From positions 1-64,000 of the forward strand of contig CABYND010000008.1 in the NCBI GenBank assembly GCA_902520195.1: DNA of 64,000 bases, written 5' to 3'. Below are positions 1-64,000 of the stretch, one piece after another. Position 1 is the stretch's first letter. Each line of letters begins with the position of its first letter. Source of the DNA: Halieaceae bacterium. GTDB lineage: Bacteria; Pseudomonadota; Gammaproteobacteria; Pseudomonadales; Halieaceae. The notes under the pieces are model-generated. The model ran no database searches, was not told the origin of the DNA, and saw nothing but the letters and a program-made list of their open reading frames with translations. The position numbers and the translations under genes are program-made.

Positions 1-1998
1 CTCGATGAAATCGCCCGTATCTCCAGAGAGGTTTATGGCTTTGAGCCGGGCCGCACCGCTTCGGAAGCCTTCGACTTCGAGGACGAAAAATATCTGTTGA
101 AGGCCGACTGGTACATCAATGATGCGCACCGGTTGTCGGCGACCTATATGTACAACGACTCCTTCAATTTCACGCCCTCAGACGGTGATTTGGATGAGTT
201 CGAGTTCGACAAGCACTTCTACAAGCGCGGAGCTGAGCTCACCACTTACAACCTCAATCTTTATTCTGACTGGAACGACCGTTTCTCCACCGAGATCCGC
301 TACTCATTCAGCGACGTGGACTTCCTTCAGCAAGCAGTGGCGGGCAAGGACTTCGCCGAGTTCCGAGTAGAGCTCGAAGAGGTGGATGTGTACCTCGGTC
401 AAGACGACAGCCGACAGGCGAACGCGCTGGACTGGGAAGTTGAGCAGCTGGTGATTCGCGGCACCTACACGATGGGCAACCACACCATCACAGGCGGCTT
501 CGAGCGCGAGGACCTGCAGATGTACAACCTTTTCTACCAGCACGTCGATACCGAAATTCGCTTCGACGGCATCGAGAACTTTGCTGCAGGTCAGGCGGCG
601 CGAATCTACTACGGTAATGCCATTAGTAATGACGAGCGCGACGCCGCGGTTGAGTGGGGCTATGCGGTAAATTCTGCTTACATTCAGGACGAGTGGCAGA
701 TTACCGACCGGTTGGAGCTGACCTTTGGTGTTCGCTACGACTGGTACGAGTCTAGCGACCAGCCAAACATCAACCCGGACTTTGTCGCCGACTACGGCTT
801 TGCCAACAACGCGACGCTGGATAATCTCGACCTGATTTTACCGCGCTTCGGTTTCACCTGGGACGCGACGGATGTGATCACGGTTCGCGGCGGCATCGGA
901 TTGTTCTCGGGCGGTAATCCCAACGTCTGGTATTCGAATGTGTACTCCAACACCAATACCACGGCGGTACAGACGCAGATCCGCGGTGTGGATCTGTTCG
1001 CGCAGGAGTGGGTGAACTGTGAATCCACATGCGGCCCGGGCTGGGGTGTGCCTCGCCAGCAGGCCGAGCAAGTGGCGGCCGGCGACGGAAGCAACTTCGA
1101 GATCGTCTACCTAGATCCCGATTTTGACGCGCCGACCGAGTGGAAGTACTCATTGGGTATGACCTGGGAGTTTGGCAATGGCTACGTGCTGACAGCCGAT
1201 GCACTGATCACCCGCGGAGACGATACCGCGATCTACAAACATGGCGATCTGGACTTCACGGGTGAATATAACGACATGGGTTACCCCGTTTATGATTCGG
1301 CGCGCTTGCCCACTTTTGTGCTGACCAACAGTTCCAAGGGCAATGAGTCGGAATCTCTTGCCTTCAGCTTGTTCAAGACCTTCGACAATGGTTGGGACAT
1401 TCGCCTGGGTTATGCCTGGACGGACGCGAAAGACGTGAATCCGATGACATCTTCGGTGGCGTTTTCTAACTACACCAACCGCGCCTTTTACGATCCCGAA
1501 GAAGAGGTGCTGTCGACTTCGAACTACAACATCGAGCACCGTTTTACCGGCGTGTTTAACTACACCGCCAACTGGTTCGGTGAGTACCGCACGCGGTTCT
1601 CGATATACGGTCAGGCGAGCTCGGGCGTACCTTACAGCACCACGATTGGCGGTTTTGAGGGCACGGTGTTGGCATATGGCTTCACGCCCTATCTCGACTT
1701 CCTTGAGCATGTGCTAGAAGAGCCTGGCACCCGTAATGCCAACAACGGTAGCTGGTGGCGCAAGGTCGACATGCGCATCAATCAGGAGTTCCCGGGCTTC
1801 GCGGATTCGCACCGCGGCAGCGCCTATGTGGTCATCGACAATCTCACCAACCTGATTAACGACGACTGGGGGGTGATGTACAAGGCGAACTTCCCCTACG
1901 GCGTGACCCAGGATGATATTGACGATGGCCGCGCCGAGTCGCGCATTGGCGATGCGTCCCTGTGGGAGATTCGTGTCGGGTTTAACTATAGGTTCTAA
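1..1998 (+). CDS. TonB-dependent receptor, C-terminal part (5' end outside window)
   Basis: Outer-membrane beta-barrel receptor for TonB-energised uptake of an unknown ligand. The frame is open from base 1, so the plug and N-terminus lie outside the window; about 665 residues remain. Alternating aromatic and polar strands typical of barrels run throughout, for example around LPRFGFTWDATD, and the protein ends in an aromatic residue (GFNYRF), the outer-membrane C-terminal signature. A cysteine pair in an extracellular-looking loop (WVNCESTCGPGW) may form a disulfide. The sequence resembles Oar/carboxypeptidase-regulatory-type TonB receptors of marine gammaproteobacteria, but substrate cannot be told. 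A strong terminator follows 18 bases after the stop. Confidence 0.9.
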   Translation, partial: LDEIARISREVYGFEPGRTASEAFDFEDEKYLLKADWYINDAHRLSATYMYNDSFNFTPSDGDLDEFEFDKHFYKRGAELTTYNLNLYSDWNDRFSTEIRYSFSDVDFLQQAVAGKDFAEFRVELEEVDVYLGQDDSRQANALDWEVEQLVIRGTYTMGNHTITGGFEREDLQMYNLFYQHVDTEIRFDGIENFAAGQAARIYYGNAISNDERDAAVEWGYAVNSAYIQDEWQITDRLELTFGVRYDWYESSDQPNINPDFVADYGFANNATLDNLDLILPRFGFTWDATDVITVRGGIGLFSGGNPNVWYSNVYSNTNTTAVQTQIRGVDLFAQEWVNCESTCGPGWGVPRQQAEQVAAGDGSNFEIVYLDPDFDAPTEWKYSLGMTWEFGNGYVLTADALITRGDDTAIYKHGDLDFTGEYNDMGYPVYDSARLPTFVLTNSSKGNESESLAFSLFKTFDNGWDIRLGYAWTDAKDVNPMTSSVAFSNYTNRAFYDPEEEVLSTSNYNIEHRFTGVFNYTANWFGEYRTRFSIYGQASSGVPYSTTIGGFEGTVLAYGFTPYLDFLEHVLEEPGTRNANNGSWWRKVDMRINQEFPGFADSHRGSAYVVIDNLTNLINDDWGVMYKANFPYGVTQDDIDDGRAESRIGDASLWEIRVGFNYRF

Positions 1999-2015
1999 TC
2001 CTAAAGCAGTGACGA

Positions 2016-2041
2016 AAGGCGCCCTCGGGCGCCTTTTTTTT
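2016..2041 (+). terminator. Rho-independent terminator after the TonB receptor
   Basis: A GC-rich stem (AAGGCGCC paired with GGCGCCTT, three-base loop) is followed by a run of eight T. It lies just after the receptor stop codon and points the same way. Confidence 0.9.
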
Positions 2042-2318
2042 GTGGGCAGAAATGCATGTTGGAGCGACGACCCCATGCAGTACCTTATCGCTTTGGCGGT
2101 CGCTCTTCTGTCCGGCAGGAGCTACTTGGCCGTCGCACCGAAATTGTGGTGTGTTGGTCATCAAAGAGGTGTCAAATTGGTTTCAGTCCCCTCCATGGGT
2201 GCAGTGGTGTGATAGCGGGCCAGTCAGGCACATCGCTGGGTCGGCGCAAAAAAAGCGGTGTTGTCCGAGCGTGCTTGCTCTACAGTAGCGCGCCGACTTT
2301 TCCTGATGGTGAGATTCA
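2042..2318. other. Intergenic region before the MFS gene
   Basis: No convincing gene is seen. Short open frames on both strands lack ribosome binding sites and family similarity. The stretch presumably holds the promoter of the downstream MFS gene; no clear -35/-10 pair with normal spacing was found. Confidence 0.5.
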
Positions 2319-3623
2319 ATGTTGAACTTTAGCGCCGGCGCCGTGTCCCCTTCGGGCTCACGTTGGCTGGTCTTCATGACTGTCCTCGCCGTGTACATCT
2401 GCATGATCGACCGTATCGCGATCTCCATTGCCATTATTCCGATGGCGGAAGACAACGGGTGGTCGCCGACCGTTCAGGGCGCGGTGATGTCGGCCTTTTT
2501 TCTCGGGTACGTGACCCTGCAGATCCCCGCGGGGTATCTGTCGGACCGCTTTGGCGGCAAATGGGTACTGGGCCTGGGGGTATTGTTCTGGTCATTGTTC
2601 ACCTTGCTGACGCCGGCATCTGCTGGGCTCGGCATTACGGTGCTGTTGGCGTGTCGCTTTCTGATGGGCGTTGCCGAAGCGGTTACCTGGCCGTCGATTT
2701 ACTCGCTCTACTCACGCTGGGTGCACCCTGACCGGCGCGCTTCCGCAGTGGGGCTCATGAATTCCGGTATTTCGGGTGGCAGCGTGATCGCGCTGATTTG
2801 CACGCCCTGGCTGATCAGCGTCTGGTCTTGGCAGGGTGCCTTCTATCTTTATGGCCTGCTAGGCGTTATCTGGTTTGTGGTGTGGGCGCCGCCCGCTCGG
2901 TCGCGACCGGCTGATAAAACCGATTGGGATACCCCTAACGTCGCCCCGGCCACTGCCGAGGCGGGGTCAGCTACAGATCGGAACGATGCGTCTGCGCAGA
3001 CGGTTTATCCCCGGCTGACGGTGCGCGGCATGCTGCGCTCGAGGGCAGTATGGGCCATCGCCATCGCGCATATCTGCATCAATTGGTCGTTATATCTAGT
3101 GCTCTCGTGGTTCCCGACCTTTGTCAATCGCGAGCTGGGCGCTGATCTGCAGCTTGCCGGTTTTCTGGCGCTGGCGCCCACCATCGTGTCCTTGATTATG
3201 GCGCCACTGGCGGGGCGACTATTCGATCGATTGGTTACCAAAGGGCACGACCGACTGAAAGTCAGGCGCATCATGCAAAGCCTCGCTTTCGTGGGCATCA
3301 CGGCGGCGATGATGGCCATCACCCTAACTGACTCGCTCATCCTGAGCGTCACAGTGATTACGCTTAGCAATGCCCTGACGGCGTTCTCCATTGGTGGGTT
3401 CGCCACCAATCATCTCGACATTGCGCCCAACCAGTCCGGACTGCTGATGGGGGTCACCAATACCCTGGCGGCCGTCTCCTCCAGTGCCTCTGTATTCGTC
3501 TCGGGTTGGATTCAGGACCTGTCCGGTGGCTGGGACGCCGTCTTCCTGACTGCGGCCGGTGTATCGGTCTTCGGCGCGATTATCTATGCGAGTCTTGCAG
3601 GTGTGGAGCGCGAGTTCGACTGA
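2319..3623 (+). CDS. MFS transporter, anion:cation symporter (ACS) type
   Basis: Inner-membrane secondary transporter of 434 residues with about 12 hydrophobic segments, the usual MFS length. The MFS signature between helices 2 and 3 is visible as LSDRFGGKWVL, and the following RFLMGVAEAVTWPSIYSLYSRW resembles the ACS family (phthalate, glucarate, hexuronate transporters). A polar loop near residues 195-235 separates the two six-helix halves. GGTGAG lies five bases before the ATG. It stands alone between a terminator and a 500-base gap, so context gives no substrate; an organic anion is a family-based guess. Confidence 0.85.
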   Translation: MLNFSAGAVSPSGSRWLVFMTVLAVYICMIDRIAISIAIIPMAEDNGWSPTVQGAVMSAFFLGYVTLQIPAGYLSDRFGGKWVLGLGVLFWSLFTLLTPASAGLGITVLLACRFLMGVAEAVTWPSIYSLYSRWVHPDRRASAVGLMNSGISGGSVIALICTPWLISVWSWQGAFYLYGLLGVIWFVVWAPPARSRPADKTDWDTPNVAPATAEAGSATDRNDASAQTVYPRLTVRGMLRSRAVWAIAIAHICINWSLYLVLSWFPTFVNRELGADLQLAGFLALAPTIVSLIMAPLAGRLFDRLVTKGHDRLKVRRIMQSLAFVGITAAMMAITLTDSLILSVTVITLSNALTAFSIGGFATNHLDIAPNQSGLLMGVTNTLAAVSSSASVFVSGWIQDLSGGWDAVFLTAAGVSVFGAIIYASLAGVEREFD

Positions 3624-4136
3624 TCCACTGCGGCTTCAGACCTTACACTCGCCCTATTACTATGAAACCGCGCATCCCCAACATATAACTAATAAGAATG
3701 ATACTAAGTATTTACATATCTTTAATGAAGAAAATTAGCATTTAAGGCGCTTTCAGAGCCAAGAATCTAGCCAAAATCGCTAAGATTACGCCTCGAAAAC
3801 AGGGTAAAAAACACCCTTTGTCAGGAGTAATTAAGATGATTCGGACTATTGAGCAGCTAATTAATAAATTTTATCTATTCTTTTTTCCTATTTGTGTCTC
3901 TTCAGTAATGATTTATTCGATCGAGCGGCTTGCCTGATCTATGGCGATAGCTTGTTCGCCAGCATCGGGTGGAGTTGAGATCACTCATCGATTGCGGGCG
4001 CGAACATGCGGGCCGCTGTTTGCACTGCTGAGTTGCGCCGTTATGCAGACTGTTTTTAGCTTGGGTGATATTGGTAGGCCAGTGTCCAGAACCGGGTCGG
4101 CGCGGTACAGTAGCGCTTTCAGCTGGGGCCACACTC
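3624..4136. other. AT-rich intergenic region upstream of nupC
   Basis: About 510 bases without a recognised gene. Bases 3690-3900 are much richer in A+T than their surroundings. A weak hairpin (AGGGT / ACCCT, 3801-3817) is present, followed by a small open frame with a good ribosome binding site at 3836 (listed separately). The rest of the gap probably carries the promoter of the nupC operon. Confidence 0.5.
3836..3937 (+). CDS. Possible small membrane protein (33 aa)
   Basis: Unrecognised. ATG is preceded by AGGAG at 3823-3827 with an 8-base gap, a near-ideal ribosome binding site. The 33 residues have a polar start (MIRTIEQLINK), then a hydrophobic stretch of about 18 residues rich in F, I and V, then a charged end (IERLA), which fits a single-pass small membrane protein. 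Codons are AT-rich, unlike the neighbours, and the gene sits in an AT-rich island. Chance cannot be excluded for so short a frame. Confidence 0.3.
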   Translation: MIRTIEQLINKFYLFFFPICVSSVMIYSIERLA

Positions 4137-5360
4137 ATGATCAGCCTGTTGGGCGTCATTTTCCTCCTGTCCGTCGCGGTAGGGCTGTCCTCTAATCGAT
4201 CCGCTATTCGCCTGAGAACGGTCTCTCTGGCATTTGCACTGCAAGTCACCATCGGCTTTGTCGCCTTGTTTACGGATTGGGGTATTGCCGCCCTCGGCGC
4301 CGCATCAAATTACGTCGCTGTGCTTTTGTCTTACGGCCGAACTGGCATGGAATTCATGTTTGGTGGCTTGGTGGGTTCGAGCGACTCACTAGGCTTTATT
4401 TTTGCGTTCAGCGTACTGCCCATTATCATTTTCTTTAGTTCCCTGATCGCCGTGCTTTATCACGCACGCATCATGCAGTGGATGATTCGCATCATGGGTG
4501 GTGGGCTGCGTGCCATACTTCACACTAGTCACGCGGAATCCCTATCCGCCGCCGCCAACGTGTTTGTCGGTCAGGCGGAGGCGCCACTGGTCGCACGACC
4601 TTACATCCCGGGCATGACGCGCTCTGAGCTGTTTGCGGTGATGGTCGGTGGAATGGCCTCCATTGCCGGCTCAGTCATGGCTGGTTACGTAGCGCTGGGT
4701 GTGCCATTGGAGTACCTGCTTGCCGCCAGTTTCATGGCGGCACCGGGCGGTCTGTTGATGGCCAAGCTCATTGAGCCTGAGACCGACACCCCTGCCGAGC
4801 CTCAGCAGGGGGAGCAGCTGAACGGCGAGAAATACATCAACCTCATCGATGCCGCGGCAACCGGCGCCATGAATGGATTGCAGATGGCCGCTGCCATTGG
4901 AGCGCTGCTGCTGGCGTTTGTTGCGCTGATTGCGATGGTGAACGGCATGTTGGAGACGGGCGGCGCCTGGGTCGGTATCGAGCAGCTGACACTGGAGCGG
5001 GTGTTGGGCGGGCTTCTACAGCCGCTGGCCTGGGCGCTAGGTGTCCCATGGGATGAGGCGCAGCTTGCTGGGAGCTTGATCGGACAGAAGTTTATCCTCA
5101 ACGAGTTCGTGGCCTACGTGACCTTCAGCGAGGTGGCAGCCCAGCTGTCGCCGCACTCTCAGGCAATCGTCATTTTTGCGCTCTGTGGCTTTGCCAATCT
5201 GTCATCAATCGCAATTTTGCTGGGCGGACTGGGTGCGGTGGCTCCCGAGCGCCGCGACGATATTTCCCGGTATGGCTTTCGGGCGCTGATTGCGGCCAGC
5301 CTGTCTAACTTGATGAGTGCCGCGCTGGCAGGCTTCTTCCTGACGCTGGGCGCGGCTTAA
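4137..5360 (+). CDS. nupC: Concentrative nucleoside transporter (NupC/CNT family)
   Basis: Inner-membrane symporter importing nucleosides with H+ or Na+. The 407-residue protein matches NupC length (about 400) when started at this ATG, which gives MISLLGVIFLLSV aligned to the family N-terminus; an in-frame ATG at 4065 would add 24 non-homologous residues. Family landmarks include GFIFAFSVLPIIIFFSSL, the GQAEAPL motif of the substrate site, and GGMASIAGSVMAGYV. Ten or so hydrophobic segments are seen. The stop is followed 10 bases later by a 2OG-oxygenase gene and then modABC, suggesting an operon. Nucleoside specificity is not readable from sequence. Confidence 0.9.
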   Translation: MISLLGVIFLLSVAVGLSSNRSAIRLRTVSLAFALQVTIGFVALFTDWGIAALGAASNYVAVLLSYGRTGMEFMFGGLVGSSDSLGFIFAFSVLPIIIFFSSLIAVLYHARIMQWMIRIMGGGLRAILHTSHAESLSAAANVFVGQAEAPLVARPYIPGMTRSELFAVMVGGMASIAGSVMAGYVALGVPLEYLLAASFMAAPGGLLMAKLIEPETDTPAEPQQGEQLNGEKYINLIDAAATGAMNGLQMAAAIGALLLAFVALIAMVNGMLETGGAWVGIEQLTLERVLGGLLQPLAWALGVPWDEAQLAGSLIGQKFILNEFVAYVTFSEVAAQLSPHSQAIVIFALCGFANLSSIAILLGGLGAVAPERRDDISRYGFRALIAASLSNLMSAALAGFFLTLGAA

Positions 5361-5370
5361 GGGAGTGGCG

Positions 5371-6216
5371 ATGACGGCGCCGGTGGCACTTCCTCAAATT
5401 TCCTACACTGGCCCCGGGTTTGACGCGGCGTTTATGGCGTCACTGCGTGAGTATGGTTTTGCGGCGGTCGTAGACCACCCGCTCGACGATGACCGTGTCG
5501 CCAGAATCTATGGTGAGTGGCTGGCCTTCTTTTCCAGCGGCGAAGCGTCGGGTTTCAGAATGGATCCCGTGAAGCAGGATGGCTACTTCTCGCTAGAGGA
5601 GGCGGAACACGCCAAGGGTTTTGTCGAGCGCGACTTCAAAGAATACTTCCAGTTCTATCCCTGGGGTCGTTGCCCCGAGTCGCTGCAGGCGGATCTGGCG
5701 AGCCATTTTGCTGCGGCCGTCGATCTAGGTGCAGAGTTACTCAACTGCATTGCCGGAAGTTTGCCCGAAGCCGTTACCGTGGAGCTCACAGAGCCGTTGC
5801 GAGACATGATTCACGAGAGTGAGCAGTCGATGCTGCGGGTGTTGCACTATCCTCCCGTTCCCACAGGGCGATCAGTCCTGCGGGCGGCCCCTCATGAGGA
5901 CATTAACTTACTCACCTTGTTGCCCACCGCGGACGGCCCTGGGCTCGAGCTGCAACTGCGCAGTGGCGAGTGGATTTCCGTGCCGCATTCTCCCGGCCAA
6001 TTGATCGTCAACATCGGCGATATGTTGCAGGAGGCAACCGGTGGTTATCTGCCTTCCACCTCGCACCGTGTGGCCACACCCGACTCAGAACAGCCTGCGG
6101 TCAGCCGCATGTCGCTACCGCTCTTCCTGCACCCGCGACCCGACGTCGTGCTGTCGTCACGCTACACCGCCAGGCAGTACCTGATGCAGCGACTCGACGA
6201 ATTGGGTGTCGCCTGA
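5371..6216 (+). CDS. 2-oxoglutarate/Fe(II) oxygenase, isopenicillin N synthase-like
   Basis: Cytosolic non-haem iron dioxygenase, 281 residues. The C-terminal double-stranded helix domain carries the iron triad H175-x-D177 (PHEDINLLTLL) and H232 (STSHRV), and the 2-oxoglutarate/substrate motif R246-M-S248. The N-terminal half matches the DIOX_N region of plant and fungal relatives. The ATG at 5371 has AAGGGAG five bases upstream; a GTG at 5365 would overlap that site and is less likely. It lies between nupC and modA, overlapping modA by about 10 bases. Oxidation of a nucleoside or base imported by NupC is a contextual guess only. Confidence 0.85.
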   Translation: MTAPVALPQISYTGPGFDAAFMASLREYGFAAVVDHPLDDDRVARIYGEWLAFFSSGEASGFRMDPVKQDGYFSLEEAEHAKGFVERDFKEYFQFYPWGRCPESLQADLASHFAAAVDLGAELLNCIAGSLPEAVTVELTEPLRDMIHESEQSMLRVLHYPPVPTGRSVLRAAPHEDINLLTLLPTADGPGLELQLRSGEWISVPHSPGQLIVNIGDMLQEATGGYLPSTSHRVATPDSEQPAVSRMSLPLFLHPRPDVVLSSRYTARQYLMQRLDELGVA

Positions 6217-7033
6217 CGTGAGCGGTAGCGGGTTGTTGCAGGGATTGCGCTATTCACCTCCGCTCGCGTTGCTTGGCCGGTTTATGCTGGCCAGCGTTTT
6301 GTGGAGTGGGAGCAGTGCGTTCGCGGCTGAGGCGCGCATTGCGGTCGCGGCCAACTTCCGTGACACCGCCGAGGCCATCGCAGCGCGACTAGAGGCCGAG
6401 TCACCGCACCACTACCAGGTGATCGCGGGGTCTACTGGCAAGCTGGCGAGTCAAATACTCAACGGCGCGCCTTATGATGTGTTTATGGCAGCCGATCGGC
6501 AGCGGCCGCAGCTGTTGGTGGATCGCGGATTGGCGTCGGCTACTAATCAACAGATTTATGCCGTGGGAGAGCTCGGCCTGTGGTGGCCGAGTGGCACTGG
6601 CATCCCGACCCTTAAAGCCCTTGCCACCCTCGATCCGCGATCGGTATGCATGGCCAATCCGGCGTTTGCCCCCTATGGGGAGGCCGCATGGACGATTCTT
6701 CAGAGCGCTGGACTTGGGGCCAGCTGGCTGGAAGGTGTGGTGCGCGTCGACAACGTAAATTTGGTGACTGGTTTGATTGCGCAGGGCCATGCGAGAGCGG
6801 GCTTCGTCGCGAGGTCTTCCCTGATCGCAGGTAAGCGACAGGACACGGTGGTGTCAGCTGATGAGGAGGTGCTTTGGTTTTCAGAGCAGGCGCCGGTCGA
6901 TCAGGCGATGGTGCTGCTGACCCGCGCAGAGGGGAATGTTGCTGCCCGGCATTGGGTAGAGCAGATGCAGGCCGCACCGATCCGCGCGCTCATCCAGCGC
7001 GACGGCTATCGTTTGGTGAACAGGCAAAACTGA
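6206..7033 (+). CDS. modA: Molybdate ABC transporter substrate-binding protein
   Basis: Periplasmic binding protein delivering molybdate (possibly tungstate) to ModB. The mature part starts near AEARIAVAANFRDTAEAI, the classic ModA start, followed by GSTGKLASQI and NGAPYDVFMAAD, the oxyanion-binding loops. A signal peptide is formed by two arginines and a hydrophobic stretch ending SAFAAEA. The start is uncertain: GTG at 6206 (inside the oxygenase gene), GTG at 6218 directly after its stop, or ATG at 6284, which would leave the signal peptide without positive charge. Coupled to modB by a TGATG overlap. Confidence 0.9.
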   Translation: MSPDVSGSGLLQGLRYSPPLALLGRFMLASVLWSGSSAFAAEARIAVAANFRDTAEAIAARLEAESPHHYQVIAGSTGKLASQILNGAPYDVFMAADRQRPQLLVDRGLASATNQQIYAVGELGLWWPSGTGIPTLKALATLDPRSVCMANPAFAPYGEAAWTILQSAGLGASWLEGVVRVDNVNLVTGLIAQGHARAGFVARSSLIAGKRQDTVVSADEEVLWFSEQAPVDQAMVLLTRAEGNVAARHWVEQMQAAPIRALIQRDGYRLVNRQN

Positions 7034-7710
7034 TGTCGGGCGATCTTCAGGCGGTCTGGCTAACCGCGCTGCTTGCTGCCACCACCACGCTGTTACTGGT
7101 GCCGCTGGCGTCACTGGTGGCGTGGTGGCTGGCGCGATCGACCTCCTCATCCCGCTCGATAATAGAGGCTGTGGTGGCCATGCCGCTGGTGCTGCCACCC
7201 ACGGTGCTCGGTTTTTATCTGCTGATCATGCTGAATCCCGAGTCGGCCGTCGGGAGTTTATGGGTCGAGCTGACCGGTGAGTCCCTGACATTCTCGTTCT
7301 CGGGACTGGTCATTGCCTCGATCATCTATTCCTTGCCATTCATGGTGCAGCCTTTGCAGGCGGCGTTTCGGGCCGTGCCGGAATCTGTGCTCGAAGCGGC
7401 GGCGACGTTGGGTGCGTCCCCTCGAGACCGTTGGCTGAACGTGGTGCTGCCCGTGGCAAAGCGGGGGTATCTCACCGGGTGTGTGCTGACCTTTGCCCAT
7501 ACAGTGGGTGAATTTGGCGTCGTGCTGATGATGGGAGGCAATATCCCGGGTGAGACCCGCGTGTTATCGATAGCGATCTATGAGCACGTCGAAACCCTGA
7601 ACTACGACGCCGCTCATGTGCTGGCGCTCGGCCTGCTGGGCTTCTCATTTCTGTGTCTGTGGCTGGTATACCGCTACGCCGGTCATCGCTTCGAGGTGAT
7701 CCGAGGATGA
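7033..7710 (+). CDS. modB: Molybdate ABC transporter permease
   Basis: Inner-membrane permease, 225 residues (ModB is usually about 225-230) with five to six membrane segments. The EAA loop contacting ModC reads EAAATLGASPRDRW, and the C-terminal half carries HTVGEFGVVLMMGGN, a conserved ModB/CysTW-type stretch. The ATG shares its A with the modA stop (TGATG), so translation is coupled; the ATGA at the end couples it to modC. Confidence 0.93.
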   Translation: MSGDLQAVWLTALLAATTTLLLVPLASLVAWWLARSTSSSRSIIEAVVAMPLVLPPTVLGFYLLIMLNPESAVGSLWVELTGESLTFSFSGLVIASIIYSLPFMVQPLQAAFRAVPESVLEAAATLGASPRDRWLNVVLPVAKRGYLTGCVLTFAHTVGEFGVVLMMGGNIPGETRVLSIAIYEHVETLNYDAAHVLALGLLGFSFLCLWLVYRYAGHRFEVIRG

Positions 7711-8591
7711 GCCATCAGTTGATCATTAAAGGCAGTCTCAGGCGCGCCCGCTTTACGCTGAATCTCGATTTGAATGTTGATCTGACTAAACCCTTGGGCA
7801 TCATAGGGGCGACCGGCGCCGGCAAGACAACCCTGCTGCGCGTGATCGCCGGGCTGGAGCCAGATTTTTCGGGGCAGGTCGAATTTTGTGGCGAGATCTG
7901 GCATGACGGGGATCACCCTGATCAGGTGCCGACGCACCAACGGGGCCTGGGTGTGGTTTTTCAGGATGGTCGGTTGCTACCGGGGCGCACGGTAGAGCGC
8001 AATCTTGCCTTTGCCCAGCGGCGCGCTCGCAATGCGGATGCGGCGGTGAGCTATGAAGCCCTGACGGAGGCGCTCGACTTAAATCATTTGTTGAGCGAGC
8101 CCGCAGAGGTGCTTTCTGGCGGAGAGCGGCAGCGGGTAGCACTCGCCCGCGCTCTGCTGGTGGGACCACGATTGCTTCTGCTGGATGAACCCCTTGCGGC
8201 GAATGATGCAGATCATCGACAGCAACTGATCGCGTATCTCGCTGAGTGGCTGCCCGCAGCCGGCATCCCGCTAGTCTATGTGTCTCACGCCGCCCATGAG
8301 CTGGCACAACTGACGCGACAGCTCATTGTGCTTGACCGCGGCGCTGTCTCGGCGCAGGGGGAAACACACCTCCTGCTGGCAGCACAGCGCGAAGCCATCA
8401 ATAACGCAGCTCAGGCAGTCACTGCAGTGGTGATGTCGACCGATTCGGAGCACAACACGGCCACACTCCAGCTCGACCACGATGCGGTGGGCGCAGTTGT
8501 TTCAGGGGAGCGGGTGCTGCTCCAGCGCGACCCGGAGGATTCAGGACTCGGCGCGGCGCTGCAGGTCCAGCCCGAAGAGAATCAGCACTAG
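7707..8591 (+). CDS. modC: Molybdate ABC transporter ATP-binding protein, short C-terminal domain
   Basis: Cytosolic ATPase powering ModAB. Visible motifs are Walker A GATGAGKTT (34-42), Q-loop Q86 in VVFQDGRLLPG, signature LSGGERQ (136-142), and Walker B LLLLDE (156-161). At 294 residues it is shorter than the usual ~350; only about 55 residues remain where the TOBE/MOP molybdate-sensing domain should lie, and they match it poorly, so regulation by bound molybdate may be altered. ATG overlaps the modB stop (ATGA). Its last 51 bases overlap, tail to tail, the 3' end of the EamA gene on the other strand. Confidence 0.92.
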   Translation: MSHQLIIKGSLRRARFTLNLDLNVDLTKPLGIIGATGAGKTTLLRVIAGLEPDFSGQVEFCGEIWHDGDHPDQVPTHQRGLGVVFQDGRLLPGRTVERNLAFAQRRARNADAAVSYEALTEALDLNHLLSEPAEVLSGGERQRVALARALLVGPRLLLLDEPLAANDADHRQQLIAYLAEWLPAAGIPLVYVSHAAHELAQLTRQLIVLDRGAVSAQGETHLLLAAQREAINNAAQAVTAVVMSTDSEHNTATLQLDHDAVGAVVSGERVLLQRDPEDSGLGAALQVQPEENQH

Positions 8592-9422
8592 GCCGACCAG
8601 CGTGTAGGCTTTGACTGGCTCGCCCGTGATCACCCAGATCAGCACCAGCGATAGCGGGGGCGATAAAAAGATCAGGCTGGAAATCCGTAGGGTCGAGGTG
8701 GTCGCTTTCATGGCGCCCATCCACAATACGAAAGCGAGACCCATCTCGAAGAGCCCCACATAGAGTCCGCCGGCCCAGCCTTGCCATAAGGTGGGAAAGG
8801 GCGTGCTACTCCACCAGAGCAGGGCGAGTAACAGCGGCAGCGCACCCGAGAAATTGAGAAACAGGTTCACCTCCGGGTCCAAAGACAGCCGGGTATTGAT
8901 GACCCAGTAGAGACTCCATAGCACAGTACTGAGGAGGGCAAGCCCCACACCCAGGGGTTGTGCGAAATCCAGAGACAAGGGCGCACCCCGGGTGGCGATC
9001 ACCAAAATGCCGCTATAACTGATGCAGGCTGCTAGTAGCGCCCCCGCACTTAAACGCTGACGCAACAGTGGCGCCGCGAGGAGTGCCAGTGTGATCCCCC
9101 ATGAGTAGTTGATCGCCATGGCTTCCTGCGCCGGCAGCCGGTCATAGGCTGCAAAGAGCACGAGGTAATAGAGTCCGGGATTCAGCCAGCCTACGAGCAA
9201 GCCGGTGGCGCGAGCTTTAGACGACGTCACCCGCAGGGCACTCCGGCGCTCGGGCGCGCTCAACCTGATCGCAAAAAAACACCAGCTAACAACGGTGGCC
9301 AGAGTCACGAGCTGCAAGGCGGTGAGATATTGAAGGCTCAGGCTAAAGGCCGTGGCGACCGTGCTCCATAACATCACGGCTCCCAAACCCAGTTTGACGG
9401 CGCGGCGGTCGGTGTCTTGCAT
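8541..9422 (-). CDS. EamA/DMT-family transporter
   Basis: Inner-membrane drug/metabolite transporter of 293 residues with ten hydrophobic segments arranged as two five-helix EamA repeats (about residues 10-140 and 150-285). The end of the second repeat (LIFLSPPLSLVLIWVITGEP, then TLVGLVLILFGL) is typical. Substrate is unknown; relatives export amino acids or metabolites. Its 3' end overlaps modC by 51 bases in the convergent orientation, and its start is divergent from the carbonic anhydrase-like gene with about 95 bases between. Confidence 0.85.
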   Translation of the reverse strand: MQDTDRRAVKLGLGAVMLWSTVATAFSLSLQYLTALQLVTLATVVSWCFFAIRLSAPERRSALRVTSSKARATGLLVGWLNPGLYYLVLFAAYDRLPAQEAMAINYSWGITLALLAAPLLRQRLSAGALLAACISYSGILVIATRGAPLSLDFAQPLGVGLALLSTVLWSLYWVINTRLSLDPEVNLFLNFSGALPLLLALLWWSSTPFPTLWQGWAGGLYVGLFEMGLAFVLWMGAMKATTSTLRISSLIFLSPPLSLVLIWVITGEPVKAYTLVGLVLILFGLDLQRRAES

Positions 9423-9517
9423 GAATGATATTCCGGTCAGGTGCGTCGGTTAGCCTTAGCGATTCAAGGCGCTACGTGACAAGATACGCGCTCCCCGAGC
9501 ACATAGGAGCACACAGC

Positions 9518-10072
9518 ATGGGACACATTGGTGAGCATGTCACCCTCGACGACCCGGCCTACATTCACGAGAGTGCATGGTTATATGGCAAGGTCTATGT
9601 GGGTCCCGGTGCCTCCATCTGGCCCAATGTTGTCACCCGCGCCGAGACCTATGAGATCCGGATTGGCGCGCGGACCAACATTCAGGACTTCGTGATGATT
9701 CATGTGGGGATCGCCTCGCCCACGATTATTGGGGAGGACTGTTCGATTACGCACCATGCGACCCTGCACGGGTGTAAAATCGGCGATCGGTGTTTGATCG
9801 GCATCAATGCCACCATAATGGATGGTGCCAAATTAGGTGAGAACTCGATCGTTGCGGGCCATACGATCATCACCGAGAACAAGGAGTTCCCCCCCAACTC
9901 GGTGATTGCCGGAGTGCCCGGCAAGGTTGTCGCAACGCGTGACTGCGGTGAGGCAAACCGGCTGAACGCGCAGTTCTACAGTGCTTGTGCAGAGCAGTAC
10001 AGCCAAGGTAGGGATCGATTATCTGACGACGCGATGGCGCAATTTGCGAGTCTCGCAAAACCCATAGATTGA
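9518..10072 (+). CDS. Gamma carbonic anhydrase-like hexapeptide-repeat protein
   Basis: Left-handed beta-helix protein of 184 residues, the usual size for the YrdA/PaaY/gamma-carbonic anhydrase family. Hexapeptide turns run from GKVYVGPGASIWPNVV to NSVIAGVPGKVV. Histidines suited to zinc binding occur in MIHVG and ITHHATLHG. The ATG at 9518 has AGGAG eight bases upstream and fits the family start (GHIGEHVTLDDPAYIHESAW); an in-frame ATG at 9425 would add an unrelated leader. Whether it hydrates CO2 or acts as a thioesterase/acyltransferase relative is not decidable here. A SulP transporter lies close by. Confidence 0.85.
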   Translation: MGHIGEHVTLDDPAYIHESAWLYGKVYVGPGASIWPNVVTRAETYEIRIGARTNIQDFVMIHVGIASPTIIGEDCSITHHATLHGCKIGDRCLIGINATIMDGAKLGENSIVAGHTIITENKEFPPNSVIAGVPGKVVATRDCGEANRLNAQFYSACAEQYSQGRDRLSDDAMAQFASLAKPID

Positions 10073-10153
10073 CCTTCGTCAATCTGGCGGGTCGGGGATG
10101 CTATAAACACCGGTTCCCTAATTAGTGGCGAGGGATGAGGCGAGGTGCGCGTG

Positions 10154-10528
10154 TCAGTGGTTGGGTGGGGCTGCCACTCTGCCAGTGGCGGCCAGCAGAG
10201 CCTTGAGACCGCCGACATTTTTTGCCCCGGCAAAACCCGATGACTGCAACTTGATTTCTGCCTGACCCGAGCGGTTACCGCTGCGGCAATAGAGAAGTAC
10301 GGTCTGATCTTTGTCCACGTTGCGCGCGCGTATTCCCTGAACAATGTCCTCGTGGGGAATGTTGATTGCTCCCGGAAAGTGCCCCTCTGCGAACTCCTCG
10401 GCTGTCCGCACATCGACTACCAGCGTCGGCTTAGCTACGGGACCAACTTGTGCTGCTCCGGCTGAGGCGTCAGACGCATGTGCAGACCCGAGAGTCAGTG
10501 TCATGAGCGCAGCGATGACCCATCTCAT
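10154..10528 (-). CDS. Periplasmic single-domain rhodanese-like protein
   Basis: Small (124 aa) protein with a signal peptide ending in GSAHAS and one rhodanese domain: VVDVRTAEEFAEGHFPGAINIP and the active-site loop CRSGNRSG with its catalytic cysteine. Members such as PspE/GlpE transfer sulfane sulfur to cyanide or thioredoxin; periplasmic ones have unclear roles. It lies 85 bases downstream of the SulP gene on the same strand, possibly co-transcribed with it. Confidence 0.85.
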   Translation of the reverse strand: MRWVIAALMTLTLGSAHASDASAGAAQVGPVAKPTLVVDVRTAEEFAEGHFPGAINIPHEDIVQGIRARNVDKDQTVLLYCRSGNRSGQAEIKLQSSGFAGAKNVGGLKALLAATGRVAAPPNH

Positions 10529-10613
10529 AGCGATTGACCTGTCCAGCTCTGAGGGGGCTAGTGTATCAGGCCCCGCCCGGACTAATTCGCGAGCCGTTCA
10601 GGTGGCACCGGCC

Positions 10614-12281
10614 TTATGCTGGAGCGGATGAGTTGCCGCTTCCGTTAGCTGAGTCGGCGTTTTCAAAAATCCAGTCTCGGGCGGCTGACAGGGCGTCGAC
10701 TCTGGTCTCAAAGCGTGATGTCACAGGAATCAGCTCACTCACACCTAGACCTTCGAGGCTGGCCGTGACCTGCTCATTAATCCCGCAAACATATAGATGC
10801 TTGCCAGCGTGCGCCGCGTCCAGAGCAATCGTTTCTACCGCGCGCGCGGCAGAGACATCCATAAACGGCACTTTGCTGAAGTCCAACACCAATGAAGTGT
10901 GATGGGTGGGGCTGATTCGCTCGCGTACATGGTGTCCTAAATCGGCGGCCGCGCCAAAACTGAGCGGCCCTCCAAGATCAAAATAAGTGAGACGATTATC
11001 GCACTCGTTAAGTAAAGTGCTCTCGAGTTCAGATAGGCCATCGACTGCCTCCGAGTTCTCTCCCGCAGCGGCGGCCAGCTGCGCATCGGCCACTTGTTTG
11101 ACAAACGCCAACGCGGCGACCACGACTCCAGCGACAACAGCGGTGATGAGATCGACAAATACCGTGAGGCTCAACACCATTACCATCAGGGCCAAGTCGA
11201 AGCGGGGGCCACGGTGTGCATGTTTCAAGTATGAGACATCGATAATATCGTAACCCACTTTGACGAGAATCCCCGCGAGCACTGCATGGGGGATTTTTGA
11301 TGCCAGCGGCGCCAGCACCACCACAACGGCCAGTAACAACAGACTGTGCAACATTCCGGAAATCTTGGTCATGCCTCCTGTGCGAATGTTGACCACCGTA
11401 CGCATGGTGGCTCCGGCACCAGGAATACCGCCAAAGAAACCGGCGATGGTGTTGCCCACTCCTTGGCCAATGAGCTCCCGGTTGGAGTGATGCCGCGTGC
11501 GGGTCATATTGTCTGCAACGAGAGAGGTCAGCAGGCTGTCTATTGCGCCGAGCACGGCGAGAATCATTGCTGCCTCGAAAACGATCAGCAGCGTATCGCT
11601 GGAGAAGGCGGGCATGATGAATTGGGGAAGCCCCGTTGGGATGTCCCCCAGCACCGGCACGGTGTTCAAACCCAGACTGGCAACGGTACCCGTGATAAGT
11701 GCTGCGAGGGGGCCTGGCAAATATCGCCCCCACTTCGCGGGCCACCGGAACACAATCGCTAGGGTCAAAAGGCCGATACCCAAGGCTTCCCAATTGGGAT
11801 TAGACACCGCGTTTGGGACTTCCATCAACGCCGGTATAGTGCCGCTGCCCGCCGGTTCATGGCCAAACAGCCTCGCGAGTTGCAGTGCAATGATGATGCA
11901 GCCGATACCACTCATGAAGCCAGATACGACCGGGTAGGGCACTAGTCTGATGTACTGACCAAATCCCAGTAAACCAAATGCAATCTGAATGACCCCGGCG
12001 AGGACTACGGTGGCAAATACCAGTGAGACATCTCCACTCAGCGAGGCAAATACGCCAGCGAAGACAACAATCATTGGCCCCGTTGGCCCCGAGATCTGTG
12101 AGGGTGTTCCGCCAAACAGCGCGGCAAAAAATCCGACAATAATGGCGCCGTAGACGCCAGCAATGGGTCCCGCACCAGAGGCCTCGCCAAACGCCAATGC
12201 CAGCGGCAACGCTACGACTCCGGCAGTCAAGCCGCCAAAAATGTCTCCCCTGAGGTGAGAGAAATCAAAAAATTTTGTCAT
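10614..12281 (-). CDS. SulP family anion transporter with STAS domain
   Basis: Inner-membrane transporter (555 aa) of the SulP/SLC26 family, which moves sulfate, bicarbonate (BicA) or dicarboxylates. The membrane part opens with DIFGGLTAGVVALPLALAFG and contains the second signature GVVNTIAGFFGGIPGAGATMRT-like stretch near residue 290; the C-terminal STAS domain (about 440-545) includes LVLDFSKVPFMDVSAARAV. ATG at 12281 gives the family N-terminus and has AGGA about ten bases upstream; an upstream in-frame ATG at 12338 is less likely. The neighbouring carbonic anhydrase-like gene makes bicarbonate a reasonable but unproven substrate. Confidence 0.9.
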   Translation of the reverse strand: MTKFFDFSHLRGDIFGGLTAGVVALPLALAFGEASGAGPIAGVYGAIIVGFFAALFGGTPSQISGPTGPMIVVFAGVFASLSGDVSLVFATVVLAGVIQIAFGLLGFGQYIRLVPYPVVSGFMSGIGCIIIALQLARLFGHEPAGSGTIPALMEVPNAVSNPNWEALGIGLLTLAIVFRWPAKWGRYLPGPLAALITGTVASLGLNTVPVLGDIPTGLPQFIMPAFSSDTLLIVFEAAMILAVLGAIDSLLTSLVADNMTRTRHHSNRELIGQGVGNTIAGFFGGIPGAGATMRTVVNIRTGGMTKISGMLHSLLLLAVVVVLAPLASKIPHAVLAGILVKVGYDIIDVSYLKHAHRGPRFDLALMVMVLSLTVFVDLITAVVAGVVVAALAFVKQVADAQLAAAAGENSEAVDGLSELESTLLNECDNRLTYFDLGGPLSFGAAADLGHHVRERISPTHHTSLVLDFSKVPFMDVSAARAVETIALDAAHAGKHLYVCGINEQVTASLEGLGVSELIPVTSRFETRVDALSAARDWIFENADSANGSGNSSAPA

Positions 12282-12388
12282 GGAAATCTTGTCCTGCCGC
12301 ACTCGGGGGCGCTGGAGTATAAGTGGTGATATTGGCACGCGCCAAAAGCTGAGTCTTAGCGAGCATTAGGCCCAAAAAATTGACTACC

Positions 12389-12760
12389 TTAGCCCTCGGG
12401 CATCGCGGAGCTGTGATGCTGCAGAATTTTCCACCCGTCAGCTGTCGCAACATATAGGTAGCTGAAACGCGCGGTAACTGATGATCCATCTCCAAATGTA
12501 AACGTGTAGACGCCTGAGTTTGTCGCGTGTGTTTCGCTCAAAACCGACACATTGGACTCATCGATGACGCCTTGTGGTTTTTTTTGCAGGAAGCTGACGA
12601 AATAGTCCCTGATCTCTTCATGGTTATGGCGTACTTGATTAGAGACGGTGGGTAACAACACCGCGTCGTCAGCGTATAGAGCTGTCACGGAGTCGGGGTC
12701 CAGTGTCGCTAAGGCGGCGTTCCACGTGTCAAAAAGGCCGACTACTTCATCATGAGTCAT
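12389..12760 (-). CDS. SnoaL-like / DUF4440 family protein
   Basis: Cytosolic 123-residue protein with the NTF2-like fold of SgcJ/EcaC and CaMKII-association-domain relatives: VVGLFDTWNAALATLDPDSVTALY followed by ADDAVLLPT, then GVYTFTF and a C-terminal W-K-I-L-QHHSS. Such proteins bind small molecules or multimerise; function unknown. ATG at 12760 has GGAGAA about eight bases upstream; an in-frame ATG at 12817 would overlap the promoter region. It is divergent from the LysR regulator at 12940, and a regulator-type palindrome lies between them. Confidence 0.75.
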   Translation of the reverse strand: MTHDEVVGLFDTWNAALATLDPDSVTALYADDAVLLPTVSNQVRHNHEEIRDYFVSFLQKKPQGVIDESNVSVLSETHATNSGVYTFTFGDGSSVTARFSYLYVATADGWKILQHHSSAMPEG

Positions 12761-12828
12761 GCGTAATTCTCCATTCTTGGGGTGTGCTTTATACGTGATA
12801 GAAAAATCAAAGATCATATAAACTTGTG

Positions 12829-12843
12829 ATAGTTTTTATCTAT
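12829..12843. promoter_or_regulatory. OxyR-type half-operator ATAG-N7-CTAT
   Basis: Bases 12829-12832 are ATAG and 12840-12843 are CTAT with exactly seven bases between. This is the repeating unit of the OxyR operator and satisfies the general LysR T-N11-A rule. It lies in the divergent region between the SnoaL-like gene and the LysR gene; a further ATAG is at 12798. Confidence 0.5.
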
Positions 12844-12939
12844 ATGAATCATGCGTCCCGACTCGGACATTTTTGATTAGGTCATCACGCACAGAGTCGG
12901 CGAATCAACATAGCCAGAAGCTGTTATGGAGAAGGGGTA

Positions 12940-13893
12940 TTGCTGGTGAGACAGGTTAGGGCAGGGCTTGGTCTGGAGCAGTTGACCTTCAAACAAATCC
13001 GGTATTTTCAAGCGATTGCTGAAGCCGGCAGCTTTCGTCGAGCGGCTGATCGGTTGGGCGTCACGCAACCCACATTGACAGTGCAGATAGCGGCGCTTGA
13101 GTCGACATTGAATACGCCACTCTTTGAGCGACAACGAAGTGGTGTCGTTCTGACTCCGGTCGCACGCGACCTCCTGCCTCGAGCCCGTCGAATCGCAGAG
13201 GAGATCAAAGGATTTGCTGAACAGGCTCAGGGTGTCTCGGGTCAGAGCACCTACCGGTTGGGCGTCACCCCTACGCTGGGGCCTTATCTGCTGCCGCGCG
13301 TGTTGCCTGCGGTTCACCGACATTTTGAAAACCTGCGACTGTATGTGCGCGAGGGTATCCCCGCACAGCTTAGTTCTGATCTGAAATCCGCGGCCCACGA
13401 CGTGATTCTCACAACGTTGCCGCTGCAAGGCGAAGATCTCGAGGTGGCGCCCCTGTTTCGTGAATCCTCCAAGTTGGCGGTGCCTTTGGAGCATCCGTTG
13501 GCCAAGAAGTCCGAGATTTTGGCTGAGGATCTGGTGGGCGAGGCGGTACTAACGATTGACGAGCAGCATCTTTATCATCGGCAAATCAGTGCGCTTTGCG
13601 AGAGCTTGGGTGCGACGGTCAACCGGGACTACGAAGGCACGTCGCTGGACACGCTGCGGCAGATGGTGGTGATGGGTATGGGCATCACATTTCTCCCGGC
13701 ATTGTATGTCACCAGTGAAATTGGTGACTCCGATACGCTACGGGTAACTGACGTCGAGGGCGTGACCATGAATCGTGACCATGCGTTGGTTTGGCGCCGT
13801 CGATCCCCCGCGCGACTGTTTTTTCGGCAATTGGCGGAAACCATGAGAGCGATTATTGACGAACAATTAGTAGGGGAGGTAACGCCCTTGTGA
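12940..13893 (+). CDS. LysR-family regulator, OxyR-like, lacking the peroxidatic cysteine
   Basis: DNA-binding transcription factor. The N-terminal winged helix-turn-helix (LTFKQIRYFQAIAEAGSF) and the co-inducer domain align with OxyR throughout (GVTPTLGPYLLPRVLP; GTSLDTLRQMVVMGMGITFLPAL). The OxyR redox pair C199/C208 corresponds here to L211 and C220 (QHLYHRQISALC), so the peroxidatic cysteine is missing and classical disulfide sensing is impossible. Start is TTG 12940 or, better placed after AAGGGG, GTG 12946. Its likely target is the divergent SnoaL-like gene through the intergenic ATAG-N7-CTAT site. Confidence 0.85.
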   Translation: MLVRQVRAGLGLEQLTFKQIRYFQAIAEAGSFRRAADRLGVTQPTLTVQIAALESTLNTPLFERQRSGVVLTPVARDLLPRARRIAEEIKGFAEQAQGVSGQSTYRLGVTPTLGPYLLPRVLPAVHRHFENLRLYVREGIPAQLSSDLKSAAHDVILTTLPLQGEDLEVAPLFRESSKLAVPLEHPLAKKSEILAEDLVGEAVLTIDEQHLYHRQISALCESLGATVNRDYEGTSLDTLRQMVVMGMGITFLPALYVTSEIGDSDTLRVTDVEGVTMNRDHALVWRRRSPARLFFRQLAETMRAIIDEQLVGEVTPL

Positions 13894-14067
13894 GGCAAGG
13901 CGGTGCGCCATTTACCTAGACACGGGCAAAGTGCCCCATCCCTAGGTTAAGGTCGCGCAAGGCCAGCACATCATATGATCGGCTGGCCGTAAACAAGTAG
14001 CAGAAACCTCGCAATGCGCCCCGCGATGCCTCACAATGCGCCCGCCTCATTAGTCGTGCACGGTGTT

Positions 14068-15252
14068 ATGCATCGGATTAAAACCTACAACGCTATTTCT
14101 TCTAAAGGACTCGATCGGTTCGAGCTAGAACGTTATGAAGTAGGGCAGGACATTGCCAACCCTGATGCCCTATTGCTTAGAAGCTACAAGCTTAAGGAAG
14201 ATGAGATTCCCGATTCCGTGACCGCTATCGCGCGGGCAGGCGCCGGGTTCAATAACATCCCTCTGGCGCGATGCAGTGAGCGCGGTATCCCCGTTTTTAA
14301 TACCCCCGGTGCTAATGCAAACGCGGTAAAGGAGCTAGCGGTCGCCGCCATGTTACTGGCCTCCAGAGATATCGTGGGTGGCATTGCCTTTGCTCAGTCG
14401 CAGGATGCCACGATGTCAGCGCAGGATATGAATGCGTTGATGGAGCGGGAAAAGAAGCGATTTGCTGGTGCCGAACTCGCGGGCAAAACGCTGGGGGTGG
14501 TGGGCTTGGGCGCGATCGGCAGTCTGGTGGCGCGGATGGGTCTTGATTTTGAGATGGATGTTGTGGGTTTTGATCCGGCGCTATCTGTCGAGGCCGCGTG
14601 GCGCCTGCCTAGCGATGTGCAGCGAATGGAAAACGTACAATCGCTGGTGGCCCGAAGCGATTTTGTGAGTCTTCACTTACCCGTGCTGGACAGCACTCGC
14701 GGTTTAGTGAACGCAGAGATGCTGAGTCACCTCAAGCAAGGGAGTTGCCTGCTGAACTTTGCCCGGGAAGAAATCGTATTGATTGACGCGGTTGTGTCTG
14801 CATTGAACAGCGGACAATTGAGAAGGTACGTGACTGATTTCCCTCATCCCCAGTTGCTGGGTCGCCAGGACACTTTACTGATGCCCCACATTGGCGCCAG
14901 CACTGCGGAAGCCGAGGAGAACTGTGCTGTGATGGCGGCCAATCAGCTGAAAGCTTTCCTCGAGCACGGCAACATCCGGAACTCTGTCAACTTCCCGGCG
15001 ATAGAGTTGGATAGAACTACCGATTATCGCATCACCATTGCTAACCGAAACGAGCCTGGCACGCTGAGTCATATTCTGACTTTGATAGGCGATGACGGCT
15101 TAAACGTTGCGGATCTGCTCAATAAGAGTGTTGGCGACATTGCCTACAATATCGTCGACCTCGACGAGCTACCTCAGCAAGCGCTGCTGGATAAAATAGG
15201 TGGGCTTGAGGGAGTGATTAATCTTCGATTGATCGAGGGGGAACCCGCTTAA
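14068..15252 (+). CDS. serA: D-3-phosphoglycerate dehydrogenase
   Basis: First step of serine biosynthesis: 3-phosphoglycerate oxidation by NAD. 394 residues with substrate domain (IARAGAGFNNIPLARC, FNTPGANANAVKEL), Rossmann NAD site GVVGLGAIGSLVAR, catalytic histidine in LMPHIGASTAEAEEN, and a C-terminal ACT domain (about 325-394) for serine feedback. This is the short form found in many marine bacteria. ATG at 14068 gives the family start MHRIKTYNAISSKGLDRF; an upstream in-frame ATG at 14014 adds 18 unmatched residues. Followed by a threonine aldolase gene, which fits glycine/serine metabolism. Confidence 0.9.
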   Translation: MHRIKTYNAISSKGLDRFELERYEVGQDIANPDALLLRSYKLKEDEIPDSVTAIARAGAGFNNIPLARCSERGIPVFNTPGANANAVKELAVAAMLLASRDIVGGIAFAQSQDATMSAQDMNALMEREKKRFAGAELAGKTLGVVGLGAIGSLVARMGLDFEMDVVGFDPALSVEAAWRLPSDVQRMENVQSLVARSDFVSLHLPVLDSTRGLVNAEMLSHLKQGSCLLNFAREEIVLIDAVVSALNSGQLRRYVTDFPHPQLLGRQDTLLMPHIGASTAEAEENCAVMAANQLKAFLEHGNIRNSVNFPAIELDRTTDYRITIANRNEPGTLSHILTLIGDDGLNVADLLNKSVGDIAYNIVDLDELPQQALLDKIGGLEGVINLRLIEGEPA

Positions 15253-15384
15253 CCTGAGACTTCGATCTCCGCCATTTGCTTGGTGGCATTGGCGAGGTGC
15301 GCGGAGCGAAGTCCGTAACATAAGTCTGCAAGCTCATTAATTTTATGCCGCTGAGGCTACAGGACGGATACGGAGCTCATCCAA

Positions 15385-16413
15385 TTGAATTTTGTTTCTG
15401 ACAATCAAGCGGGAGTCCACGAATCGGTATTAGCAGCGCTTGAGGAAGCCAATAGCGGCAGCTCGCCTGGTTACGGTGAGGATAAGTTGACTGCGGCTGC
15501 AGAAAAGTCAGTCAGCGCGGTTTTCGAGACCGATTGTGATGTTTTCTTTGTGACCACCGGCACGGCCGCAAATGCGCTTGCCATGAGTGCGCTTTGTCCG
15601 CCTTGGGGTGCAATCTACTGTCACGAGGGCGCTCATATCCAGAACGACGAGAATACTGCGGTCGAATTGTTGACGGGTGGTGCACGTATGGTGCCCATCG
15701 CGGGTGAGGCGGGTAAGCCTGACCCGCAACTGATGCGAGCTCACATGACCACCGCCACGATTCACGGTGTACACAACGCGCGCCCGGGCGCCATCAGTCT
15801 CTCGAATGTCAGCGAGTCGGGAACCGTTTTCAGCCCTGAAGATATTGCACCGTATAGTGCGCTGGCAGATGAATTCAGATTGACTTTGCATATGGATGGA
15901 GCGCGCTTTGCAAATGCTGTGGTGGCGTCAGAGGCGAGCCCAGCAGATTTAACCTGGAGAAGTGGGATCGATTGCCTCAGCTTTGGCCTGACCAAAAATG
16001 GTGGCATCGCAGCTGAAGCTGTTGTGATGTTTGACCAAGCCATGGCGGAACAGTTTGCTTTTCGTCGTAAGCGCGCCGGTCATCTCTGGTCAAAACAGCG
16101 ATTTCTAGCAGCGCAGTGGCTAGCTCTGCTTAAAAATGACTTGTGGCTTTCCAATGCGCGTCACGCCAATGCCATGGCCCACCGCTTGGCCGCTGGTTTC
16201 AAGGCTCATCCGTGCATTGAATTACCGTGGCCTGTTGATGCCAACGAGCTTTTCCCGGTGGTGCCTGACCACCTCCGTGAGCGGTTTAGAGAGGCTGGGT
16301 TGGAATTCTATGACTGGCCAGCTCAGTCCGATATGACCCGATTCGTAACTCATTTTGCGACGGATCCTGAGGACATTGAGCGAGCAATTGAAATCATCGC
16401 AAGTAAAAAGTGA
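15385..16413 (+). CDS. ltaE: Low-specificity threonine aldolase family
   Basis: PLP enzyme cleaving L-threonine/allo-threonine to glycine and acetaldehyde. 342 residues, family length. Landmarks: NFVSDNQAG start, YGEDKLTAAAEKSVSAVF, the aromatic/histidine region CHEGAHIQNDE, LHMDGARFANA with the PLP-ring aspartate, and the Schiff-base lysine in LSFGLTKNGG. Translation starts at TTG 15385: GGAG lies nine bases upstream and no ATG or GTG is suitably placed. It follows serA by about 130 bases on the same strand. Confidence 0.88.
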   Translation: MNFVSDNQAGVHESVLAALEEANSGSSPGYGEDKLTAAAEKSVSAVFETDCDVFFVTTGTAANALAMSALCPPWGAIYCHEGAHIQNDENTAVELLTGGARMVPIAGEAGKPDPQLMRAHMTTATIHGVHNARPGAISLSNVSESGTVFSPEDIAPYSALADEFRLTLHMDGARFANAVVASEASPADLTWRSGIDCLSFGLTKNGGIAAEAVVMFDQAMAEQFAFRRKRAGHLWSKQRFLAAQWLALLKNDLWLSNARHANAMAHRLAAGFKAHPCIELPWPVDANELFPVVPDHLRERFREAGLEFYDWPAQSDMTRFVTHFATDPEDIERAIEIIASKK

Positions 16414-16557
16414 TTGGGTTTTCCCGTCCTTGCCAGAGGACGGTCTTACGAGTAGCTGAGGTATTCCTTAGCTGCCCGTCGTTACAAGTCTGGTGATTGA
16501 TTTGACCTTTCACAAGATGGCCATTGAGTGCCTCACGGCTGGGGCGCATTCATTGCG

Positions 16558-17634
16558 CTATCGAGCGATCTGAAAGACATCGCCCTCTTCAGTGACTGCG
16601 ATAATACCGCCGTCTCCCAACACGCGGACGTCCCGGACCCGACCTTTGATTTCAGGAAAGATTGCCTCGTCAAGGACAACCGTATCGCCGTCGAGCTTCA
16701 GTCGCCGCATCTCCTCGTTAATCAGCGAGCCCAGTAGCAAGTCGCCTTGCCATTCAGGGAATAGGTCACCGCGGTAGATTGCCAGTCCCGATGGTCCGAT
16801 GCTGGGCACCCAGTACTGAAGTGGCTGCTCCATACCCTCGGCTTCAGTGAAAGGAGAGATAACCGCGCCGCTGTAGTCGACCCCGTAGGTTATCGCCGGC
16901 CAGCCGTAGTTTCGCCCTGCCTGAATATGGTTCAGTTCATCACCACCTTTGGGCCCGTGTTCCATCATGAGAATGCGTCCGGTGGCTTCGTCATATATCA
17001 AACCCTGTGGGTTTCGGTGACCGTAGGAAAAGACTCGTGGGGCCTCGTTCGGGAACGGATTATCTGCGGGCGATGTGCCATCGGTATTGATGCGGAGTAG
17101 CTTGCCCAGCTCCCAATCTAAGTTCTGTGCTTCCTCACGGTACCTGTAGCCTTCACCCACAGTGACTAGCAGCGTGCCATCAGGAAGAAATGCGAGCTTG
17201 CCGCCGTAGTGGGCAGGTCCCTCTTTATCTGGGCCAACCTCCAGAATGGTCTTTATGTCGCGTAGCTTGTCGCCGTCGAGCTTCGCTTTCACCACAGTTG
17301 TTCGGTTGGCAGATTTATCCCCCCCTGCGAAGCTCAGATAGATCATTCTGTTGTTAGCGAAGTCCGTGTCGGCTAGCACCTCTAGAAGTCCGCCTTGACT
17401 AGCGAAATAAACGGGCGGGGTTCCTGTTATGGGGGTGATGCTGCCGTTGGGCTCTAGCCTCACTAGCCGACCCGATTTTTCAGTTACCAAATATGTGCCG
17501 TCTTCAATGGGAGCGACTGACCAAGGCTCATCCAAACCGGTTGCCAGGGTTTTGACTTGGTAGTCTTGTGTTGAGCCTGCACAGAAAGAGCTGAGACAGA
17601 GTAGCCATAGGAGGGAGGATTGGAGCGCGCGCAT
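16558..17634 (-). CDS. Soluble aldose/sorbosone dehydrogenase, PQQ-type beta-propeller
   Basis: Exported 358-residue protein with a signal peptide (ending near FCAGST) and a six-bladed propeller of the YliI/glucose-sorbosone dehydrogenase family. Typical motifs: LDEPWSVAPIEDGTYLVTEKSGRLVRL, the histidine-bearing YGGKLAFLPDGTLLVTVG, YGHRNPQGLIYD, and MEHGPKGGDELNHI. Members oxidise aldose sugars with PQQ; no PQQ-synthesis genes lie in the window. Convergent with the threonine aldolase gene and divergent from the small membrane protein at 17730. Confidence 0.87.
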   Translation of the reverse strand: MRALQSSLLWLLCLSSFCAGSTQDYQVKTLATGLDEPWSVAPIEDGTYLVTEKSGRLVRLEPNGSITPITGTPPVYFASQGGLLEVLADTDFANNRMIYLSFAGGDKSANRTTVVKAKLDGDKLRDIKTILEVGPDKEGPAHYGGKLAFLPDGTLLVTVGEGYRYREEAQNLDWELGKLLRINTDGTSPADNPFPNEAPRVFSYGHRNPQGLIYDEATGRILMMEHGPKGGDELNHIQAGRNYGWPAITYGVDYSGAVISPFTEAEGMEQPLQYWVPSIGPSGLAIYRGDLFPEWQGDLLLGSLINEEMRRLKLDGDTVVLDEAIFPEIKGRVRDVRVLGDGGIIAVTEEGDVFQIAR

Positions 17635-17729
17635 GCAGAAAGGTCCTGAAAAATGAGTCAGCTAAGCTACGCCAGCGTAACATCAGCGGATTCTGGGAAA
17701 CGCTTCACTTTTGGAGATGAATAAATCTT

Positions 17730-18170
17730 ATGCGCGCTCTGCTGGCAGTGGCGATAGGCATTTTGGTCGCTTTTTTCGTGGGTTCGGTGATTGGCACGCA
17801 AATGGTGCTGAGCTCGGTGGAAAAGATGGGTTTGGCGGTCTCTTGGGGCATGCGCTTGTCCACCTCACTCAGTGATCTGGCGGGCTTGAGCAGCACCCTG
17901 TTACCGCTGATGGCAATCGCCTTGGCCTGTACTTGGCCATTGTTGATCTGGCTGGACCGCCGCGAGATAGTGCGCGCCAGCGCGCTGTGGTGCGTGGTGG
18001 GAGGCGCGGCTACTGTCACGGTGCTCCACCCGGCGCTCAATAGCGCATTCGGAGTTGACGTCTTTGCGCCGGCGCGATCCCTCGCGGGTCTGGCGGGGCA
18101 GGGACTGGCAGGGGCATTGGGCGGTATGGCAATGAGTCATATTTTAGGAGCGTCGCGCAGCCGGCAGTGA
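17730..18170 (+). CDS. Hypothetical four-helix membrane protein
   Basis: 146 residues, not recognised. Four hydrophobic segments are seen near 3-28, 50-76, 84-105 and 118-140, with a polar loop WLDRREIVRAS between the second and third, and a cytoplasmic-looking basic tail ASRSRQ. GGAG about 12 bases upstream of the ATG supports the start. The last helix is rich in glycine and alanine (GLAGQGLAGALGGMAM). Just downstream lies a truncated plcP copy. Confidence 0.6.
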   Translation: MRALLAVAIGILVAFFVGSVIGTQMVLSSVEKMGLAVSWGMRLSTSLSDLAGLSSTLLPLMAIALACTWPLLIWLDRREIVRASALWCVVGGAATVTVLHPALNSAFGVDVFAPARSLAGLAGQGLAGALGGMAMSHILGASRSRQ

Positions 18171-18284
18171 CACGGTTTATTTCCTTGGTCGGGCGTGATC
18201 CTTGGGCGAAAGAGCGGAGGCATAGATCAAGCTCGTTTGGGTCGATTGCAAAGCTCCTGAAATACTGTTGTCACCAATTCGTCA

Positions 18285-18620
18285 TTGAACCGTCGCGCCA
18301 TCCGTGCGTTGGTGGGCCTGCGTTACTGGTCCCTGTCCAAGTGGGTCAAGGTCAACATGTCGCAGGCGGAGAGTGCAATAAGCGCATATCAACGGGCTGC
18401 AGTGTTGCTGGCGAAAGACCGCGGGCTCGATGGGATCATCTGCAGCCATCTGCATTACCCGCTTGTCGAGCAGTTTGATGATATTACTTACTGCAATGAT
18501 GGTGACTGGGTGGAAAACTGCACGGCCCTACTGGAAGATTACGCTGGAGAATTTCATCCTGTAAATGGGTTCGATATGGCGCCTACCTCAATCGTGCAAC
18601 TCTACCCTAGGGCTGCGTAG
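18285..18620 (+). pseudogene. 5'-truncated copy of plcP (phosphoesterase fragment)
   Basis: From 18296 the sequence matches the last 108 codons or so of the intact plcP gene at 29648-30445, at roughly 85% or more of bases. The N-terminal metal-binding motifs (DVHLG, GNHDE, HGD) are absent. In the remaining metal motif the conserved GHLH is changed to SHLH, so the fragment cannot be an active phosphoesterase. The reading frame is still open to the same stop. It is part of a longer duplicated block that continues into a dgkA fragment. Confidence 0.88.
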
Positions 18621-18820
18621 CAACCGCAGCAGCTCCTCTCGAACGTTTTTTTGTTGCGGACTGCTTTTGACGTCGGCTGGCTTAAGGCGAGCAGTTAGTC
18701 GAAGAAAAATATAGACAGGCAAACGCAGCTCCAGCGAACCGCTGCGGCAAGGATATTCATAAACACCATCGCGGAGCCAAAATCTTTAGCCCGCCCAGAT
18801 AACTCGTGATGCTCCTCGCC
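18296..18820. repeat. Direct repeat copy A (partner 30121-30646)
   Basis: A 525-base block repeated in the same orientation 11.8 kb away, about 85% identical by eye. It covers the 3' half of plcP, the intergenic space and the 3' end of convergent dgkA, including non-coding bases, so it is a copied segment rather than two related genes. Confidence 0.88.
18695..18820 (-). pseudogene. 3' fragment of dgkA
   Basis: Encodes about 41 residues matching the C-terminus of diacylglycerol kinase at 30521-30922 (EEHHELSGRAKDFGSAMVF and the last helix ending SIFFFD). The rest of the gene, with the active-site glutamates and first helices, is missing; upstream codons read into unrelated sequence. It belongs to the same duplicated block as the plcP fragment. 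Confidence 0.85.
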
Positions 18821-18848
18821 AAAACACCCTAAAAAAACCAGCTGTAAA

Positions 18849-19274
18849 CTATCGGTTGCCAAGCAGGCCATTTGGAATACACAAAAATATTGTCTCTTTG
18901 ACCCTCGTATTAGCATCATAAGCAGCAATGAAATTTGTCCAACCTTCGTCACCCTGCCTCTCACGAGCATCTCCGCTGACAGTTGAGTTGAAATGAAGGG
19001 TTGCCACCCTGTCGACATTTTTCACAACTGAGTCAGTACTGTCGTCGTAATCAAAAATTGGGATTACGGTTTGAGAGTTTTCGGTGACACCGTTTGCAAC
19101 ATACCACTCGTTGTGAAGCTCCGAGGCTTCTCGTAGCCCTGCCTCCGAGCCGCCGTCAACATAATTTGAAATTCTGAGAATTGAGATCACGCCCTCACAA
19201 ACCTCTGACTCCGCGGAACAAAACTGCGGAAACACAAGGGCGAAAACCACCAGTATCGAACCTAGAGTCTTCAT
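18849..19274 (-). CDS. Hypothetical secreted protein
   Basis: 141 residues, not recognised. It starts MKTLGSILVVFALVF, a clear signal peptide cleaved near CSAES, and the mature part has two cysteines (SEVCEG and IFLCIPN) that could pair in the periplasm. An in-frame ATG at 19307 would put unrelated residues before the signal peptide. A candidate Pho box lies upstream at 19325-19353 on the same strand, which would make it phosphate-regulated if real. Confidence 0.6.
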   Translation of the reverse strand: MKTLGSILVVFALVFPQFCSAESEVCEGVISILRISNYVDGGSEAGLREASELHNEWYVANGVTENSQTVIPIFDYDDSTDSVVKNVDRVATLHFNSTVSGDARERQGDEGWTNFIAAYDANTRVKETIFLCIPNGLLGNR

Positions 19275-19324
19275 ATTGTGTATCCATCCATTAAAAAGAA
19301 GGAACACTAACCTAACGGAATCAT

Positions 19325-19353
19325 GTGACAGTTTTTTGATTAAGGTCTGAATT
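19325..19353 (-). promoter_or_regulatory. Weak candidate Pho box
   Basis: On the minus strand three 7-mers lie in 11-bp phase: AATTCAG, TAATCAA and CTGTCAC, with an AAAA spacer before the last. Only CTGTCAC is a close match to the PhoB half-site CTGTCAT. It is 51 bases before the start of the secreted protein gene. Confidence 0.35.
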
Positions 19354-19459
19354 GTGTAAATGGAGGCACGATTACTACTAGATGGTTGGCTAGATCACTA
19401 CTACCAACACTTGGTTAGCTTGCTAGCGTCATTCAGCTTTAGGAAAAAAAGTGAAAAAT

Positions 19460-19639
19460 CTAAGCGTTAACAATCACAAGCAGAACGGCAGTCAGCCCTT
19501 TTTCTGATCGCCGAATGCCCACAGCCTCGGCGTCCATGATCTTCTCGGCGACGACGGCAGCTTGGTCGTCGCTGGCGCCCGCGCGCTTCAACGCATCAGC
19601 GCAAACGGATTCAAATTGATTGAGGGTGAATACAGGCAT
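19460..19639 (-). pseudogene. N-terminal remnant of a malate/lactate dehydrogenase (Ldh2) family gene
   Basis: 59 codons from ATG to stop. The sequence FTLNQFESVCADALKRAGA, then DDQAAVVAEKIMDAEAVGIRRS, resembles the first ~50 residues of the NAD-dependent malate/L-lactate dehydrogenase family (usually about 340 aa), after which similarity stops and a hydrophobic tail precedes TAG. The catalytic and NAD regions are missing, so this is a truncated remnant, or less likely a small protein. It stands alone in a 450-base gap in a region with other gene debris. Confidence 0.5.
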
Positions 19640-19731
19640 GGTGTGCTCTTTGCTTCGGCCCTGATTGTGTCAAAAACCCGCTTTACCTGCAGAGAGGCTC
19701 TTGATTAGAGGGCTTATTCAGTTTCGGCTGA

Positions 19732-20586
19732 CTAAGCCTCATCCAGCTGTTGGACCGCGTCGTAGAGGTAATGCGTCAACGCTTTGCGACCTTTTATTTC
19801 CTCCAGAGACTCATATGCTAGGGTGTCCCCGATTGTGACGTCAAAGCGGGTGCCAAAGCGGGCCCTCGCCTCGCGAATGAGAAACGCCATGCGCAAGGAT
19901 TCCGAGAGGTGGGACGCGATATGAAAGGCACGGCTGTTTTGGCCGTGGAAAAAGATCGGCACCACATTGGCGCGCGCGTCACTAATGAGTTTGGCGGCAA
20001 AGGTCGTCCAGGGCGCGTCGACGGCTCGGCCAGTGCCGAATTTCCCGGCCGTTGAGACAAATCCCGAGGGAAAAATCAGCACGGGGATATCCTCCGCCAT
20101 CGCCTCTCGGGCTCGGCGCCCCGTAGCGACGTTGTTTTTCATGGCGGCCTTGCCGGGCGAAAAATCGACTGGCAAAAAATATGGGGCCAGATCTTTATCC
20201 CGGCAAAGCACCGCATTAATCAGGATGCGAAAGTCGCCTCGCGCTTGGGCTGCGAGGTGACAGAGTATGGTGCCGTCTATCACACCAAAGGGATGATTGG
20301 CCACCATGGCTAGCGGCCCGGTCGCGGGGATCCTATCTAACTGTGTTTGGTCATAGCGCAAATCAATGTTCGTAACCGCGATCGCATCTTCAAAAAATCT
20401 GTTGAGCTCAAAAGGTTGCGACTTTAACGTGTCATACAGTCTCTGCACCTTGCGTCGACCGAACAAGTTCTCTATGCCAAGGATCATCTGGCGGAGAAGC
20501 CAGGGGTCGTCAGGCTGCGCATAAGTCAGGGTAGAGCGCTCTTCCAGATAATGTCGAAAAAGCGGGTCATCTAGCGAGATGGTCAT
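19732..20586 (-). CDS. Lysophospholipid acyltransferase-like protein (PlsC/OlsA type)
   Basis: 284-residue acyltransferase, probably on the inner face of the membrane. The catalytic block is VANHPFGVIDG (histidine plus downstream aspartate), followed by the glycerophosphate-binding LIFPSGFVSTAGK region. It resembles the N-terminal domain of the OlsF protein encoded at 27889 and hemolysin-like acyltransferases, and could acylate lyso-ornithine lipid or lysophosphatidate. The ATG has AGAGGA at good spacing, and a well-formed Pho-box promoter (20614-20647) lies upstream, pointing to a role in lipid changes under phosphate limitation. Confidence 0.8.
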   Translation of the reverse strand: MTISLDDPLFRHYLEERSTLTYAQPDDPWLLRQMILGIENLFGRRKVQRLYDTLKSQPFELNRFFEDAIAVTNIDLRYDQTQLDRIPATGPLAMVANHPFGVIDGTILCHLAAQARGDFRILINAVLCRDKDLAPYFLPVDFSPGKAAMKNNVATGRRAREAMAEDIPVLIFPSGFVSTAGKFGTGRAVDAPWTTFAAKLISDARANVVPIFFHGQNSRAFHIASHLSESLRMAFLIREARARFGTRFDVTIGDTLAYESLEEIKGRKALTHYLYDAVQQLDEA

Positions 20587-20613
20587 GGGCTATCCTCTTA
20601 GCCAGCTGCGCTG

Positions 20614-20647
20614 AGAATAGAGGGAGAAAGTGACAAATTGGTGTCAG
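20614..20647 (-). promoter_or_regulatory. Pho box and -10 upstream of the acyltransferase gene
   Basis: Minus strand: CTGACAC, 4 bases, TTGTCAC (20630-20647), close to the E. coli phoA box. Ten bases later follows TATTCT (20614-20619), the place of the -10 in PhoB promoters, which lack a normal -35. About 25 bases further is the ribosome binding site and ATG of the acyltransferase. Confidence 0.7.
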
Positions 20648-20704
20648 AGCCGAAGTCGGTTTTTCTAAATCGCCGTCCAACCATATGGCGGCCTTGGCTA
20701 CGTC

Positions 20705-21127
20705 TTAAGGAGTACCGAGTCGATTCATGGGGTGACGGCTGGCCAGGTGCGCGCTCTCAGCTTCCTCCTGACAATCCTCAAGCACCTCGCTGTCTGGCGC
20801 ATATCGCTCGTACCACCAAGCAAAGCCAGCGCATACCATTGAGGCATTGATGTCGTAGCCCTCCTTGGAGTGATACAGCTGGCCCACCATGCGTCCGTAG
20901 CGGTGAGTATCCACCTCGACGATATAGACGCTTTTCTCGACCATGTACTCCAGTGCGGCGGTCGCCCTGGCGCCATACGGTTGATCTCGCTCTGGCGCTT
21001 CAATGCCGTGCAGTCGCACTCTGGTTCGATCCGCCGCGGATTCGAAACCAAGAAACAAAACGAGACCAAATACAGCGGGGCCTCCGAAAAGAGCAGACTG
21101 AAAATTCCAAAGAAAATCCACGCTCAT
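20705..21127 (-). CDS. Degenerate staphylococcal-nuclease-like (SNase) protein
   Basis: 140 residues with the centre of an SNase domain: RVRLHGIEAPERDQPYG (equivalents of R35 and E43) and DTHRYGRMVGQLYHS (R87). The first strand with the DGDT calcium-binding aspartates is replaced by a hydrophobic N-terminus (FGLVLFLGF), and the usual C-terminal GLW region is missing, so catalysis is doubtful. GGGAGG eight bases before the ATG shows that translation signals are kept. The hydrophobic start may be a signal or anchor. Could be a decaying gene in an accessory region. Confidence 0.65.
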   Translation of the reverse strand: MSVDFLWNFQSALFGGPAVFGLVLFLGFESAADRTRVRLHGIEAPERDQPYGARATAALEYMVEKSVYIVEVDTHRYGRMVGQLYHSKEGYDINASMVCAGFAWWYERYAPDSEVLEDCQEEAESAHLASRHPMNRLGTP

Positions 21128-21426
21128 TGTTTTGCCCCTCCCTAAACCAAGGATGTGACGAAACGTACCGCAGGACTCTGTTTTTTCAAATCCAGCTTTT
21201 ACGAGTGTCAGCAGGATGATCTGTAGTAGTAACTGGCGGCGGCGGCTCGGGTGGTTACTGGTAACCGACTCAGCCTGTGCCCAGTTCCACCCCCTAATGT
21301 ATCTGGGCGGTAACCATCACAATCACAATGACGGTTAGCCCCCCCCCCCGGCCCCTCCACCTGCATCCCATTTGCTCTGACATGACCTCTCACATTGAGA
21401 TAGTCCTGCGGTAAGCTGAGGGCGTC
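21128..21426. other. Intergenic region with an 11-base C tract
   Basis: No gene seen between the SNase-like gene and the lipoprotein gene at 21427. Bases 21339-21349 are a run of eleven C, unusual here and a place where length may vary or be misread. Confidence 0.6.
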
Positions 21427-22344
21427 ATGGGAGCCATCACCTGCACATTCAAACGCACGCGCATCATTGCGCTGTTTTCGTTCATGGCTCTGCTCGCCGC
21501 CTGCTCGGAGGAAGGCCCCTCTGAGCTAGACAAAGCCAGAATAGAACCCTTCTTATGGGTTTGCTCGTTACTGGTGAATCCTTCAGCGGGTGACGCCGAG
21601 GACGAAGCAGAACTGAGACAACAGTTATTCATAGAGCATTTCGCAAGAGGCGCCGCAACTGCCGTAGCAGGTGGCCCAAATGGTCTTTCCTCGCGCATTA
21701 GTAGGTTGAAATGGGCCTTCGCCGATGACAGCAGGTCAATCGTTAGTGAGTTTTCCCGAGACGGCACCGATTTCATTTGTGAGTGGGTTAAAGAAAACAA
21801 TAACTGGCAACCAGCCCGTGTCTATCGCAACGACGAACTGATTTTCTCTAGGGCCTACATAAATGAACTGTTGGCAGTGTTTGGAAGAGAGAGGCTAGCC
21901 GAAGAAGCCCAACGCGAGAAGAAAATAGCGGCTGAAAGGGAGGCACGTGAAGCCCTTATATCCGCCAACCGACATTGCGTGGCAGAAGGCAACAAAGCGC
22001 AAGCGAATTCAATAGAGATCTACTCGTCGACGCTCTACCCAGATGAATTTGAGGAGTTAACTGACGCAGCCCTTGAAGCTGCCAAACAATATAAGGCCTG
22101 TGAAACTACGGAGTTATACAAATCAGCGCTTCGTATCGCTGTCCCCCTCTATTTGGCGGAATTAGAAAAGAACCGGCGTCCTGAACAGCAACGTGATGAA
22201 ATATTTCGGCGGGAGGGGATTGAAGGATGCCCTATTACACTAGAGGCCTTAATGGAGGCGAGGAGAAGTAGAGGAATCAACATCGTAGAGAGGTGGAAAG
22301 CTCTGAGGTCGTGTCCACGGCCGTGGCTAGATCAATATCAATGA
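21427..22344 (+). CDS. Hypothetical lipoprotein with central coiled coil
   Basis: 305 residues, family not recognised. A basic start (FKRTR) and hydrophobic stretch lead to the lipobox LLAAC, so it is probably lipid-anchored. Residues about 150-180 are charged and helical (RLAEEAQREKKIAAEREAREA-like, split by no proline), suggesting a coiled coil. Several cysteines (FICEW, RHCVAEG, KACETTE, GCPITLE) lie in the periplasmic part and might pair. Its stop overlaps the next gene (ATGA), so both are likely co-transcribed and may act together. Confidence 0.7.
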   Translation: MGAITCTFKRTRIIALFSFMALLAACSEEGPSELDKARIEPFLWVCSLLVNPSAGDAEDEAELRQQLFIEHFARGAATAVAGGPNGLSSRISRLKWAFADDSRSIVSEFSRDGTDFICEWVKENNNWQPARVYRNDELIFSRAYINELLAVFGRERLAEEAQREKKIAAEREAREALISANRHCVAEGNKAQANSIEIYSSTLYPDEFEELTDAALEAAKQYKACETTELYKSALRIAVPLYLAELEKNRRPEQQRDEIFRREGIEGCPITLEALMEARRSRGINIVERWKALRSCPRPWLDQYQ

Positions 22345-22928
22345 CTAAACCACTACTCGCCATTCTGCTGTTACTGCCGTTGTCCGTTAGTGCGGAGCAA
22401 TGCCATAAGCAAACGCCTCTAGCAGAAAAGGCTTTGCCTTTGCAGGAGGACACAGAAGCCCAAAAGAATCTGATCTTGCTTGCTGACGGATGGCCGATGG
22501 TCGGCGAGACGCGGCTCAAAGTAATGTTCTGGGAGCTATACGATGCGCAGCTTTTCACCCCTAGCGGCGCATGGTGTGGAGGACCCCCTTACCAACTGTC
22601 TTTGACTTACCTGCGTCAAGGGCGGACAGAACAATTAGTGAAGCGAGTGGCTGACGCTTGGCGCCGTCAGGGCCTAGACCACCCCAACCGCGCCGATTGG
22701 TTAGCGCAGCTGACTAGGATCTGGCCCGACATATCAGCTGGTGACAATTTGGTTTTTATTCTGACTGCAACAGGCAAGAGTGGATTCTGGCTTAACGAGG
22801 ACTTTCTGGGTGGGGTAGACGACCAAGATTTTGGCCCCATGTTTGGTGATATCTGGCTTGCCCCGGACACGTTGGGACCGAACAACAGAGCCAGACTAAT
22901 TAATCAGCAGGCCACGGTACTTGAATAA
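22341..22928 (+). CDS. Periplasmic chalcone isomerase-like domain protein
   Basis: 195 residues with a signal peptide (KPLLAILLLLPLSVSAEQ). The body matches the bacterial chalcone-isomerase-like family: GETRLKVMFWELYDAQLFTP, then YQLSLTYLRQGRTEQLVKR and LNEDFLGGVDD near the end. Bacterial members have no known flavonoid role; a fatty-acid-binding or unknown periplasmic role is possible. The ATG overlaps the stop of the lipoprotein gene (ATGA), implying translational coupling. Confidence 0.75.
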   Translation: MTKPLLAILLLLPLSVSAEQCHKQTPLAEKALPLQEDTEAQKNLILLADGWPMVGETRLKVMFWELYDAQLFTPSGAWCGGPPYQLSLTYLRQGRTEQLVKRVADAWRRQGLDHPNRADWLAQLTRIWPDISAGDNLVFILTATGKSGFWLNEDFLGGVDDQDFGPMFGDIWLAPDTLGPNNRARLINQQATVLE

Positions 22929-23455
22929 ACACTATTTTTCTTATTTTTAACTCCAGAAAAACGTTTGCGAGCAGTTGGTTACGCAAGCGGTTGGTGCCAA
23001 TTGAGCGCGAGGCCTCAGCAGGTGAGCACTTATTTCGATAGCGCACTAAAAAAGCCCCGCTGGGTTGCAGCGGGGCAAGAGAAGCCACTCATGGTCTCCG
23101 GTTCCCAAACCGGGACAGTCGTAAGTTACCCATCGCCGATGTCAGTTTGATGCAGTTCCAGTGAATTTTATGTTTCAGCGCCGCCGTATTTCTCGTGCGG
23201 CCACGGTATTTGATTTGGCTTGAGCCGGCTGGACACTGCGCCACTTTGGGCAACGTGGTGTCCAGCGATTTAACAAATATCGTGGGATGCGAGGAGAATT
23301 CCCGTAACGAATCTGACGTAAAAAATTCAAGTTTCATTCACCTTGTGTTCATCGAAATGTAAGCCGCGGTGCTCACCATCTGGATGCCCCGGGTGGGGTC
23401 CCTAGCCGGAAGAACTCTCGGGGCTAAAACTCATATTTTGCCTATTGGAGATATC
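22929..23455. other. Intergenic region before the TonB receptor gene
   Basis: 527 bases without a protein gene. It holds a minus-strand terminator and hairpin (23048-23113, listed separately) and a weak 11-bp-phased series ATGTCAG, ATGCAGT, GTGAATT, GTTTCAG at 23139-23178 that is too far (about 280 bases) from the next start to call. The receptor's promoter must lie here. Confidence 0.5.
23048..23113 (-). ncRNA. Possible small RNA 3' end: hairpin plus intrinsic terminator
   Basis: On the minus strand a perfect hairpin CCGGTT-TGGG-AACCGG (23098-23113) is followed by a 9-bp stem GCCCCGCTG/CAGCGGGGC and a run of six T (23048-23076). No minus-strand protein gene precedes this terminator; the nearest is phoD, 2.8 kb away behind its own hairpin. 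The structure therefore may end a small RNA starting somewhere in 23120-23340. The 5' end cannot be placed. Confidence 0.4.
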
Positions 23456-25813
23456 ATGAATCGCTTTTTTTCCCAGAAATTGCCGATGGTTTCCGCTGTT
23501 TGTGCTGCGTTAACTGCGCAGGGCGCGTTGAGCCAAACTCCGACATCCGAGACAAGCAGCCTCGAAGAGGTGGTGATCGTGTCGAAGGCCACAACGTATG
23601 CGAATAACAAAATTACTGACAGCATGAAGCTGCAAAACTCCTCTATCACCAGTATCAACAACTTCATTGACAATTTGCCCGGTGTCTCGGTGCATGAGGG
23701 TGATGCCTTTGGATTTGATGATTGGTCAACCGCCATCACCGTGAGGGGCTTTCAGACCAACCTGGCTGAGCAACAGGTTGGTTCAACCATCGATGGACTG
23801 CCAAACGGCAATTCAAATTACGGCGGTGGCGCCAAGGCCAATCGATACATCGATACAGCAAACCTCGAGACGATCGAGGTCTCTCAGGGTACCGCCGATA
23901 TTTCGTCTCGATCCCTCGAGTCATTGGGTGGCACGCTGAACTACGTCACGTCGGATCCTACTTTGGATCAGCGGGTTCGGTTGGAGTACGTAACGGGGCA
24001 ATACGAAGCGCAAAGGTTATATGCCCGCTATGACTCGGGGCTGATTGGCTCATCGACTCGCTTTTATATATCGGCTTCTCACCAGGAGGCGACGGATTGG
24101 ATGGAGGGTTCCGCACAAAATGAGCGTGACCACCTGGCAGCCAAATTGCTGATAGGCAGTGAGGATTTGACTTTCACGGCATATGTTTCTTATGACGATA
24201 TTCACGAAGACAACTATCAGCGCGTGTACTCAAAAGCGGATTTTGAATCCTACCCGGATTGGGATCAGTTAATTGGCGACTGGACGAACACGCCCTACGT
24301 GAATCAATCGTATCGTCGTGGTTGGTCGACGCTGAGGGAGAATCTATTCGCCTATGGCAAGTTGGATTGGGCGGTCAGCGATAACGTTAACGTGGCTGCT
24401 TCGATTTACTACCACGATAACGAAGGGCGGGGTGACTGGATTCCGCCTTACCTCGTTGATGTTGTGGCTGACGGTGCGGGTAATCCGGAAAGTGAGTTTG
24501 GCGGGACGCAGGTCTTGGGTGGGCCAGCTCTGGGCCGAATCTATTTTGTCGACGGAAATGGCGTTTCTCTGGCGCCGCAAGACGGGTGTGTATCGTCTAT
24601 TACGTTCCCCTATGGTGGCGCGGGGGCTGCTTACGATCCTGCCTGCTATGCCCCTGGCGCAATCCCGGTGCAATCATACCGCCACTCCCACTATGCCAAA
24701 GAGCGATTGGGCTTTAGCTTCGATATGAGTTGGGATACCTCTGACAACAATACCGTTCGTGCTGGGGTTTGGTACGAGGACGGGACACGGGAAGAGTATC
24801 GTGACTGGCACAAACTGGTGGATGCCCGAATTGGTATTCCGTTTGAGAATCCTGCTTACTGGGTACAGTACGATCGCGAATACCCGCAGGACGTGCTCAA
24901 GTGGTACATCGAGGATAGTTTTACCCTTGGCAATCTAACTATTAATGTGGGCGCTAATCAGTTTCTTGTCGAGGTCTCTCGGAACGACCTCTTCGGTGCC
25001 AGCCAAGACGTCACAGTTGATTCTGATTCCGACGTATTGCCCTCTGCCGGATTCGTTTTGGACACTGGTCTAGATGGCCTGAGTCTGTTCGGTGGCTACT
25101 CCGAGAACTTCAAGTCGATTTCAGACAATATCTTGGAGAGGGAGTCTGCAGATTTGGGCAGTATTGAACCTGAAACATCAGAGGTTATGGAACTGGGGTT
25201 ACGCTTTGCAGGGTCTCGCCTGTTTGCAACGGCCACCTATTTTGACTCGCAATTTGAGAACAGGATCATTTTCTTGGCGCCCGGTAGCGCTGCGGGAAAT
25301 GACTACCTCATTGGTACTAGTGGGACTTACTTCAACGCCGGGGGTATCGACTCCTCAGGCTTTGAGTTCGCGGCCACTTATAATGTGAGTGACCGGTGGT
25401 CACTTTATGGAGCATTCACCGCCCTCGATGCCGAGTACAAGGGCACAGGTGATAGCGCCGTTGACAGCGAGAACGGAATCTTTGCTGGTAATGACGTCAC
25501 GGGCATCGCCGACACGATGTGGGTGCTCTCTCTGGATTACTCCGCCGATCGGGTCGATGCCGGTATTAGCGTCAAGAGCACTGGGGATCGCGCCGTCAAT
25601 ACGGCCAACACTTGGCATACAGACGATTACACACTCGTCGATGCGTACCTCTCGGTTTCTGGTGAGGCGATCTCTGACAGTTTCTCGGGGTTTCGGCTGC
25701 ACGCGCAGATCTTTAACTTGACTGATGAGCAGTACGAGGGTGTGGTGAGCTCCAATGCTATTTGGCTCGGCGCCCCTAGAACCGCCACAGTGGGCTTAAC
25801 GTTCGACTTCTGA
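23456..25813 (+). CDS. TonB-dependent receptor next to phoD
   Basis: Outer-membrane receptor of 785 residues. Signal peptide MNRFFSQKLP... ends near GALSQ; the TonB-box region follows as SLEEVVIVSK, the plug carries FIDNLPGVSVHEGDAFGFDD, AITVRGFQ and TADISSRSLESLGGTLNYVTSDP, and the barrel ends in GLTFDF with the terminal phenylalanine. ATG 23456 has TTGGAG seven bases upstream; the in-frame start at 23369 is unlikely. It converges on phoD and shares its terminator hairpin. Uptake of phosphodiesters or another P source handled by PhoD is plausible from context only. Confidence 0.88.
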   Translation: MNRFFSQKLPMVSAVCAALTAQGALSQTPTSETSSLEEVVIVSKATTYANNKITDSMKLQNSSITSINNFIDNLPGVSVHEGDAFGFDDWSTAITVRGFQTNLAEQQVGSTIDGLPNGNSNYGGGAKANRYIDTANLETIEVSQGTADISSRSLESLGGTLNYVTSDPTLDQRVRLEYVTGQYEAQRLYARYDSGLIGSSTRFYISASHQEATDWMEGSAQNERDHLAAKLLIGSEDLTFTAYVSYDDIHEDNYQRVYSKADFESYPDWDQLIGDWTNTPYVNQSYRRGWSTLRENLFAYGKLDWAVSDNVNVAASIYYHDNEGRGDWIPPYLVDVVADGAGNPESEFGGTQVLGGPALGRIYFVDGNGVSLAPQDGCVSSITFPYGGAGAAYDPACYAPGAIPVQSYRHSHYAKERLGFSFDMSWDTSDNNTVRAGVWYEDGTREEYRDWHKLVDARIGIPFENPAYWVQYDREYPQDVLKWYIEDSFTLGNLTINVGANQFLVEVSRNDLFGASQDVTVDSDSDVLPSAGFVLDTGLDGLSLFGGYSENFKSISDNILERESADLGSIEPETSEVMELGLRFAGSRLFATATYFDSQFENRIIFLAPGSAAGNDYLIGTSGTYFNAGGIDSSGFEFAATYNVSDRWSLYGAFTALDAEYKGTGDSAVDSENGIFAGNDVTGIADTMWVLSLDYSADRVDAGISVKSTGDRAVNTANTWHTDDYTLVDAYLSVSGEAISDSFSGFRLHAQIFNLTDEQYEGVVSSNAIWLGAPRTATVGLTFDF

Positions 25814-25825
25814 AGACTGTGAAAC

Positions 25826-25849
25826 ATGCGGAGGGCTTGCCCTCCGCAT
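25826..25849. terminator. Shared hairpin between TonB receptor and phoD
   Basis: An 11-bp perfect inverted repeat (ATGCGGAGGGC / GCCCTCCGCAT, two-base loop) fills the 38-base gap between the two convergent stop codons. It lacks a long T run, but its place suits a two-way terminator. Confidence 0.65.
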
Positions 25850-25851
25850 CT

Positions 25852-27495
25852 TCAGACAAATTTAAGCGATTGACCGTCGCGAGCAATTCGTTCTTGCCTA
25901 ACAATGGAAGTCTGATACTCGCGGTCATTAACAGTACTCACTGCAATGTAGTCAGTTGTGCCCCCGGCTACGGTGAGCACCAGTCTGACGTAACCCTGGT
26001 AGAGATTAGAGGTCCAACGAATATCAGGTACTTGCGTTGCGAAAGCGCTATCGATTTGCTCCGCTGTTGATTGGTCGAAACCCTGCTCGATAAAATCACC
26101 GGGGCTTGTAATGCCCGCGGTCCCTATCTCGATGCCGAGTTTTCGCCCATCATCGCTCGTCAGCGTGTTAGCCCAAAAGCTGTGGCTGTCCCCAGTCAGA
26201 ACCAACAAGTCGGCGACGCCGCAGGCGGCACACAATGAGTAGAGTTGTTCACGAGCCCAGGGGTAGCCATCCCAAGTATCCAGATACAGCGGGAGCCCCC
26301 ACTTGCCCTTCCAAACCAGATCCGCTGAAACGCCCGGGGCGACGCTCGGGTCGCCCGGCATGGTAATGCCCATCGCTTCAAGATTGGGTACGGGGGTCCT
26401 CGCCATCGGAATCGCGTTGCCAATGAGCCGCCATGCGGTGCCTTCTCTTTTGGAGCGTCTAAGTTCATCGGAGAGAAAGGACACCATGTGAGCAGATAGC
26501 ATGGTGCGTCCTGGCGCCTCTAAGATGTCGTGCAGGAACGCCTCAGCATCCGCTTCTGACGTAATCTGATGAGCATGGTCTGCATAGTCAATCTGTTTAC
26601 TGCGACCGGTATGCCGTGATTCCAGGTTGATGAGCGTCGCGAGGTTGCCGAACTGGTAACTGCGCCAAAACGCTTTTCGATCAGCACCTGTATTGGGCTC
26701 CCGTATAGGCATCCATTCGTAGTAAGCGCGGATAGCGCTGTCCCTACGATCTATCCACCGCCCTTCTTCATCGGGCTGATGATTCTGCGCGCCATCAACC
26801 CAAGGATTGTTGGCACTTTCGTGATCATCCCAAACTAGCAACAGTGGTTTGGCGGCATGCATTCGCCGGGAGTCGGGATCCGCTTTGTATTGCGCGTGCC
26901 GCTCTCGGTAATCCTGCAAAGACACAATTTCGTTAATGGGGCTATGGACCCGATTTAGGGCCAGCGCTGTTTGCGCTCCCCAGCCTGTCGCCGCATATTC
27001 GTAGATGTAGTCACCCAAATGAAGAACGAAGTCGACAGCGTCGTCTCGGGCAATGGCGTCGTAAGCGTTGAAGAATCCAAAGGCGTAGTTCGAGCAGGAC
27101 GCGAGGGCAAGCCCGAGCCTGTCTATATTGCCTGAAGGGAGTGTTCGTGTTCGGCCAATGGCAGAGGATACTCCCTGACAATTAAATCGATAGAAGTAAC
27201 GCTTTCCCGGCTCCAAACCGCCGACAATCACTTTAACTGTATAGTCCTGATACTGATTGGTCGTTTCACTTCCATGGGAAACGATTCGCTTAAACGTCGA
27301 ATCCAATGCCAGCTGCCAACTGACAGATTGACTCTTGGCGACGCCGCTCACTCGCGTCCAGATCACCAAGCTTTCTTGGTCTGGATCTCCACTGGCTACG
27401 CCATGCACAAATGAAGGTGCGGTATCAGCTGCGAGCTTAGCGGTGGAGAGAATCGGTAGGCTGGCAATCCCATTGAGTACTTGTCTGCGCTTCAA
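25852..27495 (-). CDS. phoD: PhoD-like alkaline phosphatase/phosphodiesterase
   Basis: Exported Ca/Fe phosphoesterase. The start is TTG 27495 (GAGG eight bases upstream), giving a Tat-type signal LKRRQVLNGIASLPILS; longer in-frame starts up to 27627 would run through the promoter. The N-terminal domain reads FVHGVASGDPDQESLVIWTRV, typical of PhoD; metal and active-site blocks are CSNYAFGFFNAYDAIA, LHLGDYIYEYA, VWDDHESANN and LTGDSHSFWAN. 547 residues, normal length. A Pho-box array at 27532-27571 lies directly upstream, and the next gene on the other side is the olsF-plcP operon. Confidence 0.9.
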   Translation of the reverse strand: MKRRQVLNGIASLPILSTAKLAADTAPSFVHGVASGDPDQESLVIWTRVSGVAKSQSVSWQLALDSTFKRIVSHGSETTNQYQDYTVKVIVGGLEPGKRYFYRFNCQGVSSAIGRTRTLPSGNIDRLGLALASCSNYAFGFFNAYDAIARDDAVDFVLHLGDYIYEYAATGWGAQTALALNRVHSPINEIVSLQDYRERHAQYKADPDSRRMHAAKPLLLVWDDHESANNPWVDGAQNHQPDEEGRWIDRRDSAIRAYYEWMPIREPNTGADRKAFWRSYQFGNLATLINLESRHTGRSKQIDYADHAHQITSEADAEAFLHDILEAPGRTMLSAHMVSFLSDELRRSKREGTAWRLIGNAIPMARTPVPNLEAMGITMPGDPSVAPGVSADLVWKGKWGLPLYLDTWDGYPWAREQLYSLCAACGVADLLVLTGDSHSFWANTLTSDDGRKLGIEIGTAGITSPGDFIEQGFDQSTAEQIDSAFATQVPDIRWTSNLYQGYVRLVLTVAGGTTDYIAVSTVNDREYQTSIVRQERIARDGQSLKFV

Positions 27496-27531
27496 GTAAA
27501 TGACCTCTATGAACTGATGCACAGAAACGTT

Positions 27532-27571
27532 GGCACAAAATTGTGTAAAAAAAGTGACAACCGCGGTGAAT
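27532..27571 (-). promoter_or_regulatory. Pho-box array upstream of phoD
   Basis: Minus strand, four 7-mers exactly 11 bp apart: ATTCACC, TTGTCAC, TTTACAC, TTGTGCC, separated by GCGG, TTTT, AATT. TTGTCAC and TTTACAC are close to PhoB half-sites known in E. coli phoA and pstS. The array ends 36 bases before the phoD start codon. A -10 could be CACAAT inside the array or a weak match after it. Confidence 0.65.
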
Positions 27572-27605
27572 AGTACTAGCGATGGAGCACTCGCAACGCG
27601 CATTT

Positions 27606-27661
27606 TGATAACAAAAAGTTCAAGCAAACTTCAACTTTCTGCAACAGTGGGTCGCCACAAT
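27606..27661 (+). promoter_or_regulatory. Pho-box array upstream of the small ORF-olsF-plcP operon
   Basis: Plus strand, four 7-mers 11 bp apart: TGATAAC, AGTTCAA, ACTTCAA, CTGCAAC (27606-27645), with A/T-rich spacers. Ten bases later is CACAAT (27656-27661) as possible -10. Single boxes are weak, but the phase and spacing copy the stronger arrays at 35311 and 42074. It is back to back with the phoD array. Confidence 0.5.
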
Positions 27662-27686
27662 TGGATGGTTGGCAGTCGGAGGTTCT

Positions 27687-27875
27687 ATGCAGCATCTCGT
27701 CAGTCCCAGCGGAGCCGAAAAACGCGCGCTACGCGATGCCATTGAGCAGGAAGTCCAGCAGTTTTTGGATCGAGGCGGCGAAATTACTGTGCTCCTCAGT
27801 CCACCTGCCGATGCGGATCGCTACCGGGGTTGCCTTTGGCACGACGGTGGCGATGACGTAGGCCTCGGTGATTAG
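27687..27875 (+). CDS. Small hypothetical protein (62 aa) upstream of olsF
   Basis: ATG at 27687 has a strong ribosome binding site (CGGAGG, five bases upstream). The protein has an amphipathic helix AEKRALRDAIEQEVQQFLDRGGEI and an acidic end. The stretch FLDRGGEI recalls the FLxRGGxI motif of small gammaproteobacterial proteins such as SutA, an RNA-polymerase-binding protein, but the match is short and I do not assign function. It ends 13 bases before olsF and is the first gene behind the plus-strand Pho array, so it would be made with OlsF and PlcP. Confidence 0.6.
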   Translation: MQHLVSPSGAEKRALRDAIEQEVQQFLDRGGEITVLLSPPADADRYRGCLWHDGGDDVGLGD

Positions 27876-27888
27876 TCGGGCCTGAGTC

Positions 27889-29607
27889 TTGCTAGATATC
27901 CAGGCCACACTCGAAGCACACTACCCCGACTTTTTTGAGCGGCACTCCCGCTCCGCCACTATCCTGAGTCGATTTCTGCGTTTCTTGTGTTACGAGACGC
28001 GGTTTCAACAATTTTCGAACCTCTACCCCCACCTAGAGGGCTTCGAGTTTGTTGAGCAGGTGTTGCGTCACTTTGAATTTGATGTTCGCTTGACAGAGTC
28101 AGAGCGGGCCCGAATCCCGTCCACGGGTAGCGTGGTCATTGTGGCTAATCACCCCATTGGCTCCCTGGACGGATTGGCACTGCTGAATTTGGTGCGTGGC
28201 GTTCGCCCGGACGTAAAGGTTGTGGCAAACGACCTGCTAACGGCGATTTCTCCGCTCCATCCCGTGCTTCTGCCGGTAACGAATATGGGAGAAGGGGGGA
28301 GGGGCACGGCCCGTGATGCGCTTCGCGCGATCAAGGACCACCTGCAGGCAGGTAGCGCGCTGATTATCTTCCCGGCAGGAGAGGTGTCGCGTTTCGGTGC
28401 CAAAGGTATTGCTGACAGTGAATGGCAGAGTGGCTTTGTGAAGCTGGCGCGAAGCGCTGAGGCGCCTATTCTCCCTGTCTTTGTGGCTGGTCGTAACTCT
28501 GTATTCTTTTATAGCATGTCGTTTTTAGCCAAGCCGTTGTCGACGATCTGGCTGGTTCGGGAAATGTTCAAGCAAAGCCAAAGCACAGTTGACGTGCGCA
28601 TCGGCCGACCCGTCCCTCACGAGGTCTACTCGGCAAACGACTTCTCCGCACGTCAGTTGGCGCGGATGTTTCGTAAGCATGTCTACCGTCTTGGTACGCG
28701 CGGTGCACCTATCTTTCGCTCTATTGAGACGGTTGCTTCTCCTGAGAATCGATTGTTGCTTCGCCGAGAGTTAGCAGAGGCTGAGCGGCTTGATGAAACT
28801 CGAGATGGTAAAGAGATTTACTTGTGTCACATGGCCGATGCGCCCTGTGTCATGCGGGAAATTGGCCGTCTTCGTGAAATGACATTTCGGACCGTCGGGG
28901 AGGGGTGCGGCGGTCATCGGGATATCGACCGCTTTGATCGCCACTATCAGCAGCTCGTATTGTGGGACAGTCACGATTTGGAAATCGTTGGCGCCTATCG
29001 CCTTGCCGATGCGAGAGAGGTGATTGCGAACCAAGGAGTTCAGGGCCTTTACTCGAATACGCTGTTCCGCTACGGCCCAAGCATCTTAGCTAGAATCTCT
29101 CAGGGATTAGAGTTGGGCCGGAGTTTTGTCCAGCCCAAGTATCAGACACGGTATGCGCTGGATTATCTCTGGTACGGAATTGGCGCCTACCTCAAATCCA
29201 GACCGCATATTCGATACCTATTTGGCCCTGCATCTATCAGCCGCTTTTACGGCCCGGAGTCAACGGCGCGCTTGGCCTACTATTTTGGGACACACTTCAG
29301 CGACGCAAGCCTCGATGTCACGGCCCGAACACCGTTCATTTTGCCACCAAACTTGATTGCTTCTCTTCACGCAGAATTCACCGGGGTGGACGCCGAAGAA
29401 GACTTTGATGCACTGCGTCAAGCGCTTGCCGCTGCTGGACTGCCCCTGCCCACGCTTTACAAGCACTATTCTCAGGCCACGTCGCCTGACGGCGTTGTAT
29501 TTACGGCTTTCAACGTAGATCACGATTTTGGCGACTGCGTTGATAGCTTCGTTATGGTCGACCTAAACAAGCTTACTCCGCGCAAGCGACGTCGTTATCT
29601 GACATGA
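27889..29607 (+). CDS. olsF: Bifunctional ornithine lipid synthase (OlsF-like)
   Basis: Two-domain protein, 572 residues. Residues about 1-280 are an OlsA/PlsC-like acyltransferase with VANHPIGSLDG (H88, D94) and FPAGEVSRFG. Residues about 305-560 are an OlsB-like GNAT domain (REIGRLREMTFRTVGEG, DLEIVGAYRLADA). In OlsF of Serratia the GNAT part acylates ornithine and the N-terminal part adds the second fatty acid, giving ornithine lipid, a phosphorus-free membrane lipid. Start is TTG 27889, forced by a stop two codons upstream. Forms an operon with the 62-aa gene and plcP (40 bases downstream). Probably PhoB-controlled. Confidence 0.87.
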   Translation: MLDIQATLEAHYPDFFERHSRSATILSRFLRFLCYETRFQQFSNLYPHLEGFEFVEQVLRHFEFDVRLTESERARIPSTGSVVIVANHPIGSLDGLALLNLVRGVRPDVKVVANDLLTAISPLHPVLLPVTNMGEGGRGTARDALRAIKDHLQAGSALIIFPAGEVSRFGAKGIADSEWQSGFVKLARSAEAPILPVFVAGRNSVFFYSMSFLAKPLSTIWLVREMFKQSQSTVDVRIGRPVPHEVYSANDFSARQLARMFRKHVYRLGTRGAPIFRSIETVASPENRLLLRRELAEAERLDETRDGKEIYLCHMADAPCVMREIGRLREMTFRTVGEGCGGHRDIDRFDRHYQQLVLWDSHDLEIVGAYRLADAREVIANQGVQGLYSNTLFRYGPSILARISQGLELGRSFVQPKYQTRYALDYLWYGIGAYLKSRPHIRYLFGPASISRFYGPESTARLAYYFGTHFSDASLDVTARTPFILPPNLIASLHAEFTGVDAEEDFDALRQALAAAGLPLPTLYKHYSQATSPDGVVFTAFNVDHDFGDCVDSFVMVDLNKLTPRKRRRYLT

Positions 29608-29647
29608 ATTTGCGGCGGGCCCAATCTGAGTCAGAGGAGATCTAATC

Positions 29648-30445
29648 ATGCAGGCTTTCACTCCAGACGGGCCGTTCTGTTGCCGTTGCGTTTGGCTATC
29701 TGATGTGCATCTGGGGAGTGTGCACTGTAAGGCGGAGCAGCTTCTTGAGCTTCTGAACCGGATTGAGTGTCAGCATCTCTACTTAGTCGGTGACATCATT
29801 GATGTGTGGGCCATGAGTAAGCGGGTGCACTGGCCTGAGTCGCACTCCAAAGTGTTACGCAAACTGATTGAAATATCTCATGGTGATACTGAGGTTACGT
29901 ATATTCCGGGTAATCATGATGAAAACTTTCGCGAGTTCTGCGGCGGCAGGTTCGAAAACATCAGCGTGAGCGAGTCAATGATTCATGAGTCGATACAAGG
30001 TAAGAAAATGCTCGTGATTCATGGCGATGAGTTGGACTACGCGGTTCGTTACGGCCGGTTAAATCGGTTTGTGGGTGATATTGCCTACGAGTTGTTAATG
30101 AGTCTAAATAGGTTCGTCAATGCTATCCGTGCGCTGGCTGGGCTGCGGTACTGGTCCCTCTCTAAGTGGGTCAAGGTCAACGTGTCGCAGGCGGAGAGTG
30201 CAATAAGCGCATATCAACGGGCGGCGGTGTTATTGGCCAGAGACCGCGGGCTCGATGGGATCATCTGTGGCCATCTGCACTACCCGCTTGTCGAGCAGGT
30301 TGGCGATGTTACTTACTGCAATGATGGTGACTGGGTGGAAAACTGCACGGCCCTAGTGGAAGATTACGCTGGCGAGTTTCATCTTCTGAGTGGGTTGGAT
30401 TTGGCGCCGACCTCAATCGCGCAACTCTACCCCAGCGCCGCGTAG
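29648..30445 (+). CDS. plcP: PlcP-like phospholipase C (metallophosphoesterase)
   Basis: 265-residue calcineurin-fold phosphoesterase. Metal motifs: DVHLG (D19, H21), GD (48-49), GNHDE (88-92), HGD (125-127), GHLH (208-211). It resembles Sinorhizobium PlcP and its marine homologues in LRYWSLSKWVK and NDGDWVENCTALVEDYAG; these hydrolyse phosphatidylcholine, PE or PG to diacylglycerol under phosphate starvation. The alternative, LpxH of lipid A synthesis, is shorter and lacks that C-terminal block. AGAGGAG precedes ATG at 8 bases. Second enzyme gene of the olsF operon, convergent with dgkA. Its 3' half has a copy at 18.3 kb. Confidence 0.88.
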   Translation: MQAFTPDGPFCCRCVWLSDVHLGSVHCKAEQLLELLNRIECQHLYLVGDIIDVWAMSKRVHWPESHSKVLRKLIEISHGDTEVTYIPGNHDENFREFCGGRFENISVSESMIHESIQGKKMLVIHGDELDYAVRYGRLNRFVGDIAYELLMSLNRFVNAIRALAGLRYWSLSKWVKVNVSQAESAISAYQRAAVLLARDRGLDGIICGHLHYPLVEQVGDVTYCNDGDWVENCTALVEDYAGEFHLLSGLDLAPTSIAQLYPSAA

Positions 30446-30646
30446 CATCCAGTAGCTCCTCTCGAACGTTATTTTGCTGTTGCAGACTGACTTTGGCGTC
30501 GGCGGGGTAAAGGAGAGAAGCTAGTCGAAGAAAAATATCGAGAGGCAAACACAGCTCCAGCTAACAGCTGCAACAAGGATATTCATGAATACCATCGCAG
30601 AGCCAAAATCTTTCGCCAGCCCAGATAAATCGTGATGTTCCTTGCC
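30121..30646. repeat. Direct repeat copy B (partner 18296-18820)
   Basis: Contains the 3' half of plcP, the 75-base gap and the 3' end of dgkA in their intact setting. Both genes are full length here, so this is the parental locus. Confidence 0.88.
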
Positions 30647-30922
30647 AATGCGATCAACAACAGCTTCAATCGCGCTGTTACCGAGTTCTGCCGATAAGGC
30701 GAGCAGCATTGGCAGTGTTAGCAGCAGAAAATCAACGATATCGCGAGCCAACCATATTGCCAGTGGAACCATGACCACAATGACCAAAGCTTCTTGGCGA
30801 AATGACTCCTCGTAACGCCATGCAGAGCGAAGGCCCCGGTAAGAATATCGGGCGGCTAAAAGTAAATGCGCTATGCCGCGTTCTGTGGGCTTCACTGGTA
30901 GGTTCCCCCTCGTGCCAAGCAT
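30521..30922 (-). CDS. dgkA: Diacylglycerol kinase
   Basis: Inner-membrane trimeric kinase (133 aa, three helices) turning diacylglycerol into phosphatidate. Family motifs are present: GLRSAWRYEESFRQE (E. coli AAWINEAAFRQE), ELGNSAIEAVVDRIG with the catalytic glutamate, and KEHHDLSGLAKDFGSAMVF. It has a 15-residue N-terminal extension over E. coli DgkA. Convergent with plcP, whose product diacylglycerol is its substrate, so the pair can recycle lipid. No Pho box seen upstream. Confidence 0.92.
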   Translation of the reverse strand: MLGTRGNLPVKPTERGIAHLLLAARYSYRGLRSAWRYEESFRQEALVIVVMVPLAIWLARDIVDFLLLTLPMLLALSAELGNSAIEAVVDRIGKEHHDLSGLAKDFGSAMVFMNILVAAVSWSCVCLSIFFFD

Positions 30923-31230
30923 CTGGTCCTGCGTTTAACCCGCCGCAAAAAATTTCATTTATTTTGAAGCTGCCTCGAAGCGGGTCATGTTGCAGCGCAG
31001 CGCACACTCAAGACCTCGCAGTCTTTTTGTGTCACTGATCGGGGATTTTGTCGAGTTCCTAAGAATGAGCCGGTTTTGCTTGTGGCTAGTGCCCTCCAGG
31101 GGGTCGTTGTGATGGCGCTCGCAGACGGAGACCTCATGACTGAAGAGACGCAACCCCAGCCAACCCTATCCGAGGCTGTGCCGAAGAACCCCGCGAATCT
31201 GTGATCAAGAACCTCGTCATCTCCGAGCCG
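30923..31230. other. Intergenic region between dgkA and ugd
   Basis: No gene recognised. A 22-codon plus-strand frame at 31137-31205 has GGAG five bases before its ATG and a polar composition but no similarity; it may be a leader remnant. The dgkA promoter should lie in 30923-31020; no regulatory motif stands out. Confidence 0.5.
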
Positions 31231-32607
31231 TTACGCAGCGCGTCTAGAGGGTTCATTCGGCAGGCTGCTATTTTTCTGTGCAGGTAAGCCTCTCCCGATG
31301 CCAAAATATTCGATGCCGAGCCTTCGCAAGTACGTCGGGTCGTATAAATTTCTGCCATCGAATATAACCGGCGTCTTCAAAAGATGTTTCATCTCCTGAA
31401 AGTCAGGTGACCAAAAGTTTCGCCATTCTGTGCAGATGGCCAAGCAATCAGCTCCGGTGATGGCCGCTTCTTTAGTGGCACAGTATTGGAGCCGCGACTC
31501 ATTACCCAACAGATCTGCGCAGACGTCCATTGCCTCAGGATCAAATGCTTTAATGATTGCCCCCGCGGCTAGCGCATTTTCTATCAGCGCTATGCTCGGG
31601 GCCTCGCGCATATCGTCTGTGTTTGGCTTGAATGAGAGGCCCCAAAGCCCAATTGTCAGGCCCGAAAGATCGGGGCCAAACCGTGAGGTAATGAGTCCAA
31701 ACAGCTTTTGCTTTTGAGCGTTGTTCGTGGCTTCCACAGCAGCAATGATGTCGGCTCTTAGGTTGTGTTTCGACGCGGTGCTGATGAGCGCACGAAGGTC
31801 CTTTGGGAAACAGGACCCGCCGTAGCCGGCGCCGGGGTAAATAAACTGATAACCAATGCGGGGGTCCGCACCGATTCCTTTTCTTATCATTTCGGCATCT
31901 GCGCCCAGCGCCTCAGCCATATTTGCAATTTCGTTAATGAAGCTGATTTTCGTCGCCAGCATTGCATTAGCCGCATACTTTGTAAGCTCAGCGCTTCGCG
32001 GGTCCATAAATATGATTTTTTCATGGTTCCGGTTGAACGCGTCGTACATCCGTCTCAATTCGTCGCAGACTGATTCCGAGTTAACGCCGATAATGATCCG
32101 ATCAGGTCGCAATGCATCAGCGACCGCTGAGCCTTCCTTCAGGAACTCTGGATTAGAGCAAACCTCGAAAGAGAGGTTTTTTCCTCTGGCTTGAAGTTCC
32201 GCGGCGATCCACTCTGAGATGTCATCAACGGTGCCGACGGGTGATGTTGATTTATTGATAATCACTTTACGGGAGTGCATTCCCGCTGCAATGCTCTTGG
32301 CGGCACTTTTGACGTATTGTATGTCTACGGCACCGTCATTGGCAGACGGTGTTCCGACGCAAATAAAGATGTAGTCACTGCACTGCACCGAGTCTTCAAT
32401 ATCACTGGAAAACCGCAAGGCATTCTGTGTGATGCTTGCTTTGACCAGATCATTGAGTCCAGGTTCATAGAAGGGAGGCCCGTTTACCTGAATACGTTCT
32501 ATGCGAGGCTGATCAATATCCGCACAGACGACTTGATGTCCTACATGGGCCAGCACAGCAGCCTGTGTCAACCCTACATATCCGCTCCCGAGCACAGTAA
32601 TACGCAT
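31231..32607 (-). CDS. ugd: UDP-glucose 6-dehydrogenase
   Basis: Cytosolic enzyme oxidising UDP-glucose to UDP-glucuronate with two NAD. 458 residues: Rossmann GSGYVG (7-12), central helix, and the catalytic cysteine C266 in GYGGSCFPKDLRAL; the C-terminal UDP-binding domain has LSFKPNTDDMREAPS. Start ATG 32607 has AGGAG nine bases upstream; a longer in-frame start at 32679 would overlap the glycosyltransferase gene. Last gene of a three-gene operon with a glycosyltransferase and PAP2 phosphatase, which suggests its product supplies a glucuronic acid donor (GDP-mannose dehydrogenase is a less likely alternative). Confidence 0.88.
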   Translation of the reverse strand: MRITVLGSGYVGLTQAAVLAHVGHQVVCADIDQPRIERIQVNGPPFYEPGLNDLVKASITQNALRFSSDIEDSVQCSDYIFICVGTPSANDGAVDIQYVKSAAKSIAAGMHSRKVIINKSTSPVGTVDDISEWIAAELQARGKNLSFEVCSNPEFLKEGSAVADALRPDRIIIGVNSESVCDELRRMYDAFNRNHEKIIFMDPRSAELTKYAANAMLATKISFINEIANMAEALGADAEMIRKGIGADPRIGYQFIYPGAGYGGSCFPKDLRALISTASKHNLRADIIAAVEATNNAQKQKLFGLITSRFGPDLSGLTIGLWGLSFKPNTDDMREAPSIALIENALAAGAIIKAFDPEAMDVCADLLGNESRLQYCATKEAAITGADCLAICTEWRNFWSPDFQEMKHLLKTPVIFDGRNLYDPTYLRRLGIEYFGIGRGLPAQKNSSLPNEPSRRAA

Positions 32608-32612
32608 AGAAA

Positions 32613-33638
32613 TTACTCCTGCATCCAAAGTTCTTGGTTGAGATGACTGATCGGTTTTTCCGCGCCGTGTGCAAGCCACTCGGCGAGCCTCCCGCTGACG
32701 TCTGGAAAGCGCACCTCGGGTGCCGCAGGCAGATTATCGAGCCACCTAGACGCGATACTGGAATCGAGGTCGCCCATTGTGGTTGCGTAGCCTAGTTGCT
32801 CTAGCGCCGCCGCATTCGATAACTGTTCCATTTGCCTAGCTAGCGGACGCGTCAGTACAGGTTTGCGCCACTGCAAGCACTCGGATATGAGTTCGAAGCC
32901 GCTGTTACAGATCACACCGTTGCTTCCTGAAAGTTCAGATTTAAACCGCTCGAAGGAGGCAGTTCGTCTCGCCACGTTGCCCTGCTGATCATTTGGCAAA
33001 GCGGCGGAATACTGGACGAATTCATGGCCTTGAAACCCGTTTAGCCACCTTGTAACGACCGACTGATCCTCGAAGGGTAAATAGACAAGGATATATTTAC
33101 CGATATGGCAGCTCTCATAATCCGGCAGATCGAGAATGGGGGGCAGTGTCTTTTTATCGAATGGGTGCCAGTGCAGTCCTATTTGTCTTGCTACGGGAGC
33201 AAAGCGCGACATGACGTTACGCTGCAAAATTGTGCAGCCACTCTTCGGTGTTTTCTCTCCGAAAGCGTACTGGTGCCCGATCCCGATGACTGGACGTTTC
33301 CTGATGATTCCTGCCCAAGCAGTCACAGGCTCATAGTCGGTGACGATCAGATCAAAGTCTTTAAGGCTGAGCGAAAAGACATCTTTTAGGAAAGCCAGAT
33401 AGTTGTTTGACATGAGGGTTTTCCAATACTTGACGGTTCCGCCCTCGGTAACAAATGTCAGACCCCGGCGGTGTTCATAGTCACCAAACCGATCCATGTC
33501 GAAAAGCTTTTCCTCACTGCGGCCGGAGAAAAGCCAGGTCACCTCCAGGTCAGAATAGGCCGCGAGTGCTTTCGACATGGATCGCGCACGGCTTATATGA
33601 CCCTGACCCGTCGCTTGAACGCCATATAAAATCCGCAT
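32613..33638 (-). CDS. Glycosyltransferase, MJ1255/GT28-like family
   Basis: 341-residue GT-B glycosyltransferase. The start MRILYGVQATGQGHISRA is the hallmark of the MJ1255/VC2487 family (TIGR00661), related to MurG and monoglycosyl-diacylglycerol synthases. The C-terminal nucleotide-sugar site includes VICNSGFELISECLQWRKPVLTRPL-type residues (G-F-E near 255). It starts one base after the PAP2 stop and ends five bases before ugd. With diacylglycerol from PlcP/PAP2 and UDP-sugar from Ugd, a glycolipid such as glucuronosyl-diacylglycerol is a reasonable product, but acceptor and donor are inferred only from neighbours. Confidence 0.8.
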   Translation of the reverse strand: MRILYGVQATGQGHISRARSMSKALAAYSDLEVTWLFSGRSEEKLFDMDRFGDYEHRRGLTFVTEGGTVKYWKTLMSNNYLAFLKDVFSLSLKDFDLIVTDYEPVTAWAGIIRKRPVIGIGHQYAFGEKTPKSGCTILQRNVMSRFAPVARQIGLHWHPFDKKTLPPILDLPDYESCHIGKYILVYLPFEDQSVVTRWLNGFQGHEFVQYSAALPNDQQGNVARRTASFERFKSELSGSNGVICNSGFELISECLQWRKPVLTRPLARQMEQLSNAAALEQLGYATTMGDLDSSIASRWLDNLPAAPEVRFPDVSGRLAEWLAHGAEKPISHLNQELWMQE

Positions 33639-34196
33639 TCAGAGAGCGCTCACCAAACCAGCTGAGATCGTCGCTATGGTGCTGCCGATGATTGCTCCCG
33701 CCATCACGTCGCAGGGGAAGTGCACTGCTAGCATTATTCGAGACAGCCCTATAGCGGACGCCCACAAGAAGAAGGGGTTATGCGGGCCCGTTAACAACAT
33801 GCCAGCGATCGTGGCGAAGCAAAATGCTGCTGATGTGTGGCCTGAAGGGAAGCTGAACTGATCAGCAGGGACGACTGCCGCTTTGATACTGGGCATCACC
33901 TGTTCTGGACGATTACGTTTAAGACCAATTTTAAGCAGGAAATAGAATGGGCGTTCGATCGCAAATGCGAGGATCAAAGCTAGGCAGAAGGCCTCAGCAC
34001 GAGGTATCTCTGCTAACCACACGGCTACCCCGATCACTACATAAAGCGGGCCATCCCCTGTGCGAGAGACTCTCGTCACCACCCTCGTGAGCCTCTGGCG
34101 GTAACGTACCCCCTGAAACACGCGATTCAGTATGAGGGTATCCCACTGCTGCAGCCTGGCTAACGGACCCATTGGCGAAGTGTGAGAATGAAGCAT
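33639..34196 (-). CDS. PAP2-family lipid phosphatase
   Basis: Membrane phosphatase of about 185 residues. The three PAP2 signatures are KIGLKRNRPEQ (KX6RP-like), FPSGHTSAA (PSGH) and SRIMLAVHFPCDVMAGA (SRX5HX3D). Such enzymes dephosphorylate phosphatidate, PGP or undecaprenyl-PP. ATG 34196 is chosen; GTG 34223 lies inside the probable Pho array and ATG 34172 is another option. First gene of the PAP2-glycosyltransferase-ugd operon, with stops and starts touching. Converting phosphatidate to diacylglycerol for the glycosyltransferase fits the context. Confidence 0.85.
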   Translation of the reverse strand: MLHSHTSPMGPLARLQQWDTLILNRVFQGVRYRQRLTRVVTRVSRTGDGPLYVVIGVAVWLAEIPRAEAFCLALILAFAIERPFYFLLKIGLKRNRPEQVMPSIKAAVVPADQFSFPSGHTSAAFCFATIAGMLLTGPHNPFFLWASAIGLSRIMLAVHFPCDVMAGAIIGSTIATISAGLVSAL

Positions 34197-34203
34197 GGCA
34201 TTC

Positions 34204-34256
34204 TTGTTAAGCAGCCATGGCACTTTTGTTAAAAATTTGTTTCGACTTTGTTACCG
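34204..34256 (-). promoter_or_regulatory. 11-bp-phased array upstream of PAP2-GT-ugd, candidate Pho box
   Basis: On the minus strand CGGTAAC, TCGAAAC, TTTTAAC lie 11 bp apart with spacers AAAG and AAAT (34228-34256), and GCTTAAC is in phase two turns further (34206-34212). On the plus strand the same bases read TTGTTAC, TTGTTTC, TTGTTAA. The boxes are degenerate (xxGTAAC/xxGAAAC forms recur in the 42074 array), and orientation is ambiguous, but the phase is exact. Confidence 0.45.
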
Positions 34257-34389
34257 GGTCACCTACTATCGCATTAAAAACACGACTGAACACTTCTATA
34301 TCAATGTGGCATCTTTTGTGTTCATTCTGCTTGACGTTGGGAGCTGAGTTTTAGAAATCATCGATTCCTTTGCCGAAAACGGGTTTTCG

Positions 34390-34587
34390 GTGGTGTTATT
34401 GATAGGTTTGCTATGGGCCTTTTTTCGCGTGCGCCAGCGTGAGACGCGGCTGGGGCAACTTTCATCGCAACAGACCAATCTGGTTGACGCCAAGGTCTCG
34501 TTGGATGCCGAACTGACCGCCATCAAAGCTGACGTCAGCTCGCTGTCCGTGCATTGTTTTCAAACACCCCGTCCAGTAGAGATGTAG
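34390..34587 (+). pseudogene. Possible RmuC N-terminal fragment
   Basis: 65 codons: a hydrophobic anchor (VLLIGLLWAFFRV) followed by a charged, coiled-coil-like stretch QRETRLGQLSSQQTNLVDAK. This layout matches the first ~60 residues of the DNA recombination protein RmuC, whose nuclease-like domain is missing here. Similarity is mainly of pattern, so a small single-pass membrane protein is the alternative. It lies between the PAP2 operon and an olsF fragment, in a stretch of gene remains. Confidence 0.35.
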
Positions 34588-34732
34588 CCGCTACTTCTGG
34601 TCTGATCTACCGCCTAGGTTTAGTCTCTCGCGCACAGTTTCTTTGCAATCTACCTGCTCCGCGATGCAACGTCTCATTTGAGCCTTCAAAGCGACCGATT
34701 CTCAAATTGGCTCCGTTGCTCTTCGCGTGGGT

Positions 34733-35185
34733 TCAAGAGCGTCCCTCATAGCCCGGAATCTCCCGGCAGCCCGAAGGATGGAGCAGCACAGGCTGTCGCG
34801 GCTTTACAGCCATCAACAGTTTATTGGCGACCACTTTGACGTCAGGTCTGACTTGCCAAACGAGATTCAGCAGGGCAATTCCATCCAGAGAGCCGATGGT
34901 GTGATTCGCAATAATGATGGCCCTGCCGTCATCAGGAATTCTCGCTCGCTCGAACTCGCCCAATCTTATGTTCAAGTCGAAATACCACAGTACCGCTTCC
35001 ACGAAATCAAAGCCAAAAAGGTGCGGGTAGTCTTGTTCGAACCGTTGAAAGCGGTTTTCGCAGAACAGCAAGCGTAGGCCTTTGCCCACAGCGGCCGCGC
35101 TGCTCTGATTTCGCGTGACAAAGCGCGGAAATCGCGACTCAAGTATTTGCCCAAAGTTTAACACCAGCGCTTCTCTGCTTCGCAT
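34733..35185 (-). pseudogene. Truncated, diverged olsF paralogue (N-terminal fragment)
   Basis: About 133 codons align with the first 128 residues of the OlsF protein at about half identity: FCENRFQRFEQDYPHLFGFDFVEA, IANHTIGSLDGIALLNLVWQVRPDVKVVAN. It stops matching right after PVLL, then runs 15 codons to a stop. The start and an upstream GAGGAAA ribosome site are intact, but the FPxGE block and the whole GNAT domain are gone. Divergence from the intact gene is large, so this is an older paralogue, not a fresh copy. Confidence 0.8.
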
Positions 35186-35310
35186 CGGTGTATTTCCTCT
35201 AAAAGTGCGTTCTTGCGAAAGCCCTTGCGGCCCTGTGTTGACTTACTTTGGAACAGTGGATTGCCGGGTGTTTTATTGGCATTTTGATGAAGGATTTGCT
35301 GCGTTCTGAT

Positions 35311-35388
35311 GTGTCATAAATTTGCAATTAAATTGTCAATTTTGTGTAACGCGACTGACATCACAGGGTCATGTTCCAGCCCTACTCT
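35311..35388 (+). promoter_or_regulatory. Six-unit Pho-box array with -10
   Basis: Six 7-mers exactly 11 bp apart start at 35311, 35322, 35333, 35344, 35355 and 35366: GTGTCAT, TTGCAAT, TTGTCAA, GTGTAAC, CTGACAT, GGGTCAT, with spacers AAAT, TAAA, TTTT, GCGA, CACA. Ten bases after the last is TACTCT (35383-35388), the expected -10 place. The receptor gene starts at 35442. This is the clearest PhoB-type site in the window. Confidence 0.75.
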
Positions 35389-35441
35389 GCCCACCTAATT
35401 GAAGCACCGGGCTCACCGGCCCGCGCTATGTCGAGGCTTGA

Positions 35442-38400
35442 ATGCATTTTCGTGTTTTGTCGCCCAACCTCCGCAAATCGTTGGTTTCTGTACTACTCGG
35501 TCTTGTGTCAACTGCAGCGCATGCTGACGACGAATTACTCCTATATGTTTATGACGGTGCTACACCCGTTGAGGGCGCATCTATAGCCCTAGATGGCACT
35601 GAAGTTGGAGTAACACGGCGAGACGGTTCGCTGGTAGCCGATTTGTCGGAGGGGCAACATACGATTTTGGTCTCTGCTCCCAGTGGCACGACCAGTAGCG
35701 CTCGGTTCGCCGCAGGATCGGGCCAGCTCGTAGATGTGATATCTGACTTGGGATCAGCGGGTCCAGCGTATGTTGAGGTTTACTCGCGTTTGGAGTCCAG
35801 CGCTGATCGCAGGAAGGCTCCAACTGGCAAACTTCAAGTGACCGTAAGGGTTGGTGCGGAAGTGATCCCCGACCAGACGATAGACATATCTGGCGGCCAG
35901 GGTTCTATCGTGACTGATGAAGAGGGCGTTGCGACCGCTGTTATTCCACGAGGCGTTTACCGCCTCAGTATAGAGGGTTTAATTCAGGAAGCCCGCGTTG
36001 TGGGCGGCATCACTCGTGCAGTCACAGTGATATTGCCGGAACCCGGTGGAGAAGATCTTGCGGGCCCCTCACTTGAAGAGGTGCTCGTGGTCGCTTCTTT
36101 TGACCCAAGTGGTCTCGAGGTTTCAGAGCGAGACGCGAGCAACATCGTGGATACTATAGGGGTAGAGCTGCTAGCTCGGTATTCGGATTCTGATGTTGCT
36201 GCCTCAGTGGTTCGGGTGCCAGGCATTTCAGTGCAGGACAATAAATACGTATTTATCCGCGGACTTGGCGGAAGGTACGTGTCCTCAACACTCAACAATG
36301 CAACGATGCCATCTACAAATCCTTCGAAGCGCACTGTGCCGTTGGACTTGTTCCCCTCCAGTTTTGTGAATCAGCTAGATATCAAGAAAACTTTCTTGCC
36401 CTTCATGCCTGGAGAGTCTTCCGGTGGCAATCTGGTTATCAATACAAAGACGTTTCCTGACGAGAGGGTCATGAGCCTAAGAGGGAGCTTGGGCTTCGTG
36501 ACGGATTTAACCGGGGAGGACGTCTTCACTGACCCTATTGATGGAGATTTTGACAGTATCGGGTGGGACGACGGTGCTCGAGAGGAAGATGCGCTTGTAT
36601 CGGCAATTGCCGACGTACTTGCCCTTGGCAGACTCTATGACGAAAAAAACGATACCTATTGGGAGCTGGACGAGTCCACGGAAGGTGAGTTGAGGAGGGT
36701 GGGTGCGCTCTTAATTAAAGATGGCTTTGACCTAGATTTCCAGACTGCAACACCTGGGGGCAGCCTCGGCATTGATTTTGGCGACGTTTACTATCTCGGC
36801 AACACCGAGTTAGGGGTGTACGCCGCGGCAAATTACTCAAATGAATGGTCGCAGCGCGACAAAGGAGTGCGCAGAACCTACACGGGTGCGGAAGAGAATG
36901 CGGATAATTTCGCTTATCGGCAATATTCGAACAACATAGAGGCCAGTGGCCTAATTTCTATCGGGTTAAATACCGGTAACAACACATTTGAGTGGAATAA
37001 CCTTGTCTCGAGAGTCACCCAGAGCATCCTAGAGCGCTCGGTAGGTGAGGAGGGAGACGAATTTCAAACAGTCTATGCCCACACCATACAGTGGGAAGAG
37101 CGACAGTTTTTGTCCTCGCAGATAGTCGGATCCCATTTCCTCACGGATAACGGGTCCATCTTTCTGGAGTGGCAGTTCACTGGCAGTCAAGCGAGACGCT
37201 ATGCCCCTGATAGACGGGAGGTAGAATTTAGAACATCGGGGGCCCGGACTAACTCTGCAGACCTGCGGAGCCGCTTCGACTTCAACTCCGCAAATACTGC
37301 TCAGTCCATTGATTTGGTGGGGTTTCGTCTCGAGCCAGGCACAATTTTGCGTCGTTACGATGACCTCGTCGACAACAACTTCGACCTGTCCGCTGATCTC
37401 ACCTGGGATGTTTTCGATAACGGGTCCACCTTCGGTAGTTTTCAAGCCGGGTTTCAGGCTATTTATCGTGAGCGCGACTCTGACGTATCAGTTTATGGCT
37501 TCAATATAAATCAGGCCAGAGAGTCCTTATTAAGAGCCGACAACGCTCTGGTCAGCGAGGTTTTGTATGCGTGTGGCGAGGGCCCGGGAACAATCGCATG
37601 CCAGCGAACAGAAAGTGACGCTGGTTCAGCTCCGCCTTTGGGGGGTATCACCGACAGTCCCGACACGGGCCTTGTCTTCAACAATAAAACTCTAGCCTCT
37701 GATAGTTACGAAGCAGACCTAAATTACAACAGCGTGTATGCAATGTATGACCATACTTGGGCCTCAGTGTGGAATGTTGTTGTAGGCGCGCGTTTTGAAA
37801 TGTATGAGCAGACCACGGACACCTTCTCGCTTCAAGGTGAGCAGGCTTCCGTTCAGTCAGTCATAGACGAGGACAGCGTGCTCCCCAGCCTGGGCATCAA
37901 TTGGTTCTACTCCGACACACAGCAGCTTCGCCTAGCGGTCTCGCAGACGGTTGCGAGGCCAGATTTTAAGGAGGCTGCGAACGCAACCTTTTACGATAAT
38001 GAGTTTAATTTCAGAGTGCGGGGTAACCCTTTCCTAACTATTTCTGAGGTTATCAATGCTGACCTGAGGTGGGAGTGGTATCCAAGCGAAGTAGACAGCT
38101 TGTCCGTGGCTGTGTTCTACAAAGACATGGATGACCCGATAGAGCGCGTCGTTCAGTTGGCTTCAGGCACAGCTGGCAACTCTCGTACGTTCCAGAACTC
38201 TGAATCTGCTGAGTTGTATGGCGCAGAAGTTGAGGGCCGAAAGGAATTTAATTTGGGTGAGGATTTCACCAGGACGTTGTTCGTGGCTTTCAACGGCGCC
38301 TACATCGAGTCAGAGGTTTCAGCTCAAAATCAGCTGGATCGGGAGCTGCAAGGTCAGCCTGAATACACGGCCAACCTTATTGTCGGGTACGACGACATCG

Positions 38401-38666
38401 CTAGCGGCCACCAATTGACACTCTTATTTAATTACAACGGAGAATCTATCGCTGATGTTGGCATAGATCAGTTACCCGACGTCTTGTTGGAGGCGCGCGG
38501 TGAGCTCAACCTAATCTACCGTTACAACCTCTCCGAGGCCCTGACACTGCAGGCGAAAGTAGAAAATTTATTGAATGCGGAAGTTGAGTACACACAGGGT
38601 GGAAAGGTTTTCCAGCGGTATGAGAAAGGTATGGGTCTCCAGGTCGCATTTAACTGGGAATTTTAA
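35442..38666 (+). CDS. TonB-dependent receptor with two N-terminal carboxypeptidase-regulatory-like repeats
   Basis: Outer-membrane receptor, 1074 residues. Signal peptide ends near STAAHA. Two beta-sandwich repeats (about 28-110 and 125-205) precede the TonB-box/plug (EEVLVVASF; YVFIRGLGGRYVSSTLNNA; NQLDIKKTFLPFMPGESSGG). The barrel ends in QVAFNWEF. A GAGG site lies seven bases before the ATG. Six in-phase Pho boxes lie upstream, and the lipoprotein gene follows after 52 bases, so the two form a phosphate-regulated outer-membrane pair. Ligand unknown; an organic phosphorus compound is inferred from control, not from sequence. Confidence 0.88.
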   Translation: MHFRVLSPNLRKSLVSVLLGLVSTAAHADDELLLYVYDGATPVEGASIALDGTEVGVTRRDGSLVADLSEGQHTILVSAPSGTTSSARFAAGSGQLVDVISDLGSAGPAYVEVYSRLESSADRRKAPTGKLQVTVRVGAEVIPDQTIDISGGQGSIVTDEEGVATAVIPRGVYRLSIEGLIQEARVVGGITRAVTVILPEPGGEDLAGPSLEEVLVVASFDPSGLEVSERDASNIVDTIGVELLARYSDSDVAASVVRVPGISVQDNKYVFIRGLGGRYVSSTLNNATMPSTNPSKRTVPLDLFPSSFVNQLDIKKTFLPFMPGESSGGNLVINTKTFPDERVMSLRGSLGFVTDLTGEDVFTDPIDGDFDSIGWDDGAREEDALVSAIADVLALGRLYDEKNDTYWELDESTEGELRRVGALLIKDGFDLDFQTATPGGSLGIDFGDVYYLGNTELGVYAAANYSNEWSQRDKGVRRTYTGAEENADNFAYRQYSNNIEASGLISIGLNTGNNTFEWNNLVSRVTQSILERSVGEEGDEFQTVYAHTIQWEERQFLSSQIVGSHFLTDNGSIFLEWQFTGSQARRYAPDRREVEFRTSGARTNSADLRSRFDFNSANTAQSIDLVGFRLEPGTILRRYDDLVDNNFDLSADLTWDVFDNGSTFGSFQAGFQAIYRERDSDVSVYGFNINQARESLLRADNALVSEVLYACGEGPGTIACQRTESDAGSAPPLGGITDSPDTGLVFNNKTLASDSYEADLNYNSVYAMYDHTWASVWNVVVGARFEMYEQTTDTFSLQGEQASVQSVIDEDSVLPSLGINWFYSDTQQLRLAVSQTVARPDFKEAANATFYDNEFNFRVRGNPFLTISEVINADLRWEWYPSEVDSLSVAVFYKDMDDPIERVVQLASGTAGNSRTFQNSESAELYGAEVEGRKEFNLGEDFTRTLFVAFNGAYIESEVSAQNQLDRELQGQPEYTANLIVGYDDIASGHQLTLLFNYNGESIADVGIDQLPDVLLEARGELNLIYRYNLSEALTLQAKVENLLNAEVEYTQGGKVFQRYEKGMGLQVAFNWEF

Positions 38667-38718
38667 TTCGTTCAGTAGCAATGACCCGCCGGGGTCTTAA
38701 ATAGCAAGGAGTAAACTA

Positions 38719-41532
38719 ATGAATAAGCGGTTTCTATTGGCTTTAATGGTCTCCGGGGCCTTGATAGGGCTCGGCGGGTGTTCGGAGGGCGACGATGCCA
38801 CTATCACGATCGAGGCACCAACTACAAGTACGGTTGACAACAGCACTACCACGACTAATCCGACGCCCGATCCGACGCCCGATCCGACGCCGGATCCGAC
38901 ACCTGAACCTGAGGCGTGCCCAACAGGCACCACCGAGGTTAGCGATGGCGTCTGTCAGTTACCGGCAAGTATTTCATCTGATTTGACTCTGACTGCTGGT
39001 GCTAGTTACCTCATGGATGGCAGGGTTACTGTTGGTAACGGTAACGGAGAGTTAGGAGAGGATGGTAACCTCTCTGACGGAACTGCAGTTCAAAATGTCA
39101 CTCTCACCGTGGAAGCGGGTGTAGAGATCAAAGGTAAGACCGGAACCTTCGCGAACCTCGTCATAACTCGCGGCTCCAAGATTATGGCAATGGGCACGAA
39201 AAATGCACCAATTGTTATGTCCTCTGACGATGCTGGAATTGCCGGCGCTGGGGAGTGGGGCGGCTTGATCATTCATGGATATGGACGTCATAACAAATGT
39301 CCGGAGGGCGGCACCGTCTGCAATATCGACGCTGAAGGAGAATCTGGTTTTGCTGGTGGCTACAATGACGACGATAGCTCAGGTGTTTTGCAATATGTTG
39401 TTGTGGCAGAAGGTGGCTACGAGTTCTCTCCTGGTGACGAGATCAATGGCATTTCATTGGTAGGTGTTGGTCGCGGTACGACCATGGAGTACATTCAGGT
39501 TGAAGGAAACTCCGATGATGGCATCGAGTTTTACGGTGGTGCTGTAAACGTTCGGTACGGAGTCTTTACAAACAACCTTGACGACTCAGTAGATTGGGAT
39601 GAGGGGTATCAGGGTAATCTGCAGTACATCATCGTCAAGCAGTCTCCCAACGGCAGCGGTGAAGCCTTTGAGATGGACACTGAAGGTACTACGCTGTTTC
39701 TGTCTAAGCCAACGGTGTCTAATCTGACCGTCATCGCTGATAAACAGGCCGATGATGACAACTATATCTTGCATTTCAAGAAGAGCTCGGGTGGTTTCTT
39801 CCACAACACTGTTTTGTCTGTTGCTGAAGACAACGCCACACCGCTTAATCAGTGTGTAAGAGTCAATGGGTCCGGGTCAGAAGCTAACGTTGGCACGTCT
39901 TTGGTTCTTAACAACTGGATACAAGATTGTGCAGCGGGAGCAGGTGATAGAGGTTCTCTCTCCGGCTCTAACGTCGATTTGGATAACGGCACCATCTATG
40001 CAGTCAATGCCCGTTTGAATGCCAACGGCGCTTCTGAAGCGCCAGAAGCGATTCTAAGCGCATCGGTGGACTGGGCAGACGTGAATGCTGCTTATCCAGA
40101 ATCCGTCGCCGATGTGAACTGGCTGGAGCCCACTCGATTTATGGGTGCAGTTAACCCGACTACCAACGACGCTTGGTGGGCCGGGTGGACGGTAGAGGGT
40201 TCCGTTGGCAACCCAGAGGTAGCAGAGGCTACGTGTCCCGTGACGACGACTGAAGTATCCACAGGGGTCTGCTTGTTACCACCCACGATCGTCTCAGATT
40301 TGCGTCTGAACGGTGGAGTAGAGTACCTGATGGAAGGCCGTGTCACCGTCGGTAACGGAAACGTTGAGCTCGGTGAGGACGGTAATCTCTCAGATGGCTC
40401 CTCTGTGAGAAACGTCACTTTGACGATCGATGCCGGTGTTGAAATCAAAGGCAAAACAGGTACGTTCGCCAACCTCGTAATAACTCGAGGCTCAAAGATA
40501 ATGGCAATGGGTACGAAGTCAGCACCTATTGTAATGTCCTCTGATGATGCTGGTATATCTGGTGCTGGGGAATGGGGCGGCTTGGTCATCCATGGTTATG
40601 GTCGGCACAATAAGTGTCCTGAAGGCGGCACTGTTTGCAATATCGATGCTGAAGGTGAGTCGGGTTTTGCCGGTGGCTACAACGATGACGACAGCTCTGG
40701 CGTCATGCGTTACCTAGTAGTTGCAGAGGGTGGATACGAGTTTTCACCTGGTAATGAGATCAATGGGATTTCACTTGTCGGCGTAGGTCGCGGTACTGAG
40801 ATGGATTACATTCAGGTCGAGGGAAATTCTGACGATGGCATCGAATTTTACGGAGGTGCTGTTAATGTCAAGCACGGAGTCTTTACTAACAACTTGGATG
40901 ACTCTGTAGACTGGGATGAAGGCTATCAAGGTAACTTGCAGTACATCATCGTGAAGCAGTCATCCTCAGGAAGTGGTGAAGCTTTTGAGATGGACACGGA
41001 GGGAACAACTCTGTTCCTATCCAAGCCTACCGTCTCCAACCTGACCATTATTGCTGATAAGCAGGCGGATGATGATAACTACATTTTGCATTTCAAGAAG
41101 AGTTCTGCAGGCTTCTTCCACAACTCAGTGGTTACAGTCGCGGCGGACAACACAACTCCTCTAGATACCTGTGTGAGAGTCAATGGCTCCGGGTCTGAGG
41201 CCAACGTGGGCACTTCTCTAGTTTTGAACAACTGGATTCAGGACTGTGCTGCTGGCTCTGGAAATCACGGTACGCTTTCGATATCTGACGGTGGAGTTAA
41301 CTTGGATAACGGAACCATTATTGCCACTGATGCAGCTTTAGATGCGATTCTGGCTTCTCAGGCTGCGGAAGCCGCGGGCCTTGAGGCTCAGGATTGGACT
41401 GCAATCAATGGCGCGTACTCCGAGTCAGTAGCTGATCCTGATTACCTGGACTCAACAACTTACATGGGAGCAGTGAATCCTGATGGCTCGGACCCGTGGT
41501 GGGCCGGATGGACAGTGTCTGGCTCTCTCTAG
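38719..41532 (+). CDS. Large surface lipoprotein with two near-identical beta-helix domains
   Basis: 937 residues. Signal and lipobox LIGLGG-C21, then a threonine-rich linker with three TPDP repeats (about 48-64), then two units, residues 67-499 and 506-937. Each has GVEIKGKTGTFANLVITRG, APIVMSSDDAG, GEWGGLIIHGYGRHNKCPEG, GNSDDGIEFYGGAVNV and WWAGWTV; the pattern suggests right-handed parallel beta-helices. Many Asp/Asn turns may bind calcium. It is co-transcribed with the receptor (AAGGAG before ATG) and may be its ligand-capture partner, like SusD for SusC. No catalytic residues were recognised. Confidence 0.8.
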   Translation: MNKRFLLALMVSGALIGLGGCSEGDDATITIEAPTTSTVDNSTTTTNPTPDPTPDPTPDPTPEPEACPTGTTEVSDGVCQLPASISSDLTLTAGASYLMDGRVTVGNGNGELGEDGNLSDGTAVQNVTLTVEAGVEIKGKTGTFANLVITRGSKIMAMGTKNAPIVMSSDDAGIAGAGEWGGLIIHGYGRHNKCPEGGTVCNIDAEGESGFAGGYNDDDSSGVLQYVVVAEGGYEFSPGDEINGISLVGVGRGTTMEYIQVEGNSDDGIEFYGGAVNVRYGVFTNNLDDSVDWDEGYQGNLQYIIVKQSPNGSGEAFEMDTEGTTLFLSKPTVSNLTVIADKQADDDNYILHFKKSSGGFFHNTVLSVAEDNATPLNQCVRVNGSGSEANVGTSLVLNNWIQDCAAGAGDRGSLSGSNVDLDNGTIYAVNARLNANGASEAPEAILSASVDWADVNAAYPESVADVNWLEPTRFMGAVNPTTNDAWWAGWTVEGSVGNPEVAEATCPVTTTEVSTGVCLLPPTIVSDLRLNGGVEYLMEGRVTVGNGNVELGEDGNLSDGSSVRNVTLTIDAGVEIKGKTGTFANLVITRGSKIMAMGTKSAPIVMSSDDAGISGAGEWGGLVIHGYGRHNKCPEGGTVCNIDAEGESGFAGGYNDDDSSGVMRYLVVAEGGYEFSPGNEINGISLVGVGRGTEMDYIQVEGNSDDGIEFYGGAVNVKHGVFTNNLDDSVDWDEGYQGNLQYIIVKQSSSGSGEAFEMDTEGTTLFLSKPTVSNLTIIADKQADDDNYILHFKKSSAGFFHNSVVTVAADNTTPLDTCVRVNGSGSEANVGTSLVLNNWIQDCAAGSGNHGTLSISDGGVNLDNGTIIATDAALDAILASQAAEAAGLEAQDWTAINGAYSESVADPDYLDSTTYMGAVNPDGSDPWWAGWTVSGSL
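38917..41529 (+). repeat. Tandem intragenic duplication (two ~1.29-kb units)
   Basis: Unit 1 is 38917-40203, unit 2 is 40234-41529. The encoded domains are roughly 85% identical, while many codons differ only at third bases (for example GGTGAAGCCTTTGAG against GGTGAAGCTTTTGAG), so both copies have been kept by selection. Confidence 0.9.
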
Positions 41533-41556
41533 AGGGCCCAACCTCTGCTAAACGGG

Positions 41557-41584
41557 AAAGCCCGCAATGTGCGGGCTTTTTTTT
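41557..41584 (+). terminator. Rho-independent terminator after the lipoprotein gene
   Basis: Stem AAAGCCCGC / GCGGGCTTT with a five-base loop followed by a run of eight or more T, 25 bases after the stop codon. It ends the receptor-lipoprotein operon. Confidence 0.92.
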
Positions 41585-41609
41585 GTTGCCAATATATCTT
41601 TAGTAGCAG

Positions 41610-41960
41610 TTAAGCGGGGGTTTTAGCTGACATTAGCTCCCAGGACCTGCGACCATCTTTTCGCTCTTGATAACGGTAGAGTACTTCAGACCCCTCAGGA
41701 AGCGATTGCAGATCCCCCGTGGCTTTGAATTGCACTTTGGAGCGAGCGCCGCGCGTCTTGGCATGACAACGGGCATTCTCGCCATCAGTAACGCTTGTGA
41801 AGCGTATCCGTAACGGACTGTCCGAGGCGCGTTGTTTGATCTGACCCGAAAAAAGGCACTCTTGATTGAGTTCTGCCATAGTTGGCGCGGCAATAAGGCT
41901 GGCTGCCATTGAGGTAATGGCAGCGATGAGAGTTGAACGCAGTGCTTTCTTGTTTTCCAT
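41610..41960 (-). CDS. Hypothetical small secreted protein
   Basis: 116 residues, not recognised. Signal peptide ends in APTMAEL; the mature part is basic with two cysteines (ECLFSG, ARCHAKT) likely paired, and predicted beta strands (PLRIRFTSV, SKVQFKATGD, VLYRYQER). AAGGAG lies ten bases before the ATG. A strong 11-bp-phased Pho-type array is 114 bases upstream, mostly oriented away from this gene, so phosphate control is possible but unclear. Confidence 0.65.
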   Translation of the reverse strand: MENKKALRSTLIAAITSMAASLIAAPTMAELNQECLFSGQIKQRASDSPLRIRFTSVTDGENARCHAKTRGARSKVQFKATGDLQSLPEGSEVLYRYQERKDGRRSWELMSAKTPA

Positions 41961-42073
41961 GCTTCTTCTCCTTGCGCCTCACGGCGCGTTGTCGCTTCAC
42001 AGCGTGGTGCCAGAGCAGCGTTAGGCTGTCGGCAGGGTAGTAACAGCGGCGCTGTCATCAAAATGACTTTTTT

Positions 42074-42144
42074 TCGTCATACAACTGCAATATAAATGTA
42101 ACACATCTGTCATAAAAATGAAACATGGAAAATTCTCATTTAAT
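42074..42144 (+). promoter_or_regulatory. Five-unit Pho-box array without an evident target gene
   Basis: Plus strand 7-mers start at 42074, 42085, 42096, 42107 and 42118: TCGTCAT, CTGCAAT, ATGTAAC, CTGTCAT, ATGAAAC; spacers ACAA, ATAA, ACAT, AAAA. CTGTCAT is a perfect half-site. TTTAAT (42139-42144) could be the -10. No plus-strand protein gene follows before 43791. On the minus strand the same array contains GTTACAT and GTTTCAT forms and lies 114 bases before the 41960 start. Confidence 0.65.
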
Positions 42145-42224
42145 CCGCAATAAAAACAACAACCTATGAGTAGAGGGTGGACGAAAGAGATTATGTGAGT
42201 AGCCGACGGAGCCGCCCGTAAAAG

Positions 42225-43616
42225 CTAGAGCACCCCCAACACATCAGCCAGTAAAACATCCATATTGGCTCGCGACTCGTTAAGGGTGAGCCCAAGTCGG
42301 ACCACGACCAGCTCTTCCTCTGGAATTACAACTACGAATTGACCGGAATTGCCGCCAGCATGAAAGGTGTTTTCGGGTGCACTGGGGAACGCCTGGTGTC
42401 CGGTGTTGAGCCAAAACCCGAGACCATATATCTCGCCGCTTTTTGCGGTGCCAGGTGTGACAGCTTGCCGTTGCCACTGTTGGCTGATTACGTCACTCCG
42501 CCCGTGCCAGGCATCCAGCCATAGCTGACCCATGCGCGCCCAATCTCTCGCTGTAAGGTACGCATAGCTAGAACCCACCTGCACACCGCTGGCGTCGGGT
42601 TCAAGCACGACGGCTTGAAGTGCGAGGGACTCAATAAACTGAGCCTTGATCCAGTCAGGGTAGGGCTCTCCACCTAACGACTGCTGCCACATCAAGGAAG
42701 CGGTATTGATGTCACCACTGGAATAGGCCCATTGCTCTCCTGGCGTGTGAGCATGGCCGGTATCTGGCGCCGACCACCACATACGCGGTTGCCGATAGAG
42801 CATGTCGGTTACGTCGTCACCGGGGAAATAACGTTCCGAGAAATCAAAGCCGGTGGTCATCGACAGCAAGTGCCGTAATGTGAGGACCGGGTTAACTTTG
42901 TCGAGGGTTTCGGCATCGGTACCCGCCGCTTGCAGCGCATTCACCACGGACCCGTCCAAATCCAGCTTGCCTTGATCGACTTGGCGCCCGATAAACGTCG
43001 CCATCAGGCTCTTGCTCATCGACCAGCCCTGCATTGGCGTCGTATTCATAACGGGTGCTCCGTACCGCTCTGCAACCATTTCGCCGCGATGCCTGACGAT
43101 GACGGCGAGGGTATTCCGTCCCCCTTCCGGCGGTTCGGCAAAGGCGGTGTCCAGAGCAGATTGCAGTGCCGGCTTCTCCCCCGCATGTACAGCCGGCGCG
43201 GCGTGAGTGATGGGTGCCAGCGCCGCGCCGGCGCTAAAGGGATGCGTTGAGGTGCCATCAGCAGCAGCCACAAAAGGAAATAGTGGTGCATGATCCGGCG
43301 TGACGAGCGTGCAGCCGTAGCCTCGTCGGTGCCGTGCAGTCACCTCTTGTCCCAGCATGCGAGCCGCCACCTCCCGATGACCGTAATTGACCTCATAGCC
43401 GAGTAATTTTGCGAGGGGCTCGACAGTGGCAAGGCGCGGCAGTACATCCGTCTCAAGGACAAACTGCTCCGGTAGTCGCGCCACAAACATACCCGAGCAA
43501 ATTTGCTTGGCGGCATAGCCCGCGCCAACGCTGCCTGCTTGTAGCGTTAAGCGATGCGTCAGCACAATAGCCGCGATCACTCCTAGCGCCGCGAGGAGTT
43601 TCAGCACACCCTTCAT
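42225..43616 (-). CDS. Serine hydrolase, class C beta-lactamase family
   Basis: 463 residues with an N-terminal membrane anchor or signal (KLLAALGVIAAIVLTHRL) and a C-terminal beta-lactamase/transpeptidase-like domain. Catalytic SMSK is at 199-202 (GWSMSKSLMATF), the second motif is the YSS of WAYSSGDIN, and the third is HAGGNSG. Such proteins act as esterases or peptidases of unknown substrate (6-aminohexanoate hydrolase and EstB relatives). ATG 43616 has AGGAC upstream; the in-frame start at 43670 is less likely. Its 3' end faces the plus-strand Pho array at 42074, so a PhoB-driven transcript would run antisense into it. Confidence 0.83.
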   Translation of the reverse strand: MKGVLKLLAALGVIAAIVLTHRLTLQAGSVGAGYAAKQICSGMFVARLPEQFVLETDVLPRLATVEPLAKLLGYEVNYGHREVAARMLGQEVTARHRRGYGCTLVTPDHAPLFPFVAAADGTSTHPFSAGAALAPITHAAPAVHAGEKPALQSALDTAFAEPPEGGRNTLAVIVRHRGEMVAERYGAPVMNTTPMQGWSMSKSLMATFIGRQVDQGKLDLDGSVVNALQAAGTDAETLDKVNPVLTLRHLLSMTTGFDFSERYFPGDDVTDMLYRQPRMWWSAPDTGHAHTPGEQWAYSSGDINTASLMWQQSLGGEPYPDWIKAQFIESLALQAVVLEPDASGVQVGSSYAYLTARDWARMGQLWLDAWHGRSDVISQQWQRQAVTPGTAKSGEIYGLGFWLNTGHQAFPSAPENTFHAGGNSGQFVVVIPEEELVVVRLGLTLNESRANMDVLLADVLGVL

Positions 43617-43722
43617 TATTGGAGTCCTATGAAAGATATCAGGCGACGGAGGCTGAGCTAGGCGTCTCATAAAGTCCAGCTTTGTTAGAAATGCGATTCA
43701 TTGCCGTGCTCGCTGACAAACG

Positions 43723-43757
43723 GGTTCACACGGCTGTCATGTTCCCAGCGATATACT
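43723..43757 (+). promoter_or_regulatory. Candidate Pho box and -10 of the PiT gene
   Basis: GGTTCAC and CTGTCAT are 11 bp apart (43723-43740), followed after 11 bases by TATACT (43752-43757), a good -10. The second half-site is perfect, the first weak. It is 33 bases before the transporter start. Confidence 0.55.
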
Positions 43758-43790
43758 GTTAGGTTAAGGAATCTGCATTGAGGACACCCG

Positions 43791-45068
43791 ATGGACGTCA
43801 TTGGGTCTTACGGGACGTTATTACTGTTATTGGCCTGCGCCTGTGGCCTGTTCATGGCCTGGGGTATTGGCGCAAACGACGTGGCGAATGCCATGGGCAC
43901 GTCGGTGGGCGCGCGCGCCTTGACCTTGAAGCAAGCGATTGTTGTGGCGGCGATCTTTGAGTTTACGGGTGCCTACCTCGCGGGTGGCGAGGTCACTTCT
44001 ACCATCCGTAAAGGGATCGTCGACCCCGGCTTGATGTCAGACACACCTGAGCTCTTGGTATACGGGATGCTGTCAGCCCTATTGGCTGCCGGCACGTGGC
44101 TGTATATTGCCAGTTTGAACGGTTGGCCTGTCTCCACGACACATTCCATTGTGGGTGCAATCGTGGGATTTGCTGCGGTCGGTATCTCGGTGGACGCGGT
44201 CGACTGGGGCCAGGTGGGCACCATTGCGGCGAGTTGGATCGTATCTCCTTTGCTGGCGGGCGGCATCGCTTTCGCGCTGTTCATTTCTGTGAGATCGCTG
44301 ATCCTCGATCAGGACGATCCGTTTGTTCGCGCGCGTCGTTATGTGCCGGTTTATATGTGGCTCGTGGGCTTTATGATCTCTATGGTCACCTTGACCAAGG
44401 GGCTTAAACATGTCGGTCTCAGAGCGGACTTGGGTTTTGGCTCAAATTTCGCCAATGCGCTCGCACTGTCCGTAGGCGTCGGCTTGGCTGTGGCGCTGGT
44501 AGGGGGGGTCTTGCTAAGCCGGCTGAAACCCAGCGGGAAAGATGAGAACTCTATTGAGAACGTTGAGCGTGTCTTCGGCATACTGATGATCTTTACTGCC
44601 TGTGCCATGGCTTTTGCACATGGGTCAAATGACGTCGCGAATGCGGTTGGACCGCTGGCTGCAGTGGTCAGCACCGTACAGTCCGGTGGGATCGTTGGTG
44701 TGACGAGCATCATGCCGTGGTGGGTCTTGGCAGTTGGCGCGGTGGGGATTGTGTTTGGTCTCTCCACCTACGGGTGGCGAGTGATTCAAACTATTGGGCG
44801 TAAAATCACAGAGTTAACCCCAAGTCGCGGTTTTGCCGCCGAACTGGCGGCTGCGACCACGGTTGTGTTGGCGTCAGCAACGGGCTTGCCCATTTCAACC
44901 ACGCACACATTGGTAGGGGCTGTATTGGGTGTAGGGTTGGCACGAGGTGTGGAGGCACTGCACCTTCCTACTATTTGGGCGATTGTATCGTCCTGGGTGG
45001 TGACGTTACCCGCCGGCGCCGGTCTGGCCATTGTCTTTTTTTACATTTTACGGTCGATCTTTGGTTAG
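43791..45068 (+). CDS. pit: PiT-family inorganic phosphate transporter
   Basis: Inner-membrane phosphate symporter (metal-phosphate/H+ or Na+ type), 425 residues with about ten helices. The duplicated PiT signature is visible in both halves: GANDVANAMGTSVGARALT near the N-terminus and GSNDVANAVGPLAAV near residue 280; each half also has PISTTHTLVGA / PVSTTHSIVGA. Followed 42 bases later by a PhoU-like DUF47 gene, the usual PiT partner. The upstream Pho-box-like site suggests induction by phosphate lack. Confidence 0.93.
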   Translation: MDVIGSYGTLLLLLACACGLFMAWGIGANDVANAMGTSVGARALTLKQAIVVAAIFEFTGAYLAGGEVTSTIRKGIVDPGLMSDTPELLVYGMLSALLAAGTWLYIASLNGWPVSTTHSIVGAIVGFAAVGISVDAVDWGQVGTIAASWIVSPLLAGGIAFALFISVRSLILDQDDPFVRARRYVPVYMWLVGFMISMVTLTKGLKHVGLRADLGFGSNFANALALSVGVGLAVALVGGVLLSRLKPSGKDENSIENVERVFGILMIFTACAMAFAHGSNDVANAVGPLAAVVSTVQSGGIVGVTSIMPWWVLAVGAVGIVFGLSTYGWRVIQTIGRKITELTPSRGFAAELAAATTVVLASATGLPISTTHTLVGAVLGVGLARGVEALHLPTIWAIVSSWVVTLPAGAGLAIVFFYILRSIFG

Positions 45069-45110
45069 TAAGGTATAACCCGCTAAAGTGAGAGCAAGGA
45101 GCTTAGTGTT

Positions 45111-45791
45111 ATGGCGGTTAAACCCGCAATCTCAGAAGTCATTAGTAACTCGCCACTCGCGTTGCTGGAGCGGCATGCTGGTGTCTGTGTGGATTGCGTG
45201 GAGCGTCTGCCGTTGTACTTTGAAGAGGCTCAAGCGGGGCGCTGGGGTCGCGCGGGTGAGGTGCGAGAAGACATCTGCCGATTTGAGGGTCTGGCAGATG
45301 AACTCAAGCAGGAGGTTCGCAGCAACTTGCCCCGCGGACTGTGGATGTCTGTGTCCCGGGCAGACCTGCTTGAACTGGTGCGTGTTCAGGACAAGATGGC
45401 CAACGGTGTCAAAGAGGTATCGGGTATCTCATTAGGCCGTCAGTTAGCTTTTCCTGCGCCATTAACGACTGACCTCAGAGAATTTATAGACGTTGTGGTG
45501 GATGTGAGCCGTACCGTCGTGAAAATTATCGGTGCGACGCGAGAGCTATCTCGGTCGGCTTTTGGCACCCGTCAGACCAATGTCATCCTCAGTTTTGTTT
45601 CACAGGTCGAAGCGGGTGAGCGCCGCAGCGACGATCTCCAAGCCGCACTGCGTGCCAAGCTACAGGAGTGCGAGGCAGAGCTGTCGCCGGTCGACGCCAT
45701 CTTCCTCTATCAGTTGCTGGCCGGTATCGGAGACATTGCCGACAATGCAGAGAAGGTGGCACACCGCGCCCAGTTTATCGCCACGAGCTGA
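45111..45791 (+). CDS. PhoU-like DUF47 protein (PiT accessory)
   Basis: Cytosolic all-helical protein, 226 residues, family TIGR00153/DUF47 as YkaA. Features: SPLALLERHAGVCVDCVERLPLYFEEA near the start and a C-terminal LLAGIGDIADNAEKVAHRAQ, which resembles the PhoU metal-binding ExxxD pattern (GDIADNAE). AGGAG precedes the ATG at nine bases. Location after the PiT gene fits its role as regulator of that transporter. Confidence 0.87.
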   Translation: MAVKPAISEVISNSPLALLERHAGVCVDCVERLPLYFEEAQAGRWGRAGEVREDICRFEGLADELKQEVRSNLPRGLWMSVSRADLLELVRVQDKMANGVKEVSGISLGRQLAFPAPLTTDLREFIDVVVDVSRTVVKIIGATRELSRSAFGTRQTNVILSFVSQVEAGERRSDDLQAALRAKLQECEAELSPVDAIFLYQLLAGIGDIADNAEKVAHRAQFIATS

Positions 45792-45852
45792 GGACTTTTG
45801 GGTTTCTTTTGAGGGCCCCGCAGAAACCCAACGCCAGCGAACAACGCCTAGA

Positions 45853-47115
45853 TTAGTCGATCCTTGTGAAGCTCAGACCGATTTTCTGGTAGCCATGAGA
45901 TGCGAAGCTGGGTAGGTGCGAGAGTTCGCTCTCTGACTCATCCAGCTTGATGTCGCCAAGCCGCCCCAGTAGTTCCTCAAACGCAATCTTGGCCTCAAGC
46001 CTGGCGAGCTCTGCGCCCGCACAGAAGTGGGGACCGAAGCCAAAGCCCATGTGTGGCTTGGTGGTCGGACGATCGATGTCAAACTGCTCCGGGTTGGGGA
46101 ACACTTCTGGGTCCCAGTTGGCGCCAGCCCACATCGGGATCACCATCTCGCCGGCTTTCACCTCGACGCCCTCAATGCGGTCATCCTGGGTGGCGCGGCG
46201 GTAGGTGCACTGAATGGGCGGATCCCAGCGCAGCGCCTCTTCGACCATCGCTGGAATGTCGTCCGGGTTGTTGCGCAACCGATTCATTAAGGCATCGTCG
46301 TTCAGTAGCACCAACATAGCGTTGCCGATCAGATTGGTGGTCGTTTCATGACCCGCGAGCAGGATCTGGTCGATGATGGGCAGCAGCTCTTCGGTGGTCA
46401 GTGGCGGCTCACCATCTACCTCGGTATTCACCATGATGCTAAGCAAGTCGTCTGTTGGCTCGCGGCGCCGACCTTCAATTCTGGGCACAAAATAGTCATG
46501 GAGTTCGACCACGGCGTGGGCTACTTCGCGCCGTCGCTCATGACTTAGCAAGTCGATATTGCCAGAGATCATCAGGTCACCCCAGTGCTTGAAAGTCCAG
46601 ATATCGGCGCGATCCACGCCCAGTATGTCGGCGATCACCGTCACGGGCAGAGGCACCGCGAATTCGGGGATCAGATCGACAGAACCCCGGTCGATAAATG
46701 CATCAATCAGTTCGGTGGTGATCTCACGTATCTGTGGCTCCAGTGCGCGCACACTGCGAGGGCTTAGTGCCTTGCTGATCAGTTTGCGGTGCCGGGTGTG
46801 CTCGGGTGGGTCAGCGGTGAACAGCGCGTTAACGATGGGGTGTGCATTGGACAGTATCTCCTCGACATCGTCCTGCACCGGTTCGCTGTTGATGCCCATG
46901 TGTCGTGGGCCGCGGTCATCTTCGGTGATGGCGGATGAGTAAACGCCAGTATTTCTTGCAAGTGCCGCGAGGGTGTCATACCCCGCGACTATAGTGCCGA
47001 TGTTGGGGTCGCGCCCTACGCCACCCGCCTCGTGGAGCAAAGCATAGGCCTTATACGGGCACTCGATGTGCTCGCTGTCTGCCAGATTCATCTCAGGAGT
47101 AGTATCTTCAGCCAT
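45853..47115 (-). CDS. Cytochrome P450
   Basis: Soluble bacterial P450, 420 residues. I-helix oxygen motif AGHETTTN, K-helix EEALRW (ExxR), and heme loop FGFGPHFCAGAELARLEAK with the axial cysteine. Normal length for class I CYPs; redox partners (ferredoxin, reductase) are not in the window. ATG 47115 chosen over 47163 because the family N-terminus begins near EDTTPEMN. Substrate unknown; terpenoid, steroid or fatty acid hydroxylation are options. Convergent with the DUF47 gene. Confidence 0.9.
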   Translation of the reverse strand: MAEDTTPEMNLADSEHIECPYKAYALLHEAGGVGRDPNIGTIVAGYDTLAALARNTGVYSSAITEDDRGPRHMGINSEPVQDDVEEILSNAHPIVNALFTADPPEHTRHRKLISKALSPRSVRALEPQIREITTELIDAFIDRGSVDLIPEFAVPLPVTVIADILGVDRADIWTFKHWGDLMISGNIDLLSHERRREVAHAVVELHDYFVPRIEGRRREPTDDLLSIMVNTEVDGEPPLTTEELLPIIDQILLAGHETTTNLIGNAMLVLLNDDALMNRLRNNPDDIPAMVEEALRWDPPIQCTYRRATQDDRIEGVEVKAGEMVIPMWAGANWDPEVFPNPEQFDIDRPTTKPHMGFGFGPHFCAGAELARLEAKIAFEELLGRLGDIKLDESESELSHLPSFASHGYQKIGLSFTRID

Positions 47116-47200
47116 GGGTTTTACCGCCGCACCGATATGGAACGCAGTATAGCCATGGCTCACCGATGTTGGGCAACTCCCGTAAGGAGTGAGAGAGCGC

Positions 47201-47800
47201 TCAGTTCACGGCATTGAGCGGAAAGGCGACCGGCACAATGATTTCGTTGCGCCGCATGAAGGGCAGGGTCCAGGGTGGGTTGTATTGGTTCAGCGTGGGT
47301 TCGCCAGTGATATCGATCCCTTCCGCAATCAGAAAGCGCTGCAATTGCTGCCAATTTTCATCCGCTTTCTCTGCCGAGGCCCAGCCGCTGAATTGAATCA
47401 CCGCAGCGGTGTAGGCCGGTGCCTCCCGAAATGACACCCGCTGATCTTCTGGTTGGGGGAGATCCTTGAGTGCATATTCGGCGGGCATCATAAAGGCCAT
47501 TTCCTTCTCGCCGGCCATGGTCTGTTGCACAGGCGCGGTCATGGCGATTTTTTGTTCTTCGGCGTTACCGCCAAAGATATAACCCGCCAGCACGCGAAAA
47601 CCGCTGTCGGAATCCTCGTTCATCCCCGTGACCGCCATAATTCTCGGCGCATACGCGCGGATCTCGATCTGCTCGGCCTCCCATGCCTTTTCCACCTGGT
47701 ATACGGGCTCTTCGATGGCGATGGCTTGGGTAGTCATCACCGATGTAACGAGCGAGATGAATAGAGTTTGGATATGACTGAGATATCGAAGCTGCTGCAT
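47201..47800 (-). CDS. SOUL-family heme-binding protein
   Basis: 199 residues with an N-terminal signal (LFISLVTSVMTTQAIA) and a SOUL/HBP domain: YQVEKAWEAEQIEIRAYAPRI, IAMTAPVQQT (the most conserved block), and a C-terminal YNPPWTLPFMRRNEI. Bacterial members are periplasmic and bind heme or porphyrin with little-known function. It lies upstream of the P450 gene on the same strand (85 bases apart), so the two may be co-transcribed. Confidence 0.88.
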   Translation of the reverse strand: MQQLRYLSHIQTLFISLVTSVMTTQAIAIEEPVYQVEKAWEAEQIEIRAYAPRIMAVTGMNEDSDSGFRVLAGYIFGGNAEEQKIAMTAPVQQTMAGEKEMAFMMPAEYALKDLPQPEDQRVSFREAPAYTAAVIQFSGWASAEKADENWQQLQRFLIAEGIDITGEPTLNQYNPPWTLPFMRRNEIIVPVAFPLNAVN

Positions 47801-47987
47801 TGGTGCGTCCTTTCACACATAGGCATAGTGTGAATACGCGTAGGCGCCGTCCCGGATCAGCTTCGAGAGGTTTGAATGGTCGGCACAGATACAGTGGTAA
47901 AGCAGCCACCTTTAAAAGTGGCGTAAGCCCAATGTCTTGCTCGGTGAACCAGGCGGCCAGCGTGTCAGGCCGCTCTGGGCTTTGCCC

Positions 47988-49040
47988 TTACGCTGCTAAT
48001 ACCGCGCTGGGTGTCGAGCGCGCCAGTGCCCATTCCTCTTCGGTCATTTCGGCCTCGATATCGCTGAATAGCGGGGTAGACAGGTATCGCTCCCCGGTAT
48101 CGGGCAGCGTGCACAAGATCACGGAGCCTGGTGCCGCTCGCTGCGCCACATCCAGTGCCGCGGCAAAGGTAGCGCCGCAGGAGATGCCGCAAAAAATGCC
48201 TTCCTTTTGCGCAAGGGCCTGCGCGGTGGCAAAAGACGTATCGGCTGAAACCGGCACCACCTCGTCGATGTAACCCTTGTCGATGGATTCCTGAGTGACC
48301 AGCGGAATGAAATCCGGTGTCCAGCCCTGAATCATGTGAGGGGCCCAGGCAGGGTGGCTACCGCTGGCAGAGCCGTCCTCACGGCGCTCCTGCGCTCGGC
48401 CATCGGAGAGTAGCGCCGCGCCATCGGGCTCAGTGGTAACGATCTTGGTTTCCGGTCGCTCGGCGCGAAGCACGCGCGCGACGCCCGTCAATGTGCCGCC
48501 GGTGCCATAACCCGAGACAAAGTAATCGAGCTGCTCGCCGTCAAAGGCATCCATGATTTCACGCGCGGTGGTGCGCTCGTGGATGTCGGCATTGGCCGGG
48601 TTTTCGAATTGTCTTGCCATGAACCAGCCATTGGTTTCCGCCAGCTCCCGGCACTTGGTGACCATGCCCATGCCTTTCTCTTCCTTGGGCGTCAGGATGA
48701 CCTTGGCACCCAGAAAGCGCATCAGTTTTCGGCGCTCAACAGAGAAGGTCTCCACCATCACCGAGACAAACGGGTAGCCCTTTGAGGCGCAGACCATCGC
48801 CAAGCCGATACCGGTGTTACCAGAGGTTGCCTCAATTACGGTCTGCCCCGGCTTTAGCTCACCCGAGGCCTCCGCCGCCTCAATGATGCCCATGGCCAGT
48901 CGGTCTTTGACCGAACCTAGGGGGTTGAAGGCCTCGATCTTTGCCCACATGGTCACATGATCGGGGGCAAGGTGATTGATTTTGACGATGGGCGTGTCAC
49001 CCACGGTTTCAACGATGTTCTGAAATTTGCCGCGCGCCAT
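47988..49040 (-). CDS. cysK: Cysteine synthase A
   Basis: PLP enzyme making cysteine from O-acetylserine and sulfide. 350 residues, longer than typical CysK (about 320). PLP lysine in NPLGSVKDR, the TSGNTGIG substrate loop, and phosphate loop GTGGTLTG are all present. An insertion with GRAQERREDGSASGSHPAW near residue 215 accounts for the extra length, as seen in a subgroup of marine proteobacterial cysteine synthases. Stands alone between SOUL and a membrane hydrolase gene. Confidence 0.9.
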   Translation of the reverse strand: MARGKFQNIVETVGDTPIVKINHLAPDHVTMWAKIEAFNPLGSVKDRLAMGIIEAAEASGELKPGQTVIEATSGNTGIGLAMVCASKGYPFVSVMVETFSVERRKLMRFLGAKVILTPKEEKGMGMVTKCRELAETNGWFMARQFENPANADIHERTTAREIMDAFDGEQLDYFVSGYGTGGTLTGVARVLRAERPETKIVTTEPDGAALLSDGRAQERREDGSASGSHPAWAPHMIQGWTPDFIPLVTQESIDKGYIDEVVPVSADTSFATAQALAQKEGIFCGISCGATFAAALDVAQRAAPGSVILCTLPDTGERYLSTPLFSDIEAEMTEEEWALARSTPSAVLAA

Positions 49041-49175
49041 AGCTGTTGATGTCTTGGGTTGTTGTTTAGAAAAGAAAAATTACCTCAAGCGAAGCGGGGC
49101 AACAAGACAATTGAGATGAAGCGGCTGGTTTTGCGACGCATACTCGGTATTCATGAGTGCTGTTCGTGACCCAGG

Positions 49176-50189
49176 TTAGGGCAGTGGCACCGCGCCTCTG
49201 CCCATCAGCTGAGCCCAAAACACATTGAGCTCCTCGGCACCGGTTTCGCGCTGCACAGTCCAATCGACGTGTTCTGTCTCGTCTTTCTCGGCCTGCACTC
49301 TGATACCCCACAGTCCTTTAATTGCATTTGGGATTTGTGAGTAACGCATATCAACGATCATTGCCGCGTCTTCATCATCGAGTGCTAACCAGTCATCAGA
49401 AAACCACCGAAAGCGTTCGATGTCTTTGGCTTGTTGCGACGTCGATGTGAGAAACGGAAAATCATGGCTCGCGTTGAATTTAGCCGCCGATTCGCCTGGG
49501 AAATAGGTTGGATTGACCCCCACGCGCACAGCGTCCACATAATAGCGGTCCTCATATTCGTACAGGGCTTTCCAGACCAGCAAATTGGCAAAGCCCGGTT
49601 TTACCTCAAGCCGAATCGGCTCGTGTTGGCGATGGCTGACGATGCTTTCAGCAGCGGATAGCGCGCGTTGATGCTGCACTAAACCAAAGCCCAGATAACA
49701 TAGCGCCCAGCAAAATCCGTAGATCGCGAGCCGCGGCTGCCGCCGAACAGCAGACATCATCAAAAACAGTAGTAAAGGCAGGGTAAACAGGGGGTCAATA
49801 ACTGAGATGTTGTGCCACGCGAAGCGCGCGTCGGTCAGCGGCCAGAGTAATTGCGTGCCGTAGGTGGTGCAGGCGTCCAGCAAGCCGTGGGTACCGTAGC
49901 CCAGCGCGGCGAAAAACCAGACGCTCCTAAAAGTCAGACGTTGCCTGACCAATGGGTAGAAGACGCATGCACAGATCAGCGCGCCGACAGGGACAAAAAA
50001 CAGCGAGTGCGTGAATTGCCGGTGGTATTCCAGCGCCAGCAGGGGGTCGGTATTGGATTGGATCAACACATCCAGATCAGGGGCCATGCCGGCCAACGCA
50101 CCGATCCAGAGGGCATGGCGCAGGGTACTGGCTCTGCTACCCGATTGTGCGGCGGCAGCGCCAATCGCTGCCTGACTGAGGGGATCCAT
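49176..50189 (-). CDS. YdjM-like membrane-bound metal-dependent hydrolase (DUF457)
   Basis: 337 residues. The N-terminal part carries GALAGMAPDLDVLI, HRQFTHSLFF and GTHGLLDACTTYGTQLLWP, the conserved His/Asp residues of the LexA-binding/YdjM family, in a four-helix membrane domain; the C-terminal 150 residues are soluble and poorly conserved. Function in vivo is unknown. Divergent from the CMD-family gene at 50408. Confidence 0.82.
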   Translation of the reverse strand: MDPLSQAAIGAAAAQSGSRASTLRHALWIGALAGMAPDLDVLIQSNTDPLLALEYHRQFTHSLFFVPVGALICACVFYPLVRQRLTFRSVWFFAALGYGTHGLLDACTTYGTQLLWPLTDARFAWHNISVIDPLFTLPLLLFLMMSAVRRQPRLAIYGFCWALCYLGFGLVQHQRALSAAESIVSHRQHEPIRLEVKPGFANLLVWKALYEYEDRYYVDAVRVGVNPTYFPGESAAKFNASHDFPFLTSTSQQAKDIERFRWFSDDWLALDDEDAAMIVDMRYSQIPNAIKGLWGIRVQAEKDETEHVDWTVQRETGAEELNVFWAQLMGRGAVPLP

Positions 50190-50407
50190 AAACCTTCCGC
50201 CGTTGAACTGCGCTCCAAACAGGCTCCACCTGCTGTCTTATCTGACAGCTCACTGCAGGCGTATTGGAAGCGCGCTGGGGGCGCACCATACCAAAACCCA
50301 GTAACACGCCCCAGTATTGCGATGCGAAGTGCGTGCGCAGGGCTTGCGGTAACATCGTCCCATCGAGAAATAGGCCAAGCGTGACGCTTTACGATCGGAG
50401 GTGAGGA

Positions 50408-50971
50408 ATGAGATTAAACGCTGCGCGCATCGCGCCATTGGCTGAAGCGGATATGGCGCCCGAGTTGCTCGCGTTGCTGGGGCCTCGCTTCAAGGCGATC
50501 CCGGTGCTGAACATTTTCCGCACGCTGGCCCACGCACCCAAGGCGTTTAAGCGCTTTATGGCCTGGGGCGGTTATATCTTGTCGGATGCCAACAGCCTCA
50601 GCCCTCGGGATCGGGAGCTGGTGATTCTACGGGCAGGCTTCAATTGGAAATCTGGCTATGAATGGGCGCAGCACGTGCGTATCGGTTTGGATTGTGGTCT
50701 GACCGAGGCGGAGATTGCGCGTATCAAGACGGGGCCCGACGCACCCGAATGGGGCGACACCGATCGCGCTTTGCTCACAGCCACCGACGAGCTGACCGCC
50801 GATGCTTTTATCAGTGACGCTACCTGGGCCGCATTGGGCGAGTATTCTGAGAAACAGCGAATGGATTTAGTGATGACTGTGGCGCAGTACACGCAGGTGT
50901 CGATGATGCTGAATACGTTTGGTGTGCAGTTAGATGAGGATCTGAAACTGGATCCAGATCTGTGCTCGTGA
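50408..50971 (+). CDS. Carboxymuconolactone decarboxylase family protein
   Basis: 187 residues with the AhpD/CMD helical fold: LSPRDRELVILRAGFNWKSGYEWAQHVRIG. The CxxC pair of peroxidase-type AhpD is absent; instead the EWAQH pattern of the decarboxylase/uncharacterised branch is present. Such proteins are common beside catabolic genes and may protonate lactones or act as cofactor-free isomerases. The ATG follows GGAGGTGAGG closely, a strong ribosome site. Confidence 0.82.
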   Translation: MRLNAARIAPLAEADMAPELLALLGPRFKAIPVLNIFRTLAHAPKAFKRFMAWGGYILSDANSLSPRDRELVILRAGFNWKSGYEWAQHVRIGLDCGLTEAEIARIKTGPDAPEWGDTDRALLTATDELTADAFISDATWAALGEYSEKQRMDLVMTVAQYTQVSMMLNTFGVQLDEDLKLDPDLCS

Positions 50972-51130
50972 TCCCGCGATACTCATGGGGAGTTGAATAG
51001 TGTTGAAGCGTTTCTTTTTGCCAGGACAGCGGCACTGCCCGCATGCATCGCTCGCTGAGCAGGATGTTCGCGGGCGAGAGGGGCGATCAGGAGGCATCGT
51101 TCAGCTCGCTCAGCTGGCGCGGGAATGACG

Positions 51131-51478
51131 TCAGTCGAATATTCTCATCACGCTCTCTGGCGGCCGCCCGAGCGCCACGTCCCCGCCGTGAATCACAATC
51201 GGGCGTTCGATGAGAATGGGGTTCGCGCTCATGGCCTCTATCAAAGCCTCGTCAGCAGCGTCTTTATCAAGCCCAAGTTCTTTGAACACTTTTTCACCTC
51301 GCCTCAGCAGCTCCCAAGGCTTGATGCCAAGCTGACTTAACACCTCGGCCACTTCAGTGGTGGAGGGTGCGTCATCCAAATAGAGCCTCACAGCAGGGTT
51401 GATGCCGCGCTCTTCGAGCAGGGCCAACGTTTGGCGTGATTTGGAACAGCGTGGGTTGTGCCAGATGGTGGTCGTCAT
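51131..51478 (-). CDS. arsC: Arsenate reductase, ArsC family
   Basis: Glutaredoxin-linked arsenate reductase, 115 residues. Catalytic C11 in HNPRCSKSRQTL, and the second arginine-bearing block NPILIERPIVIHGG, match E. coli-type ArsC (the YfgD branch is also of this size). No ars regulator or efflux pump is adjacent. Divergent from the alpha/beta hydrolase at 51553 with a 74-base gap. Confidence 0.9.
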   Translation of the reverse strand: MTTTIWHNPRCSKSRQTLALLEERGINPAVRLYLDDAPSTTEVAEVLSQLGIKPWELLRRGEKVFKELGLDKDAADEALIEAMSANPILIERPIVIHGGDVALGRPPESVMRIFD

Positions 51479-51552
51479 GATGGGGATCCAAAAATTGAAA
51501 GTATGGCCTGCTTGGCCGACACTTTCGAGGGGCGCACTGGTATGACACCACG

Positions 51553-52458
51553 ATGGCAGTGACTGACACAGAGCAGCTTTCTTTTGAACACGAGGCGCTG
51601 ATCTTCTCGGCGCAGGCGATGGGAGATGGCCCCATCGTACTGTGTTTGCACGGTTTCCCAGACAATGGCGGGTCTTTTCGGCACCAGTTGCCGGCGCTTG
51701 CTGAGGCAGGGTACCGCGCGATCTCGCTGACGCTGCGGGGGTATGAGCCGGGTGCTATTCCGGCCGATGGTGACTACACCATGGAGACGATCGCGACCGA
51801 TATTCTGGCGGTCATAGAGAGCCTCGATACCGGCCCGGTGCATCTGATTGGTCACGATTGGGGTGCCGCTGTAGCCTACGTCGCTACCTCAGCCGCACCG
51901 GAGCGGTTTAAGAGTCTGACGGTGATGGCGGTGCCTCATGCGGGCCGCTTTGCCCGTGAAGGCCTGCGGATCCCCAAGCAGCTGCGGCTGTCTTGGTACA
52001 TGGGCTTTTTCAATATTCCTTGGCTCTCAGACTGGGTGGTGCAGCGTCAGGACTATGCGTTTATTCGCAAGCTCTGGAGGGATTGGAGCCCCGGTTGGCA
52101 ACCGGAACCCGGCGTGCTGGATAGCGTGATACAGACCTTGTCGCAACCGGGTGTGCGCTCGGCTGCTCTGGGCTATTACCGCGCGGCGCTGTCGATCAAA
52201 GCGCTACTGGTGAGTGCCGAGGAGGCCCACTACCCGGTACCCGTGCCCACACTCGCTTTGTCGGGAGAGCGCGATGGCTGCATTGCAAGCGAGGTCTTCG
52301 AGCAGTTGATGGTGGCGCAGGATTTTCCGAAAGGGCTGACGTTCAGTCGGATCGCTGAGGCTGGGCACTTTCTGCATCAGGAGCAGCCGGAGCAAGTGAA
52401 TCGCGAAATTCTGGATTGGTTAAAACTGAATGATGATCGCTTTGCGACCAAACAATAA
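51553..52458 (+). CDS. Alpha/beta hydrolase, epoxide hydrolase-like
   Basis: 301 residues. Oxyanion loop CLHGFPDNGG (32-40), nucleophile D102 in GHDWGA (the epoxide hydrolase/haloalkane dehalogenase type), and catalytic histidine in AEAGHFLHQEQP. First of four plus-strand genes (hydrolase, dehydrogenase, metallo-hydrolase, PhyH dioxygenase) that may be a catabolic group, although gaps of 40-90 bases leave operon structure uncertain. Confidence 0.87.
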   Translation: MAVTDTEQLSFEHEALIFSAQAMGDGPIVLCLHGFPDNGGSFRHQLPALAEAGYRAISLTLRGYEPGAIPADGDYTMETIATDILAVIESLDTGPVHLIGHDWGAAVAYVATSAAPERFKSLTVMAVPHAGRFAREGLRIPKQLRLSWYMGFFNIPWLSDWVVQRQDYAFIRKLWRDWSPGWQPEPGVLDSVIQTLSQPGVRSAALGYYRAALSIKALLVSAEEAHYPVPVPTLALSGERDGCIASEVFEQLMVAQDFPKGLTFSRIAEAGHFLHQEQPEQVNREILDWLKLNDDRFATKQ

Positions 52459-52500
52459 GCGCCATGAAGTCGGTGACATTGAAGATGAGGTTGAAATCAC

Positions 52501-53400
52501 ATGCATTACGGATTTATTGGGCTCGGTAATCTGGGTAGCAAGCTGGCGACCCGGTTAGCGGAAAACGGGTTCACCGTGACGGGCTTCGACCTGAACATGC
52601 GCGTCTCAGACAGCCTCGAGCACGCAGGGGTCACATTTGCTGCGAGCCTTGAAGAACTCGCTGGTTCCGTTGATCACGTCATTACCTGTTTACCATCGCC
52701 CGACGCGTCATCGGCAGTGCTGGATCAAATCTTGGGTGCCATGCGGCCTGATGCGAATGTCATTGAGATGTCGACCATTGGTCGCGACGACGCAATACGA
52801 TTCGCCAGCTTGGCAGAAGGCGCGGGAGTTGGTTTTCTGGAGCTGCCGGTCACCGGCGGCGTGCATCTTGCGGCAGTAGGCGAGCTGACCTTGCTGGCCG
52901 GCGGTCCAGCGTCATTGATGACACTTCACGAGCCCGCACTGAATGTGATGGGGAGTGAGGTGATTCACATGGGGCCCGTTGGGTCAGCTTCATTGATCAA
53001 AGTCATTACCAATATGTTGGCGCTGGTGCATTTGCAAGTCTGCGGCGAGGCGCTGATGCTGGCATCGCGGGGCGGGCTGGATTTGGCGACGAGCTGGAGA
53101 GCCATTGCGGCGTCTTCAGGGAATTCTTTTGTGCATGAAACGGAGGGGCAGCTCATTCTCAATGGTAGCTACGACATTGGCTTTACCATTGATTTGGCGC
53201 TCAAAGACCTCGGTTTTGCGAAGCAATTCGCAGAAGAGCTGGGCGTGCCCCTCGAGCTGGCCTCCGCAACGTTTACGCGCTTTCAGGAGGCACGGGCCGC
53301 GTATGGCGGGGAGAGCCAATCACCCAAGATTGTTAAATTACTCGAAGATGCGCTCGACGCGCCGCTGCGTGCTCCGGGCTTCCCGGCGGCCTTGAGCTAA
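52501..53400 (+). CDS. Beta-hydroxyacid dehydrogenase family (3-hydroxyisobutyrate dehydrogenase-like)
   Basis: 299 residues. NAD(P) site FIGLGNLGSKLATRL (GxGxxG 7-12), substrate block ELPVTGGVHLAAVGELTLLAGG, and catalytic lysine K167 in SASLIKVITNML. Relatives oxidise 3-hydroxyisobutyrate, tartronate semialdehyde or similar acids; the exact substrate is not clear. 42 bases downstream of the alpha/beta hydrolase. Confidence 0.88.
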   Translation: MHYGFIGLGNLGSKLATRLAENGFTVTGFDLNMRVSDSLEHAGVTFAASLEELAGSVDHVITCLPSPDASSAVLDQILGAMRPDANVIEMSTIGRDDAIRFASLAEGAGVGFLELPVTGGVHLAAVGELTLLAGGPASLMTLHEPALNVMGSEVIHMGPVGSASLIKVITNMLALVHLQVCGEALMLASRGGLDLATSWRAIAASSGNSFVHETEGQLILNGSYDIGFTIDLALKDLGFAKQFAEELGVPLELASATFTRFQEARAAYGGESQSPKIVKLLEDALDAPLRAPGFPAALS

Positions 53401-53491
53401 ACATGAGATTAGGGAGTGGGGATGCCCGTGGTAGCACTGCGCATGCGATAGGATCTATGTGGAGTCGCCCATCAACCAGAGGAGTAGATTA

Positions 53492-54451
53492 GTGAATTCT
53501 CGATTTATCAGGGTAGTTGTCTTGAGCCTGTGCACTACGTTTTCGGCGTTGGCTCAAACCGCGCCGTATCAGATCACGGTGTTGGCAACCAATATTTCTG
53601 ATTATGGTGGTTTGGGTGAGTGGAGCTTTGCCGCGCTTTTTGCGGGCGAGCAGGACGCAGTACTCTTCGATACCGGCTTCAAAGAAGACACTGTGCTCCA
53701 TAACGTGCTGCATCTGGGCGTCGATCTCTCAGGTGTCGAGAAGGTCGTGCTCAGTCACTTTCACAGCGACCACACCGGGGGCTTGCTGATTCTCCGCGAG
53801 CATTTTCGCCCCGCGAATGAAGGCGCCCTGAGTGAGGTGTATGTGGCCGCAGGGTTTTTTGAGCAGCGCGCGACCGCGACGGGCGTCGAGGTGGGTCCAG
53901 GTGATTTCGCCAGTGCGCAAGATTTCAAAGTTGCAGCGGAAGCCCTCGGGATCAACTTCACTGTCGTCACCGAGCCCACCGAAATAGCTCCCAAACTTTG
54001 GCTGACGGGTCCCGTACCGCGGGTAGAGGAGCACTACAACGGCCCCGCGGGGCTGTATATCAACCGAGATGGTGCATCGATACCTGACATCATTATGGAT
54101 GATCAGTCGCTGGGTTATCTCACCGATAAAGGCTGGCTTATGACCTCCGGTTGCGGTCACTCAGGTTTGATCAATACCGGCAAGGTGTTGCAGTCGATAA
54201 AAGATGAACCGATTTATTCCATCGTCGGCGGGTTCCATCTTTGGCGGGCTAACAGCGAGACACTGAACCGCACGGCAAACTGGCTCGAGGAGCAGGGTTT
54301 GGGGCTGATGATGGGTGGTCATTGCACTGGCATTGCCGCGGCTGAAACCATTGCCAGTCAGCTGCAGCTGCCGAGATCTCACATCTCTCATGCCGCCATC
54401 GGTTCAGTGATTACACCAGAGCTGACCATCATCCGCAGTTCAGTCGAATAG
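53492..54451 (+). CDS. Secreted MBL-fold metallo-hydrolase
   Basis: 319 residues with a signal peptide (FIRVVVLSLCTTFSALAQ). Zinc motif HFHSDHTGG (H89, H91, D93, H94), GCGHSG and GGFHLW later in the protein match the family that includes dihydropterin synthase-like MBL proteins. Start is GTG 53492 with AGAGGAG seven bases upstream; an in-frame GTG at 53459 would precede that site and the signal peptide. Substrate unknown. Confidence 0.85.
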   Translation: MNSRFIRVVVLSLCTTFSALAQTAPYQITVLATNISDYGGLGEWSFAALFAGEQDAVLFDTGFKEDTVLHNVLHLGVDLSGVEKVVLSHFHSDHTGGLLILREHFRPANEGALSEVYVAAGFFEQRATATGVEVGPGDFASAQDFKVAAEALGINFTVVTEPTEIAPKLWLTGPVPRVEEHYNGPAGLYINRDGASIPDIIMDDQSLGYLTDKGWLMTSGCGHSGLINTGKVLQSIKDEPIYSIVGGFHLWRANSETLNRTANWLEEQGLGLMMGGHCTGIAAAETIASQLQLPRSHISHAAIGSVITPELTIIRSSVE

Positions 54452-54534
54452 GCGGGGTCGTTACCTTTCTATGACGCAATCAGCGACGGCGATCTGGTAT
54501 GGTCTGCCATCACAGCAGTTTTGGGGGTGTTTCC

Positions 54535-55704
54535 ATGATTGATATCAGTGAGTCCATAGAAGCCTGTGCCAATCATTACGGCGAGCAGGCGGAAGCTATG
54601 CGCAGTTATTTACAAGAAGGCCAGGCGGCTGCGCTCGCGCTACCGAACAGAGGGCCGCTGAGATTCACCGAGTCCGGTGCGCTGGCAGAAGAGATTCGCG
54701 CCGCGTATTCCAAGTACGGTTTTTATGTTTTTGAGACTGTGCTGAGCGCCGAAGAGCTCGAAGACATCAAAGCAGATCTTGACACCATGCGCGCGCAGTT
54801 TCCCACCGGTCCGGAGAGTCAGGTGAACGCCGCCGGTGATCCGGCATTGGGTGCTGACGCCAAAGCGCTGACGCTGGTGTGGTCAAAACCATTAGGTGAC
54901 CCGCTGGGTGGTACTAAACTCGCCAATGGCCGCCATCAGGTGAAAATGTTCGAGCCTGAAGCGGACGTCGAGGCGCCACTTGCTGCGCCATTTATTCTTC
55001 TTGGTTCTCTTCAGTTCTCGGATGCCTGTTTGAGGACCTACGCGCACCCCGAATTACTCAAGGTGACAGAGTCCATCAATGGCCCGGACTTTGCGCCGTT
55101 CAATGAGGCGCTGTTCATCAAAGAGCCGGGTATTGGTGCCGCGGTCTCCTGGCATCAGGATGGAGTGACCCACTGGGATAGTCCTGACTTTGACGAGGAT
55201 ATCCACGGCTTTAATTTCATGGCTCAGGTGTATGGCAGCACCGCCGTGAATGGTGTCTGGGTGCTCCCGGGTACCCATAAGCAGGGCAAGCTCGATATCA
55301 AGGCGCTGGTCGCCGAGTCTGGCAGTGAACGGCTCGAAGGTGCGGTACCGATTGTCTGTAACCCCGGTGACGTGGTGATGTGTAATCGGCAGCTCCTGCA
55401 CGGCTCATTTCCCAACTGCGGGTTTGAGCCACGCATTACCGTGAATTTTGGCTTCCACAAGCGTTCATCGGTATTGGGCGTGATGGGCGGTGGTATCCAC
55501 AGTGATGCTCAAGTGTTTGACGAGGAGATTGTGGCTCGCCGCTCACGGGCGATCGGCTATGCCATTGATGCTCGCAAGCAGCGATTCCCCGACGAGACCC
55601 CTTACCACTATCAGCCGCTCTCGGCCGCCGCCAACGATTACCGGTGGGATGAGTTTGCGCGGGCTGACCTTAAGGACTATAACCTTGACGACCTCAGCAT
55701 CTGA
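54535..55704 (+). CDS. Phytanoyl-CoA dioxygenase (PhyH) family protein
   Basis: Non-haem Fe(II)/2OG oxygenase, 389 residues. Iron ligands H207 and D209 in WHQDGVTHW and H289 in LLHGS; 2-oxoglutarate arginine R300 in EPRITVNF. The beta-helix core spans about 55-340. ATG 54535 chosen because an upstream in-frame start (54499) adds an unrelated leader and GGGGTG lies just before. Hydroxylation of a fatty acyl or small secondary metabolite is typical of the family. Confidence 0.86.
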   Translation: MIDISESIEACANHYGEQAEAMRSYLQEGQAAALALPNRGPLRFTESGALAEEIRAAYSKYGFYVFETVLSAEELEDIKADLDTMRAQFPTGPESQVNAAGDPALGADAKALTLVWSKPLGDPLGGTKLANGRHQVKMFEPEADVEAPLAAPFILLGSLQFSDACLRTYAHPELLKVTESINGPDFAPFNEALFIKEPGIGAAVSWHQDGVTHWDSPDFDEDIHGFNFMAQVYGSTAVNGVWVLPGTHKQGKLDIKALVAESGSERLEGAVPIVCNPGDVVMCNRQLLHGSFPNCGFEPRITVNFGFHKRSSVLGVMGGGIHSDAQVFDEEIVARRSRAIGYAIDARKQRFPDETPYHYQPLSAAANDYRWDEFARADLKDYNLDDLSI

Positions 55705-55755
55705 CTTGCTGGACGTATGCTGCCGAACCGCAGCCGTTAGTGATTCAAGTAGTTG

Positions 55756-56645
55756 TTAGCGATTTAACAGTTCGGCCATGATGGCGTTGAACCGAGCGGG
55801 GTCTTCCTGCATTAGGAAGTGGCCGACACCGGACACCAGTGTTGCCTCAAAAGAAGCGGTTAGGGCCTGCCCTGCGCGGGTGTTGGTGGGGCGATAGTCT
55901 GAGTTGATCAGACGAATGGGCACGTCGATGTCCGCCAATGTCTGTTCGACATCTTCGTTATACCAGCGGGCGATACCCTCGAGCGAGCCGATGCCCGCTG
56001 CGGGCGGCGCAGCACTCATATCGCGGGCAATTTGGTCAATCAGCGCGGGGTCTGATGTGGGCAAGAAAAACTGCTGCGCACCATTCCGTCTACCGTGCCT
56101 GGAAAATCAGCTTCCATGGCGGCGAGCATCGCCGCAAGTTGCGCATCGGCGTAACGCAGCGACACATCGCTCAGGGTATCGGCACCGATGATCATTTTGA
56201 CGCGCCCTTTGAGTAGCTTCGCGGCCTCGAGTGCTACCTGCCCACCCATCGAATGACCAACCAGAATGATGTCCTCAAGTTGCAGTGCGTGGGCCACCAC
56301 GGCGACATCGGCACCAAAATTGGCCATCGACCATTCTTCGCGATTTGTCCCCGAGTCGCCGTGCCCGGCGAGGTCGATGGCAACCACATGATGCGTGGCG
56401 GCAAAGAAGGGCAATTGCGCTGACCAGTAGCTGCGATCGCAGTTCCAGCCATGGATAAAAACAAGTGCCGGTGACCCCCTGCCGCCAGACTCGTAATGGA
56501 TTTGGACGCCGTCTTTAGCCTGTGTCACACCGTGCATCAGGCGCTCTTCGGCCTGCGCGGCTGCGCCTATCAGCAGGCTCACGATGAGCAAAGATCGGGC
56601 CAGTCTGTGAGCGACGTTGGCGTCTAAAAGAGATGTCGCTTGCAT
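55756..56645 (-). pseudogene. Alpha/beta hydrolase split by a frameshift
   Basis: Two minus-strand frames together make one complete exported hydrolase: signal peptide (ARSLLIVSLLIGAAAQAEE), FIHGWNCDRSYW, nucleophile GHSMGGQ in the first part, and catalytic histidine GVGHFLMQEDP in the second. They meet at 56064-56080 in a run of five T (minus strand); one extra T would restore a continuous frame reading VRSSFFLPTSDP. Either a real single-base loss, or a sequencing error in a homopolymer. The start is uncertain (ATG 56645 or 56684). Confidence 0.82.
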
Positions 56646-56837
56646 CGGGTGCTGCTGCCTCGCGGTTCTGAGTCTCGTGCTCATGTCGCAAGCATTATGC
56701 CTCACATCCAAATGGCGGCATGTGTGGATTGCGTGTCACCCACCGGCTAATTAAGGGTGCGACGCCATAGCCGCTGAACGGCTCTTTCCCCCGGACTTTG
56801 CCGTAGACTGTGTCTGTCTCAACATTGACTGCGCACT

Positions 56838-58316
56838 ATGAACCACGTGCTGAATAGCGACAGGCCCGACAAGGTTGCCTTGGTCGAAGGTGACAATACC
56901 TTCACCTACGCACACATTGAGAGCCGCATTGAGCAGTTTGCCAGTGGAGTCCTCGCTGGTCGCAGAGATCTTGAGGAGGCGCGCGTTGCCTTTCTTATTC
57001 CGGCCGGCGTCGATTATGTGACGGCACTTCATGGTGTATGGCGTGCAGGCGGTATTGCGATCCCCCTCAATGTGGCTGCGGCAGAATCGGAGTGGGAGCA
57101 CTGCCTGACCAGTGCGGGGGTGACGCAGGTCATCGCTGATGCGCAGACCCTAGGCAGTATCGAAGGCTTATGCGGTCGCTTGTCTATTCCGATCGGCACG
57201 GTCAGTGACAGCCTGGCGGACAGTGTGTCGCCCTTGCCGGTGCTCTCGCCAACGCGACGGGCGATGATCGTCTTTACCAGCGGGACTACCAGCAAGCCCA
57301 AGGGAGCGGTGACGACCCACGGCAACATCGCGGCACAGATCGAGACGCTGATCACTGCCTGGGAATGGCGGGAGGACGATGTCATACCGCTATTTCTGCC
57401 TTTGCATCATGTGCATGGGATCATCAATGTACTCAGCTGCGCGCTGTGGGCAGGGGCCACGGTGCACGCCATGCCCAAACTCGATCTCCCTGCACTCTGC
57501 GCACAAGTTGCCGCGGACACCTTCAGCGTGTTCATGGCAGTCCCCACCATCTACGTGAAGCTCATCGATCATCTCGAGACGCTCGAAGAAGGTGAAATGG
57601 AGAGGATCTGCGAGGGGTTTGCCAATATGCGCCTCAACGTGTCGGGTTCGGCTGCCTGCCCGGTAGAAGTGTTTGAGGAGTGGCGGGATCTCACCGGGCA
57701 GATGTTGCTGGAGCGCTACGGCATGACGGAGATCGGTATGGCGCTCTCGAATCCCTATCGTGGTGAGCGGCGCCCCGGCTATGTGGGGCAGGTGTTACCC
57801 GATGTGGCGGTGCGGCTGGTAGACGAGGAAGGTGGCATCGTTACCGAAGAGGGTACGCCGGGGGAGATTCGCATCCAAAGTCCGACCGTTTTTTTGGAGT
57901 ACTGGGGTAATGCGGAGGCCACAGAGGCCAGCTTCGCCGAGGGGTGGTTTTGCACCGGTGACATTGCGGTGATCGAAGACGGCTCCTACCGGATTATGGG
58001 TCGTTCGTCGGTCGATATCATCAAGTCGGGGGGCTACAAACTGTCGGCCCTCGAAATTGAAAACAAACTGCTCGCGCATCCGCAGATCGCCGAAGTGGCG
58101 GTTGTGGGGATCGCGGACCGCACTTGGGGAGAGGCCGTCGCCGCGGTGGTGGCCCTTAAGGGTGACGGTGACATGACCTTAAAGGACCTGAGAGGTTGGT
58201 GCGATGGCAAACTGTCATCATACAAAGTGCCCAAACAACTCCGTGTCGTGGGCGCACTGCCGCGAAATGCGATGGGCAAGGTGGTCAAGCCCTCCCTCAA
58301 GCCATTATTTGAATGA
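56838..58316 (+). CDS. AMP-forming acyl-CoA synthetase, MatB/ACSF3-like
   Basis: 492-residue adenylating enzyme. P-loop TSGTTSKPKG (147-156), RYGMTEIGMALSNPY (A5 motif, with the EIGMALS form found in malonyl-CoA synthetases), GEIRIQSPTVFLEYW, FCTGDIA, RSSVDIIKSGGYKLSALEIE hinge, and catalytic K481 in PRNAMGK. Best match in character is malonyl/methylmalonyl-CoA synthetase, but related medium-chain enzymes cannot be ruled out. Its last 330 bases and 68 bases beyond are duplicated at 59859-60254. Confidence 0.85.
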   Translation: MNHVLNSDRPDKVALVEGDNTFTYAHIESRIEQFASGVLAGRRDLEEARVAFLIPAGVDYVTALHGVWRAGGIAIPLNVAAAESEWEHCLTSAGVTQVIADAQTLGSIEGLCGRLSIPIGTVSDSLADSVSPLPVLSPTRRAMIVFTSGTTSKPKGAVTTHGNIAAQIETLITAWEWREDDVIPLFLPLHHVHGIINVLSCALWAGATVHAMPKLDLPALCAQVAADTFSVFMAVPTIYVKLIDHLETLEEGEMERICEGFANMRLNVSGSAACPVEVFEEWRDLTGQMLLERYGMTEIGMALSNPYRGERRPGYVGQVLPDVAVRLVDEEGGIVTEEGTPGEIRIQSPTVFLEYWGNAEATEASFAEGWFCTGDIAVIEDGSYRIMGRSSVDIIKSGGYKLSALEIENKLLAHPQIAEVAVVGIADRTWGEAVAAVVALKGDGDMTLKDLRGWCDGKLSSYKVPKQLRVVGALPRNAMGKVVKPSLKPLFE

Positions 58317-58384
58317 CCTAACTTGAGTGACCCAGCTGCAATATGGGATAACGTTTCCAAGGCGTGAGTCCCGGGGCAAAGAGG
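57987..58384 (+). repeat. Direct repeat copy 1 (partner 59859-60254)
   Basis: 398 bases from inside the acyl-CoA synthetase gene to 68 bases after its stop. The partner copy, in the same orientation 1.87 kb downstream, is about 92% identical by hand alignment. The O-antigen ligase gene lies between. Confidence 0.92.
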
Positions 58385-58549
58385 TATCCGCTACTGACAT
58401 GTTCCGCGGGGCACGTATTCGCGTGCATCTGGGCGCCTGAGAGCACGAATTTAGCTTGGCGGTTGTTCAGCGGCGCTCAGCAAACATGAAGGCAAGACCA
58501 CCGCAACGAAGCAGTTTCTTATCAAAATATCATAGAACGGTTAAGCATC

Positions 58550-59851
58550 TTGTCCCAAAAAGTTGTAACAGAAAAATGGTTGGTCCGAGTCGGTTTGTGC
58601 GCACTGACTCTACTACCCGTCGCACATCTGACCTCACTGGGCGTGATGGAGATAGCTGGGTTTGTTCTGCTGGTCGTTTGTGCCGGTCTTTTTGTCAACG
58701 AGGCCATCAATGACGGACTAATCGCTCTGAATCGGCTGCGATCTGCGTCAGCTCTGCCCATTCTGGGGTATACCGCAGTGACTTTAATCAGCATCACGCT
58801 GATGTTGGAGCATGCTGCTGATCAGCTCTCGGCGCTGCGTGAATTAAAATGGGTGCTTTACTTTTTCGCGTTTGCCTATTTCTTTGAGCGCTACTTTAAT
58901 ACTGCGTGGGGCCGATACCTGCCCGTCTTCGCCGCTGTGATCACAGTAGTGGGTGCCTTCAGCATTGGCCAGTTCCTTTTCGGGATTGAATATCCTCGTC
59001 CGGAGTCGGTGTTAGAGCGTTGGGGTGATTACTTCCGTGTCACGGGGTTTTTCAACGTACCGCAGAGTTTCGCGGGAAATTTGGGGATGGCGGTCTTTTT
59101 TATGCTGGGCATGACACTGGGTCAGCACCGAGAAGCCGTATCTGTATCAATGGGTTTGCCTTGGAAATACCTTGTGACTTTGGCGCTCGGTGCAAGCGGT
59201 TTGGTCTTAAGTCTTACCCGCGCGGCCTGGGTCGCAAGTGCTGTTGTTGGGGTATTGGCGTTGGGCCGGGTCAGAAAGACGTGGGGGCTTTTATTACTCC
59301 TTTGCCTGATGGGCCTCGCAGTCTTGGGAAATGGTTCGCAGACTGTATTCGGCGACCGATTTTCGGGAGAGATTGATCGTAACCAACAGAGCATCGCCCA
59401 TCGCGAAGCGCTTTGGGAGGCCAATTGGGAAATCGTGAAAGTGCACCCATGGCTCGGAGTCGGGCCATGGCAAAACGTGAAACAGTTGCCGGTCTACTCC
59501 GGGCAAGATCAGTCAATAACATCGTCATACATAGGGCATGCTCACAACAATGTGCTGCAAATACTGGCGAGTCAGGGTGCTTTCGCCGCGGTGTTTTATC
59601 TCTGGTTTTGCGCCTTCTTCTTGTGGGCTGCGTACTCTGTGTCTGAAAGGGAGAACGTCGACTGTTTGGTGCGAGGTCTAGCATTGGGCAGCCTCTATTC
59701 TCAGCTTTACTTTCATTTGCTCGGCTTGGTCGACAGCCCTTTTTTCGATCAGGAAGTGAAAAATATGATCGTATTTATTTGGGCGCTGACCTTTGCTTTA
59801 TATCAGCGACAGGCGCGTCAGCTCGCCGATCATGTTCAGACTACTGGCTAG
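58550..59851 (+). CDS. O-antigen ligase/polymerase (WaaL/Wzy_C family)
   Basis: Polytopic inner-membrane protein (433 aa, about 11-12 helices). The periplasmic loop with GVGPWQNVKQLP and GHAHNNVLQILASQGAFA is the Wzy_C signature; members join O-antigen to lipid A-core or polymerise glycans. Start is TTG 58550 (no ATG fits; no clear ribosome site). The gene is bracketed by ~400-base direct repeats of the acyl-CoA synthetase 3' end, suggesting insertion. LPS core glycosyltransferase genes follow 2 kb downstream, which fits its role. Confidence 0.85.
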   Translation: MSQKVVTEKWLVRVGLCALTLLPVAHLTSLGVMEIAGFVLLVVCAGLFVNEAINDGLIALNRLRSASALPILGYTAVTLISITLMLEHAADQLSALRELKWVLYFFAFAYFFERYFNTAWGRYLPVFAAVITVVGAFSIGQFLFGIEYPRPESVLERWGDYFRVTGFFNVPQSFAGNLGMAVFFMLGMTLGQHREAVSVSMGLPWKYLVTLALGASGLVLSLTRAAWVASAVVGVLALGRVRKTWGLLLLLCLMGLAVLGNGSQTVFGDRFSGEIDRNQQSIAHREALWEANWEIVKVHPWLGVGPWQNVKQLPVYSGQDQSITSSYIGHAHNNVLQILASQGAFAAVFYLWFCAFFLWAAYSVSERENVDCLVRGLALGSLYSQLYFHLLGLVDSPFFDQEVKNMIVFIWALTFALYQRQARQLADHVQTTG

Positions 59852-59858
59852 CTGCTTG

Positions 59859-60254
59859 TACCGGATTATGGGTCGTTCGTCTGTCGATATCATCAAGTCC
59901 GGCGGCTACAAACTGTCCGCTCTAGAAATTGAAAACACATTGTTCGCGCACCCGCAGATCGCCGAAGTGGCGGTTGTGGGTATCGCGGATCGCACCTGGG
60001 GAGAAGCCGTCGCTGCGGTGGTGGCCATGAAGGGTGACGATGACATGACCCTAGAGGACCTGAGAGGTTGGTGGCTTGCAAACTGTCATCATACAAAGTG
60101 CCCAAACAACTCCGTGTCGTGGGCGCACTGCCGCGCAACGCGATGGGCAAAGTGGTCAAGCCCTCCCTCAAGGCATTATTTGAACAACCTAACTTGAGTG
60201 ACCCAGCTGCAATATGGGATCACTTGACCAAGGCGTCAGCTCCGGGGCAAAGAG
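59859..60254 (+). pseudogene. Duplicated 3' fragment of the acyl-CoA synthetase gene
   Basis: Begins TACCGGATTATGGG and repeats the hinge, lysine motif and downstream bases of the intact gene at 57987-58384. A change in GAGGTTGGTG... (near 60068-60078) shifts the frame relative to the parent, and the original stop TGA is replaced by CAA, so no functional product is expected. It follows the ligase stop by 7 bases. Confidence 0.9.
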
Positions 60255-60305
60255 GCGGCTTTCCGTTTGGCGCTGTCATAAGCAAGTAGTGGCCCCCGGT
60301 TAGCA

Positions 60306-61754
60306 TCAGGGCCGCGCGGCGGCTTCCTGCGGCGTCTCTGCTCGCGAGAGCAGGTAGTAGGTGAGCGTGGAGAGTAGCAGGGCCGGGAAGACCTCGTGAA
60401 GCTCCTGCCGCAACCCAGCGGCAATCCAGACAAGCAAGGCAGAGATACCAACCGCCATTGACCAGAGCACGGTGTGAGGCGAGCCGCGTTGCCAGTACAG
60501 CCCAAATACCACTGCGGGGAAAAAGCAGACTGCGTAAAGACTGCCCGAGAAGATCGTGATCTCGACGATGTCGCCTGGCGGGTTGAGCGCTAATAGCGCC
60601 GCGACAATCGAGAATCCCATGACCGCGGTGCGGGTCCACAGGAGCTCGCGGGATGACGGCCTAAAAGGCGCCACGATGTTTTTGTAAAGCGTGGAGGCGG
60701 CGACCAGCAGCACGCTGTCCATCGACGACATTGCCGCCGCCAAGATCGAGACGACCAGAAAATCCGTCGCCCAAAAGGGAAATACTGAGGCATCGTTGAC
60801 CAACGAGGGCACGATCAGGTCGGTATCGGTGACGTCCGTCAAAATGAGGTGCGCATAGATGCCGACAGGGAACAGGCACCCAAGCACAATCGCCAGGCCG
60901 ATCGTGGCAATCCACTTGCCGCGGAGCACCTCGGCCTCGTCTTTTAGCGCATAAAATCGCGATAGCTGCCGCGGGTCAGCCAACAGCTTCAGCGAACCTG
61001 ACAGCGATACGCCTAGCAACACGGCAAAAGGGATGCCGCCATTCAGCTCAAACAAAAACTGTTTTTCCGGTAACGCACTTAATCTCGAAATCGATGCCAC
61101 CCCACCGGCGGCGCGGGTCACAAAATAAAATATGACCACGCTGCCCACAAGCATTAGCAGGCCCTGCATGACGTCAGTTCTTACCACCGAGACAAAGCCG
61201 CCCACGCAGGTATAGAGCACGACGATCAGCAGGGTAAGCCCCACGCCCGCCTCGTAAGGTACATCGATGAACATTTGCAACAGATGTCCCGTGCCCTTAA
61301 AGATGGCCAGCAGGTACAGCAGGCTCGCAAAAACGATTACGAGGGCTGAGGTTTGTACTAGCGGATGTCGGCCCTGCTGATTTGAACTGGAGATGTATCG
61401 ACTACCCAGAAAGTCCGGAATCGTCAGCGCATCCCACTGCGAGGCGAAGCGGCGCAAAGGCGGGCCGATCCAGCGCCATGAAATCCAGCTGAACACCACA
61501 AGCAGTATCGCCATCGTGAACCATGCTACTCCGTAGTCGTAGGCTTTGCCGGCGTGCCCGATGTAGGTGTTGGTTGAGGCAAAGGTCGCAAAGAAAGAAA
61601 TACCTACGACGATACCGCCCATCTCGCGGTTGCCCACGTAGTAGCCCGCCATGCCGCGGCTGGCTTGGCTGCCGAGATAGGTGTTGTAAAGTAGCGCGCC
61701 TGTGTAACCTGCCAACAGAATCAGCGACAGCCAGTGTTGTTCTATCCAACTCAT
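60306..61754 (-). CDS. Sodium:solute symporter (SSS family)
   Basis: 482-residue inner-membrane symporter with 13 or so helices. Family blocks: YVGNREMGGIVVGISFFATFASTNTYIG near helix 2, LYTCVGGFVSVVRTDVMQGLLMLVG (the SSS signature), and AAAMSSMDSVLLVAASTLYKNIV (helix 9 sodium-site serines). Belongs to the pantothenate/proline/sugar-like group; solute unknown. Convergent with the acyl-CoA synthetase fragment. Confidence 0.88.
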   Translation of the reverse strand: MSWIEQHWLSLILLAGYTGALLYNTYLGSQASRGMAGYYVGNREMGGIVVGISFFATFASTNTYIGHAGKAYDYGVAWFTMAILLVVFSWISWRWIGPPLRRFASQWDALTIPDFLGSRYISSSNQQGRHPLVQTSALVIVFASLLYLLAIFKGTGHLLQMFIDVPYEAGVGLTLLIVVLYTCVGGFVSVVRTDVMQGLLMLVGSVVIFYFVTRAAGGVASISRLSALPEKQFLFELNGGIPFAVLLGVSLSGSLKLLADPRQLSRFYALKDEAEVLRGKWIATIGLAIVLGCLFPVGIYAHLILTDVTDTDLIVPSLVNDASVFPFWATDFLVVSILAAAMSSMDSVLLVAASTLYKNIVAPFRPSSRELLWTRTAVMGFSIVAALLALNPPGDIVEITIFSGSLYAVCFFPAVVFGLYWQRGSPHTVLWSMAVGISALLVWIAAGLRQELHEVFPALLLSTLTYYLLSRAETPQEAAARP

Positions 61755-61941
61755 TGGATTTGCATCTTAGATATTTTCGGAAACTGTGCTGCTCACTCCG
61801 GCTGCAGATCAAATTGTTATGCTATCGAATTATGACTTGAGGCAACATATATGGTTCATGGCGGTGACATTAAAACAGGCGTCAAATCAGAAGCTCTTCA
61901 GGGAGCGATAGAGAAACACATCCCCAACAGGGTACCTATTA

Positions 61942-62727
61942 ATGGTTGAGAAAAGACAAATCTCATGCTTCGTAATCGTATTTAATGAAGCTGAACGAAT
62001 AGAACGGTGCCTGCAATCTGTTGCTCCGTGGGTGGATCAACTTGTTATTTTAGATAGCGGCAGTATCGATGGTACCGCTGACATTTGCAGGCGTTTCACT
62101 GATGAAGTGCACTCAACTGATTGGCCGGGTTTTGGGGCGCAACGGAATCGCGCTTTGGAGTTATGCCGACATGAATGGGTGCTGAATATCGATGCTGATG
62201 AGGTAGTGCCTGTTGAGTTGAGAACGGAAATAGAAACCCTTATGCGACGCGAGATGATCGATTTCAATCTGGTGAAAATTCCATGGCATACAGTGCTCTT
62301 TGGCAAACGGTTGAAGTTTGGCAGATATTCGACACCTCAAGGAAAGCTATTCCTTAAAGAGGGGGCACAATTCAAACAGAGATCGGTGCACGAGACGTTG
62401 TTAATACCCTCAGAACACAGCCTTACATTAACCTCAGGATTGGATCATTATAGTTGGCGGGACTACAAGCATCTCGTTTCCAAGCACACTGAATATGCTG
62501 CGCTGAGTGCCACCGACAAGTACGCTGCCGGGAAATCTAGTAACTTAATTTACGCTTACCTTCGGTTAGTAACGGACTTTTTACAGCAGTATGTCCTGCG
62601 ATTGGGCTTCTTGGATGGTTGGCGAGGCCTCTTGATGGCGGGTGTGTTAGGACAATATGCATTCCACAAGTATGCATGTCTATGGTCGATGAATCAGCGA
62701 GATAGCATGCCGAAGGATACTAACTAA
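61942..62727 (+). CDS. Family 2 glycosyltransferase, LPS core (WaaE/KdtX-like)
   Basis: 261 residues, GT-A fold. N-terminal donor site FNEAERIERCLQS, LDSGSIDGTADIC and the DxD-like NIDADEVV; C-terminal amphipathic helices near LVTDFLQQYVLRLGF. WaaE-type enzymes add glucose (beta-1,4) to heptose I of the core. Followed by a close paralogue after 18 bases, so both were probably produced by tandem duplication and transcribed together. Confidence 0.86.
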   Translation: MVEKRQISCFVIVFNEAERIERCLQSVAPWVDQLVILDSGSIDGTADICRRFTDEVHSTDWPGFGAQRNRALELCRHEWVLNIDADEVVPVELRTEIETLMRREMIDFNLVKIPWHTVLFGKRLKFGRYSTPQGKLFLKEGAQFKQRSVHETLLIPSEHSLTLTSGLDHYSWRDYKHLVSKHTEYAALSATDKYAAGKSSNLIYAYLRLVTDFLQQYVLRLGFLDGWRGLLMAGVLGQYAFHKYACLWSMNQRDSMPKDTN

Positions 62728-62745
62728 TTTTACAATCCTCTTGCC

Positions 62746-63531
62746 ATGTCTGAATCTATCAGTGTTTTCCTCATTACATTGAACGAGGTAGCACATATCG
62801 AGCAAGTACTCGAGAGTGTAGCTTGGGCTGATGAGGTGATTGTTTTGGATTCTGGCTCCACAGATGGCACGGTTGAAATCTGTAAAAGGATGGGAGTGGA
62901 TTTACATCATCAAGATTGGTTGGGCTATTCCGCACAAAAGGCCGCCGCGCTTCAACGTTGCCGTAATGACTGGTGTCTGAATGTCGACGGAGACGAGATA
63001 GTCTCCGCCGAACTAGCAAAGGAACTACAGGATTTGACTGCCAGCAAGGAGGTTTCGGCCGTTGAGATCTCTATCAATGATTTAATTATGGGCAAGTTTC
63101 TAAGCCGATTTTCGCGAAAACGCCGGATCATTCGACTATTCCGCCGATCGCAGGCGGCTTATCCCACTAACCGTACTGTTCACGAAAACCTGCAAGTCAG
63201 TGGCTCGGTTGGTAGATCTAAACATTGCCTGCATCATCTTGGCTATGATGACCCAATAAAGTATTTCGCGAAGCAAATTAAGTATGCTCAGCTGCGGGCT
63301 GAAGATAAATTTCGGGACGGCAAGAGCGGCAGTCTAATCAAACTGTGGTTGGTTGGGCCTTTTACGTTTTTCCGAACGTTTTTGCTAAGTCGGTTGTTAC
63401 TGTCTGGAAGGGCGGGATTAATTATCGCGGCCGCCGAGACCAGCTATGCCTTCTGTAAAGAAGCACACTTAATTAGACTCAGCCAACAGAAAAGCTACGG
63501 TGCCGAGGAATCGCAGCAGCAACGACATTAA
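62746..63531 (+). CDS. Family 2 glycosyltransferase, paralogue of the preceding gene
   Basis: Also 261 residues. Motifs LNEVAHIEQVLESV, LDSGSTDGTVEIC, NVDGDEIVS, and a matching C-terminal membrane-associated region (LVGPFTFFRTFLLSRLLL). Roughly a third identical to its neighbour, so the duplication is old and acceptor specificity may differ. No clear ribosome site before the ATG; translation may be coupled to the upstream gene. Confidence 0.85.
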   Translation: MSESISVFLITLNEVAHIEQVLESVAWADEVIVLDSGSTDGTVEICKRMGVDLHHQDWLGYSAQKAAALQRCRNDWCLNVDGDEIVSAELAKELQDLTASKEVSAVEISINDLIMGKFLSRFSRKRRIIRLFRRSQAAYPTNRTVHENLQVSGSVGRSKHCLHHLGYDDPIKYFAKQIKYAQLRAEDKFRDGKSGSLIKLWLVGPFTFFRTFLLSRLLLSGRAGLIIAAAETSYAFCKEAHLIRLSQQKSYGAEESQQQRH

Positions 63532-63601
63532 GAGTCCTGATGCTACTCTGAAGCTTTTACTGATAACGGCGACTAAAACTTTTAGCTGCCAACAAGGCAC
63601 G

Positions 63602-64000
63602 CTAGTGTTGAGCAGGTAAGTCCCTTGTGTTCCAGCCTTGACTCAATGTTTGATCGATCAGCGAGATTACTTGGTCGGTGGAGATCTCGCTCATTAATGA
63701 TGCACCCTTTAAGCGATGCCCCCATAAATACATTGACTCGGTTTGCTTCCTTGCTACAAGTTCTGGGGTGTAGGCGTCGGCGATTGCTGCTTGGTCTCCA
63801 TAAGGTCCGGTCCGTTTCGGATTGCTATGGGCATAAAGCCCGATCACTGGCGTGAGTTGAGTGGTCGCCATATGAACAGTGCCTGAGTCTGGACCGATAA
63901 CCAATCTGGCGAACCTACAGAGCCCTAAAAGCTCCTTTAGGTTTGTTTTTCCCGCGAGGTTTACGATGTGCACCCCCGCTAACTCCTCTATGTCTCTGGC
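63602..64000 (-). CDS. Family 9 glycosyltransferase (heptosyltransferase), 5' end outside window
   Basis: C-terminal 133 residues of a GT9 protein; the frame is open to the window edge. Diagnostic blocks are LAGKTNLKELLGLCRFARLVIG-type residues, the GPDSG donor loop, HMATTQLTPVIGLY and NPKRTGPYG. WaaC/WaaF/WaaQ-type enzymes add heptose to the inner LPS core. Convergent with the two GT2 genes, completing an LPS core cluster. Confidence 0.87.
   Translation of the reverse strand, partial: ARDIEELAGVHIVNLAGKTNLKELLGLCRFARLVIGPDSGTVHMATTQLTPVIGLYAHSNPKRTGPYGDQAAIADAYTPELVARKQTESMYLWGHRLKGASLMSEISTDQVISLIDQTLSQGWNTRDLPAQH

What the first reader, a model, noticed from the sequence alone, without database searches (positions are those of the whole stretch)
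19325..43757. A phosphate-starvation island defined by seven or eight 11-bp-phased Pho-box arrays
Direct reading finds CTGTCAT-like 7-mers repeated at exactly 11-bp steps before the acyltransferase (20.63 kb), phoD and olsF-plcP (27.5-27.65 kb), PAP2-GT-ugd (34.2 kb), receptor-lipoprotein (35.3 kb), an orphan site (42.1 kb) and PiT (43.7 kb), with a weak one at 19.3 kb. PhoB is known to bind such direct repeats. Several have a -10-like element 10-11 bases after the last box, the PhoB promoter layout. Arrays of this kind were not noticed elsewhere in the window by eye, though no whole-window scan was possible. The phase, more than the letters, carries the argument.
Basis: partly seen in the sequence, partly recalled or inferred. 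Interest (0 to 1): 0.88.

Follow-up and report, generated by a model that had tools for sequence, protein, structure and literature searches.

The report
Phosphate-starvation gene island with one reversed switch
A marine bacterium keeps its phosphate-saving genes together behind repeated DNA docking sites of the kind used by the phosphate regulator PhoB, and the largest set of sites faces the wrong way in front of a small secreted protein, where it may act as an off-switch.

Summary
The observation largely holds. A half-site matrix built without window sequence finds long arrays in the window at an 11-bp step and at no other step from 8 to 15. A strict three-half-site pattern occurs at 5 places in the 2.14-Mb assembly: 3 in this window, one at phoB, one inside a gene. 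In genus relatives (Luminiphilus, Halieaceae) phoB, TonB-receptor and PiT promoters carry such arrays, with a -10 peak at 10-11 nt. That is PhoB-activator architecture; no expression data exist. Corrections: the 19.3-kb site fails; an array at 23.30 kb, before another TonB receptor, was missed; one at 18.25 kb beside a plcP remnant looks non-functional. Two- and three-box sites rest on position and conservation, not score. The 'orphan' at 42.1 kb has seven half-sites, lies before a 116-aa secreted protein, points away from it, and is conserved with two tandem GNRA-loop hairpins. In two relatives the same module precedes a different small protein. No -10 sits at the activator spacing. I read it as a cassette repressed by PhoB or run by another regulator; that part is new and unproven.

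The parts
20630..20647 (-). PhoB-type array, 2 half-sites, then 10 nt and TATTCT, before the acyltransferase gene
   Evidence: same layout (2 boxes, 10 nt, TAnnnT, 61 nt from start) in 3 of 3 orthologues of 83-90% identity; the homologues of 41-47% identity are mixed
19732..20586 (-). acyltransferase related to the OlsF/GlsA acyltransferase part
   Evidence: Pfam PF19576; NCBIfam OlsF and GlsA matches below cut-off
   Evidence: borderline with the phoB-only matrix (3 positions in 400 kb as good)
23369..25813 (+). TonB-dependent receptor 1 (real start probably 23456, inferred from the reading of the sequence)
   Evidence: Pfam PF00593/PF07715; sequence
27543..27560 (-). PhoB-type array, 2 half-sites, before phoD; hexamer CAACGT at +10 is weak
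   Evidence: kept in one close relative (L152)
25852..27627 (-). PhoD-like phosphatase (the listed ORF start lies upstream of the array; the real start is further in, inferred)
   Evidence: PF09423
27617..27645 (+). weak array, 3 half-sites, then 10 nt and CACAAT, before olsF
   Evidence: 3-box layout kept in L153 and L155; not supported by score with the phoB-only matrix
27889..29607 (+). OlsF, bifunctional ornithine lipid synthase
   Evidence: NF052615, 761.6 bits, cut-off 620
29648..30445 (+). PlcP-like metallophosphoesterase
34195..34256 (-). array of 6 half-sites, then 10 nt and CACACT, before PAP2-glycosyltransferase-ugd
   Evidence: kept, read by eye, in L172, L189 and L195; the more distant loci were not assessed
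31231..34223 (-). PAP2 phosphatase, MJ1255/VC2487-family glycosyltransferase, nucleotide-sugar (UDP-glucose type) dehydrogenase
35311..35372 (+). array of 6 half-sites, then 10 nt and TACTCT, before TonB receptor 2
   Evidence: genus-wide footprint
35442..41532 (+). TonB-dependent receptor 2 and an internally duplicated putative lipoprotein
   Evidence: PF00593; TIGR01782 below cut-off; lipoprotein without Pfam family
42052..42124 (+). reversed array of 7 half-sites, upstream of the 41610-41960 gene and pointing away from it
41967..42004 (-). leader with two tandem hairpins (loops GUGA, GCGA or GGGA in relatives) directly before the likely ribosome-binding site
   Evidence: covariance model R1, which includes this sequence: 64.3 bits here, next best 11 in 464 kb; pair counts
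41610..41960 (-). 116-aa protein with a signal-peptide-like start (by eye), unknown family, two conserved Cys
   Evidence: no Pfam or NCBIfam hit; invariant Cys; 67 of 140 family genomes have a relative
43723..43740 (+). PhoB-type array, 2 half-sites, then 11 nt and TATACT, before PiT
43791..45791 (+). PiT phosphate transporter and PhoU-like (DUF47) protein
   Evidence: PF01384, PF01865
18246..18285 (+). array-like stretch of 4 half-sites at the edge of a plcP 3' remnant; no -10; probably not a promoter

Best explanation
The region is a phosphate-starvation island of a Luminiphilus-like marine gammaproteobacterium. Phosphorylated PhoB binds head-to-tail to 7-bp half-sites spaced 11 bp apart (two to six per promoter). 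The last half-site lies 10-11 nt upstream of the -10 and stands in for the -35, so RNA polymerase is recruited to genes for phosphate scavenging (PhoD, PiT), membrane-lipid replacement (OlsF, PlcP-like phosphoesterase, acyltransferase, PAP2-glycosyltransferase-ugd) and outer-membrane uptake (two TonB receptors, one with a lipoprotein). Arrays, phase, spacing and conservation are shown; PhoB binding and induction are inferred. The 42.1-kb array is a different use of the same half-site: seven half-sites run away from the small secreted-protein gene and cover or border the stretch where its promoter most likely lies (not located), followed by two tandem GNRA-loop hairpins. I think it most likely holds this cassette down when phosphate is short (about 0.4 for that step alone).
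For: Period test and shuffles; 400-kb same-genome background; whole-assembly strict pattern: 5 places, 3 in the window and one at phoB. Mean -10 score peaks at offset 10 (phoB, TBDR) and 11 (PiT): 16 of 27, 21 of 27 and 18 of 19 loci have a -10-like hexamer at offset 9-12, expected 5.1, 2.5 and 1.5; 3 phoB, 1 TBDR and 7 PiT loci were dropped for too little sequence behind the array. Arrays point toward the gene in 28 of 28 TBDR, 26 of 30 phoB, 20 of 26 PiT and 4 of 4 acyltransferase loci (this genome's own included); in the cassette they point away in 29 of 31. Cassette: no -10 excess on the canonical side, 9 of 28 against 8.7 expected. Precedent: in E. coli a weak antisense-strand PhoB site at the -10 represses phoB (PMC6194859, passages).
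Against: No expression, binding or phosphate data. Short arrays (2-3 half-sites) are not distinguishable from background by score alone. The main matrix contains relatives of two window promoters (TBDR, PiT), so those two are not independent of it; the phoB-only matrix is, and it leaves PAP2 and the 23.3-kb array borderline and olsF unsupported. Other steps also give stray hits: 0-2 per box number in 400 kb, and with the phoB-only matrix the best 4-box score at step 12 is 18.8 against 24.5 at step 11. 9 of 30 phoB loci lack a good 3-box array. PiT of the four other-genus loci shows no such promoter. pstS was not found, but the assembly is 69% complete. An array also scores high at the plcP remnant (18.25 kb) without promoter features, so a high score is not proof. 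For the cassette no core promoter was identified, and half-site composition cannot separate PhoB from another OmpR-family regulator.
Confidence: 0.8

Rival explanations
1. The 42.1-kb array is read by another OmpR-family response regulator and activates the small secreted-protein gene; as seen from the gene the repeats read GTTACA/GTTTCA at 11-bp steps.
For: The cassette is conserved in other genera and in contexts without a phosphate neighbour in the 1.5-kb flank, for example behind ends that look like ImuB; many far-clade half-sites are TGTAAC/TGAAAT-like.
Against: Half-site composition matches the TBDR and PiT promoters, and close-clade half-sites include CTGTCAT; 12 of 30 family loci have the island's lipoprotein next door.
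Confidence: 0.3
2. The reversed array drives an unannotated rightward RNA or tiny peptide.
For: Canonical orientation on the + strand; about 30 nt to the right of the array are partly conserved in four close species.
Against: No -10 at +10/+11 and no -10 excess over 28 loci; the sequence beyond is hardly conserved; right-hand neighbours differ, and in 28 of 30 loci the longest listed ORF there lies on the small gene's strand.
Confidence: 0.1
3. The arrays are chance matches in AT-rich intergenic DNA.
For: Two- and three-box sites score within background; intragenic and remnant hits exist.
Against: 11-bp period, same-genome background, genus-wide footprints and fixed -10 spacing.
Confidence: 0.03

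Closest known systems
PhoB Pho-box activator promoters (E. coli pstS/phoA/ugpB type)
   Same: 7-bp CTGTCAT-like half-sites plus 4 bp as direct repeats (so defined in PMC4415409, passages); -10 about 10 nt after the last half-site (E. coli spacing recalled)
   Different: Six half-sites are the commonest count before the genus's TBDR2 gene (13 of 27); half-sites accept A at position 5; several sites clustered in about 23 kb
E. coli phoB antisense-strand repression site (PMC6194859, passages)
   Same: Tandem PhoB half-sites in reverse orientation at the promoter of the downstream gene
   Different: E. coli has two weak half-sites with one base less spacing; here seven phased half-sites, conserved across species, and a hairpin leader; no repression shown
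plcP gene clusters with Pho boxes in marine bacteria (PMC4796936, passages)
   Same: PlcP-like gene beside lipid-remodelling genes with upstream Pho boxes
   Different: Here with OlsF, PiT, PhoD and two TonB receptors; the words Halieaceae, NOR5 and TonB do not occur in that paper's main text

Membership tests
PhoB-activated promoter (Pho box) | 7+4-bp direct repeats at an 11-bp period | tested here: met
   period control; (met by score for the long arrays only)
PhoB-activated promoter (Pho box) | -10 hexamer about 10-11 nt after the last half-site, array toward the gene | tested here: met
   for acylT, olsF, PAP2, TBDR2, PiT; weak for phoD (0.1) and 23.3 kb (0.9); relatives
PhoB-activated promoter (Pho box) | same two features at 42.1 kb | tested here: not met
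   array points away from the gene (29 of 31 cassettes), no -10 peak (9 of 28 against 8.7)
PhoB-activated promoter (Pho box) | genome encodes PhoB and carries the same motif before phoB | tested here: met
   (328.2 bits, cut-off 296.2); three half-sites before phoB here, and a 3-box score of 14 or more in 21 of 30 genus loci
PhoB-activated promoter (Pho box) | binding by phosphorylated PhoB and induction in low phosphate | not testable with these tools
   needs ChIP-seq and RNA-seq
PhoB antisense repression site | reverse-oriented half-sites over the promoter | tested here: inconclusive
   orientation met; position of the core promoter not established
Known structured RNA leader | match to an Rfam family | tested here: not met
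   0 matches up to E 5 in window 41800-42400
OlsF | score above the curated cut-off | tested here: met
   761.6 against 620 bits

The most novel reading that the evidence does not exclude
The 42.1-kb element is a mobile regulatory module: a reversed PhoB-type array of up to seven or eight half-sites joined to a leader of tandem GNRA-loop hairpins. It controls small secreted proteins at both the DNA and the RNA level and is exchanged between unrelated coding sequences, with opposite sign to the surrounding phosphate-activated genes.
Probability: 0.3. Interest if true: 0.7.

Novelty: new variant of a known kind. Interest (0 to 1): 0.5.

Why it matters
Halieaceae are abundant in coastal seawater (abstract start of PMC10100682 in the listing). 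The listings show no title on a phosphate regulon of theirs; the three papers were not opened. The island gives a directly testable Pho regulon that joins lipid replacement with TonB uptake, and a matrix usable across the genus. The reversed array is a natural test of whether the direction of a PhoB array decides activation or repression.

Tried and rejected
Perfect dimers: the pattern NTGTCA-N6-TGTCA gave 8 places in the genome: one is the phoB promoter, three belong to a dispersed repeat, and four were not followed beyond a look at their sequence (ORFs listed for L005 only). Letters alone mislead.

pstS as a control promoter: family TIGR00975 gave no match in this 69%-complete genome; Pst was not searched further in the genus.

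First matrix: half-site weights recalled from the E. coli consensus were used to pick sites; the statistics use matrices from sequences outside the window. The -10 matrix is recalled.

Rows dropped from matrices: phoB promoters under score 14 (9 of 30), TBDR loci with the start missing (L113, L117) or a 6-box score under 14 (8 of 27; a ninth rounds to 14.0), PiT loci under 11 (number not printed).

Structure of the small protein: mean pLDDT 67.5 from 8 sequences; Foldseek against the PDB found nothing at E 0.001 or better. No function is claimed.

Core promoter of the cassette: -10-like peaks on the gene side recur every 11 bp inside the array and may be box composition; not used as evidence.

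Leader folding: single-sequence z-scores are modest (-1.0 to -2.4). The pair count used 12 hand-trimmed leaders out of 30 loci. The first helix never varies and so says nothing; the second has two pairs with changes on both sides. 65 of 500 shuffles equalled that number of pairs and 445 of 500 the number of pair types; 0 of 500 equalled the covariation score or the share of paired cells. The case rests mainly on conservation and uniqueness.
Full report
What was checked. The window is contig C8 of a 2,135,850-bp assembly, 69% complete; named records with close relatives of its small secreted protein are Luminiphilus, Halieaceae and one unspecified gammaproteobacterial MAG (7 loci). I scored 7-bp half-sites at fixed steps with a matrix from TonB-receptor and PiT promoters of relatives and phoB promoters of the genus, this genome's phoB included; no window sequence entered.

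Is it more than chance? With that matrix only the 11-bp step gives window positions above the 95% level of 200 block-dinucleotide shuffles: 1, 10, 11 and 14 positions for 2, 3, 4 and 6 half-sites; steps 8-10 and 12-15 give none. In 400 kb of the same genome, 20 stretches from 11 contigs, the same thresholds mark two places at the 11-bp step: the phoB promoter and one just over the 6-box threshold; other steps give 0-2 positions per box number, so a few stray hits are expected. In the window they mark six places: 18.25, 23.3, 34.2, 35.3, 42.1 and 62.3 kb (the last with 3 half-sites, inside ORF 61942-62727). Over the whole assembly the pattern TGNMA at three successive 11-bp steps occurs at five places: 18.25, 35.3 and 42.1 kb of the window, the phoB promoter, and C10:80793, which lies inside an ORF; the reversed control pattern gave two matches. 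With a matrix from 21 of 30 phoB promoters alone, the 4-box scores at 35.3, 42.1 and 18.25 kb exceed all positions of the 400 kb; PAP2 and 23.3 kb are borderline (1 and 3 positions as good at 6 boxes); acyltransferase (5 positions as good at 2 boxes), phoD, PiT and above all olsF are within background. Step 11 then leads for 3, 4 and 6 half-sites, not for 2. So the long arrays are secure on their own; the short ones need other evidence.

Promoter layout. In the window the hexamer 10 nt (PiT: 11 nt) after the last half-site is TATTCT (acyltransferase), TATACT (PiT), TACTCT (TBDR2), CACAAT (olsF), CACACT (PAP2), CACCAT (TBDR1) and CAACGT (phoD, two-box reading); the last two score weakly. At 42.1 and 18.25 kb there is none. 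In relatives the mean -10 score peaks at offset 10 for phoB (27 of 30 loci usable) and TBDR (27 of 28) and at 11 for PiT (19 of 26). The acyltransferase layout is kept in 3 of 3 orthologues of 83-90% identity; the distant homologues are mixed. The PAP2 array, six half-sites on the minus strand, is kept in three relatives, read by eye. Six half-sites are the commonest count before TBDR2 in the genus (13 of 27 loci). PiT of four other-genus loci shows no such promoter.

The island. Genes: acyltransferase; TonB receptor 1; PhoD; OlsF and a PlcP-like phosphoesterase; PAP2, glycosyltransferase and nucleotide-sugar dehydrogenase; TonB receptor 2 with lipoprotein; PiT with a PhoU-like protein. In relatives OlsF lies beside PiT (for example G049, G090) or divergent from the receptor (for example G035, G087, G094, G129), and in 7 of 57 genus genomes a phoB homologue (64-68% identical to this PhoB) lies 1.7-3.1 kb from the receptor (coordinates). 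This fits a phosphate regulon and known plcP clusters with Pho boxes (PMC4796936, passages). Function in phosphate starvation is inferred from family names and motif.

The 42.1-kb array. It has seven half-sites (42052-42124), kept in place without indels, with letter changes, in three close relatives. To its left is a 116-aa protein gene on the minus strand, to its right the 3' end of a beta-lactamase-family gene on the same strand. I compared 30 loci of the family out of 68 matches in 67 genomes. The array points away from the small gene in 29 of 31 cassettes; these are 29 of the 30 loci (one too short) plus the two different-protein cassettes below. On the other side the longest listed ORF lies on the small gene's strand in 28 of 30 loci; L068 is unclear and L081 has no sequence there (at most 8 ORFs printed per locus). 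Upstream neighbours vary: the lipoprotein in 12 of 30, the beta-lactamase-family gene in 4, ends resembling ImuB by eye in 5 of the 8 printed, while the array stays with the small gene. Between array and start codon lies a leader with two hairpins whose loops are GUGA, GCGA or GGGA; on 12 leaders all 108 pair cells are standard and two pairs of the second helix change on both sides. A covariance model of these 12 finds it once in this window plus the 400 kb (64.3 bits, next best 11). In 21 genus genomes strong matches (57 bits or more) occur in 8 genomes, one place each except G049, which has a second at a contig end; all others score 20.7 or less; only 150 first-look candidates per genome were scored. 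In G102 and G104 the same reversed array and leader precede a different small protein with a signal-peptide-like start; both genomes lack a match to the family model, and the G102 protein has no Pfam or NCBIfam match. No Rfam family matches.

How it may work. E. coli phoB carries a weak PhoB site on the antisense strand at its -10 that represses transcription (PMC6194859, passages), and E. coli PhoB both activates and represses depending on site position (PMC10294691, passages). A reversed, strong array over or next to the cassette promoter fits repression by phosphorylated PhoB. The alternative, another OmpR-family regulator reading the repeats from the other side, is almost as likely: several cassettes, such as those behind ImuB-like ends, show no phosphate neighbour in the 1.5-kb flank, and half-site letters do not decide.

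What stays open. No expression or binding data exist. The cassette's core promoter is unknown. Pst genes were not found here and were not sought across the genus. Papers were seen as listings or passages only. The searches whose listings showed no description of this island or cassette were made, in an open-access library that lacks most subscription journals; most listed papers were not opened.

Noticed in passing
window 18297-18620: A plcP 3' fragment 89% identical over 324 bp to the intact gene at 29648-30445; an 11-bp-phased array-like stretch lies at its left edge.
   Followed up: partly
window 34781-35164 (-): Remnant of an olsF N-terminal part (56% identical over 128 aa to the intact OlsF), divergent from TonB receptor 2; several relatives have an olsF in that position.
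   Followed up: partly
window 21278-21417: Dispersed repeat (C-rich, with GTTAGCC) with copies in C6, C12 and four within 3.6 kb of C2 (L212), possibly integron attC-like (a guess, not tested); some copies carry a TGTCA dimer that mimics a Pho box.
   Followed up: partly
window 38719-41532: The putative lipoprotein is an internal duplication: two halves 80% identical over 414 aa; no Pfam family.
   Followed up: no
L239, L240 (G102:C4, G104:C64): The same reversed array and hairpin leader precede a different small protein of 113-114 aa.
   Followed up: partly
L070, L073, L074, L076, L082: Relatives of the small protein sit behind ORFs whose ends resemble ImuB (recognised by eye, no database call; sequences).
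   Followed up: no
G012, G102, G104, G105, G121, G125, G139: A phoB homologue lies 1.7-3.1 kb from the TonB receptor 2 homologue; in six of the seven it is a second copy, in G104 the only match.
   Followed up: no
window 30521-30922 (-): Diacylglycerol kinase (PF01219) beside plcP, which could recycle the diacylglycerol that PlcP releases (the link is inference).
   Followed up: no
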